64,000 nucleotides of DNA, from assembly GCA_913063225.1 (NCBI GenBank), contig CAJXYP010000004.1, forward strand, positions 1 through 64,000, written 5' to 3'. Shown piece by piece: positions 1 through 64,000 of the stretch (position 1 is the first letter of the stretch; each line of letters opens with the position of its first letter). Origin of the DNA: an uncultured Cellvibrionales bacterium. GTDB lineage: Bacteria > Pseudomonadota > Gammaproteobacteria > Pseudomonadales > GM7GCV1. The notes below the pieces were generated by a model. That model had not been told where the DNA came from and did no database searches. It was given only the letters and a program-made list of their open reading frames with translations. Position numbers and translations under genes: made by a program.

Positions 1-162
1 GATTTAGATTAATAATTTAGTCAGATGCCGGCAGGAATGTGCGAGCCGCCTCGGGATCGAAGCCAAAAATCGAGGTTGGAATGTGTGGCGAGTAGATCAG
101 CTCACGGGCGTGTCTGATTCTGCAAAGTTCATAGGGAGACCCGCAAACGCCACCCAAAGCCT

Positions 163-783
163 TTAGTCTTGTGGAATTTGTGCTACTGGCGGGAGAGGGG
201 CGTTGAGCCAACAAAAAATCTTGCCCTCGCAGTGCTCTTCTTTCAATTGCTCGTATTCGTCGCTTAGCTGCATGTATTCGCGTGTCTGTTGCAGAAATTC
301 GGGATGTTCGTTGGCCAGCGCAAGCATGTTGGCTTCGATGGTCACTGACGCTTCACGAATCAGCTCATCCAGTGCAGCGGGGTTTCCAAATTCGTCGAGT
401 AGATCTTGGGTGGCTGCACTCTGTAGCTGCTCGACAAAAGCTGGTTCACACACTCGGTCGACGATATGTGACCCAGAAGGTGTGACGAATCGGCACTTGA
501 TGTCGTAATAGTTATCTTGATTGAGGTCGTTATAGGCTGTAAATACGGCACGCTGGGCATTTTCCACGCGAGCTAACAACTGTGAGAATATTGCGCTTGC
601 CTGGACAACTATCTCCTCTATCTGGATAGAGTCGTTCTGACCCTCCGTAGGAGCAGCATTTTGTGCAAGCAACGTTCCGGCTAGCGCTGCAGCCGAATCG
701 GCTCTATCTCGGGAGGTGCGTATGACCACAATTATCCGGACTCTACTGATTGGCTTCCTGCTACCGATCGCTATATCAGGCAC
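163..783 (-). CDS. hypothetical protein, probably exported; true start uncertain (5' end overlaps the divergent gene at 722)
   Basis: 206-aa ORF with GTLLAQNA cleavage-like motif but no clean signal peptide upstream. Confidence 0.5.
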   Translation of the reverse strand: MPDIAIGSRKPISRVRIIVVIRTSRDRADSAAALAGTLLAQNAAPTEGQNDSIQIEEIVVQASAIFSQLLARVENAQRAVFTAYNDLNQDNYYDIKCRFVTPSGSHIVDRVCEPAFVEQLQSAATQDLLDEFGNPAALDELIREASVTIEANMLALANEHPEFLQQTREYMQLSDEYEQLKEEHCEGKIFCWLNAPLPPVAQIPQD

Positions 784-1831
784 ACTACTCGCCCAATTGG
801 GCGAGCCGCAGTCATCCGCAGATGAGATATCAGCATTGCAGGCACGACTAGTTGATCTTCCCTTCGAGCAGACCGGTAGTATCGAAGTTGCCGAAATCGA
901 GCTGTCACTTGGGACCCGATATCAAACCATTGGTGATCATCAAGCCGCAAATGAGTCCACTGATGATGAGCCCACGGAGCATCTTCAGGCTAGCCTAAAA
1001 TATCTCAATCAAGCGCTCGAATCAGGTGAAGAACATGTTTTGTCGGATCCAGAGATTACGCTGGCGACGCTCGCTTCCACCTTGCAGCTCGAACGCTTCA
1101 TCGACAGACTGATGGACAGTGTCGGGTATCGCGGGGTCAGCTCCGGAGAGATACCACTGGGCCGAACAAATGCGGGACTGGTTGAAGAGCTTTGCCAGCG
1201 GTCATTGCCGCGGGTGCTGGCAACGTCCGTTCTCGACTCGAATTCAGAGATGATATTTAGCTCGCCGGGAGGAGCTTCTGAAGGTGACGCTCCCCTGCTG
1301 GATAGTGAACAGCTCCGTCCATACTTCAATCGTTGCAACAATGCTTTTTCTGATGCGCGCGAACAGAGGTCAGCACTGCTCGAGGCACAACTCGAATTTG
1401 CTGCGCCGAATGACTGGCTGAGACTAGGAGATTGGTTTCTTATGACAGGCGAGATTGCCAAGGCTCAGGAATGGTACGCTAAGGTATGGGAAGCGGCGCT
1501 TTCTCAATCCCCTGATTTACTTTCCCGAGTCACGCAACCTGAGCCTCTGACTCTGGCAAGTTTGATACCCCAAGCTCCGGATCTTAGAAGAGGTTACCGG
1601 GATACGAGAACGCTGCGGTTACAATTGGATATCGATGACGACGGGCAGCTACGACGAGTGGAGCTCCAGCAGGGATCGACCAACCTGCTTTCAGAATCGG
1701 AGTACAGCGCGGTGACCGGCTGGATCAAGTCACTGCCGTTTCGACTCCCTCTGGATTCGGGCGCATTGGAAGACCGTAGCGGCGTATTATGTCACTTCAG
1801 TCTCGCTCGAAAGCTCTGTTTGCCGGATTAA
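722..1831 (+). CDS. hypothetical exported protein with TPR-like/energy-transducer-like C-terminus
   Basis: ORF 716..1831; ATG at 722 preceded by GGGAGG; signal peptide MTTIIRTLLIGFLLPIAISGTLLAQ. Confidence 0.65.
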   Translation: MTTIIRTLLIGFLLPIAISGTLLAQLGEPQSSADEISALQARLVDLPFEQTGSIEVAEIELSLGTRYQTIGDHQAANESTDDEPTEHLQASLKYLNQALESGEEHVLSDPEITLATLASTLQLERFIDRLMDSVGYRGVSSGEIPLGRTNAGLVEELCQRSLPRVLATSVLDSNSEMIFSSPGGASEGDAPLLDSEQLRPYFNRCNNAFSDAREQRSALLEAQLEFAAPNDWLRLGDWFLMTGEIAKAQEWYAKVWEAALSQSPDLLSRVTQPEPLTLASLIPQAPDLRRGYRDTRTLRLQLDIDDDGQLRRVELQQGSTNLLSESEYSAVTGWIKSLPFRLPLDSGALEDRSGVLCHFSLARKLCLPD

Positions 1832-2149
1832 GCCGTCTAGTCTGATAGCACTCTCACCCAGTAGATTGTCTAAAGGGCTAAACGCCACACTATAACTTCT
1901 GACCTCTGCTGCCGCAGGCCCCTAGGGCTGCAGCACGCCCTTTTTCTGTCAGCTCTATGTTGGTCAGTATGAGGGTCACCCGAAAGGATAGCCGTTTTTT
2001 TAATCCAAATTTCGAAGCGGGCTCTATTTGAGGCAGACAATTGCTCCTGCATAGTCTGCACTTCCGCCATCCATGCGGTCGTAGGGTGATGACTCCTAAA
2101 ATTACCTATATAGTTGGGGTTCCTAGTGACAAAAATGAGTGGCTCTGAC

Positions 2150-2581
2150 ATGAAGCCTTTGAGGCATCTGCATCGACTTATACTGGCGATTTCCGTCAGC
2201 CTTTTGACCCTTCCTGCATTCGCGCATCACGGTGATGCAGGTCGTTATATCGAAGAGGTCATTGACCTCACCGGTACGGTCGTCACTTTGCTGTTTATCA
2301 ATCCACACTCGCAACTTATTCTGGACGTCACAAACGAGAGCGGAGAATCCGTGCGCTGGCACGCCGAGTTCAGTAATCCAAACCGGATGAATAGCGATTT
2401 TGGCTGGACCCGAGAAATATTGAAGCCTGGGGATCGTGTCACCTTAACGGGACGGCAACTCAAAAGCGGCGCACCCTTTATAAACCTTACGGAAAGAGCG
2501 CAGGTCGTCATGACCGATACCGGCGAGCAAATCTTCAAAACGAGAAACTTCGTTTCCAGTGAACCCGACCAGACTCCTTAA
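2150..2581 (+). CDS. DUF6152-like exported protein (short form)
   Basis: Signal peptide then HHGDAG..., INPH motif, EILKPGDRVTLTGRQL; in-frame ATG alternatives at 2114/2135. Confidence 0.75.
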   Translation: MKPLRHLHRLILAISVSLLTLPAFAHHGDAGRYIEEVIDLTGTVVTLLFINPHSQLILDVTNESGESVRWHAEFSNPNRMNSDFGWTREILKPGDRVTLTGRQLKSGAPFINLTERAQVVMTDTGEQIFKTRNFVSSEPDQTP

Positions 2582-2586
2582 TCGAA

Positions 2587-4143
2587 ATGAAAAGCTACTA
2601 TCGAATACTCCTACCACTGGTGGGATTAGTAATCGCGTCGCAGGTTGCTGCGGACGTTTCTCAGGTCGCGTATCTGAAAGCCTCAAACACGGGTCTGGCG
2701 GATAGTTTTGGCGCAGGCGGTTCAATTGCTGGCGATGCTGTCACCATAAGTGGAGATGGAAATACGCTTGTTGTCGGGGCGCCTAACGAAAGTAGTGGTG
2801 CGGTTGGCGTAAACGGTGATCAGAGCGATGATTCCATTTATGCCTCAGGAGCTGTCTACGTTTTCACCCGAAACGGAGAGAGCTGGGAGCAACAAGCCTA
2901 CATCAAGGCTTCCAACCCCGGGTTTGTCGATAATTTCGGTTTTATGACAGCCTTAAGTGGTAACGGCGACACTCTGGTGGTATCTGCTCACTTCGAGGCG
3001 GGTGGCGGAAAGGGAGTCGACGCTGATCAAGCTGATGATTCTATTCCCCAAGCTGGTGCCGTATACCTCTTTGAGAGAGATGGTGATAGTTGGGAACAAC
3101 AGGCATACATCAAAGCATCTAATACCGGTGAATTAGGAGCCGAAAACGAATACGTTGACGGTGACCAATTTGGGGCGTCAGTCGCGATCAGCGAAGATGG
3201 AAATACAGTCGCAGTTTCAGCGGTTGCCGAAGATGGCGGGCTGCCTGGCGTTAACTCCGATTCTTCCGATAATTCAGCACTAACGGCCGGTGCCGTTTAC
3301 CTGTTCAACCGCAGTGGTGAGAGCTGGGCAGAATCTGCATACATCAAACCGTCGAATCCCGATGGCCAAGATTACTTCGGCTATTCTGTTTCGTTGACTG
3401 GTAATGGCCGCAGGCTAGCGGTGGGTAGCTACGATGAGGACGGCTCTCTGGCCGGGACGAACACTGAACAAGACAATGAATCTCGGGGCAGTGGCGCCAT
3501 CTACATTTTCGATCTCGAAGATGCTAGCTGGATACAGACGGCCTACCTGAAGGCTTCAAACTCGGAGCGAGGCGATTCGCTGGGTGTATCCGTTGCAATC
3601 AGTAACGATGGCAGAACCGTCGTAGGCACTGCACTCGATGAAGATGGGACAACTACTGGCGTTAATAACTTTCCCGGACCTGATAGCGAGGTGAACCTAT
3701 CGACCGGAGCTGTATACGTCTGGGGGTACGACGAAATCTGGTCGCAACAGGCATATATCAAGGCATCGAACACCGACGCTGACGATGTATTTGGTGCCCG
3801 GTTGGCCCTCAGCGGCGACGGCGCGACTTTGGTCGTGGGCGCGCAATTCGAAGATGGAGCCACTCGAGGACCGAATGGTTCACAGGAGGATAATTCGGCA
3901 ATTGACGCCGGGGCGGTCTATATTTTCTCCAGAATCGGAGATGAGTGGCAACAACAAGACTATGTCAAAGCCTCAAATGCTGAGGCATTTGACGAGTTTG
4001 GAAGCTCTCTGAGTCTGAATAGCGATGGATCGGTGCTGGCAATTGGTGCCCGCTTTGAAGACAGTTCGGCCATCGGCAGCGGTGGTGAGCAAAGCGACAA
4101 TTCAGCCTACGATTCCGGTGCAGTCTACCTGTTCAGTCGCTGA
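2587..4143 (+). CDS. FG-GAP repeat (integrin-like beta-propeller) exported protein
   Basis: Repeated ~70-aa units: AYIKASN...D.FG..V.LSGDG.TLVVGA..E...G...DQ.DNS...SGAVY.F.R. Confidence 0.85.
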   Translation: MKSYYRILLPLVGLVIASQVAADVSQVAYLKASNTGLADSFGAGGSIAGDAVTISGDGNTLVVGAPNESSGAVGVNGDQSDDSIYASGAVYVFTRNGESWEQQAYIKASNPGFVDNFGFMTALSGNGDTLVVSAHFEAGGGKGVDADQADDSIPQAGAVYLFERDGDSWEQQAYIKASNTGELGAENEYVDGDQFGASVAISEDGNTVAVSAVAEDGGLPGVNSDSSDNSALTAGAVYLFNRSGESWAESAYIKPSNPDGQDYFGYSVSLTGNGRRLAVGSYDEDGSLAGTNTEQDNESRGSGAIYIFDLEDASWIQTAYLKASNSERGDSLGVSVAISNDGRTVVGTALDEDGTTTGVNNFPGPDSEVNLSTGAVYVWGYDEIWSQQAYIKASNTDADDVFGARLALSGDGATLVVGAQFEDGATRGPNGSQEDNSAIDAGAVYIFSRIGDEWQQQDYVKASNAEAFDEFGSSLSLNSDGSVLAIGARFEDSSAIGSGGEQSDNSAYDSGAVYLFSR

Positions 4144-4302
4144 TCAATTCAATCCGATGCAAGGTCAGTGCATCGATTCTAAATTGATGAAAATATGGGC
4201 TTATCATGCCATTAGTGACAAAGTTGGAAGTATGTCCCTTTTGTATGCTTAATGACATTGGCTCAGGGGTCTGTTTATAATGAAGATCAATTGGGGGAAA
4301 AT

Positions 4303-5004
4303 ATGTATCGATTACAATCAATAGCTGTAGTATTTCTTTTATCTGTTAGCACTAGCGCTATCCCGCAAACCGCCTGGGAAAATATAAATGAAATAGTCAC
4401 AGGTGAGGAATTATATGTCGCCTGTACATTCTGCCATGGTGCTGAGGCCCAAGGTAACGATAGACGTGATGGTCCTGCCTTGGCTGGTCTTGAAGCCTGG
4501 TATATAGAAAAGCAAATATACAACTTTAGGAATGGTCTTCGAGGCTATTCCGATGAGGATATACCCGGAAAGGTGATGCACGGCAGTACACCTATGATTA
4601 GAAATGATTTCACAGTTAATAGCATCTCTGAGTACATTGCAGGATTAGAGCCAGGATTACCAATGGCTAGAAACGCAATTGGCGATAGACCCTTTATCTG
4701 GGATTCACCCTATGCAGGCCTTGATCCATCTATAACGGGCGATGCCGAAGCTGGTGCAACGACTTACAATTCCGTCTGTGTCATATGTCACGGAACTGAA
4801 GGTGCCGGCAATGAGCTTTTGGGTGCGGGTAATCTCAGTTATCTGTCAGCAATCTATATGGAAAGGCAGCTGATGTACTTTAGGGATGGTATCCGGGGGG
4901 CTCACCCCGATGATGTGACTGGGCAGCAGATGGCGGCAATGGCCAAGATTTTGACAACGGATCAGGCCTTAGCCGATGTAGTCGCCTACATCATAGAGTT
5001 ATAG
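4303..5004 (+). CDS. diheme cytochrome c
   Basis: Two CxxCH motifs (CTFCHG, CVICHG); signal peptide from ATG 4303. Confidence 0.88.
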   Translation: MYRLQSIAVVFLLSVSTSAIPQTAWENINEIVTGEELYVACTFCHGAEAQGNDRRDGPALAGLEAWYIEKQIYNFRNGLRGYSDEDIPGKVMHGSTPMIRNDFTVNSISEYIAGLEPGLPMARNAIGDRPFIWDSPYAGLDPSITGDAEAGATTYNSVCVICHGTEGAGNELLGAGNLSYLSAIYMERQLMYFRDGIRGAHPDDVTGQQMAAMAKILTTDQALADVVAYIIEL

Positions 5005-5042
5005 AAACCTTATTTTACAATCAGTTACGGGGCTAAAAGAAC

Positions 5043-5660
5043 ATGAAACAATTACCAGTACTCGCAAGCATGTTATTTATATTTTTCGCCACCAGCCTGA
5101 CGGCTCAAACCTCAGCGGAGGTGAAATTGGTCGCTGCGCTTGAAGAAGACAGAGGCTGGTGCCTAGACCTTCGCGGTTCCCGAGCAAATGCGGAACCCGT
5201 AGGTGGCGTGCATGGGCACACTTGCTATACCTATGAGGGTGAAGGTGTAGCATTGGATCAGGGCTTTTTTGTGGAAAGCATCCACGACAACAATGAATTT
5301 AGAATGTCTGGTTTTCCTGATTTATGTATGACTATTTACGAGCCAAGACCGGGCTCGTTCGTTTCTGTTGAAACCTGCGATGATCGAGAAACTCAAGGAT
5401 TTACTCTAGGCGAAGCAGGAAAAATCACCTCTGATATGAGTCCGGAACTTTGCCTGACGGCTGGTTCTTTTGTTCTGCCCGGTGGTGGTGGTCGGCCTCT
5501 TCACATTATGCGGGACCTCAGCTTTGAGGAATGCGGTAGCGTAATTAGTGAGCTGCAAACCTGGGAATTGCGAACGGAATGGGCTGGGTTGGAGCAGACC
5601 ACTCTTCCAAGACCCTTTGCCGATGGTGCCCCTCCGGCACCTCGACCGCAGAATAACTAA
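5043..5660 (+). CDS. exported hypothetical protein, ricin-type beta-trefoil-like
   Basis: Signal peptide; RGWCLDL...CMTI...LCLTAGS pattern; paralogous to 23863..24441. Confidence 0.6.
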   Translation: MKQLPVLASMLFIFFATSLTAQTSAEVKLVAALEEDRGWCLDLRGSRANAEPVGGVHGHTCYTYEGEGVALDQGFFVESIHDNNEFRMSGFPDLCMTIYEPRPGSFVSVETCDDRETQGFTLGEAGKITSDMSPELCLTAGSFVLPGGGGRPLHIMRDLSFEECGSVISELQTWELRTEWAGLEQTTLPRPFADGAPPAPRPQNN

Positions 5661-5734
5661 CTATTCGAACGTTTTGGAAATCTAACTAAGCGACAGGGAG
5701 TTGCTTATGTCCATCCTCTTAATGGGATGGTAAA

Positions 5735-6481
5735 TCAATGTGTCATGGCATAAATAACCGCATTTGTGCCTAATCGAAACGCATCGGTTGAAGGTTTTAG
5801 CGGCATAGATCCATCGCTGTACCAATCCCAGAAATTCGCAAGATCATTGTTGTGTCCAGCCATTATCGCTAGGCGGCCATCATCGGTGTAGAGGCCGTAA
5901 TAGGTAATGTCGTTGCCGGGCACGTATTGAGACATGGCTTGTAGGTTTTCCAGAGTCTCATGCGCGCTGTATAGAACATGGCCCTCGTCTATAGGCAGAA
6001 GAGCCCGGTCAGGAAAGGCTCTGCGAACTTGAGACTCCATTTGATCCCACTGCCAGTCACCATCGAAGTCATCCATGATAATGGTGCCCCCACGGATTAT
6101 GTATTCACGAAGATTATGAACTTCCTGTTCAGTGAGCTGCATCTCGCCAGGCTCTGATACGTAGGCAAAGGGATAATCAAATACCTCATCACTTCCCAGC
6201 TCTACGATTCGATAGGAAAATTCATCTACGTCAATTGAGGTTTTCCGCTTCAGAAAGCTATTTATCTCTCGATCCGACCACGGGTAGTTGTGAGACCAGC
6301 CCGAATGCCTGATATTGCCGTTGGTGCCGAAATGAAGCCGCGCGATGATAAGTTCAGTCGCTGGCGGGTTGTTTTGCACTGGTCCGCGACCGAGTGAGCC
6401 AAACGGCTGTGCATTCGCGAGCTGAAGTGAGCTGCTCGCGAGTAACAAGGCGAAGCAAAGCATTCGTAAAGGTCTAGCCAT
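5735..6481 (-). CDS. DUF4159 domain-containing protein
   Basis: Signal peptide; ARLHFGTNGNIRHSGWSHNYPWSDREIN and LREYIIRGGTIIMDDFDGD motifs. Confidence 0.75.
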   Translation of the reverse strand: MARPLRMLCFALLLASSSLQLANAQPFGSLGRGPVQNNPPATELIIARLHFGTNGNIRHSGWSHNYPWSDREINSFLKRKTSIDVDEFSYRIVELGSDEVFDYPFAYVSEPGEMQLTEQEVHNLREYIIRGGTIIMDDFDGDWQWDQMESQVRRAFPDRALLPIDEGHVLYSAHETLENLQAMSQYVPGNDITYYGLYTDDGRLAIMAGHNNDLANFWDWYSDGSMPLKPSTDAFRLGTNAVIYAMTH

Positions 6482-6494
6482 ATTTTTTAAGGGC

Positions 6495-7544
6495 TCAGTC
6501 TGTCAGGAAGTGATACATGCCGAGAACATTCTCGTCTAGCCAGTTGTAACCAGACCAATCGGCGTAGTCAGGGATTTCGATACTGGCTCGCATCTGTTGC
6601 AAAGACTGACCATCGGCAATGGCGCTGGCAACTGCACTTTCAAGCTGCTCGAAATAAATGCGTAGTTCAGCGATAGCGGCCGAATTACCTAATGGGCCAT
6701 GCCCGGCGGTTACGTAGTCATAGTTCTTAGATAGTTCTTCCGTGTCTCTTATTGCAGCCATCCATTCTGGATACATGCCATTTTCGAAGTCCATCTCCCG
6801 GAATGGAAGTCGGTCGAAGGTGATGTAATCCACTACGAACATAACCTGATCGTCGGGGAAAGTGATTCGGCTCATATCGAATGTGTGATTCATTTCACCG
6901 ACCCAGGTGGCAACTGCCCGCTTTTCGCCCAACCGGATCTCAATCTGGTCTGTATAGGTAATAGTTGGAGCCTGAACAAATGCCAATGGGCCTCGAGCAA
7001 TCTCAGCTCCGCTGAGCATCCGGTCGTTGTTGGCATCGAATGCTGTGAACTGTAATTCGGGTATATTTTCCCCGACTTCGTTACGGTCCACGTAGCCGTC
7101 ACCGTTTGAATCTAGTGCCGCAATTGGCGCGTATTGCCCTATGACGTCAGCCAAAGTTGTTGAGTCGGCTGGCATGGCAAGATAATCGAGCATATTCCGG
7201 TGGCCGACAAATTTGGCCGTATCAGCAAACACCGCACCTCCAGATGCGTGATCCCAATGATTGTGGCTGTATATAACGTATCGAACCGGAAGGTCGAAAC
7301 GTGTCTGCAATTCTTCTTTCAACCATTCCGAGAAAGCAGTATTAATCGGGTCTCCTAGGATGATGCCATCAGGGGTCACCATAAAAGCGGTATTGTGATT
7401 GTTGTTGTTGGCTCTATAGACATCGCCGGCAATATGTTCGATAACGCGCTGCGGTTCATTTTGAGCAAAGCTCGAAGCGGCTGTGCAAAAGACGGCTAAT
7501 CCAATGACGAATGAGAAAATGACCGAGTAACCACGTTTTTTCAT
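6495..7544 (-). CDS. MBL-fold metallo-hydrolase with embedded EF-hand pair
   Basis: SHNHWDHASGG (HxHxDH) plus DSNGDGYVDRNE and DANNDRMLSGAE calcium loops; signal peptide. Confidence 0.85.
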   Translation of the reverse strand: MKKRGYSVIFSFVIGLAVFCTAASSFAQNEPQRVIEHIAGDVYRANNNNHNTAFMVTPDGIILGDPINTAFSEWLKEELQTRFDLPVRYVIYSHNHWDHASGGAVFADTAKFVGHRNMLDYLAMPADSTTLADVIGQYAPIAALDSNGDGYVDRNEVGENIPELQFTAFDANNDRMLSGAEIARGPLAFVQAPTITYTDQIEIRLGEKRAVATWVGEMNHTFDMSRITFPDDQVMFVVDYITFDRLPFREMDFENGMYPEWMAAIRDTEELSKNYDYVTAGHGPLGNSAAIAELRIYFEQLESAVASAIADGQSLQQMRASIEIPDYADWSGYNWLDENVLGMYHFLTD

Positions 7545-7968
7545 ACTATCCCCTTGCTAATTTGCAGCACCTGTTGCGACCATATTGTAAAGCATCGGTG
7601 AGTGTGATTTTCGGACTCGGTTATATGGTCGGATGACACTGATTTTTAAGGATTTATAGAAGGATAGAAAGTTTTTTCAAATTAGGTATTTTTGCACCGA
7701 ATTAGTGCGTATTTTCTAGGGAATGCTCAAATTTGATTTCTCTAGCTAAGCCCCAAATTTGAAGTTTTGGACAATCATGTTGTAGTATCCCTTCAGCAAA
7801 TCTTTGGATTCTATGTTCAAAGGGGGGGTGAAGCTTGTACATATATATAGTATGGCAACACCCGATCATGCCGAAGTATGACTGGTCGGTTTTCCAACAC
7901 GACGCTGCAAATTCATCGCCGCGCGGGCACTTTATTGTCGCGCATGAGTCGACGAAAAGGAGAAAACG

Positions 7969-9333
7969 ATGCTGATTGCTGTCGTTCTGGTTCTTCTAGT
8001 TGTCGGTTCGATTCTCTTTCACTTCTTAAGCCCTTGGTGGTTAACACCCATCGCTTCTAATTGGGTTGAAGTAGATAACACCATCACTATCACCTTTTGG
8101 GTTACCGGCTTTGTATTTGTCGCAGTAAATCTATTTCTCGCCTATGTATGTGTTCGTTACCGTTATCGGGCGGACCGCAAAGCCCACTACCAGCCAGAAA
8201 GTAAGCGCCTTGAGTGGGGATTAACTTGGCTTACTGCGATAGGCGTGTGTGCCATGCTAGCGCCCGGCCTTTTGGTGTGGGGGAATTTTGTAAACGTTCC
8301 CGACGAGGCACACGAAATCGAGGCAGTAGCTGAACAATTCCGTTGGTCGTTCCGCTTACCTGGAGAAGACGAAACATTCGGTAAAACAGATGTCAGCCAT
8401 ATGGGAGTCGAAAACCCATTTGGCATGGATCCCAGCGATCCTTATGGCGCAGACGACGTTCTTATCAACAATGGCGAATTACATTTGCCTTTGCACGAAC
8501 CGGTTAAAGTATTACTCCGATCCAAAGATGTTTTGCACAATTTCGCTGTGCCGCAAATGCGAGTGAAGATGGATATGGTGCCGGGCATGGTGACCTATCT
8601 CTGGTTTGAGCCAATTAGAATCGGGGAGTTTGAAATCTTATGTGAAGAGCTTTGCGGAATTGCGCATTACGCTATGCGTGGACGTGTTGTGGTGGATGAG
8701 GCCGAGGATTATCAAACTTGGGTCGACCAACAGGTTACTTACGAAGAAACTGCAAATTTACCAGCAGCCAACCCCATTGTTGGCCAAGCACTTTACGGTC
8801 TTTGCGCGGCCTGCCATGGCCCAGACGGGCAGGGCAATCAGCAGTTGGGCTCTCCAAAAATTTCCGGACAGTCTGCTTGGTATATGCAGCTGCAGATAAA
8901 TAACTTCAAGCAAGGTATTCGCGGAACCCAAGAGGGTGATGTATTTGGCCCACAAATGGCCGCAATGATGGCAACCCTAACGGACGACAATTCCGTAAGA
9001 AACGTAATTTCTCATGTGCAAGACCTGCCGGACCGCCCTGCACCTCAAACCGTTGAGGGCGATGCTGAGCGGGGAGGCTGGCTGTATACCACATGCGCGG
9101 CTTGTCATGGCCTGGATGCAATGGGGATTTGGCAGCAAAAAGGTCCTCGCCTAGCCGGGATGAGCGACTGGTACATGGTCAGTCAGCTACAGCACTTTAA
9201 AAATGGGTTGCGTGGCTACCATCCGCTCGATTTTGGCGGCGACCAGATGACGCAGCTGTCCATTATGCTCACCGACGATCGGGATATCCGAGATGTGGTG
9301 TCCTATATCAACACGTTGGCACCTTCCGAATAA
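7969..9333 (+). CDS. coxB: cytochrome c oxidase subunit II with two C-terminal cytochrome c domains
   Basis: CuA motif CEELCGIAHYAM; two CAACHG motifs; followed by subunit I. Confidence 0.93.
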   Translation: MLIAVVLVLLVVGSILFHFLSPWWLTPIASNWVEVDNTITITFWVTGFVFVAVNLFLAYVCVRYRYRADRKAHYQPESKRLEWGLTWLTAIGVCAMLAPGLLVWGNFVNVPDEAHEIEAVAEQFRWSFRLPGEDETFGKTDVSHMGVENPFGMDPSDPYGADDVLINNGELHLPLHEPVKVLLRSKDVLHNFAVPQMRVKMDMVPGMVTYLWFEPIRIGEFEILCEELCGIAHYAMRGRVVVDEAEDYQTWVDQQVTYEETANLPAANPIVGQALYGLCAACHGPDGQGNQQLGSPKISGQSAWYMQLQINNFKQGIRGTQEGDVFGPQMAAMMATLTDDNSVRNVISHVQDLPDRPAPQTVEGDAERGGWLYTTCAACHGLDAMGIWQQKGPRLAGMSDWYMVSQLQHFKNGLRGYHPLDFGGDQMTQLSIMLTDDRDIRDVVSYINTLAPSE

Positions 9334-9360
9334 GCCTGAATTGATAGGAGTATCTAACTG

Positions 9361-11136
9361 ATGGTCTACACACCAATTGCAGATTCTGACGACCCTCATG
9401 CTCTGCATGACCCTCAGAGTTTTATTAGCAAATATGTTTGGAGTCAGGATCACAAAGTAATTGCTATTCAGTATGCGTTGACGGCGCTTTCTGTTGGTCT
9501 CTTAGCTTTAGTTCTTTCCGGAATGATGCGGTTGCAGCTGGCTTTTCCTGAAAGCTTTACCTTTATCAATCCGAGTAACTATCTTCAGTTTGTCACCATG
9601 CACGGCATGATAATGGTGATTTATCTTTTAACCGCACTTTTTCTCGGCGGCTTTGGTAACTACCTAATTCCACTGATGTGTGGCACAAGGGATATGGTTT
9701 TCCCCTATCTAAATATGCTCAGTTATTGGGTGTATCTGCTGTCAGTTCTGATCTTACTCGCATCCTTTTTTGTTCCGGGAGGGGCCACAGGTGCTGGATG
9801 GACGCTCTATCCGCCGCAGGCGATTATGCCGGGTACACCCGGCGCAGATTACGGTATTCTCTTGATGCTGATATCCCTTGGCGTTTTTATTATTGCCTTT
9901 ACTATGGGGGGTCTGAACTACGTCACTACGGTATTACAGGCGCGTTGTAAGGGTATGTCCATGATGCGCATGCCGCTCACCGTGTGGGGAATATTTACCG
10001 CCACTATTCTCGGTTTGTTGGCTTTTCCGGCACTTTTAGTAAGCGCCATTATGATGACGCTGGATAAGACGCTGGGTACAAGCTTCTTTATGCCGGCGGT
10101 ACTTTCTATGGGGGCCGATGCTGGCTACACCGGCGGCAGCCCTATATTGTTCCAGCATCTGTTCTGGTTTTTCGGCCACCCAGAAGTTTATATCGTAGCG
10201 CTACCGGCCTTTGGCATGGTTTCTGATGTACTTAGTGTGCATGCGCGCAAAGCCATTTTTGGTTACCGCATGATGGTCTGGGCCATTGTCGCGATTGGCG
10301 CCCTTAGCTTCGTAGTATGGGCGCACCATATGTATGTGAGTGGCATGAACCCTTATTTCGGATTCTTTTTTGCTACCACCACCCTAATTATTGCGATCCC
10401 TACGGCCATTAAAGTTTACAACTGGGTGCTTACCCTCTGGCGCGGCAATATTCGCTTTACCGTGCCCATGCTTTTTGCCATTGGCTTTATATTTACCTTT
10501 ACGCACGGCGGTTTGACCGGCTTGTTCTTAGGTAATGTAACGGTAGATTTGCCGCTTTCAGATACCTATTTTGTGGTCGGGCATTTCCATATGGTTATGG
10601 GGGTATCTCCCGTTTTGGTGCTATTTGCTGCTATCTATCATTGGTTTCCTAAAGTTACCGGACGCTTGCTGAATACGACCATGGGGAAATGGCATTTCTG
10701 GCTAACCTTTCTCGGTACTTACTCCATATACCTGCCGATGCACTATCTGGGCTTTCTGGGAGTTCCCCGGCGCTATTTTGCAAATGGTACATCTGATTTT
10801 ATGCCGGATTCGGTTCAGACCATAAATATTAGTATTACGGTCGCGGCGCTTATTGTGGCGGTTGTGCAGTTGTTGTTTCTCTTCAATCTTTTCTGGAGTT
10901 TGAAGCACGGCGAGAAAGCCGGTTCGAACCCTTGGGAGGCTGCCAGTTTAGAGTGGCAAACGCCAGACACTCCGCCTAAGCACGGCAACTGGGGAGCGGA
11001 ACTACCGGTGTGCCATCGCTGGGCCTATGACTACAGCGTTCCCGGTCACGCGACCGACTTTATCCCTCAGAACGAACCTCATAATGGAGAAGACTCTCTC
11101 GAAGAGATGTCAGCTCATCCAGAGGAAGATCATTGA
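9361..11136 (+). CDS. ctaD: cytochrome c oxidase subunit I
   Basis: FFGHPEVYIVALPAFG, WAHHMYVSGMNP, GHFHMVMG motifs; 591 aa. Confidence 0.96.
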   Translation: MVYTPIADSDDPHALHDPQSFISKYVWSQDHKVIAIQYALTALSVGLLALVLSGMMRLQLAFPESFTFINPSNYLQFVTMHGMIMVIYLLTALFLGGFGNYLIPLMCGTRDMVFPYLNMLSYWVYLLSVLILLASFFVPGGATGAGWTLYPPQAIMPGTPGADYGILLMLISLGVFIIAFTMGGLNYVTTVLQARCKGMSMMRMPLTVWGIFTATILGLLAFPALLVSAIMMTLDKTLGTSFFMPAVLSMGADAGYTGGSPILFQHLFWFFGHPEVYIVALPAFGMVSDVLSVHARKAIFGYRMMVWAIVAIGALSFVVWAHHMYVSGMNPYFGFFFATTTLIIAIPTAIKVYNWVLTLWRGNIRFTVPMLFAIGFIFTFTHGGLTGLFLGNVTVDLPLSDTYFVVGHFHMVMGVSPVLVLFAAIYHWFPKVTGRLLNTTMGKWHFWLTFLGTYSIYLPMHYLGFLGVPRRYFANGTSDFMPDSVQTINISITVAALIVAVVQLLFLFNLFWSLKHGEKAGSNPWEAASLEWQTPDTPPKHGNWGAELPVCHRWAYDYSVPGHATDFIPQNEPHNGEDSLEEMSAHPEEDH

Positions 11137-11807
11137 ATCCGATTACCCTAGCCATAGCGTTACTCTGCTCTGTTGTGGTGTGGGGTCTAATTGTTCGCCA
11201 CTTAACCGCAATGCCCTGGGAGGAAGCTGGCGGTGGTTCGCATCTACGCGATATCCAGACTGTTGACCTTCCAGCTGCCAAGGTGGCCTTCTATGCTCTG
11301 CTGGGAGTTATCACCAGTCTGTTCCTGCTGTTTTTTACTGCCTACAACATGCGTATGAATCCCAGCCATGGCGGTGACTGGCATTCGGTAGCTGAACCAG
11401 GCTTGCTGTGGCTGAACACAGGCCTTTTGATATTAAGTAGCGTTGCCATGCAGTGGGCGAGAGCCTTGGCTAAACGAGACAATCAACAGAAACTCTTATT
11501 AGCTTTGATCTTCGGCGGGCTGCTGACGTTAGCATTTCTAACGGGGCAAATGGTGGCTTGGGGGCAAATGCAGGCGTCCGGGCAATACTCGTTAAGCAAT
11601 CCCGCAAGCGCTTTTTTCTATCTGCTGACCGCCGTTCATGGATTTCATTTGATAGGTGGTTTGGTAGTTTGGGGGCTAACCCTGAAAAAAATCAAAGGGG
11701 GAGCATCGGCGCAGTCTTTACAGCTTACGGTTGAGCTCTGTTCAGTTTATTGGCATTACCTCTTAGTAGTCTGGCTAATGCTATTTGCTATCTTGGTGTC
11801 CACCTGA
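11133..11807 (+). CDS. heme-copper oxidase subunit III-family protein
   Basis: TTG start overlapping the ctaD stop; multi-TM; AVHGFHLIGGLVVWGL and VYWHYLLVVWL motifs. Confidence 0.8.
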   Translation: MNPITLAIALLCSVVVWGLIVRHLTAMPWEEAGGGSHLRDIQTVDLPAAKVAFYALLGVITSLFLLFFTAYNMRMNPSHGGDWHSVAEPGLLWLNTGLLILSSVAMQWARALAKRDNQQKLLLALIFGGLLTLAFLTGQMVAWGQMQASGQYSLSNPASAFFYLLTAVHGFHLIGGLVVWGLTLKKIKGGASAQSLQLTVELCSVYWHYLLVVWLMLFAILVST

Positions 11808-12499
11808 TGGAGACGTCAATGAGTATGCCGACGCCGGAACAGGCGATACTTAAAAGCGGATCAGAAGGTGCTGTTGCTGATTGGGCATCTGATCGAGAAA
11901 CCTTTCATGTGCCTTGGGGTAAGGCCATGATGTGGATATTCCTGCTCAGCGATACTTTTATATTCAGCTGCTTCCTTATTGGTTATATGACGGTACGAAT
12001 ATCTACTCCGGTGCCTTGGCCTATACCCAGTGAAGTATTTGCACTGACTATTGCCGGCAACTCTATACCCTTGGTATTGATTGCCATCATGACCTTCATT
12101 TTAATCACCAGTAGCGGCACCATGGCTATGGCGGTTAACTTTGCCTATCGTGGCGATCGCAAAAAGGTAGTGTGGCTGATGGCGGCTACTGCACTTCTTG
12201 GCGCTTCTTTTGTTGGTATGCAAGCCTTTGAGTGGACCAAACTTATTGTTGAAGAGGGTGTTCGGCCATGGAGCAACCCTATGGGTGCCGCTCAGTTTGG
12301 TGCTGCGTTCTTTATGATTACCGGGTTTCACGGACTACACGTGACAGCAGGCGTGATTTATTTGTCAATTGTGGCCCGCAAAGTTCATCGCGGCGATTAT
12401 GAAAAGAAAGGATATGCAATTGTTGAGATTGCTGGCCTCTATTGGCATTTTGTCGATTTGGTCTGGGTATTTATCTTTGCATTCTTCTACCTTTGGTAA
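11807..12499 (+). CDS. ctaE: heme-copper oxidase subunit III
   Basis: TGATG overlap with previous gene; ITGFHGLHVTAGVIYL and GLYWHFVDLVWVFIFAFFYL. Confidence 0.9.
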   Translation: METSMSMPTPEQAILKSGSEGAVADWASDRETFHVPWGKAMMWIFLLSDTFIFSCFLIGYMTVRISTPVPWPIPSEVFALTIAGNSIPLVLIAIMTFILITSSGTMAMAVNFAYRGDRKKVVWLMAATALLGASFVGMQAFEWTKLIVEEGVRPWSNPMGAAQFGAAFFMITGFHGLHVTAGVIYLSIVARKVHRGDYEKKGYAIVEIAGLYWHFVDLVWVFIFAFFYLW

Positions 12500-12508
12500 G
12501 GGGGAAAT

Positions 12509-12853
12509 ATGTCGGACTCTGCTACTGATCAACACCCGATCGCACTTTACCTGTGGATTTGGTTATTGCTCTTTGTTCTCAGTACATTTTCTTATTTAGT
12601 AGATTATTTTAATTTTCAGGGATATTTGCGTTGGTCATTAATCCTTCTCTTTATGTTTCTTAAAGCAGGGTTGATCATCTCAATTTTTATGCATATGGCC
12701 TGGGAGCGCATGGCGCTGATCACAGCGATTTTGGTGCCGCCACTCTGCCTTCTGGTATTTCTTGCTTTGATGGCTATTGAAGGTGATTACACCGAGTCGT
12801 CTCGACTACTCTTTTTTACTGCTCCGGAAATCCCGGCTCCAATGCATCACTAG
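12509..12853 (+). CDS. cytochrome c oxidase subunit IV family protein
   Basis: Small three-TM protein ending the cox cluster; LKAGLIISIFMHM motif. Confidence 0.8.
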   Translation: MSDSATDQHPIALYLWIWLLLFVLSTFSYLVDYFNFQGYLRWSLILLFMFLKAGLIISIFMHMAWERMALITAILVPPLCLLVFLALMAIEGDYTESSRLLFFTAPEIPAPMHH

Positions 12854-12926
12854 TTAGTAGATTAAGACGCAAATTCGGAATCAATTTTCGGGTTTTATTA
12901 AAAGGGCCGCGTTGAAAAGTTGCAAT

Positions 12927-12960
12927 AAAAAGGGCTACCCAATCGGGTAGCCCTTTTTAT
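12927..12960 (+). terminator. Rho-independent terminator of the cox cluster
   Basis: AAAAAGGGCTACCC-AATC-GGGTAGCCCTTTTTAT. Confidence 0.85.
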
Positions 12961-12983
12961 TTAGAGTATTCGCTAATAGGTTA

Positions 12984-14798
12984 TTAGTTCACCGCCGCCG
13001 AAAATGGTGCGTTGTCGTCAAGATAAACGATCTTTCCATCGACAAGAGTCATCAGCGATTTAATACTCTGTATTTCATCATCGGATACCGAATCTGAGAA
13101 AATGTCGTCACTTAGCACTATCAAATCGGCTAATTTTCCAGACTCCAATACGCCATAGTCTTGTTCTGCACTGGCTAACCAAGAGCTGCCTTTTGTATAT
13201 AGCTGTATTGCTTGCGCTCTACTAATAGTTTCGTCAGGGCAATTCAAATCTCCGCCATCTCTGGCTCCGTCGGCGATAAAGCCCCCGGCGTTAGAGGCAA
13301 AGCCCTTAACGTCTAAGCCGGTTACCATGTGATAGATATGTACCCAAGGGTTACTGGGTTGCGCATTGGTGCTGTCTGATCCAATACCCGCCTGTAATCC
13401 CAGTTCAGTCAGGCTGCGGTATGGTGTGCCGTTACATACTGTACCGGCTGCACCTCTTCCCAGAAATGGGTGAATTGCCAGGTTAGCGGCAACAACATCT
13501 TCATATCCGTACTCTTGAATAAGGTCCAGTTCTTCCTGACGAGGGTAAGAGTGTTCCATAATAAAACGTGTGCTCTCTCCAGTTGCGAGTGTCGCCGCAC
13601 GAAAGGTTTCAATATCTGTGGCTCTCGCGGCATGTCTGCCAACGGTCCAGCCATTTGATAGCGCCATTTCCATCGTTGCTTGTAAGCCATTGACCTGGAT
13701 ATTGCCCAGATCTTCACCTAAGCCGATCACCTTAAACATGCTGTCGCTATCGCTGCCAAAGTTGGCCTCGACCGATTGGGCCAAGGCTTCATAGTTTTCT
13801 ACTGGCGTGATTAGATCGCCCTGAATCCGTGAGCGCACGCGGATGCTTAGCTCATCTTCGTCATAGAGCCCTTTTATGGTTGCGTAGTGGGAAGTGACAT
13901 CAAAGTATTGTGCGCCGGTGCCGCGAATGCTGCCGCCGACATCTACAACGGAGGTCAAGCCAACACTGTTAAAACCCCGCATAACACGTAGGGCCTGGTC
14001 CCTTGTCTCACTGTCCTGCTTAATCAAATTGAAGGAAGCAGTGGAGTTTGCCAAAAACCCGGTCGTTTCATTGATTTCTGGATCGACTGCGTCTTCAGTA
14101 TTGGCGGCCAGTTCTTTGAGTCTTGCCACTCCCAGGCTATTGGCAAAGGCCTCTTCAGTGGACCGCAGGTGAATATAAAAGGGATAGTCACCAGCCGCTG
14201 CATCCATCTGTTCGAGAGTTGGAAATATTGATTCCGGTCCGTTGTCACGGCCAGAACCAATAGCATTTTCTTCCCATTGAATCGGATCCCAGCCACCGAT
14301 AAAGGTAATCCACTCGTCTGTGGAAATTCCCGCTTCAGCCATAGCAGTGCTTTTAGCAGCGACCATCGCCATCGCTTCGGAAATACTTCTGCTTAACTCT
14401 AGCTCACGGGTGTCATACCCGGGTCGCAATGTCGCACGTACAAAGTGCATATGGGCATCGATTAAACCTGGGATTACGGTCTGCCCATCCAGGTTAATAT
14501 TTCTAGCGCAGTCTGGCGCGGTCAAATTATCTCCCACCTCTACAATGCGGTTTTCACTAATGCGCATGCTGTTGAAGTCACTCTGAGTCACGCCGTCTAA
14601 GCTGCTGGGAAGTTCTTGCATAGAGAAGAACCGGCCATTGGTCAGATATAGATCCGCACAAGCCATTACTTCAGAGGAAGCCGCTTCAGTATTCGCTGGG
14701 GAGTTTGTTGTCGTAGTTGTGTCATTGCTACAAGCAGCCAATACCGCGAGGCTGCTTAGGGTAAGAATTCGAGCGTAGCTTAAAGAGTCGATTTTCAT
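12984..14798 (-). CDS. amidohydrolase family lipoprotein (YtcJ-like)
   Basis: Lipobox LAACS; GQTVIPGLIDAHMHFVRA; SGKLADLIVLSDD; probable start at MKIDSLS. Confidence 0.85.
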   Translation of the reverse strand: MKIDSLSYARILTLSSLAVLAACSNDTTTTTNSPANTEAASSEVMACADLYLTNGRFFSMQELPSSLDGVTQSDFNSMRISENRIVEVGDNLTAPDCARNINLDGQTVIPGLIDAHMHFVRATLRPGYDTRELELSRSISEAMAMVAAKSTAMAEAGISTDEWITFIGGWDPIQWEENAIGSGRDNGPESIFPTLEQMDAAAGDYPFYIHLRSTEEAFANSLGVARLKELAANTEDAVDPEINETTGFLANSTASFNLIKQDSETRDQALRVMRGFNSVGLTSVVDVGGSIRGTGAQYFDVTSHYATIKGLYDEDELSIRVRSRIQGDLITPVENYEALAQSVEANFGSDSDSMFKVIGLGEDLGNIQVNGLQATMEMALSNGWTVGRHAARATDIETFRAATLATGESTRFIMEHSYPRQEELDLIQEYGYEDVVAANLAIHPFLGRGAAGTVCNGTPYRSLTELGLQAGIGSDSTNAQPSNPWVHIYHMVTGLDVKGFASNAGGFIADGARDGGDLNCPDETISRAQAIQLYTKGSSWLASAEQDYGVLESGKLADLIVLSDDIFSDSVSDDEIQSIKSLMTLVDGKIVYLDDNAPFSAAVN

Positions 14799-15069
14799 TG
14801 GGTTTCCCTGAATCAAATAGAAACTAGATTGGTTTTCCCAGCGCTCCCCAAAATAGAGGATGGTTTACCCTGTAAACCCGTTGGGATAACTGGTAAAACA
14901 ATCATAGCTCGCTATGCAAGTCTCATCTATAGTTAAGCGCGTAGTGTTGGCCATTATTAATTTGTGGTCACACGGCCAATTTCCAGCAAGATCTTTGTAT
15001 GATCAGGTGGCAAACTCGTCCATTGGCGGTTAGATCCGACAATAAATTCAGGTAGTCTCTAGGGGATTC

Positions 15070-16122
15070 ATGAAAAACACTATATTTAGGGCCGTAATGG
15101 CTAAAGCGCTAATTGTTGTAGTTTTAGGTTCTCCAATTGCCGCTTATTCGCATCACGGTGCGAACAATAATCCAGATCTTTATTTGGCCGAAAATCTTCT
15201 TCGTCTTGAAGGAGAGGTTACTACCGTCTTTTGGCGCAATCCTCATCCACGATTGATACTGTCCGTTATAGATCAACAGGGCGAAGAGCAGGAGTGGGAG
15301 CTTGAGATGGGTGGAAGTATAAACAGCTATCAGCAGGCGGGAATTGGTGAAGACCTTGTCGCAGTCGGCGATAGGGTGAAAGCAGCAGGTGTAGTGTCGC
15401 GACGTGACCCAAGGACTATCGGGTTACAAAACATGCTACTACCCAATGGCGAAGAGCTGGTTAGGAGCGGCGATGCACTTTGGTCTGAAGAGTTAGTAGA
15501 TACCGCGAGACGAGGTCCGACTGCTGCTCAAATTCGCACTGCTGAAGCCTCTGCTGAGGGCTTATTTCGAGTTTGGGGTCGTCGCACAAGCGGTCGTCCC
15601 AGCGCATCCGAGTACGCTGGATTGTTGACTAATCAAGGCAGAGAGTTGGCGGCACAATATAATTTTGCGACGGACAATCCAGAGCTAGAATGTCGTTCTG
15701 GCATACCTACCAATATGTTCGACCCAACACCCATGCAGTTAATTGATAACGGCGATCATATTGTGATTTATACCGAGGAGCATGACCTGCGTCGTATGGT
15801 TTATATGACTGATGACCGACCTGAAGCTATTTCTTCGAATCTAGGATTTTCCATCGGTCACTGGCAAGGCGATTCATTGATTGTCGAGACCAGTCATATT
15901 GAGTGGCCCTATTTCGACCCTTACGGCACGCCTCAGTCGGATCAAATGACTTATCAAGAAACTTTCTGGGTGGCTGCTGATGATAGTAGGCTCAACTACA
16001 AGATAGTGGCGACGGATCCCGTATATTTGACTGGGTCAATCGAGCTTGAACGAGCCTGGCTCTGGCAGCCTGGTACCGCAATGGTGCCATTTAACTGTGC
16101 GGCAGAGGTGGCCTCTAACTAG
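15070..16122 (+). CDS. DUF6152-like exported protein (long form)
   Basis: AAYS|HHGANNN, WRNPHPRLIL, SIGHWQGDSLIVETSHIEWP. Confidence 0.75.
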   Translation: MKNTIFRAVMAKALIVVVLGSPIAAYSHHGANNNPDLYLAENLLRLEGEVTTVFWRNPHPRLILSVIDQQGEEQEWELEMGGSINSYQQAGIGEDLVAVGDRVKAAGVVSRRDPRTIGLQNMLLPNGEELVRSGDALWSEELVDTARRGPTAAQIRTAEASAEGLFRVWGRRTSGRPSASEYAGLLTNQGRELAAQYNFATDNPELECRSGIPTNMFDPTPMQLIDNGDHIVIYTEEHDLRRMVYMTDDRPEAISSNLGFSIGHWQGDSLIVETSHIEWPYFDPYGTPQSDQMTYQETFWVAADDSRLNYKIVATDPVYLTGSIELERAWLWQPGTAMVPFNCAAEVASN

Positions 16123-16302
16123 TAGTTGGAGGCTCGGGGAAGCGCATGCGCCTTCCTGTGACGACATAGCAGCGTTCACTTTTGCTTGATTGATCTCAAG
16201 TAGATGCATATGGAAATGTAAAGAACGTTGCACCTGCCTATTCGCCTGACCACAATCAGAGGCCATTAAATGGTGGCCTACTTGGTCGAGAAGGGGGACT
16301 AG

Positions 16303-16701
16303 GTGCACAAATCACTTATATCACTAAGCGCAATTTTTTGGTCGTTCGCTTCAATATCGGTACTCTCTCAAGCTCCCGGCATTGGCACGCCAGAAATGTC
16401 TGTGCAGGCTAGGGCTGATACTGAAGCGCGTGTTATGGCTGATGGCCGAATTGTTCATCGTTATAGCGCGGCCACTGTGGGTTTGGTTTATGTGGAATGG
16501 CCGGAGGGTGCAACTACTACTGCGCACAACCACACCAATGAACTGGTTCTTACGGTAGTATCCGGAAGATTGCGTGCAATGAGTGGCGATAAATAATTTG
16601 TTATGCAAACGGGAGATGTAGTTACCATTCCGGCTTGGGTCGATCATAGTTATATCGCTTTAGAAGATAGCATTACATACGAAGCTGCGGGTCCAGGTTA
16701 G
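16303..16701 (+). pseudogene. cupin-domain exported protein interrupted by in-frame TAA (16594-16596)
   Basis: Frame continues after TAA as FVMQTGDVVTIPAWVDHSYIALEDSITYEAAGPG*, completing a cupin barrel. Confidence 0.75.
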
Positions 16702-16746
16702 CGGATTGCTGACTCCTAATTTAGTCCAATTTTTGGGGGATGTAAG

Positions 16747-18258
16747 ATGAAATATTTAAACAATATCAAGAGGGCTATGGGGCTTATTTTTGTAGTCGCT
16801 TTACTCCCAGTACAAGCACAACAAAGTTATGGCACTACGGATTTCCGCGCGACAGGTTCGGCGGAAGCGCACGAAGTATTCACCCTTGGTTTGTTAGAGA
16901 TGCATAACTTTGAATATGGGGATGCTCTGGCTTCTTTCATCAAAGCTCAATCTATAGACCCAGATTTTACAATGGCCTATTGGGGCGAAGCCTTGGCCTA
17001 TGACCAGTTTTTCTGGCATCGCCACCAAACTGACAAATCTAGAGCCGCGATGGCCAAGCTTGGAGCAACTCCAGAAGAACGATCTGCCCGCGCAGTTACT
17101 CAGCGCGAAAAGGATTATCTGCAAACCATTGAAATACTGTTTGGCGAGGGAGGGCACCATGAGCGGGAACTAGCCTATTCTGATGCACTCCGAGATCTAC
17201 ATCAGAAGTACCCGGAAGATCTTGATGCGGCGGCTTTCTATGCGCTGTCTATATTGGCCACTAGCTACGATGGTCGCGATTTTGCGCGTTATATGCGGGC
17301 TGGAGCGATTACAGAAAGCATATTGGCCGTAAATCCGACTCATCCGGGAGCTTTGCACTACAGCATCCACAGTTATGACGATCCAATTCATGCTCCACTT
17401 GGCCTACGATCCGCTCGCGTTTACAGCGAAGTAGCTCCTTCGGCTGTGCATGCCTTGCATATGGGATCGCATATCTACTATGCGCTTGGCATGTGGGAAG
17501 AGGGCGTTGAGCGAAATAAACGCTCGTTCGAAGAGGACGTAGCTCGTCAGGCGGACCCCAACGGCCCATATGGAGGCCAGGCCTATCACGCACTTACCTG
17601 GGTACCCTATGGGCTCCAGCAAATGGGCAAGAACGCAGAGGCTCGAGAATATATTTCTCGCATAGCCAAGCAAGTTGAGCAATTTGGTGAAGAGTTTGCT
17701 GATCATCGAAACCGTTACATAACTACCAGAGCATCCTATCTAGTAGACACTCAAGAATGGGACAGCGAACTGGCGGATGTCAAAATCAGCCATGAAGGAC
17801 TGAGCGACTATACGATCACCACAGATCTTTATGTCAATGGCCTTGTGGCATTGAATCGTGGACAAGTTGATCAAGCGCGGTCGGCTCTAGCCATGATGGC
17901 AATGCACGGTGCGATAGATATGAACGGCATGAGCAATATGAACGGCATGATTATGACCAGTGCGAAACGTTCCGATACTGCCCCCACGTTGCTTCGTTTA
18001 GCGCTTGAAGGGCAAATAGAAATGGCACTAGGCAACACTGTGGAAGGTATCGCTCTGATTCAGCAAGCCGAGCGTATTGAAGGTGCCCTGGCATCTGAAT
18101 ATGGCCCGGCGGTTCCGGTACAGCCTATGGCGGAGTTGTTGGGTGATGCCTATGCGCAAACTGGCAACTCCGACATGGCTCGGCAATCCTACGAAACATC
18201 TTTGGAGCGAGCTGTCGGAAGAATTCGCTCTGTACAGGGCTTAAGTAAACTTCCCTAG
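16747..18258 (+). CDS. TPR-repeat exported protein
   Basis: Signal peptide; ALASFIKAQSIDPDFTMAYWGEALAYDQFFW; helical repeats over 503 aa. Confidence 0.8.
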   Translation: MKYLNNIKRAMGLIFVVALLPVQAQQSYGTTDFRATGSAEAHEVFTLGLLEMHNFEYGDALASFIKAQSIDPDFTMAYWGEALAYDQFFWHRHQTDKSRAAMAKLGATPEERSARAVTQREKDYLQTIEILFGEGGHHERELAYSDALRDLHQKYPEDLDAAAFYALSILATSYDGRDFARYMRAGAITESILAVNPTHPGALHYSIHSYDDPIHAPLGLRSARVYSEVAPSAVHALHMGSHIYYALGMWEEGVERNKRSFEEDVARQADPNGPYGGQAYHALTWVPYGLQQMGKNAEAREYISRIAKQVEQFGEEFADHRNRYITTRASYLVDTQEWDSELADVKISHEGLSDYTITTDLYVNGLVALNRGQVDQARSALAMMAMHGAIDMNGMSNMNGMIMTSAKRSDTAPTLLRLALEGQIEMALGNTVEGIALIQQAERIEGALASEYGPAVPVQPMAELLGDAYAQTGNSDMARQSYETSLERAVGRIRSVQGLSKLP

Positions 18259-18290
18259 CAACACACAGGCTCCATTTACTCTTTGCAGGG

Positions 18291-18320
18291 GCTCTCTTAA
18301 GTAGTGGAGAGCTTTTTTTT
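18291..18320 (+). terminator. Rho-independent terminator
   Basis: GCTCTC...GAGAGC followed by T8. Confidence 0.7.
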
Positions 18321-18430
18321 GGAAATATATGTATAGTTGGCAATAGAATGTTAAAATATTAGTTTAACTACGCAGAAGATAGTCGAACTTGCTCGGCTGA
18401 CTATTCAGTCAGTCGTAAACTGAGGGATAT

Positions 18431-19474
18431 ATGAGCATTAGAATAATTTTACTGGTCGTTATTTTTGCTGCATTCGGCAGCCTGCCGGCCCATGCGCATC
18501 ACGCAGCTACAGCTACCTTTGATACTAGCCAGACTATGGAAATTGAGGGCTACGTCAAAGAGTTCAGCTTTAACAATCCTCATGTGACCATTACGCTGGG
18601 CATTCCCGATGAAAGCGGTATGCAGGAAGAGTGGGTTGCAAGCGCGCCAGCCGTAGCGGGATTTAGACGTTGGGGTTGGACTGGCGATATGATCGAAGAG
18701 GGCCAATATGTTCGCCTTGTCGGCAGAACAGCCCGACACGGTGGCCCCATGATATTAATTGAACGCGGCGATATTGAAGGCGGTAAGTTACTTGAGCTGA
18801 ATCCGGATGACGGATCTCTGGTTCGTATTCTTGAAGGCCCAAAGCCAGATCAGACCCCCGAGCTAGGCATTCCCGCTTTATGGCTCGAAAACGGAAAACC
18901 AAATCTTACTGGCACTTTTTTAGCATTGGATCCAGCTGCGGGACAAAATATTCGCACTAGAGCGGAATTCACCGCCGCTGGACAAACGCTTCAAGACGTC
19001 TGGGACCCAACCAAAGATCCCGCTTACACAGAATGCGCTCCTCAGGGGCTTATTCGGGTAGTTACGGCTATTCAGTCTGTGCGGATAACTCAGCGCGACG
19101 ACTATGTAATTGTTGCCCAAGAGGGTAATAACTCTCAGCGGCTAATCTATCTGGACGGCAGAGGTCCTGCCACCGAAGAACACTCTATACAGGGACATTC
19201 AACAGCTCATTATGAAGGCGACACGCTAGTAGTCGAGACTAGTCAGCTGTTAGGTGGTCCCACCGGCGGTGGCGGCAATATTCTCAGCGATCAGGCGACT
19301 TTAGTTGAGCGCTATAGTCGGTCGGACGATGCTGAGCATGCGTCGCTTGCAGCCGATATCACCTTTACCGATCCGGTAAACCTTGCGACTCCTTGGAAAG
19401 CCGGTTGGAGCAAGTATATGACTACCGACTATGGGTTTGCCGATACAGAGTGTCATTTACCTAGTCTGAACTAG
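18431..19474 (+). CDS. DUF6152-like exported protein (long form)
   Basis: PAHA|HHAATATF, FNNPHVTITL, STAHYEGDTLVVETSQLL. Confidence 0.78.
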   Translation: MSIRIILLVVIFAAFGSLPAHAHHAATATFDTSQTMEIEGYVKEFSFNNPHVTITLGIPDESGMQEEWVASAPAVAGFRRWGWTGDMIEEGQYVRLVGRTARHGGPMILIERGDIEGGKLLELNPDDGSLVRILEGPKPDQTPELGIPALWLENGKPNLTGTFLALDPAAGQNIRTRAEFTAAGQTLQDVWDPTKDPAYTECAPQGLIRVVTAIQSVRITQRDDYVIVAQEGNNSQRLIYLDGRGPATEEHSIQGHSTAHYEGDTLVVETSQLLGGPTGGGGNILSDQATLVERYSRSDDAEHASLAADITFTDPVNLATPWKAGWSKYMTTDYGFADTECHLPSLN

Positions 19475-19497
19475 TTTAGCCACACCAAATTGACGCT

Positions 19498-19536
19498 AAG
19501 GACTATCCTGCTTTCCGAAGGATAGTCCTTTTTTAT
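19498..19536 (+). terminator. Rho-independent terminator
   Basis: AAGGACTATCCT-gctttccga-AGGATAGTCCTTTTTT. Confidence 0.85.
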
Positions 19537-19865
19537 TTGGGCTTTGTGCAACTTAGATGCCAATAAATAGCGTTTAACAATCATTTCGATCAGAACCCTG
19601 TAAATCTATCCCTCCAGCTCGACTAGAGCGATAAGCAAAATGCTGTCATCAAAAAGCGTCGGAAAGGAATAACGAATATATCGGAAAAATGGCAAATAAT
19701 CGCTTTTCCTATTTATCGCACTACCCGTCCATTTGGACTCAAAAGCCTGCCGATACCCATTGGAGAGGGGTAGCATCTGCCTCGATTAAAAGCTGGCATT
19801 CACGAATTATTGGTTGATACAAACCAAATGTGTATTCGGCGCTGCAGTGAACTTTATTAATAAGG

Positions 19866-22800
19866 GTGGGATTAATGGTTTATTTAAAGAAGTTGTTAAC
19901 TAGCAGTATTGCTTTGGCGCTATTGGGCACCATGGCATCTAGCTGGGCACAGGATGAAGAGTCGACAGCGACTGTGCCTCCTAGAGCTGACGGCATTGAA
20001 GAGGTACAAGTTACCGGTATTCGTTCCAGCTTACGCGATGCGATTGGCATTAAGAGAAGTTATGTAGGTAACGTTGATGCAATATCCGCAGAAGATTTCG
20101 GCAAGTTCCCCGATGGCAACCTAGCTGAGTCTCTGGCTCGAGTTCCGGGCATTGCTATCGATCGAAGCAATGTTGAAGGCCAGAAAATCGCAGTTCGTGG
20201 TTTTGGTCCAGAATTTAATATGGTGACCTTGAACGGTCGTCAAATGCCTACTGCACCTGGCGTATATGAAGGTGGCAGGGCATTTAACTTTGGCGATATC
20301 GCTTCTCCCGGCGTATCTGCGGTAGAAGTATTCAAATCAGCCAATAGCGCACTACCTTCTGGTGGGATAGGCGCAACAGTAAATATGATTACCACTAAAC
20401 CGCTGAATGTAAATGGCACACAGCGATCATTCAGCCTAAGTGGCGTTGCAGACAGCACTAGTGAAGCGGGCGGTTTACCTATCGAATCAGCTTTCCTTTT
20501 TGCCACCAATCAAGACCGTTGGGGTTTCTCTTTTTCTGGTTCATACCAAGAAAGACAAAACCGTGAAACCGGCACACGAGAAAACAACTGGATAACCGTT
20601 AGTGAACAACCAGGCCGGGTAGATCCATTAAACCCGGCCTTCACCAATAACAATCAGCGTGCAGATGGTGAAACTTTCTACGGAGAGCCAACTGGCTACC
20701 TAATTAAGGACAACGATCGAACGCGGATGAATGGGCAAGCAACATTCCAGTTTGAGATCACTCCTGATCTGGTTTCTACCCTCGACTATACCTACTCGAA
20801 TGTAGACTTTACTTCTGAAGGTTCAACTTTCGGATCATGGTTGGGTGGCTGGACTACCAATGAAGCAACTATCAACGAAAATGGTGCATTTACGGATGTT
20901 GTTGTGGGCGATAGAGGTTATGACCACGACGTTACCTGGCAGAACCTGGTAAATACCAACACATCTATTGGCTTAAACCTTGATTGGACCGTTAGTGATG
21001 CTTTGACATTGACATTTGATACACACCATTCCTCGGCTGAGGTTGATGGTGGTGAACTGGACAATACAATCGCAGCGCTGCCAGATTTCCAGACCAGCAT
21101 CAATCACACTAATGGCGGAGCCTCAGGTATCAATACCTTTACCTACGATGCCGATTACGTGCCAGCTGATTATCTTTTTACGGGTGCGACCATTCGTGAT
21201 GGTTTTAAAGATAACGTAATGGATCAGTTCCAGATTACTGGTGAGTGGGTCAATCTAGACGGTGGCTTGATCACTTCAGTTGATTTTGGTATTTCTCATC
21301 TTGAGAGTGCGTTCAGTAAAGTAACGCGCGTCGAAGACTATAATACTGCGGGAACTACGACGGCAGCTGATTTCGATGATGCTCTGTTCCAGAGAACCAT
21401 GCTTGACAGCGACTTTATGAATTCGTTTAGCCCTGATCTAGGCACCGACTTTTACTACGACATTGATCCTCGGGACGCACTAGCGGCATTTTCTGCGGCT
21501 AACCCAGCAGCGGCATTAACAGCCGGTGATATCGATACTAACTATGGCGTTAATGAAACTCAGGATGCTGCTTTTGTTCAGGTGAATATGGAAACTGAGT
21601 TCCGCGGTATGCCAATACAGATGACTGCAGGCCTTCGCTACGAAGATGCTGAGACCGAAGCCACTAGCTTGTTTGGGCCAACTACTGGACTGACATGGGA
21701 CTTCATACAGGGCGTAATTCCTATACAAGCCGCCCCGGATGACGTCAGCCAGTCTGGCAGCAACAGTCAGCTATTGCCAAGCTTCGCTATATCTTTGGGT
21801 CTTACGGAAGAGAAGGTCGTGCGTGCTTCCTTCAGCCAAACTATGGCCAGACCTGATATTTTTTCTCTGAGCTCGCGGTTTGATTTGACTAACAGAGATT
21901 TCTTCCAAGTGACTGCTGATGCGGGCAATCCAAACTTATCTCCATTGATGTCAACCAACTTCGATATTAGCTTTGAGAACTATTATGACGATGAGAGCTA
22001 TTACGCAATTAATTATTTCCGCAAAGAAATTAAAGACTTTGTTGGTAGTAGAACTACATCACAAGAAGTTGGCGATCTAAGAAACCCTGCGTTCTCTGCA
22101 AATGGCCAAATCGCACAGGCCTGTGTAGCTGCATGGAATGATGCTGGTCGTCCGGACCCAGGTGCGCCCGGCGTATTTGGTAGTGGTGACTGCGTATCTC
22201 AGCAAGCCCTATGGGCGCAGCCTTGGATGGACGACTTTCAGCATATGGGTTGGATAGCTCTTGCGCTGGAAGCTGGAATAGATGTTTCTCCCGCAACTGG
22301 TTTCGCATTCCTTGATACATCGGATGCAGGCCTTTATACCGGTGCGTTTTCTCCTGCTAGCTGTAACGGTGGCTGGTGGCGTTGTGACCCAGGCACTATC
22401 GATCAATCTGCTACCGATCCTTTAGCTGTAGTTGAAGTAACTGAGCCGTTCAACATGAACTCTGGTGTTGTAAGTGGTATTGAGCTGGCATGGCAACACC
22501 TTTGGTACGGCACACCATACGGTATGCAGTTCAACTACACCTTTATTAACGGTGGCGATGTTGATGTTGACCGCGATGTAATTGGCGAGCAGTTTGTTCT
22601 TCCCGGTCTAGGCGATAGCGGTAACTTCTCCGCCTTCTATGAAGACGATACACATACCGCACGCTTGGCTTTCAACTATCGCGGTGAGACGGTTGCCGGA
22701 TTTGCGAACTATGAGCAACCTCTCTTTGTTGAAGCGAGAACTCAAGTCGATTTGTCATATCAATACCGTTATGGCGACGCTACGACCTTTTTCGTCGATG

Positions 22801-22913
22801 CCTCAAACATTCTAGATGAGTCCACTCGTCTGTATGTTCGTAACGAAGAAATGTTATTCCTGGCGCAAGACCATGGACCAGTATATAAGTTTGGTGTTCG
22901 AACCAGCTTCTAA
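19866..22913 (+). CDS. TonB-dependent receptor
   Basis: 1015 aa; IEEVQVTGIRSSLRDAI plug start, GNLAESLARVPGIAIDR, C-terminal aromatic end FGVRTSF. Confidence 0.95.
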   Translation: MGLMVYLKKLLTSSIALALLGTMASSWAQDEESTATVPPRADGIEEVQVTGIRSSLRDAIGIKRSYVGNVDAISAEDFGKFPDGNLAESLARVPGIAIDRSNVEGQKIAVRGFGPEFNMVTLNGRQMPTAPGVYEGGRAFNFGDIASPGVSAVEVFKSANSALPSGGIGATVNMITTKPLNVNGTQRSFSLSGVADSTSEAGGLPIESAFLFATNQDRWGFSFSGSYQERQNRETGTRENNWITVSEQPGRVDPLNPAFTNNNQRADGETFYGEPTGYLIKDNDRTRMNGQATFQFEITPDLVSTLDYTYSNVDFTSEGSTFGSWLGGWTTNEATINENGAFTDVVVGDRGYDHDVTWQNLVNTNTSIGLNLDWTVSDALTLTFDTHHSSAEVDGGELDNTIAALPDFQTSINHTNGGASGINTFTYDADYVPADYLFTGATIRDGFKDNVMDQFQITGEWVNLDGGLITSVDFGISHLESAFSKVTRVEDYNTAGTTTAADFDDALFQRTMLDSDFMNSFSPDLGTDFYYDIDPRDALAAFSAANPAAALTAGDIDTNYGVNETQDAAFVQVNMETEFRGMPIQMTAGLRYEDAETEATSLFGPTTGLTWDFIQGVIPIQAAPDDVSQSGSNSQLLPSFAISLGLTEEKVVRASFSQTMARPDIFSLSSRFDLTNRDFFQVTADAGNPNLSPLMSTNFDISFENYYDDESYYAINYFRKEIKDFVGSRTTSQEVGDLRNPAFSANGQIAQACVAAWNDAGRPDPGAPGVFGSGDCVSQQALWAQPWMDDFQHMGWIALALEAGIDVSPATGFAFLDTSDAGLYTGAFSPASCNGGWWRCDPGTIDQSATDPLAVVEVTEPFNMNSGVVSGIELAWQHLWYGTPYGMQFNYTFINGGDVDVDRDVIGEQFVLPGLGDSGNFSAFYEDDTHTARLAFNYRGETVAGFANYEQPLFVEARTQVDLSYQYRYGDATTFFVDASNILDESTRLYVRNEEMLFLAQDHGPVYKFGVRTSF

Positions 22914-22940
22914 CGTCTGTTCCCCCACAGACACTTATTC

Positions 22941-22966
22941 GAGAGGGCGCAAGCCCTCTTTTTTTA
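22941..22966 (+). terminator. Rho-independent terminator after the TonB-dependent receptor
   Basis: AGAGGGC-GCAA-GCCCTCTTTTTTT. Confidence 0.85.
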
Positions 22967-23084
22967 TGCCCGTAAAAAGGCCTATTAAAAACCGTAAAGA
23001 CAGAGGATTTTTCTGGTTTCGGACTTTCAGCCCTCCGACCCTGTGTTAGCCTCTAAGTATTTGAAAATACTCTTGGGGAAAACA

Positions 23085-23837
23085 ATGGGCGGAATTTCTT
23101 TCCAAAAATTCAAATATTTGCTGTTTATCGGCTTTGCACTGACCACTTTCGGTGCTGCCTCGAGTGCATCAGCACAAATGTATAAAGCCGGAACCGACGA
23201 TGGCGTGCCCGGCGAAGAAATGTTTCAAGCCTGTGGATTTTGCCATGGTAATCAGGGGCAGGGTCGGCAGCGTCTGGACGCACCGCCTATTGCTGGGTTG
23301 CAGGCCTGGTATGTTGAGCGCCAGCTGAATAACTTTGATAACGAAATCCGTGGCATGCACGCTGAGGACTTGCCCGGTGCTCAAATGATTGTGATCAACG
23401 GCATTCTGCGCAACGAGGCGACCATTAAAAATGTAGCAGCCTATATTGAAACACTTGAACCCGGTGGCCCTCCTATGATGCGTGGTCGTGGTGAAAATGC
23501 CGTTCCTGAACCCCTAGAGCGGCCCTTTAATTGGGAATCTGAATACGCCTTTTTGAACCCGCCGGCTCCAGGTGATCCAGATGATGGGGCAAAGATATAC
23601 AACAGTATGTGTACGATTTGCCATGCCGCCAATGGTATAGGTAATCAAACTCTAGGCGCTCCAAACCTAACCGTATTGGCGCCCTGGTATATGGAGCGCC
23701 AGCTCGAATACTTTCAGGACGGAATTCGCGGCTCAGATCCGCAGGACGTATTTGGTGCACAGATGCTTACCTTTGCAAAACTCTTGGCTGACGATCAGGC
23801 TATCGCCGATGTCGTTGCCTATATCGACACCCTTTAA
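23085..23837 (+). CDS. diheme cytochrome c
   Basis: CGFCHG and CTICHA motifs; paralogue of 4303..5004. Confidence 0.9.
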   Translation: MGGISFQKFKYLLFIGFALTTFGAASSASAQMYKAGTDDGVPGEEMFQACGFCHGNQGQGRQRLDAPPIAGLQAWYVERQLNNFDNEIRGMHAEDLPGAQMIVINGILRNEATIKNVAAYIETLEPGGPPMMRGRGENAVPEPLERPFNWESEYAFLNPPAPGDPDDGAKIYNSMCTICHAANGIGNQTLGAPNLTVLAPWYMERQLEYFQDGIRGSDPQDVFGAQMLTFAKLLADDQAIADVVAYIDTL

Positions 23838-23862
23838 TTCACCACTCGGAGAGGTAATTAGC

Positions 23863-24441
23863 ATGAAATTAAGACTTACTGCAGCCATCTGCCTTACGGT
23901 GGCACTATTTGCACAAACTGTTTCAGCAGCGACTCTGGCTGAGCTCAAACTTATAAATCCGCTGGAGGAATCTCGCGGTTGGTGTGTAGATCTATTTGCG
24001 CATCTCACTGGCGGCTTGCCAATTGGTGGCTTTCAGGGCCACAACTGCTTCTCCTATATGGACGGTGGTCCGACCGAAGATCAAGGTTTTGACGCTGAAA
24101 TGTACGCGGACCAAGGCGTTATTCGGCTCGACTACTTTGATATATGTATGACCGTGCATGAACCCAGAGCGGGTTCATTTGTAGCCTCCGAGCCTTGCAC
24201 TGGCGAAGATGTTCAGAAATTCGATATTCAGGATTCAGGTGAAATTGTTTCTCGCTCGTCGCCCAATCTTTGCCTGACGATGGGCACTAGATTGGTTACC
24301 GGCGGAGGTGGCGAGCCTATTCATCTTATTCGCAAGCTTTCTTTTGAAGACTGCGACTCTGCCATTGCCGAGCGACAGCAATGGGAACTACGCACGACCT
24401 GGCAAGAATCAACGCCTACTAGAGAGCGACCTTATAATTAG
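23863..24441 (+). CDS. exported hypothetical protein, ricin-type beta-trefoil-like
   Basis: Paralogue of 5043..5660 (RGWC.DL, CMT..EPR.GSF, LCLT, GGGG.P.H..R.LSFE.C); ATG 23863. Confidence 0.62.
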   Translation: MKLRLTAAICLTVALFAQTVSAATLAELKLINPLEESRGWCVDLFAHLTGGLPIGGFQGHNCFSYMDGGPTEDQGFDAEMYADQGVIRLDYFDICMTVHEPRAGSFVASEPCTGEDVQKFDIQDSGEIVSRSSPNLCLTMGTRLVTGGGGEPIHLIRKLSFEDCDSAIAERQQWELRTTWQESTPTRERPYN

Positions 24442-24485
24442 GGGTCTTTATGGCCGAGGAATGCTCCTAATAAGTGTATCGAAAC

Positions 24486-24514
24486 AAAAAAGAGGCCAAA
24501 TGACCTCTTTTTTA
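24486..24514. terminator. bidirectional terminator between convergent genes
   Basis: AAAAAAGAGG-ccaaatga-CCTCTTTTTT. Confidence 0.75.
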
Positions 24515-24519
24515 CGCTT

Positions 24520-24969
24520 TCAAAAAATATGTAAATTATTTAAATTCGACACGTTGATCTGAAAATTCACACGAATATTTACCGTGCCCTCGTTCAAGCC
24601 CCAGCGGCGGATCGTATAAGTTCGCAAGCCGTTTGCATGCATGGGATCCGAGTCTGCAATCATCTTGGCGTCTTTAAAGGAATCGGCTCTGATAATAATC
24701 AGCCCTTGGGTCGGAGGGCCGGCTTCGGCTCCTTCCGTTCGCAGAGCACCTGCGCCGAACATAATTCCTCTACGCTCAAGATTGTCCTGATGGGCAAGAT
24801 GGTCTGTCATAAAATTACCGGCCTCTGCGGTCCGCCCTGGAATGCCGGTTGTCTCGATCACATACAAGACCAGTCCAAGCGGTTTTCGTTCTTGGGCCAC
24901 TGCCTGCTGTGCTCCGCCGATAAAGATAAATGAGAACAGTGTGGCCTAAACAATAGGTCTTATTTTCAT
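24520..24969 (-). pseudogene. YciI-like exported protein with amber codon inside its signal peptide
   Basis: Minus-strand frame reads MKIRPIV*ATLFSFIFIGGAQQAVAQERKPLG...; TAG at 24946-24948. Confidence 0.65.
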
Positions 24970-25180
24970 AGATACCCCCGAAATGAGCTTTCATTCTAGC
25001 CGTTCGGTCGTTGATAGCTTCCAAATTAACGATTATTCTCATTGAGGCAAAGGGGCTAGTTGCCGCTCTTTCGTTTAGGTTCAGTGCAACTGCGGTGGTA
25101 TCCTAGTTCCGCCCTATCAGGGGCCACCTGCGAGAGGAACGTAAATATCATGAATTCGGGCGCTGAACAATAAACTCCCT

Positions 25181-26416
25181 ATGCTGAATATATTGAGAAT
25201 ACCAACTATATGTTTAGCGCTGTTTCTATGCACTGCGGCGACTCAGGCTCAGGTGTTTGATCAGCCGCGCTATGCAACCTACCGCACATGGGCGCTTGCG
25301 CCGCCTTGGAAAGAGCACGGTTACAAAATAGGTTCCTTTATACCCGAGAGCTATCTGCTTTATCTTTCAGATGCGGACCCTATTACGATCTCAAATCAAC
25401 AATATACTCTGGCCTTAACGCAAGATGGCGTAGAGGTTTTGGTGCACCCCCGGTCAATTTCAGAGTTAAGCTTTCAGCAATCCGTCGGCGACCACCAAGT
25501 GATATTTAATTCGGACTACTTGCTGTGCAAAAGCCGAGGCTGCTCGGCGACATTGGCAAACGACTGGTTAGTGGCTCGTGGCGAAGCTTTTAAAATTATT
25601 GCTGATGAGGGCAACTTTATTACCCTGCTTGGAACTCGAGGATCGGAGCAGTTGCGAGGGTATATACGAAGAACTGATCTTGATCACTTGGAGCGTATTG
25701 GCAAAATAACCAGAGCCGACAAAATGCATCCCAGATATAGCATTGAAAAGCGTCAATCTGGCACGCTCGCAACCTCCTGCGGTGAGACCAAGGCGGTTGG
25801 AACGCTTATAGATGTTCCGAAAAATGATGTTACTGCAGAGCGCATACTGGCTTTACTTTCGGTTGCGCAGATCAATACAGGGAATATGCAAAGCGGTGAT
25901 GATGGCGAAGAAGTGAGCAGTGTGGACAATGTCGACCAAATCGAGATCACCAGTTCCTATGGTGGTGAGGGCTACCTGAATACCTTTTACCTATATCAAG
26001 TAGAGGATCTTAGTCAGACCTTGGGTTCCGATGAGCGCTTTTTTGATGTGGCGGTAGCCCTAAAAATTAATTGCACTCTCAATGAAGAGGGAGAGGAGCG
26101 CGGCGGATACCGCGAAAATTATATCGAGCATATGACTCTTATGAATTCCAAGAACATATTTAACGGTCGGCCGATAGCTAACGAAATCTCGATGGACTAT
26201 TTTAATACCCCTCTAGATCTGCAGGAGTACACCGGCGAGGCCTATATGATCAGCATTAATAAGCTGGAGCATTTTGAGCGCGCGCTTGAAATTTTGTCGA
26301 ACCGAATTGGGGATCGCGATCTGTCCGGTTATATGCTCACAGAGTTGAACCGTAGCTGCCGATCAGAGATGCGAAATCCCTATACACAAAGTGTATGCCT
26401 TACCTACGACTACTAA
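25181..26416 (+). CDS. exported protein of unknown function
   Basis: 411-aa ORF with signal peptide; no family recognised. Confidence 0.7.
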   Translation: MLNILRIPTICLALFLCTAATQAQVFDQPRYATYRTWALAPPWKEHGYKIGSFIPESYLLYLSDADPITISNQQYTLALTQDGVEVLVHPRSISELSFQQSVGDHQVIFNSDYLLCKSRGCSATLANDWLVARGEAFKIIADEGNFITLLGTRGSEQLRGYIRRTDLDHLERIGKITRADKMHPRYSIEKRQSGTLATSCGETKAVGTLIDVPKNDVTAERILALLSVAQINTGNMQSGDDGEEVSSVDNVDQIEITSSYGGEGYLNTFYLYQVEDLSQTLGSDERFFDVAVALKINCTLNEEGEERGGYRENYIEHMTLMNSKNIFNGRPIANEISMDYFNTPLDLQEYTGEAYMISINKLEHFERALEILSNRIGDRDLSGYMLTELNRSCRSEMRNPYTQSVCLTYDY

Positions 26417-26428
26417 ATACTACCTAGA

Positions 26429-27199
26429 ATGACAAAAAAATCTAAAGCCCTGTTGGCGAATACCTTGCTATTGGACGCGGGCAATACTTCAGTGAAGTGG
26501 AAGCTCGGTAGCTCCGGTGATATCCATCGTTGTGCCGCTGCGGATTTATCCAAGCTTGAGATTTGGATGAGAGAGCAGGCTTCAGGCATTGAATTCATAG
26601 CGCTTAGCAGCGTGCAAGCTACCCAGTGGAACACTTCTCTGGAATCAATATGTTCCGAACTGAGGATGTCGATCTGGATGGCCAGCTCAGAATCGGAAAA
26701 CTCCGGGTTGAGCTGTGGTTATCACGAGCCGGCAAATCTTGGTGTAGATAGGTGGCTGGCAATGTTGGCCCTCTGGCAGAGACGGAGAGCTGGGTTTTTG
26801 TTGGTGGATATGGGTACGGCGATCACTCTTGATGCGGTGGATGATCAGGGTAGGCATCTCGGGGGTTATATAGTGCCAGGGCTCGAGCTACAACGTCGCG
26901 CGTTAACGGAGAGCAGTGAAGCCCTGGGTAGATTGGTTACTGACGTGCCAGACTTTAGTTTTGGCTTGGGGTTGGATACCAGTGAAGCGGTTGATCGGGG
27001 GGTATTTATCTCGGTTGAGGCCTTGGTAGAAAAAGTTATGAACAATGCTGGGCTTTCTGCAGAGCAGTTGGTGATAATAGGTGGCGACGCGCGCTGGTTT
27101 ATCGATGCTAGCGATATAGATAACCAAAATATTGATTTAGTACTGCAAGGCCTAGAGATTGTCTATGGCCAAAGTTTGGAATCTGAGGAGCAAGGGTAG
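26429..27199 (+). CDS. coaX: type III pantothenate kinase
   Basis: LLLDAGNTSVKW, DMGTAITLDAVD, GGYIVPGLELQRRAL. Confidence 0.93.
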   Translation: MTKKSKALLANTLLLDAGNTSVKWKLGSSGDIHRCAAADLSKLEIWMREQASGIEFIALSSVQATQWNTSLESICSELRMSIWMASSESENSGLSCGYHEPANLGVDRWLAMLALWQRRRAGFLLVDMGTAITLDAVDDQGRHLGGYIVPGLELQRRALTESSEALGRLVTDVPDFSFGLGLDTSEAVDRGVFISVEALVEKVMNNAGLSAEQLVIIGGDARWFIDASDIDNQNIDLVLQGLEIVYGQSLESEEQG

Positions 27200-27201
27200 G
27201 G

Positions 27202-27996
27202 ATGAAGTGGATTGCGCTGGTTTTAATTCTGGCAAATGCCTTGGCATTCTATTTCTTTCGTGTGGATCAAAATCAGGAGATCAGCACAGATCTGCCTCGG
27301 CCAGTTGGTTCTGCCCGCTTGATACTTATCGACGAATTAAATTTTGCCGAGCGCAATGGGCTTCGTATTCAGGAGGCGCCTTCGGCCAATAGTGAGTCCT
27401 CCGCTAATGGCAGCGCATCAGCGAACACCCAGCCCATCGAAGACAGCTTTAACCTATTGCGGCAGACCGGCTTGCCTGAAGAAGGGACAGCTACCGAGCT
27501 AGCTTCTGATGCAGCCCCTGCTATGGATCCGGCCTTAGAAGGTGTCTGCGACGTATTTCGTTTGCCCGAAGAGCAAATATCCGGTTTGCTACAAAGGTTA
27601 AGGTCAGTAGACCTAAACCCTACGCTGGAAGAGGAGATAGTGGGAAATCCCGGGCCCATAATGGTTTATGTTGCGCCCTTTGTTTCCGCGCGTGAAGCGG
27701 CGCTCGAATTAAATGTTCTGCGTCGCGAAAAGATTGAAAGCTTCATCATCCCCGAGGGCGATCTGCAAAATGGCATATCTGTAGGCGTGTTTAGTACCGA
27801 GCAAAATGCCATCGCCCGATCAATTCAGCTAGAGAATTTGGGGTACCAAACAGATCATTATCAATATGTGGTTGAAGTGACTCAATATTTGGTTAATTTA
27901 CCCCTCTCCGAATCTACTCTAATGGCCTCAAATTATTGGCTTGAGCTCGAGTTGGACTTCCCTGCAATGACCCGTGAGCAAAATTCCTGTTTTTAG
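27202..27996 (+). CDS. SPOR-domain-like membrane-anchored protein
   Basis: N-terminal TM; VYVAPFVSAREAALELNVLRREKIESFII...ISVGVFSTEQNAI; downstream of coaX. Confidence 0.65.
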   Translation: MKWIALVLILANALAFYFFRVDQNQEISTDLPRPVGSARLILIDELNFAERNGLRIQEAPSANSESSANGSASANTQPIEDSFNLLRQTGLPEEGTATELASDAAPAMDPALEGVCDVFRLPEEQISGLLQRLRSVDLNPTLEEEIVGNPGPIMVYVAPFVSAREAALELNVLRREKIESFIIPEGDLQNGISVGVFSTEQNAIARSIQLENLGYQTDHYQYVVEVTQYLVNLPLSESTLMASNYWLELELDFPAMTREQNSCF

Positions 27997-27997
27997 G

Positions 27998-28026
27998 TTG
28001 CTTCGGGGGGTAAGTTTCAATAGAAT
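27998..28026 (+). promoter_or_regulatory. sigma70 promoter for the tRNA-tufB operon
   Basis: TTGCTT-17 nt-TAGAAT, GC-rich discriminator CCCGCCTCC. Confidence 0.7.
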
Positions 28027-28073
28027 CCCGCCTCCACTGCGCCCTGCCATATTGGTCGGGTAATTTGAGTAAG

Positions 28074-28149
28074 GCTGGTGTAGCTCAATTGGTAGAGCAG
28101 CTGACTTGTAATCAGCAGGTCGGGGGTTCGACTCCTCTCACCAGCTCCA
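28074..28149 (+). tRNA. tRNA-Thr (TGT)
   Basis: Cloverleaf; anticodon loop CTTGTAA; encoded CCA. Confidence 0.95.
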
Positions 28150-28168
28150 TCATAAATTAGCAGTGTTC

Positions 28169-28252
28169 GGTGGGGTTCCCGAGCGGCCAAAGGGATCAGA
28201 CTGTAAATCTGACGCGAAAGCTTCGGTGGTTCGAATCCACCCCCCACCACCA
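28169..28252 (+). tRNA. tRNA-Tyr (GTA)
   Basis: Class II tRNA with long variable arm; anticodon loop CTGTAAA; encoded CCA. Confidence 0.95.
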
Positions 28253-28365
28253 ATTAAGAGGTGGTACAAAGGGCTTTGTTTTCTCAAAGTACTTTGTAGT
28301 AAGAATTTGCTCTTAGATGAGCTAGGCGAGAGTCAGAATTGCATTCGCCAAATGAGTTGGGTTCG

Positions 28366-28439
28366 GCGGGTATAGTTCAATGGTAGAACGTCAGCCTTCC
28401 AAGCTGAACATGCGGGTTCGATCCCCGCTACCCGCTCCA
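28366..28439 (+). tRNA. tRNA-Gly (TCC)
   Basis: Cloverleaf; anticodon loop CTTCCAA; encoded CCA. Confidence 0.95.
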
Positions 28440-28476
28440 CTCTTTTTAGTTAAAGAGTGAGTGGATAAGGTTATGT

Positions 28477-28552
28477 GCTCATATAGCTCAGTCGGTAGAG
28501 TACTTCCTTGGTAAGGAAGAGGTCACCGGTTCGAATCCGGTTATGAGCTCCA
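28477..28552 (+). tRNA. tRNA-Thr (GGT)
   Basis: Cloverleaf; anticodon loop TTGGTAA; encoded CCA; conserved position upstream of tufB. Confidence 0.95.
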
Positions 28553-28674
28553 GTATTTGGTAGTTAGGTTTTAGTTATTGGTAGGTGGTTGGTTTTTTGG
28601 ATTCTTTATTAGTTGCTAAAGGCCAATCGCTAAATTGGTTTGCAATATTAGGTTGATGTTAGGAGACGCTAGAG

Positions 28675-29868
28675 ATGGGTAAAGAGAAGTTTGAACGTAC
28701 TAAGCCCCACGTAAATGTGGGCACGATTGGTCACGTGGATCATGGTAAAACCACACTGACGGCGGCATTGACGCGCGTATGTGCGGAAGTATGGGGCGGA
28801 GATGCGGTTGCTTTTGACGGTATCGATAACGCACCGGAAGAGCGCGAGCGCGGTATTACTATTGCGACGTCTCACGTTGAATATGAATCACCGAATCGTC
28901 ACTACGCACACGTTGATTGCCCAGGACACGCGGATTATGTGAAAAACATGATTACCGGTGCTGCTCAAATGGACGGCGCTATATTGGTTTGTTCAGCGGC
29001 TGACGGCCCCATGCCTCAGACGCGTGAGCACATCCTTCTATCTCGTCAGGTTGGTGTTCCGTACATCGTAGTATTTTTGAACAAAGCCGACATGGTTGAC
29101 GACGAAGAACTTTTGGAATTGGTTGAAATGGAAGTTCGTGAACTTCTTGATCAATACGAATTCCCTGGCGACGATACGCCAATCATCATCGGTTCTGCGC
29201 TTATGGCGTTGAACGGTGAAGATGACAACGAAATGGGTACTACGGCAGTTAAGAAGCTTGTTGAAGTTCTGGATTCATATATTCCAGAGCCAGAGCGTGC
29301 GGTAGATCTTCCATTTTTGATGCCAATTGAAGACGTTTTCTCTATCTCAGGTCGCGGTACGGTTGTTACCGGTCGAATTGAGCGCGGAATCGTAAACGTT
29401 GGTGACGAGATTGAAATCGTTGGTATCCACGACACGACTAAAACCACCTGTACCGGTGTTGAGATGTTCCGCAAGTTGCTTGACGAAGGTCGCGCTGGTG
29501 AGAACGTTGGTGTACTTCTGCGCGGAACTAAGCGTGAAGAAGTTGAACGTGGACAGGTTCTTTGTAAGCCTGGCGCGATCAAGCCACACACTAAGTTTGA
29601 AGCGGAAGTATATGTTCTGTCTAAAGACGAAGGTGGCCGTCATACACCATTCTTTAAAGGTTACCGTCCTCAGTTTTACTTCCGTACAACGGATGTGACT
29701 GGTGCCTGTGAGCTTCCAGAAGGCGTTGAAATGGTAATGCCTGGTGACAATATACAGATGGTAGTAGAGCTGCACGCTCCGATTGCGATGGAAGAAGGTC
29801 TTCGGTTTGCGATTCGTGAAGGTGGCCGAACTGTTGGTGCTGGTGTTGTAGCCAAGATTATCGAGTAA
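28675..29868 (+). CDS. tufB: elongation factor Tu (copy 1)
   Basis: 397 aa EF-Tu; identical to 45552..46745. Confidence 0.98.
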
Positions 29869-29947
29869 TCGAAATACGACTAAAAGCCGGGGCGCAAATG
29901 CGTTCCGGCTTTGTCCGTTTCTCGGGGTAGGTGAAAAGTTAAGCTCC

Positions 29948-30023
29948 AGGCCAGTAGTTCAATTGGTAGAGCGTCGGTCTCCAAAACCGAATGTTGGGGG
30001 TTCGAGTCCCTCCTGGCCTGCCA
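29948..30023 (+). tRNA. tRNA-Trp (CCA)
   Basis: Cloverleaf; anticodon loop CTCCAAA; encoded CCA; precedes secE. Confidence 0.95.
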
Positions 30024-30055
30024 ACATTACAAGCTTATTATAGATATTGAGTTAT

Positions 30056-30427
30056 ATGAGTATTGAAGAAACTAAGCAAAAGAACGGCGCATTGAATGCA
30101 GTGCTCTGGTTTATCGTTGTGGCGCTGATCGCAGCTGTGGCCGTGCTCAACTCAATTTATGCTGAAGAATCGCTACTCTATCGAGTGATGGGCGGTCTTG
30201 TTTTGGCGATCGCTGCTGGATTTATTGCAGTACAAACTACTCAGGGCGCTACTTTTTGGCACATTGCCAAAGGTGCACGTACGGAAGTACGCCGAGTAGT
30301 GTGGCCGACTCGCGATGAGCGCAATAAGGCAACCTTAATGGTTGTTGCTGTTGTAGCGCTTATGTCTGTTGTTTTGTGGGGTCTAGACGGATTATTCGGC
30401 TGGCTCGTTGGACTTTTGCTCGGATAA
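30056..30427 (+). CDS. secE: preprotein translocase subunit SecE
   Basis: Three-TM SecE, EVRRVVWPTRDERNKATLMV. Confidence 0.95.
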   Translation: MSIEETKQKNGALNAVLWFIVVALIAAVAVLNSIYAEESLLYRVMGGLVLAIAAGFIAVQTTQGATFWHIAKGARTEVRRVVWPTRDERNKATLMVVAVVALMSVVLWGLDGLFGWLVGLLLG

Positions 30428-30435
30428 GGTGACCT

Positions 30436-30963
30436 ATGCGTTGGTACGTAGTACATGCCTTTTCAGGCTATGAAAAAAAAGTAGTAGGTTCGCTTCAAGA
30501 GCGGATCGATATGAATGACATGCAAGAAAAATTCGGTGAGATATTAGTTCCCACTGAAGAAGTCGTCGAAATGAAGGACGGCAAAAAGCGCAGCAGTGAG
30601 CGCAAGTTCTTCCCCGGGTATGTCCTGGTGCAGATGGAACTTGACGACGATAGCTGGCATTTGGTTAAAGAAACGCCTCGAGTAATGGGATTTATCGGCG
30701 GAAAAGCGGATAAGCCAGCACCAATTACTCAGAAAGAAGCAGATTTGATTCTGCAAAGAGTTCAGGACTCGGGCGAGAAGCCTCGTCCGAAAACTGTATA
30801 CGAGCCCGGCGAAATGGTCCGAGTTACAGATGGGCCTTTTAACGACTTTAACGGAACCGTTGAAGAAGTTAATTACGACAAGAGCCGATTGCGTGTTGCA
30901 GTAACGATTTTCGGTCGATCTACTCCGGTAGATCTCGAATTTACTCAGGTCGAAAAAGCCTGA
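30436..30963 (+). CDS. nusG: transcription termination/antitermination protein NusG
   Basis: [18 protein letters not shown] motif [13 protein letters not shown]. Confidence 0.97.
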
Positions 30964-31055
30964 TTAATTGTGTTTCCGCAATTTTGCGGAGCACGGGGAG
31001 CCAGCGACGAGTGGAGACGCTCTGAGGCGATAACACCCAACTAGGAGAAATCTAA

Positions 31056-31487
31056 ATGGCGAAGAAAGTAGAGGCCTATATCAAGCTGCAAGTGCCAGCT
31101 GGTAAGGCAAACCCAAGTCCACCTGTTGGTCCGGCTCTCGGTCAGCATGGCGTAAATATTATGGAGTTCTGTAAGGCGTTTAATGCGCAAACTCAGGGCA
31201 CCGAGCCGGGTCTTCCGGTTCCCGTTGTAATTACTGTATATAGTGATCGCAGCTTCACCTTCATAATGAAGACTCCTCCAGCTGCCGTCTTGTTGTTGAA
31301 AGCTGCTGGTATCAAATCTGGTAGCGGAACACCTAACACTGAAAAAGTGGGTAAGGTAAGCCGTGCGCAACTCGAAGAAATTGCCACCGCTAAAGAGCCA
31401 GATCTAACTGCTGCTGATATGGATGCAGCTGTACGAACTATCGCCGGTACTGCTCGCAGTATGGGCATTGAAGTGGAGGGCATCTAA
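31056..31487 (+). CDS. rplK: 50S ribosomal protein L11
   Basis: [34 protein letters not shown]. Confidence 0.98.
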
Positions 31488-31488
31488 G

Positions 31489-32187
31489 ATGGCTAAAGCA
31501 TCAAAACGCGTTCGAGCGTTCCAAGAAAAAGTAGAAACAGGCAAGCCATATGCTTTTGATGAAGCGGTTTCCCTGCTAAAAGAATTCGCATCCAAGAATT
31601 TTAATGAAACCGTTGAGGCTTCTGTGAAACTTGGTATCGATCCACGTAAATCTGACCAAGCAGTTCGCGGAGCTACTACCTTGCCAAAAGGCAGCGGTAA
31701 AACCGTACGCGTTGCGGTATTTGCTCAGGGCGAAAATGCAGAAGCAGCTACAGCTGCTGGCGCTGACGAAGTGGGCATGGATGATCTAGCCGAGAAAATG
31801 AAGGGCGGAGATCTTGATTTTGGTGTTGTTATAGCCACTCCAGACGCAATGCGCGTTGTGGGAGCTTTAGGTCAGGTGCTGGGTCCTCGTGGACTTATGC
31901 CTAACCCAAAGACAGGCACCGTCACGCCAACTCCTGCTGTTGCAGTTAAAAATGCTAAGGCCGGTCAGGTTCGTTACCGTACCGACAAGAATGGCATTAT
32001 TCATGGCGGCATCGGCAAAGTGGATTTTGATGGTTCGGCGCTACAAGAAAATCTTGAAGCTCTGTTGGTGGATTTGAGAAAGCTCAAGCCTGCTGCAGCT
32101 AAAGGGATATACCTCCAGAAGATCGTACTTTCTACGACTATGGGCCCAGGTGTAACTCTGGATAGCTCAACTATTGAGAATGACTAG
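31489..32187 (+). CDS. rplA: 50S ribosomal protein L1
   Basis: ATG at 31489 directly after rpl[16 protein letters not shown]. Confidence 0.97.
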
Positions 32188-32209
32188 CTCAAGCTAAAGA
32201 ATATGAATG

Positions 32210-32430
32210 CTGCGCAGGAGCGCAGCCATTGGCCGAAGGTCAATGCGAGTATCGGAAATACAAGCAAATCGACGTATTTGCGCCAGTAATACCGGTGCGA
32301 ACTCTAAAAAATCAGGGAGATTTTTTAGGGTTAAAGAGACTTTTGGGGTCCGCGTAAGCGGGCTGTTAAAGACCGCAGGAGCGGAGAGTTTTCGGACTCA
32401 AAGCTTAATTAGAGTGATCATCCTGCGCAG
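32210..32430 (+). promoter_or_regulatory. L10-leader-like structured 5'UTR upstream of rplJ
   Basis: Closing helix CTGCGCAGGA (32210-32219)/TCCTGCGCAG (32421-32430); internal hairpin CTAAAAAATC-aggga-GATTTTTTAG at 32304-32328. Confidence 0.7.
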
Positions 32431-32525
32431 ATGGTGAACCCCAGCGAAATTTGCTGAATTCACTTTGGTGGGTATTTGAAATTATTCGAATGCCTTAAAT
32501 AGAAACAAATCCAGGAGTAGTACTA

Positions 32526-33056
32526 GTGGCACTTGGACTTGAAGACAAGAAAACGATCGTCGCTGACGTGAGCGAAACTGCTTCCAATGCGCTGTCTTTA
32601 GTTGTTGCCGACGCCCGTGGCGTTGAAGTAAGCGACATGACAGAGCTGCGAAAACAGGCTCGTGAAAATCAGGTTGTTCTTAGGGTAGTCAAAAACACTT
32701 TGGCTAAACTTGCTTTTAAAGACACTGATTTTGAATGTGTGGACGACGCACTGAAAGGCCCTTCAATATTTGGTTTTTCGATGGAAGACCCAGGTGCAGC
32801 CGCAAGGTTGTTCAAACAGTTTGCCAAAGAAAATGACAACTTTGAAGTTAAGGCTTTATCAGTTGGTGGGCAGCTTCTCGAGAAGAGTCAGATTGATGTA
32901 TTGGCAACTTTGCCAACCCGTGATCAGGCACTCGGTATGTTGGCCGGCGTTATACTCGCACCCGTCACTAAGATGGTTCGAACCTTCAACGATGTACCCG
33001 GACAGGTTGTTCGCGTAGTTGATCAGGTACGAATTCAGAAAGACGAAGCGGCATAA
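32526..33056 (+). CDS. rplJ: 50S ribosomal protein L10
   Basis: GTG start; L10 family sequence between rplA and rplL. Confidence 0.97.
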   Translation: MALGLEDKKTIVADVSETASNALSLVVADARGVEVSDMTELRKQARENQVVLRVVKNTLAKLAFKDTDFECVDDALKGPSIFGFSMEDPGAAARLFKQFAKENDNFEVKALSVGGQLLEKSQIDVLATLPTRDQALGMLAGVILAPVTKMVRTFNDVPGQVVRVVDQVRIQKDEAA

Positions 33057-33095
33057 GATTAATCGTATTATTAAATTTTATTTGGAGTTTTAAAA

Positions 33096-33476
33096 ATGGC
33101 ACTTTCTAAAGACGAAATCCTCGACGCGATTGCAGAAATGAGCGTAATGGACGTTGTTGAGCTTGTTAGCGCAATGGAAGAAAAGTTTGGTGTATCTGCT
33201 CAAGCCGCTGCTGTTGCAGTAGCTGGTCCAGCTGCTGGCGGTGACGCTGCGGCTGCAGAAGAGCAAACTGAGTTTGACGTTATTCTTACTAGTTTTGGCG
33301 AGAAGAAAGTCAACGTTATTAAGACAGTTCGCACTATTACAGGCCTAGGTCTGAAAGAAGCGAAAGATCTTGTTGACGGTACACCTTCTCCTATTAAAGA
33401 AGGCGCTTCTAAAGACGAAGCAGAAGAAGCCAAAAAACAGCTTGAAGAAGCTGGTGCTTCTGTCGAATTGAAGTAA
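33096..33476 (+). CDS. rplL: 50S ribosomal protein L7/L12
   Basis: [14 protein letters not shown]..., [27 protein letters not shown]. Confidence 0.98.
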
Positions 33477-33507
33477 TTCGACACTTGATCGGCATTAGCT
33501 GATTGAC

Positions 33508-33539
33508 CCAAGGCTGACGGATTTATCCGTCGGCCTTGG
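33508..33539 (+). promoter_or_regulatory. strong hairpin between rplL and rpoB (attenuator/RNase III-type processing candidate)
   Basis: CCAAGGCTGACGGAT-tt-ATCCGTCGGCCTTGG, 15-bp stem with one T.G. Confidence 0.65.
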
Positions 33540-33646
33540 CTTGTTTCTGCGACCAGCCTTTTTTGGGGTGGTCGATTTAACCTTGGGACTGCAGGTTAAA
33601 TTAAGTATTCGCAGTCCACCTACTGAAAGCTAGGGAGCTGATAGAA

Positions 33647-36600
33647 ATGGCGTTTACATACACCGAAAAACAGCGGATTCGTAAGACCTTTGGCAAATTG
33701 CCAACGGTTATGGAGCAGCCATATTTGCTCGCGATCCAGTTGGATTCGTACCGCGAATTTACTCAAGCCGATATTCCTGCAGAAGAACGCACGGAAAAAG
33801 GCCTACACGCAGCCTTCCATTCAATATTTCCAATCGTAGCGAACTCGGGCAATGCGGCACTTGAATATGTCGACTATCGCCTTGGCAAGCCTGCCTTTGA
33901 TGTTAGCGAATGTATTCTGCGTGGCGTTACATACTCCGTGCCTTTGCGCGTAAGAGTTCGCTTGGTCATATACGACCGAGAAACCTCTGCGAAAACCGTA
34001 AAGGATATTAAGGAGCAAGAAGTTTATATGGGCGAAATACCCCTTATGACTGAAAACGGCACCTTTGTAATAAATGGTACCGAGCGCGTTATCGTTTCTC
34101 AGTTGCACCGTTCGCCTGGTGTATTCTTTGATCACGATCGCGGCAAAACTCACTCATCGGGAAAATTGCTCTATTCCGCTCGGATCATTCCTTACCGTGG
34201 TTCATGGCTCGATTTCGAATTTGATCCAAAAGATTTGGTTTTTGTTCGTATAGATCGCCGCCGTAAGTTGCATGCGACAATTTTGTTGCGCGCACTTGGT
34301 TATAGCTCTGAAGAAATTTTGGGTATGTTTTTCGAAACTACCACCTTCAGATTTGCGAAAGACGCCTATCGGATGGACCTTACTCCAAGCCGTCTACGCG
34401 GTGAAATCTCTCAGTTCGACATCAAAGGCCCGCGCGGCAAAGTTGTTGTTGAAGCTGGCCGCCGAATCACTGCCCGCCATATTCGGGACCTTGAAAAAGC
34501 GGAAATTACTAAGCTTGATGTTCCTGAAGAATATTTGCATGGCAAAGCACTGGCCAAGGATATTATCGATCCTGAAACCGGTGAGTTGTTGTTCGAGTGT
34601 AATACCGAGCTGACCGATGAAGTATTGGCAGCCTTGGTTGAAGCCAACATTAATGAATTTGATGTGCTCTATACCAACGATTTGGACGCTGGTCCTTTCG
34701 TTTCCGAGACATTGCGCGCCGATCCTACCCGTACGCAGCTAGAAGCATTGGTAGAGATTTACCGCATGATGCGTCCTGGTGAGCCGCCAACAAAAGACTC
34801 TGCAGAAGGCTTATTCCATAACTTGTTCTTCAGTTCAGAGCGATACAACCTATCAGGTGTAGGTCGTATGAAGTTCAACCGCCGACTAAATATCGACACT
34901 GATGAGGGTGCTGGCGTATTGATCGATGGCCGTTATATGGGCCTTAAATACGCCGACAAAAAACCGGATAACAAAGTAGACGTAAACAATCTACCGCTTG
35001 AGATCCAAAAAGTATTGGATATGGCTGGTGCCTCTCCTAAAACTTTCGGTCAACTAAAAGCAGCGTTCGGTGAGATGCGTTCAGACATTGTAAATGTGAT
35101 GAACACTTTGATCGAAATCCGCAACGGTAACGGCATGGTCGATGATATTGACCATCTTGGTAACCGTCGTATTCGCTCTGTTGGCGAAATGGCCGAAAAT
35201 CAATTCCGCGTTGGTCTAGTTCGCGTTGAACGCGCCGTACGTGAAAGATTGTCTGTTGCAGAAAGCGAAGGCCTGATGCCGCAGGATCTGATTAACGCCA
35301 AGCCAGTTGCGGCAGCCGTTAAAGAGTTCTTTGGCTCGTCTCAGCTGTCTCAGTTTATGGATCAAAACAATCCACTATCTGAAGTAACGCACAAACGCCG
35401 TGTATCTGCGCTTGGGCCGGGCGGTTTGACTCGTGAACGTGCTGGATTTGAAGTACGTGACGTGCATTCAACTCACTACGGTCGGGTTTGCCCTATTGAG
35501 ACGCCTGAAGGACCAAATATTGGCCTGATAAACTCTCTGGCAACTTATGCTCGCACTAACAGCTACGGATTCCTTGAAGCGCCTTACCGCAAAGTAGTTG
35601 ATGGTAAAGCGACTGACGAAATTGAGTTCTTGTCTGCAATTAACGAAGCGCAATTTGTTATTGCTCAGGCTTCTGCGATTCTGGACAAAAACAACAAGCT
35701 AACAGAAGACTTAGTTACGGTTCGACACCTGAATGAATCTACCTATAAAACGCCTGAAGAAGTGCAATTTATGGATGTTTCACCCCGTCAGGTGGTATCG
35801 GTAGCTGCTTCTTTGATCCCCTTCTTGGAACACGATGATGCAAACCGTGCATTGATGGGTTCCAACATGCAACGTCAGGCTGTGCCTGCACTGCGTGCGG
35901 ACAAGCCTTTGGTTGGTACCGGTATCGAACGCGATGTTGCGAAAGATTCTGGTGTTTGTGTGGTTGCTCGTCGCGGTGGCGTTATCGACAGCGTTGACGC
36001 TGCCCGTATCGTTATTCGAGCAGACGAAAGCGAAACTGTGCCAGGCGAAGCCGGTATTGATATATACAACCTGACTAAATACACACGTTCTAACCAGAAC
36101 ACCTGTATTAATCAGAAACCTATCGTTAAACGTGGCGTCAAGGTAGCAAAAGGCGACATCGTTGCTGACGGTCCATCCATCGATTTGGGTGAATTGGCTC
36201 TGGGTCAGAATATGCGCATCGCATTTATGCCCTGGAACGGATACAACTTCGAAGATTCAATCTTGGTTAGTGAACGTGTAGTTGATGAAGATCGCTTCAC
36301 CAGTATTCACATTCAAGAGCTAACTTGTGTTGCTCGTGATACCAAACTTGGGCCAGAAGAAATTACTGCTGACATCCCTAACGTGGGCGAAGCGGCTCTT
36401 GGTAAACTTGACGAGTCTGGTATTGTTTACGTTGGTGCCGAAGTTTGTTCCGGTGACATTCTAGTTGGCAAGGTAACGCCTAAAGGCGAGACCCAGCTCA
36501 CACCAGAAGAAAAGCTCCTGCGTGCCATCTTTGGTGAAAAAGCCTCTGACGTTAAAGATACTTCTCTACGCGTTCCGAACAGCACCAAGGGAACGATTAT

Positions 36601-37879
36601 CAACGTTCAGGTATTTACCAGAGATGGTTTGCCTAAGGATGATCGAGCCAAGTCAATCGAAAAAGCTGAACTTGAGAAAGTACGTAAAGACTTGCGTACC
36701 GAAGAGTCCATTTTTGAAGGTGCGGTTCGTACCCGTTTGGTTGGTGCTCTAGTAGGCAGCAAAGTATCCAAAGCTCCTGAGCTAAAGAAAGGTACTGTGC
36801 TTGAGCTAGAAGTTGCTACTGAATACAGCATGGAAGATTGGTCTAAAGTCCGCATGGTTTCTGCAGACTTCAATGACATATTGGATCGCGCTCTAAGCTA
36901 TCTCGAAGAGCGTAAAGCTGAACTCGAAGAACGCTACGAAGACAAGCGTGGCAAGTTGGAATCTGGTGACGATTTGGCACCGGGCGTATTGAAGATCGTT
37001 AAGGTATACATGGCGATCAAACGACGTATCCAGCCTGGCGACAAAATGGCCGGACGCCATGGTAACAAAGGTGTTATCTCGGTGATCAAGCCTGTCGAAG
37101 ATATGCCCTATGATAAAGACGGCGTTCCAATCGATATCGTTCTTAATCCGCTCGGGGTTCCCTCGCGGATGAACGTGGGTCAGGTTCTGGAAACTCACCT
37201 TGGCTTAGCGGCTAAAGGTTTGGGCGAAAAGATTGACCGTATGCTTATCGAGCAGAAATCTGTTGCTGACTTGCGCAAGTTCTTAGAGAAAATCTATAAC
37301 TTGGGTGATGGGACTACAGAGACCTCTCTGAAGACCTTTAGCGACGACGATGTCTTGAACTTGGCTGGTAACCTTCGCGGTGGTGTGCCTATGGCAACAC
37401 CAGTGTTCGATGGTGCTGATGAATCCGAGATCAAAGGCCTGCTGGAACTTGCGGGTCATCCCACAAGCGGTCAGGTCACACTATATGACGGGCGCACAGG
37501 CGATGCCTTTGATCGTCCCGTTACCGTAGGTTACATGTACATGCTCAAACTCAACCACTTGGTGGATGACAAGATGCATGCGCGGTCTACCGGTTCTTAT
37601 AGCTTGGTTACTCAGCAGCCGCTGGGTGGTAAAGCGCAGTTCGGTGGACAGCGATTTGGTGAGATGGAAGTTTGGGCTCTTGAAGCTTACGGCGCCGCTC
37701 ACACATTGCAGGAAATGCTTACGGTCAAATCCGATGACGTAAATGGTCGAACCAAAATGTATAAAAACATTGTGGATGGTGACCATCGAATGGAACCCGG
37801 CATGCCGGAGTCGTTCAACGTACTGGTCCGCGAGATTCGTTCTCTCGGTATCAACATGGAATTGGAAGAAGATAAATAG
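33647..37879 (+). CDS. rpoB: DNA-directed RNA polymerase subunit beta
   Basis: 1410 aa; canonical RpoB motifs. Confidence 0.99.
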
Positions 37880-37934
37880 AGCAGTAGGTGTTAAAAATTT
37901 ACTTGCTGTCTAACGTTTTATTGGAGGAAAGGCC

Positions 37935-40900
37935 TTGAAAGACCTGTTGAAAATGCTTAAGTCCCAGACTGAAGTCGAAGAGTTTGATGCGATTCGGATT
38001 AGTTTGGCCTCCCCGGACATGATTCGTTCGTGGTCCTTTGGCGAAGTTAAGAAACCGGAAACCATAAACTACCGGACGTTCAAACCTGAACGCGATGGTT
38101 TGTTTTGTGCCAAGGTATTTGGTCCTATTAAGGATTACGAATGCCTTTGTGGTAAATATCGACGCATGAAGCATCGCGGCATTGTCTGCGAGAAGTGTGG
38201 CGTTGAAGTTACCGTGTCTAAGGTTCGTCGCGAGCGCATGGCTCACATCGAACTTGCCACACCCTGTGCGCACATTTGGTTCCTGAAATCTCTGCCTTCT
38301 CGTATCGGCTTAATGCTGGATATGACTCTGCGTGAGATCGAACGAGTTCTTTACTTCGAATCCTATATTGTCACCGAACCGGGCATGACAGATCTGGAAC
38401 GCGGTCAACTATTGACTGACGACCAGTATTTTGAAGCCATGGAAGCCTACGGCGATGATTTCGACGCCAAAATGGGTGCTGAAGCAATTCAAGCGCTATT
38501 GGCTGATATCGATCTGGAATCTGAAATTGCTGCTCTGCGTGAAGAAATTCCCGCTACCAACTCAGAAACCAAAATCAAAAAGCTTTCAAAGCGGCTAAAA
38601 CTGCTTGAAGCGTTCAACGGTTCCGGCAACAAACCACAGTGGATGGTATTGGAAGTACTCCCAGTATTACCGCCTGATTTGCGTCCTTTGGTACCTTTGG
38701 ATGGTGGTCGTTTTGCGACTTCCGATCTGAACGACCTTTACCGTCGGGTTATTAACCGTAACAACCGCCTGAAGCGTCTTCTTGAGCTGAATGCTCCAGA
38801 CATTATTGTTCGCAACGAAAAACGCATGCTGCAAGAAGCGGTAGATGCCTTGTTGGATAACGGTCGCCGTGGCCGAGCCATTACTGGTTCTAACAAGCGT
38901 CCTTTGAAATCTCTTGCGGACATGATTAAGGGTAAGCAAGGTCGATTCCGTCAGAACCTTCTCGGTAAGCGTGTTGATTACTCAGGACGTTCCGTAATTG
39001 TTTGTGGACCTACCTTAAGGCTGCACCAATGTGGTCTGCCTAAGAAAATGGCCCTTGAGCTGTTCAAACCTTTCATCTTCAGCAAGCTGGAATTGCGTGG
39101 TATGGCTACCACCATTAAGGCCGCTAAGAAAATGGTTGAGCGTGAAGAAGCCGTAGTATGGGACGTTCTCGACGAAGTGATTCGTGAGCATCCAGTGCTT
39201 CTTAACCGGGCTCCAACCCTTCACCGTTTGGGCATTCAGGCATTTGAGCCGGTCCTAATTGAAGGTAAAGCTATCCAATTGCATCCACTCGTTTGTTCCG
39301 CCTTTAACGCGGATTTCGATGGTGACCAAATGGCGGTTCATGTACCTCTGACTCTTGAAGCTCAGCTTGAAGCTCGTGCTTTGATGATGTCTACCAACAA
39401 TATTCTGTCTCCAGCCAACGGCGACCCCATCATCGTGCCTTCTCAGGACGTGGTATTGGGTCTTTACTACATGACGCGTTCTAAAATTAACGTTCGTGGA
39501 GAAGGCATGCGCTTTGCTGATACTTCTGAAGTATCCCGCGCATACGATTCAGGTCAGGTAGATTTGCACGCCAAAGTATCGGTTCGTATTAACGAGGTAG
39601 TTAATGGCGAAGACGGTGAGAAAACTGCTCGAACTATTATGGTAGAAACTACCGTTGGTCGAGCATTGGTATGGCGCATCATCCCAAAGGGCATGGCCTT
39701 TGAACTGGTGAATCAGCACTTAACCAAAAAAGCCATCTCTAAACTAATCGATGTTTGCTATCGATCGGTTGGCCTTAAAGCTACGGTTATCTTTGCCGAT
39801 CAGTTGATGTACACAGGCTTTGCCTACTCAACTCGTTCTGGTGCTTCTATCGGCGTTAACGATTTTGTTATCCCTGATGAAAAAGAAGAAATCATCGCTC
39901 AGGCTGATGCTGAAGTTAAAGAAATCGAGCAACAGTTTGCTTCCGGCCTGGTAACTCAGGGTGAGAAGTACAACAAAGTTATCGATATCTGGTCTCGCGC
40001 GAACGATGTTGTTGCCAAATCTATGATGGTTGGTATCAGCACCGAGAAAGTGATGAATGCCAAAGGCGAAGAAGAAGTTCAAGACTCTTATAACAGCGTG
40101 TTTATGATGGCCGATTCTGGTGCTCGGGGTTCACCCGCTCAGATTCGTCAGCTGGCTGGTATGCGTGGTCTGATGGCTCGTCCAGATGGCTCTATTATTG
40201 AAACGCCAATTATTGCGAACTTCCGTGAAGGTTTGAACGTACTTCAGTACTTCATCTCTACTCACGGTGCTCGTAAAGGTTTGGCGGATACAGCGCTTAA
40301 AACCGCTAACTCCGGTTATCTAACAAGACGCTTGGTTGATGTCGCACAAGACGTGGTGATTACCGAGTTGGATTGTGGTACCGAAGAAGGTCTGTTGATG
40401 ACTCCTGTTATCGAGGGTGGTGACATCATCGAGTCTTTGGGTGATCGTATCTTGGGCCGTATTGTTGCTCAGGACGTAATCCGAGGTGACGAAGACGAGG
40501 TTATCGTTCCTAAGGGGACTATGGTCGACGAGCGTTGGATGACCCGCATCGAGCAAATGGGTATCGATGAAGTAACCGTTCGTTCACCGATTTCTTGTAT
40601 TAGCGGACACGGTATTTGTGCCGAATGTTACGGACGTGACTTGGCTCGTGGACATCAGATCAATCAAGGTGAAGCAGTCGGCGTTATCGCTGCGCAATCC
40701 ATTGGTGAGCCTGGAACACAGCTAACCATGCGTACGTTCCACATCGGTGGTGCGGCTTCTAGAGCTTCTGCTGCGGACAGCATCCAGGTTAAACAAGAAG
40801 GTATTGTTCGCCTGGTTAATGTCAAAGTGGTTGAACGTAAAAACGGTGAGCTAGTTACGGTATCTCGTTCTGGTGAGCTGGTTGTTGCCGAGAAAGAGTC

Positions 40901-42185
40901 CGGTCGTGAGCGCGAGCGCTATAAGCTTCCTTATGGTGCAACCATTAAGGTTAAGCACGGTGCCGAAGTAGATGGCGGAGCTATCGTTACTACTTGGGAT
41001 CCACATACGCATCCAATTGTTGCTGAAGTTGCTGGTAAAGCGAAGTTCAGTGGTATGGAAGAAGGCCTATCGATTCATCGCCAAACCGATGATTTGACCG
41101 GCCTTAGTAGTGTATCTGTGATAGATCCAAACGAGCGATCTGCTGCTGGTAAAGAGTACAAGCCTGCTATTACTTTAGTTGATGGCAAAGGCAAAGAGCT
41201 TTCTCTACCAAACAGCAAGGCGCCAGCGCATTACATGCTGCCTGCTGGAGCGATCGTAACTATGGCCGACAACGACAAAGTCGCTGTCGGTGATGTTATT
41301 GCCCGTATTCCTCAAGAGGGTTCAAAAACTCGCGATATCACAGGTGGTCTGCCACGTGTAGCCGATCTGTTTGAGGCGCGTAAGCCTAAAGAGCATTCAA
41401 TCCTAGCGGAAATCGCCGGTACCTTTGCCTTCGGTAAAGAAACCAAGGGTAAAAAACGTATTCAGGTGTGGCCATTAAATGGTGCATTGCTTGAAGACGG
41501 TTCAGATCACTGGGAGATGCTGATTCCTAAGTGGCGTGCTACCCAAGTATTTGAAGGCGAAACGGTAGAAAAAGGCGAAGTGATCTGTGATGGACCACCT
41601 AGTCAACACGATATATTGCGTCTTATGGGTGTTGAGGCTTTGGCCAAATACATTACCAATGAGATTCAAGAGGTTTACCGACTGCAGGGCGTGAAAATCA
41701 ATGACAAGCACATTGAAGTAATTGCACGTCAAATGTTGCGCAAAGTAGAAATTACCGAAATGGGTGAATCTCCTTATATCCGCGGCGAGCAAGTTGAATT
41801 TGGTCGTGTAACCAAAACTATTGAAGAGCTAGAAAAAGAAGGCAAGCAACCGCCTAAATTTGAGCGATTGTTGCTGGGTATTACCAAGGCGTCTTTGGCT
41901 ACCGAATCCTTTATTTCGGCGGCATCTTTCCAAGAGACAACTCGGGTTCTTACGGAAGCTTCGGTTACCGGTAAGAAAGATATCCTGCGCGGCCTGAAAG
42001 AGAACGTGGTTGTTGGCCGATTGATACCAGCTGGTACCGGTTTGGCTTACCATGAAGCTCGTCGTAAAGCGCGTGAAGTAGGCGCTGAATTGACTAGCGA
42101 AGCTCTTGAAGCGCAATTGGCTGAAGCCTTGGGTATCCCTAAGTCTGGGGAAGTATCTAAAGCACCAGCTGCCGAGAAAGAGTAA
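37935..42185 (+). CDS. rpoC: DNA-directed RNA polymerase subunit beta'
   Basis: 1416 aa; [15 protein letters not shown] start preceded by GGAGG. Confidence 0.99.
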
Positions 42186-42200
42186 CTTCAATCGGAAGTT

Positions 42201-42232
42201 AAAAAAGACCCTGCAGTGCAGGGTCTTTTTTT
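42201..42232 (+). terminator. Rho-independent terminator after rpoC
   Basis: AAAAAAGACCCTGCA-GTGCAGGGTCTTTTTTT. Confidence 0.88.
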
Positions 42233-42257
42233 AATTAGAAACAGGGCACGCAACTGC

Positions 42258-42286
42258 TTGACGCTGATACAGCCACTCATTAGAAT
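42258..42286 (+). promoter_or_regulatory. sigma70 promoter for rpsL-rpsG-fusA-tufA
   Basis: TTGACG-17 nt-TAGAAT, GC-rich discriminator GCGCGCTCGC. Confidence 0.72.
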
Positions 42287-42367
42287 GCGCGCTCGCTAAT
42301 TTAGGCGGTTACACCAATGGGCGAAGGCCTTGTAACGCTTAATTCGAACTTATTTACGGAGCATTGA

Positions 42368-42739
42368 ATGTCCACAATTAACCAGCTGGTACGCAAGCCA
42401 CGCAAACGTAAGGTTGCCAAGAGCGATGTACCTGCACTACAAGCGAGCCCACAACGCCGTGGCGTTTGTACTCGCGTGTATACAACTAAACCTAAAAAGC
42501 CGAATTCAGCGCTTCGCAAAGTTTGCCGTGTTCGTCTAACCAATGGCTACGAAGTTAGCTCCTACATTGGTGGTGAAGGTCACAACCTGCAAGAGCATAG
42601 TGTTGTTCTTATTCGCGGTGGTCGAGTTAAAGATTTACCTGGTGTTCGCTACCACACGGTTCGCGGATCACTGGATTGCTCCGGAGTAACGGATCGCAAG
42701 CAGCGTCGTTCTAAGTACGGCACTAAAAAACCGAAGTAA
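42368..42739 (+). CDS. rpsL: 30S ribosomal protein S12
   Basis: [19 protein letters not shown]. Confidence 0.99.
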
Positions 42740-42862
42740 ACCGAAGCCGAAATAAATAGCGGCCAAAGTAAGAATTTAAACAAGTAATCTAAATAATCAT
42801 TTAACAATAATCAGTAAGGCCGGACTCTTGATAGTTCCGGGTTACCCTGAAGAGGAATTGCA

Positions 42863-43333
42863 ATGCCTAGAAGACGCGTCGTCGCCAAGCGAGAAATCCT
42901 GCCAGATCCTAAATATGGCAATATCGTTCTCGCAAAATTCGTAAACCATGTCATGGAAAGCGGTAAAAAATCCATCGCCGAAAAGATCGTTTATGGCGCA
43001 ATGGATATCGTTGAAGAAAAAGCTGGCAAGGACCCTATAGAAGTTTTTGAATCAGCCCTCGAAAATATCGCCCCACAGGTGGAAGTTAAATCCCGACGTG
43101 TTGGTGGTGCAACTTACCAAGTACCTGTAGAAGTTCGTCCTTCACGACGTAATGCTCTTGCTATGCGTTGGTTGGTTGAACACGCTCGTGCCCGTGGCGA
43201 AAAATCAATGCGTCAGCGTCTTGCTGGTGAATTGTTAGAAGCCGCTGAAGGTCGTGGTAACGCCGTCCGTAAACGTGAAGATGTTCACCGCATGGCCGAG
43301 GCTAACAAGGCTTTCTCCCACTTCCGTTTTTAG
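42863..43333 (+). CDS. rpsG: 30S ribosomal protein S7
   Basis: [20 protein letters not shown]. Confidence 0.99.
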
Positions 43334-43428
43334 ATATTGCATTAGCGGATACAAAATATTTATACAAAGGGCGGCTTATTTAAGCTGCCTTTTGCTTTTA
43401 ATAGAGACTCATCCCGGAACATATAGAC

Positions 43429-45519
43429 GTGGCGCGTAAAACTCCTATAGATCGTTACCGCAATATTGGTATTGCTGCGCATGTTGATGCCGGTAAAACC
43501 ACGACGACTGAGCGCGTGCTTTTCTATACCGGTCTATCCCACAAAATTGGTGAAGTGCACGACGGCGCTGCAACCATGGATTGGATGGAGCAAGAGCAAG
43601 AACGCGGTATTACCATTACCTCGGCTGCGACCACCTGTTTCTGGCAGGGCATGGAAAAGCAGTTCGATGAGCATCGCATCAACATTATCGATACCCCAGG
43701 GCACGTTGACTTCACGATTGAAGTAGAGCGCTCTCTGCGCGTCCTAGATGGCGCTGTAGTGGTACTTTGCGGTTCTTCTGGCGTACAGCCACAAACTGAG
43801 ACCGTTTGGCGACAAGCGAACAAATACGAAGTGCCACGCCTAGTCTTTGTAAACAAGATGGATCGCGCCGGTGCCGACTTTATGATGGTGGTAGACCAGC
43901 TTAAAGATCGTTTGGGTGCTAACCCGGTTCCGCTTCAGTTAACTATTGGTTCTGAAGATGGGTTCAGAGGCGTTGTCGACCTTATTAAGATGAAAGCCAT
44001 TATCTGGAACGAAGACGATCAGGGCATGACCTTCGTCTACGAAGATATTCCAGCGGATATGCAGGACCAGTGTGAGGAGATGCGCGAGCAGCTAATAGAA
44101 GCTGCAGCAGAAGCCACTGATGACTTCATGGAAAAGTATCTTGAAGGTACCGAACTCACCGAAGAAGAAATTAAAGCCGGCATTCGTTCTCGCACACTGG
44201 CCAACGAAATTATTCCCGTTATTGGTGGATCTGCCTTTAAGAATAAAGGGGTTCAAGCCATGTTGGATGCCGTCATTGAATTTCTGCCAGCGCCAACCGA
44301 AGTTAAGGCTATTCAAGGCATTCTCGATAAAGGTGAGCCCGGTACTCGCACAGCGGACGATGAAGCACCTTTTTCGGCTCTTGCTTTCAAAATTGCTACG
44401 GATCCCTTCGTAGGTACTCTGACCTTCTTTCGCGTTTATTCAGGCACGCTGACGAGCGGCACTGCGGTATACAACTCGGTTAAGGATAAAAAGGAGCGCG
44501 TTGGTCGCATGGTGCAAATGCACGCCAACAGTCGTGAAGAAATTAAGGAAGTTCGAGCGGGAGATATCGCCGCTGCGGTAGGCCTTAAAGACGTAACTAC
44601 CGGCGATACCCTCTGCGATATCAGCCAGCTTATTGTTCTTGAGCGTATGGAATTCCCGGAACCGGTTATTTCGGTTGCGGTAGAGCCCCGATCAAAGCCT
44701 GATCAAGAAAAAATGGGCGTTGCTCTGAGCAAGTTGGCTCAAGAAGATCCGTCTTTTCGTGTGAAGACCGATGAAGAGACCGGCCAAACTATTATTTCTG
44801 GTATGGGCGAGCTACACCTGGATATTCTTGTCGACCGTATGCGCCGAGAGTTCAGTGTCGAAGCTAATATTGGTAAGCCTCAGGTGGCTTATCGTGAGGC
44901 CATCAAAAATACTTGCGAGATTGAAGGCAAATTTGTGCGTCAATCTGGTGGCCGCGGTCAGTACGGGCACGTTTGGATTAAGTTTGAGCCGAGCGACGAA
45001 GATGGTCTTGAATTTGTAAATGAAATTGTTGGCGGTTCGGTTCCTAAGGAATATATCCCGGCGGTTTCTAAAGGTATTGAAGAGCAGATGAAAAACGGTG
45101 TTATCGCCGGATATCCTCTGCTAGGTCTTAAAGCGACCCTTTATGACGGTTCTTTCCACGATGTGGATTCCAACGAAATGGCCTTTAAGGTTGCCGGTTC
45201 ATTGGCGACCAGGGAGCTAGCGGATGTTGGCGGCGCGGTATTACTCGAGCCGATGATGAAAGTTGAAGTAGTCACTCCTGAGGTCAATATGGGCGATGTA
45301 GTTGGCGATATTAACCGCCGACGTGGCTTGATATTGGGCATGAGTGACAGCCCAATGGGTAAGGTAATTGATGCCGAAGTGCCCTTGGCAGAAATGTTTG
45401 GTTACGCAACAGACCTGCGCTCTGCAAGCCAGGGCCGTGCAACCTACACTATGGAATTCCTTAAGTACGCTGAAGCAACAAACAACGTTGCTCAGGCAAT
45501 TATTGAACGCAACAGCTAG
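43429..45519 (+). CDS. fusA: elongation factor G (primary)
   Basis: GTG start; [19 protein letters not shown]; located in the str operon. Confidence 0.98.
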
Positions 45520-45551
45520 TTATAAAAAATTAAAAAAACGAGATTATTAAG

Positions 45552-46745
45552 ATGGGTAAAGAGAAGTTTGAACGTACTAAGCCCCACGTAAATGTGGGCA
45601 CGATTGGTCACGTGGATCATGGTAAAACCACACTGACGGCGGCATTGACGCGCGTATGTGCGGAAGTATGGGGCGGAGATGCGGTTGCTTTTGACGGTAT
45701 CGATAACGCACCGGAAGAGCGCGAGCGCGGTATTACTATTGCGACGTCTCACGTTGAATATGAATCACCGAATCGTCACTACGCACACGTTGATTGCCCA
45801 GGACACGCGGATTATGTGAAAAACATGATTACCGGTGCTGCTCAAATGGACGGCGCTATATTGGTTTGTTCAGCGGCTGACGGCCCCATGCCTCAGACGC
45901 GTGAGCACATCCTTCTATCTCGTCAGGTTGGTGTTCCGTACATCGTAGTATTTTTGAACAAAGCCGACATGGTTGACGACGAAGAACTTTTGGAATTGGT
46001 TGAAATGGAAGTTCGTGAACTTCTTGATCAATACGAATTCCCTGGCGACGATACGCCAATCATCATCGGTTCTGCGCTTATGGCGTTGAACGGTGAAGAT
46101 GACAACGAAATGGGTACTACGGCAGTTAAGAAGCTTGTTGAAGTTCTGGATTCATATATTCCAGAGCCAGAGCGTGCGGTAGATCTTCCATTTTTGATGC
46201 CAATTGAAGACGTTTTCTCTATCTCAGGTCGCGGTACGGTTGTTACCGGTCGAATTGAGCGCGGAATCGTAAACGTTGGTGACGAGATTGAAATCGTTGG
46301 TATCCACGACACGACTAAAACCACCTGTACCGGTGTTGAGATGTTCCGCAAGTTGCTTGACGAAGGTCGCGCTGGTGAGAACGTTGGTGTACTTCTGCGC
46401 GGAACTAAGCGTGAAGAAGTTGAACGTGGACAGGTTCTTTGTAAGCCTGGCGCGATCAAGCCACACACTAAGTTTGAAGCGGAAGTATATGTTCTGTCTA
46501 AAGACGAAGGTGGCCGTCATACACCATTCTTTAAAGGTTACCGTCCTCAGTTTTACTTCCGTACAACGGATGTGACTGGTGCCTGTGAGCTTCCAGAAGG
46601 CGTTGAAATGGTAATGCCTGGTGACAATATACAGATGGTAGTAGAGCTGCACGCTCCGATTGCGATGGAAGAAGGTCTTCGGTTTGCGATTCGTGAAGGT
46701 GGCCGAACTGTTGGTGCTGGTGTTGTAGCCAAGATTATCGAGTAA
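45552..46745 (+). CDS. tufA: elongation factor Tu (copy 2)
   Basis: Same 397-aa product as 28675..29868. Confidence 0.98.
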
Positions 46746-46765
46746 TCTTAGCTATCTGCTAATGG

Positions 46766-46792
46766 AAAGGGCCGCTTTATGCGGTCTTTTTT
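46766..46792 (+). terminator. terminator after tufA
   Basis: AAAGGGCCGC-tttat-GCGGTCTTTTTT. Confidence 0.7.
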
Positions 46793-46858
46793 GTGGCTGC
46801 TGGATATGTAGGCTATTTATTACGCATTTCCACTGCGGTGGACGGCGTTCATTTTTTT

Positions 46859-46931
46859 AAAATAGGGGCATAGCACGGTTTTACTTACATCAAACATTAG
46901 GCGTTAACGAAAACCCTGCTACGTTCCCCAT
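46859..46931. repeat. dispersed intergenic element, copy 1 (with inverted repeat)
   Basis: Aligns with 47761..47834; CATAGCACGGTTTT...AAAACCCTGCTACG inverted repeat. Confidence 0.75.
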
Positions 46932-47094
46932 CCCCCCAGGGCAGTGACTCACGCCCATTAAAAATAATTAAAGGGGTTTGGCGTCCTTAATTTTGTAGAA
47001 TAAGCGGTAGCAAAGCCCTTTATTTTTAGGCGCTCGATCTTTATATCCGCTACGCTGAATATCTTCGTTGTTAATGAATCTACTGAGGTTTTAT

Positions 47095-47664
47095 ATGAGT
47101 TTCCCCTACAAGTCTGTTGTCGCAATTGTGGCAGTTTTTGCCGCGGTATCTTCGGCATCTGCCGATGAGTATTTGATTGATACTAATGGCGGGCACGCAT
47201 CAGTTGCCACCAAATTTTTGCATCAGGGTATTAGCTGGCTAACGGCTGAATTTAACGTCTTTGAAGGCAGTTTCGTCTATGACCCGGATAATGTAGAGGC
47301 GTCCTCTATCGCTATCAGCATTGACACCACTAGCCTAGATTCCAATCAGGCAACGCGCGATGGGCATATATTAGGCGTCGATTATCTAGACGCTGAAAAC
47401 TTTCCCCTAGCTACTTTTGTTAGTAAAGCTGCTGAAGACCAAGGAAACGGAATGTTGACGCTAACGGGCGACATTACTCTGCACGGTGTCACCAAAGAGA
47501 TTGCAGTAGAAGTTTCTATGGTTGGAGAAGGCGAAATTCGAGGAACGCCTCGTCTTGGTTTCGAAGGAGCTACAACATTGGACTTAAGAGACTTTGGTTA
47601 TACCAAATTTGGGCCTACCAACATGGTTCATCTACTAGTGAACGTTGAAGGGATCCAGCAATAG
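47095..47664 (+). CDS. YceI family protein
   Basis: YLIDTNGGHASVATKFLHQGISWLTAEF..., LTLTGDITLHGVTKEI; signal peptide. Confidence 0.92.
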   Translation: MSFPYKSVVAIVAVFAAVSSASADEYLIDTNGGHASVATKFLHQGISWLTAEFNVFEGSFVYDPDNVEASSIAISIDTTSLDSNQATRDGHILGVDYLDAENFPLATFVSKAAEDQGNGMLTLTGDITLHGVTKEIAVEVSMVGEGEIRGTPRLGFEGATTLDLRDFGYTKFGPTNMVHLLVNVEGIQQ

Positions 47665-47693
47665 GTTGATGCTGAAAAAATAATTTCTGCGCG

Positions 47694-47731
47694 TAAAAAA
47701 AGCCACTATCTATTAGGTAGTGGCTTTTTTT
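47694..47731 (+). terminator. terminator after the YceI gene
   Basis: AAAAAAAGCCACTATC-tatta-GGTAGTGGCTTTTTTT. Confidence 0.85.
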
Positions 47732-47760
47732 GTGGGATCTCAAGACTAGTTTGTTCCTGT

Positions 47761-47834
47761 AAAATAAGTGACGTAGCATGGTTTTACTTAGATCAAAGAC
47801 CAGACGTTAACGAAAACCGTACTACGCCCCCCAT
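47761..47834. repeat. dispersed intergenic element, copy 2 (with inverted repeat)
   Basis: CGTAGCATGGTTTTACTTAGATCAA...GTTAACGAAAACCGTACTACG. Confidence 0.75.
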
Positions 47835-47850
47835 TTCAAGGCATTTATCT

Positions 47851-48366
47851 ATGAAGCATATAAAGCCATTATTTATATTGCTATCCGTACTGCTCGTCAG
47901 CTGCGGTTGGCTAGTTCGTGACACGCTATTAGATCAGACCATCGAGTGGACCATTCTCGAATACGAATCAGCCATAAGTGAGGGGTTCTCTATAACTCTA
48001 GAGCGTGCGTTGCAGAAAAATACCTCAAATGACGAAGCCGAGTACCTACTGACTATATCTAATGAAATTCAGGTAGAACAAGAGCAAATCGCTACTGAAA
48101 GCTTATTGCCGGGACAACTGCGCATGCTAAAAAATGTGCGGTATAGCATTAGTGCAATTAACGGTGGCCGCGTAGAGGGCGGTACCGCTGTGGTCTGGAG
48201 AGATCTCCATGACGACGAAATCAACCCCTCAGTGACTGAACGTGAAAAAGCTTTTTTACAAGAAGAGATCGACGCAGGTATCGTTCAACAGTTGCTGGCT
48301 CACCTAGAACGCTTCGCCGTGAATAATATGGGGGACCTTCCTCTAGGAAAACGTTACAAAAATTAG
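47851..48366 (+). CDS. putative lipoprotein of unknown function
   Basis: Lipobox LLVSCGW; 171 aa. Confidence 0.7.
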   Translation: MKHIKPLFILLSVLLVSCGWLVRDTLLDQTIEWTILEYESAISEGFSITLERALQKNTSNDEAEYLLTISNEIQVEQEQIATESLLPGQLRMLKNVRYSISAINGGRVEGGTAVVWRDLHDDEINPSVTEREKAFLQEEIDAGIVQQLLAHLERFAVNNMGDLPLGKRYKN

Positions 48367-48408
48367 TGCCGCTTAAAGCTGATCAATACATAAGTGGGGT
48401 CAGAGCAA

Positions 48409-48825
48409 CTATTCCCGAACGCCGTCCAGTATCACCGCTTCTTCTACTGCTGATCTTTGGCGTATATTGGCTACTACTTCGTAATAGGCTCCATCTAATC
48501 CAAAACCGCTAATTACCATTTCCGGGTCACCATTCCGTGCGGGCCATCCACGAACAGTTATTGCATCACCGGGTTTAATTACATCACTACTTGCGGGTAG
48601 CCCTGTGTTGTCCCAGTTCCTTGGGGTGATTTCTATGGTCCACTGGCGTCCATCAGTTTCGTTGACCACAAGAATGGGATGAGGGCGCACATATTCAAAG
48701 CTTTCGGCTATACCGCTAATCTCCATAATGTCGTTTATCGCGTAAGGCGAGAAAGAATGATGAGCGTAGGCATAGGTAGAAAACAGCGCTATGGCTGATG
48801 CGGCTATCCTAAGTATCTGTTTCAT
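48409..48825 (-). CDS. DUF6152-like exported protein (short form)
   Basis: TYAYA|HHSFSPY, VRPHPILVV, VIKPGDAITVRGWPARNG; start at MKQILRI. Confidence 0.78.
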   Translation of the reverse strand: MKQILRIAASAIALFSTYAYAHHSFSPYAINDIMEISGIAESFEYVRPHPILVVNETDGRQWTIEITPRNWDNTGLPASSDVIKPGDAITVRGWPARNGDPEMVISGFGLDGAYYEVVANIRQRSAVEEAVILDGVRE

Positions 48826-48992
48826 CGGGTGCCCTCTGGGAATAGTTTTCAGTATAGCTGCAATTTGCCAATAACGGGATTCAGATTGGGAATTAGAGTT
48901 AGTAATAAATACTTTTGTTCTCGCAGTCAAGCCTAGTGATAAACTCGCGCCTAGATCCTTGCCAGCCAGAAAGTTCTTGGAGATTTTTTTAG

Positions 48993-49934
48993 ATGCCTGA
49001 TGTGATTATTATGTTGTTCGCTTTGGGCATGATCGCCGGGTTGATCCAATCTGACCTAAAAATATCAAAGGGCACTTACGAGACTATCGCCATATTGTTG
49101 ATGTTTGCGATTGGTCTTAAAGGTGGCCTTGCCTTGCATGGTAACTGGCACCCGGATCTGATAGTTAATTTTGTGGCGGTTGCGATTGTCGGAGTACTGA
49201 TCCCCGTATTTTTATTTCCAATTTTGCGCCATGTAGTTGCACTGGATAAAGCCAATTCCGCCAGTATTGCGGCCCACTATGGTTCAGTAAGTGCCGGTAC
49301 CTTTGCGGTTGTAGTCGCTTGGGCCGAGGGGCGCCAAATGATCTTAGCGCCAGAAACTACGCTCTATCTGGTGTTGCTGGAGCTTCCCGCGATTATTGTG
49401 GGCATTTTGCTATATCGAGCTGGTTCTAAAGAATCTGGTGGCCATCTTTCAATGATTCATGAGGCCTTTACCGGTCGAGGTGTGATGTTGTTGATTGGTG
49501 GCGTGATTGTTGGCTTTCTCTATGGGGAAGAAGGCGCTGCATCTATTACGCCTCTCTTTATTGTTTTGTTTCCTGGCTTGCTGGCGTTCTTTCTTTTAGA
49601 AATGGGTTTGTGCGCGGCGCGCGAATTAGCCGCCTGGAAACCCGGCATGCTTAGAGTGGCAGCCTTCGCTCTGATTACGCCGACTATTTTGGCGATCGTT
49701 GGTATTTTTCTAGGCTTTGCTCTTGGTCTTCCCGATGGCTCGATCTTGGTTCTTGCGACCATTATTGCCAGCTCCTCTTACATTGCCGCTCCAGCAGCGA
49801 TTCGCCAGGCGGTTCCTGAAGCTGATATTGGCCTTGCGATGCTAGCTTCTTTAGGTATCACGTTCCCATTCAATGTCCTGATTGGGATACCGCTCTACGC
49901 TTGGTTAATGACGGTAATTGCTGGTATTTTTTAG
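48993..49934 (+). CDS. sodium-dependent bicarbonate transporter family permease (SbtA-like)
   Basis: SNLKIS-like QSDLKISKGTYETIAILLMFAIGLKGG, SASIAAHYGSVSAGTFA; ten-TM-type hydropathy. Confidence 0.82.
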   Translation: MPDVIIMLFALGMIAGLIQSDLKISKGTYETIAILLMFAIGLKGGLALHGNWHPDLIVNFVAVAIVGVLIPVFLFPILRHVVALDKANSASIAAHYGSVSAGTFAVVVAWAEGRQMILAPETTLYLVLLELPAIIVGILLYRAGSKESGGHLSMIHEAFTGRGVMLLIGGVIVGFLYGEEGAASITPLFIVLFPGLLAFFLLEMGLCAARELAAWKPGMLRVAAFALITPTILAIVGIFLGFALGLPDGSILVLATIIASSSYIAAPAAIRQAVPEADIGLAMLASLGITFPFNVLIGIPLYAWLMTVIAGIF

Positions 49935-49946
49935 CTGGAAATATTT

Positions 49947-50777
49947 ATGGATCACAAACTAAAAACACCACAGCAACTTTTCGATATCGCTGGAAAGGTC
50001 GCGATTGTCACCGGCGCACTAGGGGCCTTTGGCAGTGTCGCTGCGCGCACGCTCTCGGCGGCTGGATGCAAATTGGTGATCGCTGATGACAAGCTTGATG
50101 CTCTGAGTGCTTTGGCTGCTGACCTAAAAAACGAAGGCGGGCAGGTTGAGATGGTCGGAAAATGGCCAAACTCCCCTGAGAATTGTGCAGCTATTATAGA
50201 AGCAGCGGTTACGGCCTTTGGCCGGCTGGATATTTTGGTAGTGGCTTCCGGCACTATGGATGTGGATCCCATAGTTGATATGGACGTTGCAAGATTTGAG
50301 AATGTGATGCGGGTGAATGTCACAGATTCCTGGATGATGTGCCAGGCCGCCGGTCGGCAAATGATCGCGCAAAATAGAGAAGGAAAGAACGCGGAAGGAA
50401 AGGGCAGAGGAGGAAAGGTGGTTCTGGTGTCTTCGGCACGGGGGCTGTTAGGCCATCCAGCGGGCTACTCGGCCTATTGCAGTTCCAAGCACGCGGTTAA
50501 CGGCATGGTTAAAGCGCTGGGCTGTGAGTGGGGTAAAGAGGTCATCACCATCAATGCGCTTGCTCCTACCGTATTTCGATCGGGCCAAACCAGCTGGATG
50601 TTTGAAGACAACGAACTCGCTGCTGAGACCCGTGAGAGTATTTTGTCGCGTATTCCTCTGGGTCGCTTAGGAGAACCAGAAGATCTGGCCGGGCCACTAT
50701 TGTTTTTAGTCTCGCCGGCATCGGATTTTCACACAGGGCAAACTATCTCCCCTGATGGTGGTTATACCGCAGGATGA
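49947..50777 (+). CDS. SDR family oxidoreductase
   Basis: KVAIVTGALGAFGS (GxxxGxG-like), YSAYCSSK, SPDGGYTAG C-terminus. Confidence 0.9.
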   Translation: MDHKLKTPQQLFDIAGKVAIVTGALGAFGSVAARTLSAAGCKLVIADDKLDALSALAADLKNEGGQVEMVGKWPNSPENCAAIIEAAVTAFGRLDILVVASGTMDVDPIVDMDVARFENVMRVNVTDSWMMCQAAGRQMIAQNREGKNAEGKGRGGKVVLVSSARGLLGHPAGYSAYCSSKHAVNGMVKALGCEWGKEVITINALAPTVFRSGQTSWMFEDNELAAETRESILSRIPLGRLGEPEDLAGPLLFLVSPASDFHTGQTISPDGGYTAG

Positions 50778-51373
50778 ACCAATCAAAGTGGGACTCCAAA
50801 TACGGTGACAACCAAAGTTATATTTTTGGTACCGAGCCGAATACATTTTTAGCGGAATATTTTAGCCAGCTACCCAGAGGGAAAGTGCTTTGTCTCGGTG
50901 ACGGCGAAGGGCGCAATTCAGTATTTCTCGCCAAGCAGCGCTATCAGGTGACCGCAGTTGATATGTCACTGATAGGCATAGAAAAGGCCAAAAAGCTTGC
51001 TGAAGAAAATGATGTATCTATCAACTTTGTTCACAGGGATCTACAGGATTACGAAATCGGCGAGAATTGCTGGCAGGGCATCGTATCTATTTTCTGTCAC
51101 GTGCCCGTTAGTTTGAGGCAAAAAATACACGCTGATGTAGTTAGGGGTTTGAAACCTGCGGGAGTCTTTCTGCTCGAATCCTATACGCCGGATCAGTTAA
51201 AGCATGGTACTGGTGGCCCACCCAATGCAGACTTGCTGATGACTAGCGCAACCTTATCTCAAGAACTAACGGGGTTGAGCTTTAGCCACTTGGTTGAGAT
51301 TGAACGCGATGTGCAAGAAGGTTCTGGCCATTCCGGTTGGTCGGCAGTAGTGCAACTAGTAGCGGTTAAATAG
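50774..51373 (+). CDS. class I SAM-dependent methyltransferase
   Basis: VLCLGDGEGRNSVFLAKQRYQVTAVDMSLIGIEKAKKLA; ATGA overlap with SDR gene. Confidence 0.9.
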   Translation: MNQSKWDSKYGDNQSYIFGTEPNTFLAEYFSQLPRGKVLCLGDGEGRNSVFLAKQRYQVTAVDMSLIGIEKAKKLAEENDVSINFVHRDLQDYEIGENCWQGIVSIFCHVPVSLRQKIHADVVRGLKPAGVFLLESYTPDQLKHGTGGPPNADLLMTSATLSQELTGLSFSHLVEIERDVQEGSGHSGWSAVVQLVAVK

Positions 51374-52408
51374 CTAAGCTCCTGACCTAATATTATTGGC
51401 CCCGGAAAGTTCTTCGCATTCGTACGGAACATAGGGAATCGCCGATATATCCGAAATGTCTCTGCCGTTGTAAGGCTGTTCAAAATAGAGTGAATCCGTG
51501 GCTGTGTGCTCGTGCACCAGCGTTTGGGTTTCTTGTTCGTACCAGAATCTTTCAGTCACTTCGTATTGGTTGCTATGCATAATCCCGTTGATGGGGCTCA
51601 GCGAACCTGGTGCTATTGCCGAGGTGTGCGTCACTAGTACATTGCCTTGCCAGTGACCGATAGAGTGCCCAGCGCGCGTATTAGCAATGTCGGTTGGGTG
51701 GCTATCAATATTTAGGTATATGGTGCGCTCTAGGTCCATATAGCCATAGATTATCCGAACAGTATCCGCAGTTTGAACAATGCGATTTGGGAATCGTCCA
51801 AAAGGGTAGCCGTGAATAATTCCCACACTTTCGCATTGAAGGCCAGGGTGGTCGTATACAAAATCAAAAGCCTCTTTTGCAGTGTTTGCCGCAGCGGTTT
51901 GCGTATAAGAATCTCTAGGGCCTGATCTAGGTTGTGCAACCCAATCGCCACTTATATTTGGTTGACCATTCTCAAGCAAAAGAGGTTTTGTCTCGGCCTG
52001 TCTTATGGCTACCTGCACCGGACCAGCATCTTCGCGGGGCACTATCGTTCCGTCTGCCAATACCAATTCGTTTAGGTAGCAATGATTATTTTCACGGCGG
52101 GCAGGTGACGCGTTTAATCGCACGTATTCGCCTGCTACAAAGGTTTGCTGGGTCCATCCCAAGCGACGCAAGGTAATTGCTGCAGGAAGTTCACAGCGCG
52201 TAGACAGGGCACTGCCGTTTTCCTGAGCAATATCAAAATATAGGTAAGCGTGCGGATTCACGAATTTGAATTCGGTAATCACGCCTTCGTATAGAATATT
52301 CTGATCCATAAAGAAATGCGGAGTATCCGAGTGATGTGCTTTTGCTATCGGCGTGAACGTCATAATTGCCACGCCAAGCGATATGGCAATGTATCTGCTG
52401 AAAGTCAT
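51374..52408 (-). CDS. DUF6152-like exported protein (long form)
   Basis: IAKA|HHSDTPHF, FVNPHAYLYF, SIGHWQGNVLVTHTS. Confidence 0.78.
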   Translation of the reverse strand: MTFSRYIAISLGVAIMTFTPIAKAHHSDTPHFFMDQNILYEGVITEFKFVNPHAYLYFDIAQENGSALSTRCELPAAITLRRLGWTQQTFVAGEYVRLNASPARRENNHCYLNELVLADGTIVPREDAGPVQVAIRQAETKPLLLENGQPNISGDWVAQPRSGPRDSYTQTAAANTAKEAFDFVYDHPGLQCESVGIIHGYPFGRFPNRIVQTADTVRIIYGYMDLERTIYLNIDSHPTDIANTRAGHSIGHWQGNVLVTHTSAIAPGSLSPINGIMHSNQYEVTERFWYEQETQTLVHEHTATDSLYFEQPYNGRDISDISAIPYVPYECEELSGANNIRSGA

Positions 52409-52503
52409 CTATCCCCCTATAGATATTCCACCCTAGTGCCTCAAGTATAGAGCGAATGCAGAAGAGGCATAATTAATAGCCTGTGAAACCTTTGCTCTGG
52501 ACA

Positions 52504-52540
52504 TAAAAAAGCCCGGCTTAAAGAGCCGGGCTTTTGTTTT
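52504..52540 (-). terminator. terminator downstream of 52563..54179
   Basis: AAAAAAGCCCGGCTtaaAGAGCCGGGCTTTTGTTTT; T-run on the minus strand. Confidence 0.8.
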
Positions 52541-52562
52541 CAGTTGTTTTGTTACTTTTTAC

Positions 52563-54179
52563 TTAGGGCGTAGCAACACAATAGAAGAGGCCATCACCGC
52601 CTGTGCCTTGTAAATCAGCTTGGCCGCAGCCACGTGACGCATGTGCGCTATTCCAAGAGGTGGGATTATCGCCACCGCCTTCACGATCGAAGTGACCTAC
52701 TAGTGCAGAACCCTCGCCATTGCTGGTCCAGTTGCTGCACGTGGTGTCTGTATCAGAGTTCATGGCCATGCCATTCATATCGGAACCCGTCAGAATGTCG
52801 TGGCGATTAGGGGTATCACCTCGGCCATTCACTAGCTGCCCGCGCTCTGTTACTACATTCGGCTTAGTGACCATGTTGGCGTCACTGTGCAAATTAGCTA
52901 CATCAAGCGCAACCGGCACGCCTCTAGCGTTGTATAAAGGTGCGGCACCAGCAATACGGTCGCTGGCATTTACGCCATTAGCGCCCGTAGTGCTCAGATA
53001 TGCAGTCCAGTTCTTATCGCCGTGACCTACCGTTCCTGCCAGAGCGGCACAATGAGCATCTGCTCCTTCAAGGCCGCCTAGATTGGCGCCATCACCCGAG
53101 CCATTGCTGGTTAGGAAGAAGTTCATGGAAGGATGTACATCTACTCGCTCTCTTAGCGGCTGCTGGCAATCGTTCTCGATGAACTCATAAGCACCCTGAT
53201 CGCGATAGAGCATGTTATGCACTATGTCTTTTGAAAGGTGTGCCGGGTCAGAAATGACCATATTTAACATTAGGATAGTGCCTTCGTCCGTATCAGAACG
53301 GCTATAGGTTTCTACCACTGTGGTTTGATCCGTTAGACGGTAACCCTGGTTAGTAGCTTGATTGGCAAGCAGGTTAGTCGTCTCAATGATTAGGGTGTCG
53401 CCTTCATAGCGTGCCATCGAGTCACCCAGGTGAGTATTGATACTCTTAGCGCCTCGATCATCGAAGTATATTTTGCGATTACCGGCAAACTCTTCATAAG
53501 TGAGCAATACATGATCGTCGAATTGTTCAATTTTTGCAGGGTGTGGAGTAATCACCTGGCGAATCAATCCAACAGGGTCACAAAAGACCTGTGGGTCTGT
53601 AGATATATCAAAGGTTGCCTGCAGTGCTAGACCAGTCTCATTCAGAGGGGCTACTTCTGAAAATTGCCCCGGGCGAGTTGTCCGAATTCCCTGATTCGAC
53701 CAGACGCTGCTTAGGTTAGGTTTTCCATCAGCCAGTGTGAGAGCAAAGTTATCATCTATTTCAGGCTGATAGGCATTGCCGACTTGACCGTCCTCACCAA
53801 GAGTTGAAATAACCACTCGGGTATCGGGATCGAGAAACTCTAGGGTTCCAAATGAAGTCATTGGTGAACCATCGTGTGTTGCATCGCCTGTGATGCGCAC
53901 CATTTGGCCCGGCTGAATGGTATCTGTTGACCAGCCTTGTCGACGAAATCCCGTCGCGGAACCACCCTCTGTAACCCAGCCCGTTACGGAGCCATCTTCA
54001 TTGGTTACATCTACATAAACTAGGATATGTGGATTGCGAAAACTAAAGCGCGTTACTACTCCTTCAATGGTGGTGTCGTATTCATCAGTGAAAGTGGCAG
54101 AAAAAGAGTGGTGCGCCTGAGCCGTCACGCAGCTAAAGGTCAAGCTAATAAATAGTAAGCCGGATATAAGGTTTTTCAT
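52563..54179 (-). CDS. DUF6152-like protein fused to endostatin/C-type-lectin-like C-terminal domain
   Basis: TAQA|HHSFSATF, FRNPHILVYV, SMARYEGDTLIIETTNLL, then FFLTSNGSGDGANLGGLEGADAHCAALA...TTCSNWTSNGEG...LFYCVATP. Confidence 0.75.
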   Translation of the reverse strand: MKNLISGLLFISLTFSCVTAQAHHSFSATFTDEYDTTIEGVVTRFSFRNPHILVYVDVTNEDGSVTGWVTEGGSATGFRRQGWSTDTIQPGQMVRITGDATHDGSPMTSFGTLEFLDPDTRVVISTLGEDGQVGNAYQPEIDDNFALTLADGKPNLSSVWSNQGIRTTRPGQFSEVAPLNETGLALQATFDISTDPQVFCDPVGLIRQVITPHPAKIEQFDDHVLLTYEEFAGNRKIYFDDRGAKSINTHLGDSMARYEGDTLIIETTNLLANQATNQGYRLTDQTTVVETYSRSDTDEGTILMLNMVISDPAHLSKDIVHNMLYRDQGAYEFIENDCQQPLRERVDVHPSMNFFLTSNGSGDGANLGGLEGADAHCAALAGTVGHGDKNWTAYLSTTGANGVNASDRIAGAAPLYNARGVPVALDVANLHSDANMVTKPNVVTERGQLVNGRGDTPNRHDILTGSDMNGMAMNSDTDTTCSNWTSNGEGSALVGHFDREGGGDNPTSWNSAHASRGCGQADLQGTGGDGLFYCVATP

Positions 54180-54325
54180 TGTGTTCCCAAGAAGCCTCAA
54201 AAGAGGTAAATATTTTGAAAGCGGAGTCTTCATTCAAACCAGCCAAATGACAAGGATTCAAACAAAGCTTAACGAACTCTTAGGGTTTAAGATGGATAAA
54301 AGCATGGTTTGCATTAAATTGGGGC

Positions 54326-54358
54326 AAAAAAAGCCCGGCAATTGGAGCCGGGCTTTTG
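54326..54358 (-). terminator. terminator downstream of the second EF-G gene
   Basis: AAAAGCCCGGC-aattgga-GCCGGGCTTTT; T-run on the minus strand. Confidence 0.8.
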
Positions 54359-54376
54359 GTATTGCTAAAACTAAGC

Positions 54377-56470
54377 TTACTTTTTCTTTTTAGCTTCCTG
54401 ACGTGCTTTCTCTTCTATGATTACTTTCTCAGCTACCGAGTTCGGGCATGGCAGGTAATGCGCAAATTCCATAGAGAACTGACCGCGGCCAGAAGTCATG
54501 GTACGCAGGCTACCGATATAGCCGAACATTTCTGAAAGAGGAACGTCCGCTTTAATACGAACACCCGTTACGCCTGCTTCTTGGCTTTTGATCATGCCAC
54601 GACGGCGGTTAAGGTCGCCAATAACGTCACCAACGTGATCGTCTGGCGTAAATACGTCGACGTTCATGATTGGTTCAATGATCTGTGGGCCAGCTTTAGG
54701 CATAGATTGGCGGAAGGCACCACGTGAGGCTAGTTCAAAGGCAACCGCCGATGAATCCACGGCATGGAAGCCGCCGTCGTATAGCTCAATGGCAACATCC
54801 AATACTGGGAATCCAGCTAATGGACCTTGTGTCATCATGCCTTTGAAGCCCTTCTCAATAGCTGGGAAGAATTCTTTAGGAACATTTCCGCCGACAACAG
54901 TAGAGGTGAAGATGAAGCCTTCGCCTGGCTCTGCAGGTCCAAGTTTATAGTCGATTTTACCGAACTGACCAGAACCACCAGATTGCTTCTTGTGGGTATA
55001 GCTGTCATCAACTTGCTGAGTGATCGTTTCGCGATAAGCAACCTGAGGCTCACCTACAACTAGATCTACTCCGTAAGTACGGTTAAGAATGTCGACCTTA
55101 ATATCCAAATGCAGCTCACCCATACCCTTAAGGATGGTTTCGCCGGAATCTTCATCAGTCTCAACTCGGAAAGAAGGATCTTCCGCTATCATTTTGCCGA
55201 TTGCGATACCCATTTTCTCGGAGCCGCCTTTATCTTTCGGGGATACCGCAATGGAGATTACTGGTTCCGGGAAGATCATAGGTTCAAGAGTACAAGGATA
55301 TTTTACAGAGCAGAGGGTATGACCTGTTTGCACATTCTTCATGCCAACAATAGCGATGATGTCACCGGCCTGCGCGCGATCGATCTCGTTACGCTCATCC
55401 GCGTGCATCTCTACCATACGTCCAACACGCTCTGTTTTTCCGGTATAGGAATTCAGAATGGTATCGCCTTTGTTTAAGACGCCAGAATAGACGCGAACAA
55501 AGGTTAGGGCGCCAAAACGGTCATCCATAATTTTGAATGCGAGTGCACGAAAAGGCTCGTCAACAGATACCAGCGCAAATTCGCCATTAGGCTCGCCTTC
55601 TTCGTCTGTCAAAGGCTGAGGATCAACCTCGGTTGGGCTGGGCAAATAATCTACAACGGCATCTAGGATCAGTTGAACACCTTTGTTCTTAAAGGCTGAA
55701 CCACAGTAAGTTGGGAATATTTCCATAGTACGCGTACCTATACGGATACAGCGCTTGATGTCTTCAATAGAAGGCTCTTCACCTTCAAGGTAGGCTTCCA
55801 TTACGTCGTCGTCTTGCTCAATGGCAGTTTCGATCAACTTCTCGCGATACTCTTCAACCATATCAACCATGTCAGCTGGAATATCTACAACTTCGTAGTT
55901 TTCAGGCAGGCCAGTCTCATCCCAGACGTAAGCTGTTCGTGTAAGTAGGTCAACTAGGCCCTTAAACTCTTCTTCGACACCAATGGGCAAAACCATAACC
56001 AGTGGGTTCGCACCAAGTACTTTCTCAACTTGACCAACAACGCGCAAGAAGTCTGCACCCATGCGATCGAGTTTATTTACGAAGATGATTCGAGCAACTT
56101 CTGAATCATTTGCATAACGCCAGTTAGTCTCGGACTGAGGCTCAACGCCGCCAGAACCACAGAATACACCTACGCCGCCATCCAGAACCTTCAAGGAACG
56201 GTAAACTTCTACAGTGAAGTCAACGTGTCCTGGGGTATCAATGATGTTGAATCGATGATCTTTCCAGAAGCAGGTAGTGGCGGCGGATTGAATGGTAATA
56301 CCGCGCTCTTGCTCTTGGTCCATAAAGTCAGTGGTTGCCGCACCGTCATGTACTTCGCCGGTTTTATGGATCTTTCCGGTGAGCTTTAGGATGCGTTCAG
56401 TAGTAGTGGTCTTGCCCGCATCAACGTGGGCGAAGATTCCGATATTTCTATATAAGGCTAACTCTGTCAT
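54377..56470 (-). CDS. elongation factor G paralogue (EF-G2 type)
   Basis: 697 aa; [37 protein letters not shown]; diverged from fusA. Confidence 0.93.
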
Positions 56471-56738
56471 GTTTCTAATCGTCGTCTAGTTAGGGTTAAA
56501 AATTGCGGCGGTAGTCTAGAGCATTTTGCGTTTGTAAACCCTATCTATTTCCAATATTTTTGTTCGAGTATTCTATTCACCCGTAAAACGGCAGATTGAA
56601 GCCATAAAGAAGTATTAGAAGCTACATTTATAGGCCTAGTATTGAGCGAGATTTTCTTCTCAAAGGCGCGAGACTAAAAGCGGCTCCCAGCCCTAAAAAT
56701 AAGGGCTTTGCTCCCAGTAAAAATATGCCGATTCTTTG

Positions 56739-56767
56739 TTGACCTGTAGTGGTCGAATCTATAGAAT
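56739..56767 (+). promoter_or_regulatory. sigma70 promoter of the S10 operon
   Basis: TTGACC-17 nt-TAGAAT, discriminator GCCGCCTCC. Confidence 0.75.
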
Positions 56768-56855
56768 GCCGCCTCCTTGCTCGGGATGACTGTGAAAACA
56801 GATCATAAAAAACCCGAAAAGCTTTTTAAAACCATTAGTTACTTGGATTTTGTAG

Positions 56856-57167
56856 ATGCAGAGCCAAAATATACGAATTCGTCTAAAGGCATTCGATCAT
56901 CGCCTCATAGATGTATCCACTAAAGAAATCGTGGAAACGGCAAAACGTACTGGTGCAACCGTACGTGGCCCTATCCCTCTGCCTACTCGTAAAGAGAAGT
57001 TCACCATTCTGATTTCGCCGCATGTTAATAAGGATGCGCGAGATCAATATGAGATACGAACTCACAAGCGACTATTGGATATTGTTGACCCAACTGAAAA
57101 GACGGTCGACGCATTAATGAATCTTGATCTAGCGGCTGGCGTAGAAGTTCAAATCAGCTTGGGTTAA
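56856..57167 (+). CDS. rpsJ: 30S ribosomal protein S10
   Basis: [31 protein letters not shown]. Confidence 0.99.
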
Positions 57168-57272
57168 GTCTTAAATAAAAAACCGCCCTGATTAATTTTG
57201 AGATGGGCTGTGTAACGTTCTGAAATGGACGGCCATAGCGGGTAATAGCCCCGTACACGAAGAGGAAGAAAG

Positions 57273-57911
57273 ATGACAACAGGTATAGTCGGCCGCAAGA
57301 GTGGCATGACACGTATTTTCGCAGACGACGGGCGTTCTATTCCTGTCACTGTCGTTGAGGCGGCTCCGAATCGTATTACGCAGGTTAAGACTGCTGATAC
57401 TGATGGGTACTCCGCTATTCAGGTTACAACCGGTGAGCGTCGGGCTTCGCGCGTTACTAAATCCCAGGCAGGTCTCTTCGCTAAAGCAGATGTAGATGCT
57501 GGGCGCGGCCTTTGGGAACTCCGAATTGAAGATGAATCTGCTTTTGAAGTTGGCGGCAACGTTACTGTTGAAAGCTTCGAAGAAGGTCAGATCGTCGACG
57601 TAACAGGTATTTCAAAGGGTAAAGGTTTCGCCGGCGTTATTAAGCGTTGGAACTTTGCCATGCAAGACGCTACCCATGGCAACTCAGTTTCTCACCGTGC
57701 ACCTGGTTCTATTGGTCAAAACCAAACCCCAGGTCGTGTATTTAAAGGTAAGAAAATGGCCGGTCATATGGGTGCAGAGCAAGTTACTGTGCAAAACCTC
57801 GAAGTTGTTCGGGTTGATGCAGAGCGTAACTTATTGCTCATCAAGGGTTCCGTACCGGGTATGCCCGGCGGTGACGTAATCGTTCGCTCTGCTGTTAAAG
57901 CAAAAGCTTAA
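57273..57911 (+). CDS. rplC: 50S ribosomal protein L3
   Basis: [14 protein letters not shown]10 operon order. Confidence 0.98.
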
Positions 57912-57929
57912 TCCCGAGGTTCGGAACGA

Positions 57930-58547
57930 ATGGAACTTAGTATCGCAGCAGTCAAAGGCTCCGCCGGCACAATAGAAGTGTCTGAAGGAACTTTTGGAAC
58001 ACAATATAACCAAGATTTGGTGCACCAAGCAGTAGTTGCCTTCTCGGCAAATGCTCGTCAGAGCACCAAAGCACAAAAAACACGATCTGAAGTACGTGGC
58101 GGTGGCAAAAAGCCATGGCGTCAAAAAGGTACTGGTCGCGCAAGAGCGGGAACTATCCGCAGTCCAATTTGGCGTGGTGGTGGTCAAACTTTTGCGGCAC
58201 GTCCTGATCGTAATCACTCTCAAAAGCTTAACAAGAAGATGTATCGCGCTGCGATGCGGTCAATATTGTCAGAGCTAGCTCGCCAAGAGCGTCTAGTTGT
58301 TGTTAAAGACTTTGATTTAGATGAGCCTAAAACTAAAAGCCTGATCGCTAAGCTTAATGATTTTGGTATGAGTGATGCGCTGATCGTTTCAGAGACGGTA
58401 AGCGACAATCTATATTTGTCATCGCGCAATCTGCACAAGGTTGACGTTCGTGTTGCCGGAGCTGTTGACCCAGTTAGCTTGCTTCGCCACGAAAAAGTAT
58501 TGGTGACTGTGCCAGCGCTTAAGCAATTTGAGGAGCTACTGGGATGA
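57930..58547 (+). CDS. rplD: 50S ribosomal protein L4
   Basis: [23 protein letters not shown]. Confidence 0.98.
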
Positions 58548-58840
58548 ACCAGGAAAGACTACTAACACTGATCAAGCGCCCGGTAATTACCGAAAAAGCC
58601 GCTATTGCTGCAGAAGTAGCAAATCAGTACGTATTTCGTGTTGACGGAAGTGCTACTAAACCTGAAATCAAAGCGGCTGTTGAAGCAGTATTTGAAGTAA
58701 CGGTTGAAAGCGTCCGTGTGCTAAACACTAAAGGTAAGACCAAGCGCACTAAAACTGGTCTTGGAAAACGCAGCGATTGGAAAAAGGCTTACGTTAAGCT
58801 CGCTACCGGTCAGCAAATTGATTACACAGCGACTGTATAA
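58544..58840 (+). CDS. rplW: 50S ribosomal protein L23
   Basis: [20 protein letters not shown] overlap with rplD. Confidence 0.98.
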
Positions 58841-58852
58841 GGGTTATTAGAA

Positions 58853-59677
58853 ATGCCAGTCCTTAAGAGAAAGCCCACGTCATCCGGTCGTCGCCACGTA
58901 GTTAGTGTCGTACACACGGATCTGCATAAAGGTAAGCCTTACGCTCCATTGCTCGAGAAGTTGAGCAAGTCAGGCGGACGTAACAATAATGGCCGTATCA
59001 CTACGCGTCATATTGGTGGTGGACACAAGCAGCATTACCGAATTATTGATTTCAAGCGCAACAAAGATAGCATTCCAGCTACCGTTGAGCGTATTGAATA
59101 TGATCCAAACAGAACAGCGCTTATTGCTTTGATCTGTTACGCCGATGGTGAGAAGAAATACATCATCGCGCCCAAAGGCGTTAAAGCTGGCGATGTTTTG
59201 CAGAACGGTCGTTCTGCACCCATCAAAGCCGGTAATACACTGCCTTTGAGAAATATACCCGTTGGTAGTGTTGTGCACTGTATCGAAATGAAAGTCGGTA
59301 AAGGCGCACAGATTGCTCGCAGTGCCGGAGCGTCAGTTCAGCTGGTAGCTCGCGAGGGCGCCCACGTTACGCTTCGATTGAGAAGCGGCGAAATGAGAAA
59401 AGTATTGGCAGATTGCCGAGCTACTCTAGGTGAAGTTTCAAACTCTGAGCACAGTTTGCGCTCATTGGGTAAAGCTGGCGCAAAGCGCTGGCGTGGTGTT
59501 CGTCCAACCGTTCGCGGCGTGGCCATGAACCCAGTAGATCACCCGCATGGTGGTGGTGAAGGTCGCACATCTGGTGGCCGTCATCCAGTATCTCCTTGGG
59601 GTACACCAACTAAAGGTTATAAGACTCGTAAGAATAAACGTACTGATCAGTACATTGTTCGGTCGCGTAGTCGTTAA
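58853..59677 (+). CDS. rplB: 50S ribosomal protein L2
   Basis: [30 protein letters not shown]. Confidence 0.99.
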
Positions 59678-59702
59678 TCGGATATAGGAAGAGAGAGCAG
59701 AT

Positions 59703-59975
59703 ATGGCGCGTTCGCTATTAAAAGGTCCATTTATTGATCTTCACCTTCTGAAGAAGGTAGAGGTTGCAGCTGAGAAAAATGATCGCAAGCCGATCAAGAC
59801 TTGGTCGCGTCGATCAACAGTTATTCCGGAAATGGTTGGTTTGACCATTGCCGTGCACAACGGGCGTCAACACATCCCTGTGCTGATCAACGAAGAGATG
59901 GTAGGGCACAAGCTGGGTGAATTCGCAGCTACTCGTACCTACCGCGGCCACGTAGCCAATAAGCAGGCGAGGTAA
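59703..59975 (+). CDS. rpsS: 30S ribosomal protein S19
   Basis: [19 protein letters not shown]. Confidence 0.99.
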
Positions 59976-59981
59976 GAAACG

Positions 59982-60329
59982 ATGGAAGTTGCAGCAAAAC
60001 TTAGCGGCGCTCGTCTTTCGGCACAGAAAGCTAGACTCGTTGCCGATCAGATTCGTGGCAAACACGTTGAACAGGCTCTGGATATTCTTGAGTACAGCCC
60101 TAAAAAAGCGGCTGGCCTTATTAAGAAGATTCTCGAGTCGGCTATTGCTAACGCAGAGCACAACGAAGGCGCGGACGTTGACGAACTTAAGGTATCTACT
60201 ATTTTTGTAGACGAAGCATTCACGATGAAGCGAATCAAGCCACGTGCTAAAGGCCGTGCTGATCGCGTACTCAAGCGTAACTGCCACATCACTGTAAAAG
60301 TGGCGGACGAATCAGGAGCGGGAGCTTAA
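59982..60329 (+). CDS. rplV: 50S ribosomal protein L22
   Basis: [25 protein letters not shown]. Confidence 0.98.
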
Positions 60330-60332
60330 CTA

Positions 60333-61028
60333 ATGGGTCAAAAAGTTCATCCAACAGGTATGCGTCTCGGGATTGTTAAAAATCACGAGTCAGTATGGTA
60401 CGCCGAAGGTTCAGACTACGCAGACAAACTTCACGTTGACTTAGCCGTTCGTGACCATATAAAAAGCAAGCTCTCACACGCTTCGGTAAGCCGTGTTGAG
60501 ATAGAGCGACCTTCGCAGTCCGCTCGCATCACCATCTTTACTGCTCGACCGGGTGTGGTTATCGGTAAAAGAGGCGAAGACGTAGACGTATTGCGCAAAG
60601 AAGTTACTGAAATGATGGGTGTGCCAGTGCATATCAACATCGAAGAAGTTCGTAAGCCTGATTTGGACGCCGCTTTGGCCGCCCAGAGTGTTGCTTCTCA
60701 GTTGGAGCGTCGCGTTATGTTTCGACGCGCCATGAAGCGCACTGTACAAAACGCCATGCGTGGCGGTGCAAAAGGTGTACGAATTCAAGTTGGTGGACGT
60801 CTTGGCGGTGCTGAGATTGCTCGAACTGAATGGTATCGCGAAGGCCGAGTGCCTCTGCATACCCTCAGGGCAGACATCGACTATGCAACAGCGGAAGCTC
60901 TGACTACTTACGGCATTATTGGCGTAAAGATTTGGATCTTTAAAGGCGAAATTATTGGTGCTGACGCACAGGCAGAGGCTGCTGGTAAAGCAAACGCCAA
61001 ACCTGCTCGTTCAGGGCAGCAGAAGTAG
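60333..61028 (+). CDS. rpsC: 30S ribosomal protein S3
   Basis: [17 protein letters not shown] domain GKRGEDV. Confidence 0.99.
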
Positions 61029-61039
61029 GAGATTGATTG

Positions 61040-61453
61040 ATGCTGCAACCTAAGAGAACAAAATATAAAAAGATGCATAAAGGTCGCAATCGCGGTCTGG
61101 CGCATCGCGGCTCGAAAGTGAGCTTTGGTGAATACGCGTTGAAATCTACCGCTCGCGGTCGTATTACAGCTCGACAAATCGAAGCAGCACGTCGTGCTAT
61201 GACTCGTCACATCAAGCGTGGCGGAAAAATCTGGATTCGTGTATTCCCAGACAAGCCCATTACCAAAAAGCCTCTCGAAGTTCGTATGGGTAAAGGTAAA
61301 GGTGCTGTTGAGTACTGGGTATGCCAGATACGTCCAGGCAAAGTACTTTATGAAATGGAAGGTGTTCCGGAAGATATTGCGCGCGAAGCTTTTGAGCTTG
61401 CTGCTAGAAAACTTCCACTAAAGACTGCCTTCGTTAAACGGTCGGTGATGTAA
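61040..61453 (+). CDS. rplP: 50S ribosomal protein L16
   Basis: [19 protein letters not shown]. Confidence 0.99.
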
Positions 61454-61644
61454 TGAATACAAGTGAATTGGCAGCTAAATCAGTTGAAGATCTGCAAGCA
61501 GACTTACTTCAGCTTCGTAGAGAGCAGCTCAAGTACCGAATTCAGCAGTCTACTGGGCAGATGAGTCAGTCTCATGTGATCCGCCAGGCGCGCCGCGATG
61601 TGGCGAGAATTAAAACTGTGCTGGCGCAGAAGGCAGGAGAATAA
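61453..61644 (+). CDS. rpmC: 50S ribosomal protein L29
   Basis: 63 aa; [14 protein letters not shown]. Confidence 0.97.
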
Positions 61645-61646
61645 TT

Positions 61647-61913
61647 ATGACTGAAGCAGCGAATCTAGCCCGAACTGTTACTGGCAAAGTTGTCAGTAAC
61701 AAGATGGATAAAACCATTACGGTTCAAATCGTTCGTAAGGTAAAGCATCCGGTGTATGGCAAGTACATGATTAAGTCTACCAAGCTACATGCGCATGATG
61801 CAGACAACCAATGTCGCGAAGGCGATTTGGTAACCGTAGCGGAAAGTCGTCCACTGTCTAAAACCAAGACTTGGACATTAGTTAACATTGAGGAGCGCGC
61901 GATCGAGATCTAG
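61647..61913 (+). CDS. rpsQ: 30S ribosomal protein S17
   Basis: [29 protein letters not shown]. Confidence 0.98.
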
Positions 61914-61943
61914 TCGTTTACGACCTCTCGAAGAGCTAAAAGC

Positions 61944-62312
61944 ATGATCCAAACAGAAAGTTATCTAGAAGTTGCAGACAATTCAGGCGCCCGGCGCGTG
62001 ATGTGTATCAAAGTATTGGGCGGTTCACACCGACGATACGCCCGTGTTGGTGACATTATTAAGGTCACTGTTAAGGAAGCGATTCCACGCGGTAAAGTTA
62101 AGAAGGGCCAGGTATTGGACGCAGTTGTAGTACGCACCAGAAAAGGTGTTCGTCGTCCAGACGGTTCTTCAATCTGCTTTGACGACAATGCGGCGGTTCT
62201 TTTGAACGCGCAAAAAGCGCCAATCGGTACCCGTATTTTTGGGCCGGTAACGCGAGAACTACGTGGCGAGCAATTTATGCGAATTATTTCGCTAGCTCCC
62301 GAAGTGATTTAG
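61944..62312 (+). CDS. rplN: 50S ribosomal protein L14
   Basis: [27 protein letters not shown]. Confidence 0.99.
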
Positions 62313-62321
62313 GAAGGCATC

Positions 62322-62642
62322 ATGGGCATCAAAATTAAACGCGATGACGAAGTAGTTGTTATTGCCGGAAGAGACAAAGGCAAGCGCGGTAAAGTTCAGA
62401 AAATTCTGGACGATGGCCGTCTGATTGTCACTGGTGTGCATATGATCAAAAAGCACCAAAAGCCAAACCCTCAGGCAGAAATACCTGGTGGGATTATTGA
62501 AAAAGAAGCACCTATCCAAGTAAGTAATATTGCTATTTGGAACAGTGCAGAATCGAAAGCAGACCGTGTTGGTTTTAAAAATTTGGAAGATGGTAAAAAA
62601 GTCCGAATCTTTAAATCTACGGGCGAGCTCGTAAGCGCCTGA
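62322..62642 (+). CDS. rplX: 50S ribosomal protein L24
   Basis: [21 protein letters not shown]. Confidence 0.98.
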
Positions 62643-62657
62643 GGAAGGTAAATACAA

Positions 62658-63197
62658 ATGGCAGCCTTTAGAGATTTTTACAAAAACGAAGTAGTACCCA
62701 AGCTCCGCGAAGAGCTGAAGGTAAATAACGACATGGAGATCCCAAAGATCACCAAGATCACTATCAACATGGGTGTTGGTGAGGCTCTGGGCGATAAGAA
62801 GATTCTTGAAAATGCCGTTAAAGAACTTGAAGCAATTGCTGGTCAGAAGCCGGTAATTACTAAAGCTCGACGTTCTGTTGCTGGATTTAAGGTGCGTGAA
62901 GGTTGGCCTATCGGTTGTAAGGTAACTTTACGTTCAGAACGTATGTACGAATTCTTGGAGCGTTTAGTAGCTATCGCTATTCCACGTATCCGTGACTTCC
63001 GTGGAATTAGCCCAAAGCAATTCGACGGCCGAGGAAATTTCTCAATGGGTGTGACTGAGCAAATCATTTTCCCTGAGATCGAGTACGACAAAATTGATGC
63101 ACTGCGTGGATTGGATATATGTATTACCACATCAGCGCGTAACGATGACGAAGGTCGCGCTCTGTTGCGTGCCTTTAACTTCCCACTAAGGGGTTAA
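62658..63197 (+). CDS. rplE: 50S ribosomal protein L5
   Basis: [21 protein letters not shown]. Confidence 0.99.
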
Positions 63198-63204
63198 GCA
63201 AAGC

Positions 63205-63510
63205 ATGGCTAAGAAGAGCATGGTTATGCGCGAAAACAAGCGCACCAAGTTGGTCGCCAAGTACGCCGAAAAGCGTCAGGCACTTAAGGCCACTATTAAG
63301 GATCCAAAAGCTAGCGATGAAGATCGTTGGCAAGCACAGTTGAGTCTGCAGGCGTTGCCGCGTGACTCTAGTGCATCTCGCGGTCGTCGTCGTTGCCACA
63401 TTACTGGTCGGCCACACGGCGTTTATCGAAAATTTGGTCTCTGCAGAAATAAACTGCGAGAGCACGCCATGCTTGGACAAGTTCCTGGCGTTGTTAAATC
63501 TAGCTGGTAG
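63205..63510 (+). CDS. rpsN: 30S ribosomal protein S14
   Basis: [24 protein letters not shown]. Confidence 0.98.
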
Positions 63511-63516
63511 GGCGAT

Positions 63517-63909
63517 ATGAGTTTACAAGATCCATTAGCAGATATGCTGACTCGAATCCGTAACGCACAGGCGCGTAATACTCCTGTTGTGAAGATGCCT
63601 TCTTCTAAGTTGAAGGTATCTGTAGCGGAAGTACTAAAAAGCGAAGGTTATATAACTGACCTTTCAGTAGAAGAGGGCGCTAAGCCAATTCTTTCTGTGA
63701 CTTTGAAGTACCACAAGTCAAAAGGCGTAATTGAAGAAATTAGCCGAGTTAGTCGTCCGGGCCTACGTGCTTATAAAGGCACTGGCGCACTTCCGAAAGT
63801 ACGCAGCGGTTTGGGAGTGGCGATCGTTTCCACTAGCCATGGCGTAATGACAGATCGTGCAGCACGATCACTGGGTGTCGGCGGCGAAGTCCTCTGCACC
63901 GTATTTTAA
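63517..63909 (+). CDS. rpsH: 30S ribosomal protein S8
   Basis: [18 protein letters not shown]. Confidence 0.99.
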
Positions 63910-63921
63910 CGAGCCAACATC

Positions 63922-64000
63922 ATGTCAAGAATTGCAAGTAATCCTGTAGTGCTTCCAGCTGGCGTAGAAGTCAAGCTGAATGCAGATCAGGTATCGATTA
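63922..64000 (+). CDS. rplF: 50S ribosomal protein L6 (truncated by window end)
   Basis: ATG at 63922: MSRIASNPVVLPAGVEVKLNADQVSI; expected spc operon position. Confidence 0.9.
   Translation, partial: MSRIASNPVVLPAGVEVKLNADQVSI

Follow-up and report, generated by a model that had tools for sequence, protein, structure and literature searches.

The closest described systems are protein families in which signal cleavage exposes a conserved N-terminal histidine and further possible ligands lie in the chain, as described for DUF4198, DUF6702, Ang-1 and Ang-2 in the passages on N-terminal-histidine metalloproteins in PMC12537917. According to these passages, reasoning from an N-terminal histidine to a metal site was confirmed for other families, with metals ranging from nickel to copper; DUF4198 is a nickel binder, and the oxidase or peroxidase activities of DUF4198, Ang-1 and Ang-2, when assayed, were weak at best (PMC12537917). 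DUF6152 is not named in those passages (PMC12537917); it is already known as a Pfam name (PF19649), with no function attached, and a literature search found no paper naming DUF6152 or DUF6644, the membrane protein family encoded next to some of its members. The hallmark used in signal-strapping of N-terminal-histidine proteins, namely, a histidine conserved after cleavage across the family, is present in DUF6152. There are two differences from the four families in those passages: their solved members are beta-sandwiches, whereas DUF6152 models as an OB-fold, and DUF6152 would expose two histidines, both ~100% conserved (PMC12537917).

Three other systems are relevant for comparison. DUF6152 resembles the histidine brace of LPMOs, CopC and PmoB in having a predicted histidine at residue 1 and a conserved internal histidine, but differs from these proteins in its modelled fold. 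CusF is a periplasmic OB-fold copper chaperone that binds the metal via internal Met, His and Trp residues, not via the N-terminus; DUF6152 likewise models as a small periplasmic OB-barrel, for which metal binding is proposed here, and CusF is absent among the 50 Foldseek matches listed for the DUF6152 model. Finally, in the CopC-CopD and YcnI-YcnJ pairs (PMC8424229), as in the divergent single-copy forms of DUF6152, the gene for a periplasmic or extracytoplasmic N-terminal-histidine protein adjoins one for a CopD/HemJ-superfamily membrane protein, the difference being that DUF6644 has more in common with HemJ-like proteins than with full-length CopD and shows no linkage to the window copies of DUF6152.

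The window, a stretch of 64,000 nucleotides from an uncultured Cellvibrionales bacterium, contains six DUF6152 genes, all at the positions and on the strands given in the initial annotation. Its description of these genes as DUF6152-like was borne out: all six proteins match PF19649 (44.6-69.8 bits against a cut-off of 27), and the match spans the whole domain. Three genes are on the forward strand: gene 1 (2150..2581), a single-domain form with a signal peptide at 2150-2224, the mature His-His at 2225-2230 and the histidine codon of the PH motif at 2306-2308; gene 2 (15070..16122), with His-His at 15151-15156 and the PH histidine codon at 15244-15246; and gene 3 (18431..19474), with these features at 18497-18502 and 18581-18583, respectively. 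The other three are on the reverse strand: gene 4 (48409..48825), also a single-domain form, with His-His at 48762-48757 and the PH histidine codon at 48681-48679; gene 5 (51374..52408), with His-His at 52336-52331 and the PH histidine codon at 52252-52250; and gene 6 (52563..54179), with the corresponding positions at 54113-54108 and 54029-54027. The predicted cleavage junctions (PAFA|HHGD, AAYS|HHGA, PAHA|HHAA, AYA|HHSF, AKA|HHSD and AQA|HHSF, in gene order) and PH motifs (INPHSQLIL, RNPHPRLIL, NNPHVTITL, VRPHPILVV, VNPHAYLYF and RNPHILVYV) had been quoted correctly, and the third histidine indeed lies 28-32 residues into the predicted mature chain of all six proteins.

The six window genes make up about one tenth of the DUF6152 set of this genome, a larger set that the initial annotation had missed. 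The genome, of 2.26 Mb, contains 59 DUF6152 matches that correspond to about 55 genes, because some matches are two pieces of one broken gene. Within the genus, two other genomes contain 58 and 21 matches, another genus of the same family has one or two, and the rest of the order has almost none; a relative with a 2.6 Mb genome reaches about 100. Expanded sets are also found in Acidobacteriota, alphaproteobacterial and gammaproteobacterial genomes, with 47-100 copies in several unrelated genomes. Only 3 of the 60 sampled Acidobacteriota genomes, the centre genome itself being one of the 3, encode DUF6152, and the expansion is therefore patchy.

The claim that all these proteins mature to His-His, with a conserved PH motif downstream, holds far beyond the window. 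Among the 54 readable N-termini of this genome, residue 1 is histidine in 53 (arginine in the remaining one) and residue 2 in all 54; the PH histidine is present in 51/51 copies of a set that was not selected for PH. Outside these 54, the frame C20:6102 reads THHS, and the others are truncated or split, with the exception of the intact frame C6:35616. Outside this genome, His-His is present in all 180 proteins, comprising 92 from distant loci that were found via the NPH pattern, 20 divergent single-copy relatives and 68 profile-found copies from three expanded genomes. The contig scan for the distant loci (L042-L121) used a profile of the NPH-containing subset, which biases the PH counts but not the His-His counts; the PH motif is present in all 20 single-copy relatives and in 67 of the 68 copies from the expanded genomes, where the sole exception reads NAAH and retains the histidine (68/68). 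In an alignment of 138 domains, 87 of which bias the PH count, H2 and H29 are found in all 138 sequences and H1 in 137, while most other columns are highly variable. Cleavage is expected exactly before His-His: in a rule-based signal-peptide test, 142 of 147 sequences have the pair at a signal-peptidase site that obeys the (-3,-1) rule, a charged n-region is present in 146 of the 147, and there is no lipoprotein cysteine nearby. Of 49 further ORFs predicted to be secreted, drawn from the stretches around the DUF6152 copies of this genome, one starts with histidine and none with His-His. Taken together, these sequence features are strong evidence that DUF6152 proteins are exported and that signal peptidase exposes a free N-terminal His-His. 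The sole intact paralogue without His-His, C6:35616 (residues QSNQSP), also lacks PH (NSPA), and this joint loss, although a single case, points to a joint function. Given the near-perfect conservation of His-His and the PH histidine and their joint loss in this paralogue, a metal site appears to be the most likely reading.

The modelled fold on which such a site would reside differs from that of LPMOs and CopC. For gene 1, the mature protein was modelled by AlphaFold2 with 93 relatives (mean pLDDT 82, pTM 0.77); the model has the strand-helix order of an OB-fold, and the 50 Foldseek matches listed for this model include SSB, TiaS, LysRS and PriB, all of which are OB-folds, with no LPMO or CopC beta-sandwich among them; a PDB sequence search with DUF6152 gave no match below E 0.5. 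Covariation in 225 sequences, from which couplings between invariant columns were excluded as artefacts, is consistent with the model, in that 15 of the top 30 pairs fall on OB-fold strand ladders compared to 6% of all pairs. The DUF6152 domain thus models as an OB-fold, an assignment at the level of fold, and by neither modelled fold nor sequence homology does DUF6152 appear to be an LPMO or a CopC. The histidine-brace-like character proposed in the initial annotation is accordingly supported in part: the expected cleavage before His-His and the conservation of His-His and PH speak for it, whereas the predicted OB-barrel is unlike LPMOs, CopC and PmoB.

In the model, the PH histidine falls where strand 2 begins and a conserved glutamate, E49, where strand 3 ends, which would make the two neighbours in the OB-fold; E49 is absent from the divergent DUF6152 members. 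Residues 1-10 are modelled with a mean pLDDT of about 69, and in a crude barrel model the start of strand 1 lies 21-29 Å from the PH histidine, whereas at most about 24 Å could be spanned, so that contact of H1 or H2 with the PH histidine would be borderline. The N-terminal segment covaries only weakly with other positions, a signal that may reflect descent and does not place H1 or H2.

Four of the six window genes (15070, 18431, 52408(-) and 54179(-)) encode a second conserved domain, which also had gone unnoticed in the initial annotation and is not covered by Pfam DUF6152. Genes 2, 3, 5 and 6 run on into this conserved region of about 200 residues (~15520-16119, ~18869-19471, ~51997-51377 and ~53750-53127, respectively), and gene 6 has an additional C-terminal tail of ~185 residues beyond it. 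As a stand-alone protein, the second domain matches nothing in Pfam or NCBIfam, and a sequence search of the PDB gave no match for it either. Both domains reside within one frame in 39 fetched frames of this genome. In other bacteria, the second domain is a separate secreted protein, which six-frame profile searches located within 700 bp of DUF6152 in 80 of 92 distant DUF6152 genes, on the same strand in 76; in three further genomes, 34/39, 11/15 and 11/14 copies have it either fused or next to them. It was not found at the divergent single-copy DUF6152 loci. Modelled separately from the OB domain, the second domain (pLDDT 93) has its best Foldseek matches among the FABP, CRABP and CRBP barrels, with weak E-values (best 1.5e-3); among its conserved residues are Cys, Arg, Glu and Asp, but neither His nor Met. 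It thus models as a calycin-like barrel, again at the level of fold, and a role in binding small ligands is suggested because of this modelled fold.

The explanation that we favour, with moderate confidence, is that DUF6152 proteins bind a metal in the periplasm via the N-terminus and that this binding is coupled to the barrel. Under this scenario, Sec export followed by the signal peptidase cut would leave a free N-terminal His-His on a periplasmic OB-fold protein, and His-His together with the invariant NPH histidine, in the loop that separates strand 1 from strand 2, would form a transition-metal site, most likely for copper. The metal site would act together with the calycin-like barrel, which would hold a small organic ligand and in this lineage mostly follows the OB domain in one fused protein, but elsewhere is encoded by the next gene. 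The presence of 47-100 copies in unrelated genomes, along with the fused or adjacent barrel, suggests that the ligand is the variable part, so that the 50-100 diverged OB-plus-barrel copies would represent ligand diversification with the metal site kept constant. In the divergent single-copy relatives, the OB protein would instead be paired with DUF6644.

Haem or porphyrin handling, LPMO-like secreted oxidation, plain metal homeostasis and a non-metal role all rank behind this N-terminal metal site with its barrel partner. At the divergent single-copy loci, a DUF6644 membrane gene follows DUF6152 in 18/18 cases, on the same strand, with a gap of 20-188 bp. The hhalign alignment of DUF6644 with HemJ-like proteins (probability 93, E 2.5e-7) covers both the His and the Lys that are invariant in DUF6644 proteins, whereas the comparison with the full-length CopD profile is weak (probability 1.4); one DUF6644 protein nevertheless scores above the CopD cut-off (36.1 vs 32.1 bits). 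On these comparisons, DUF6644 is a membrane protein of the HemJ/CopD superfamily and resembles its HemJ-like members more than full-length CopD, a placement that fits copper or haem equally. In the haem reading, the DUF6152 histidines would ligate haem and, with the barrel, the HemJ-like DUF6644 and a cytochrome c-prime, belong to a haem-linked periplasmic system. Calycin barrels can hold hydrophobic cofactors, and a gene that weakly matches cytochrome c-prime in Pfam (E 0.002) is seen in 14 DUF6152 loci, with a cytochrome b561 gene adjoining one of them; some single-copy loci also carry TonB receptors. A literature search on HemJ haem ligands found nothing. Conversely, the calycin domain lacks a conserved His or Met, His-His at the extreme N-terminus is typical of chelating rather than haem sites, and DUF6644 in this genome amounts to two weak matches that are unlinked to the expanded DUF6152 copies, with none beside the window copies. 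We consider the haem reading unlikely.

The gene neighbourhoods of the expanded copies bear on a second alternative. The initial annotation had pointed to a copper oxidase and c-type cytochromes near several of the window genes, and locally this is the case: a caa3-type oxidase (7969-12853) and cytochromes c (4252 and 23043) are encoded near DUF6152 genes. The association is not general: the 25 commonest families listed for 147 neighbours of the paralogues in this genome include none for copper, and for this reason we dropped proximity to copper genes as general support. The neighbours are varied and catabolic in character, including sulfatases, aldo-keto reductases, amidohydrolases and FAD monooxygenase-type proteins. 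Such neighbours, cytochromes c near the single-copy operons, the invariance of H1 and the internal histidine, and the 50-100 diverged copies per genome, which suit a substrate-diversified enzyme, would all be compatible with a copper-dependent secreted oxidase or oxygenase with LPMO-like chemistry, with activation of oxygen or peroxide at the His-His site and substrate choice left to the barrel. Given that each catabolic neighbour family is seen just a few times, that the modelled fold differs from that of LPMOs and that the tested N-terminal-histidine proteins DUF4198, Ang-1 and Ang-2 are at most weakly active (PMC12537917, in the passages on these proteins), we regard this enzymatic role as doubtful. 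The same low expectation applies to its most far-reaching form, a new class of secreted metal (copper) oxidases that would combine an OB-fold brace-like site, made of the cleaved His-His and the loop histidine, with ligand-specific calycin barrels and, amplified to 50-100 copies in unrelated bacteria, would act on many small organic compounds.

A simple CopC/CopD-like chaperone or sequestration protein for copper or nickel homeostasis would account for DUF6644 following the single-copy form in every locus and for the one protein above the CopD cut-off, but not for 50-100 copies per genome with a barrel partner; with the weak full-length CopD comparison and no metal-homeostasis genes among the 25 most frequent neighbour families listed for the expanded copies, it appears improbable. 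That His-His and PH are structural or protein-docking residues with no metal bound seems very unlikely: P28, G69 and G60 are almost as invariant as the histidines in the 138-domain alignment, but adjacent histidines at an exposed, cleaved N-terminus in essentially all members are hard to explain in this way, as is the joint loss of His-His and the third histidine in C6:35616.

If the favoured reading, a metal site at the N-terminus of DUF6152 coupled to the barrel, is correct, the exposed-N-terminus site would reside on an OB-fold, and a small genome would encode unusually many paralogous metalloproteins, all from one uncharacterised family (59 matches in 2.26 Mb here, about 100 in the 2.6 Mb relative). 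The examples of exposed-N-terminus metal sites known to us are beta-sandwiches; N-terminal-histidine metal proteins as such are already known, and what would be new is a version built on an OB-fold that exposes two histidines and has a barrel as partner. The barrel, for which neither Pfam nor NCBIfam has a name, offers a direct route to the natural ligand, and both the metal-site and the ligand claims are accessible with proteins of 110 to 320 residues. A separate arrangement of the two domains occurs in this genome only at C11, where a tandem double second domain is followed by a single-domain DUF6152; the gene order is the same as in L042, and the tandem-domain proteins are 89% identical.

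A single DUF6152 match is the usual state among the Pseudomonadota that possess the family. The matches number 100 in G434, 98 each in G433 and G439, 73 in G437, 71 in G438 and 47 in G432 (all genomes other than that of the window), and the DUF6152-rich genomes are unrelated, coming from Arenicellaceae, Acidobacteriota, and gamma- and alphaproteobacterial MAGs. In the window's own genome, several DUF6152 copies are interrupted by stops or frame changes (C20:6102, C8:80509-80788, C23:29925-30187 and C17:50718), and these disruptions point to turnover of the DUF6152 genes.

Gene 6, in which DUF6152 is fused to the C-domain, carries an extra C-terminal tail (window 52563-53130) that is similar to the N-terminal start of a separate secreted protein encoded elsewhere in the same genome (L013:7519-8223), the two having FFxTSxGxGxGADLGGLxGADAHC in common. 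The tail would be an additional fusion, beyond that of DUF6152 with the C-domain.

At two places in the window (4252-5660 and 23043-24441), a ricin-B-lectin-like gene comes after a gene whose product has two cytochrome c domains, as if this pair were a duplicated module. EF-Tu is also encoded twice, by genes with identical protein products (28675-29868 and 45552-46745), and a fusA-type gene is likewise present both at 43429 and at 54377.
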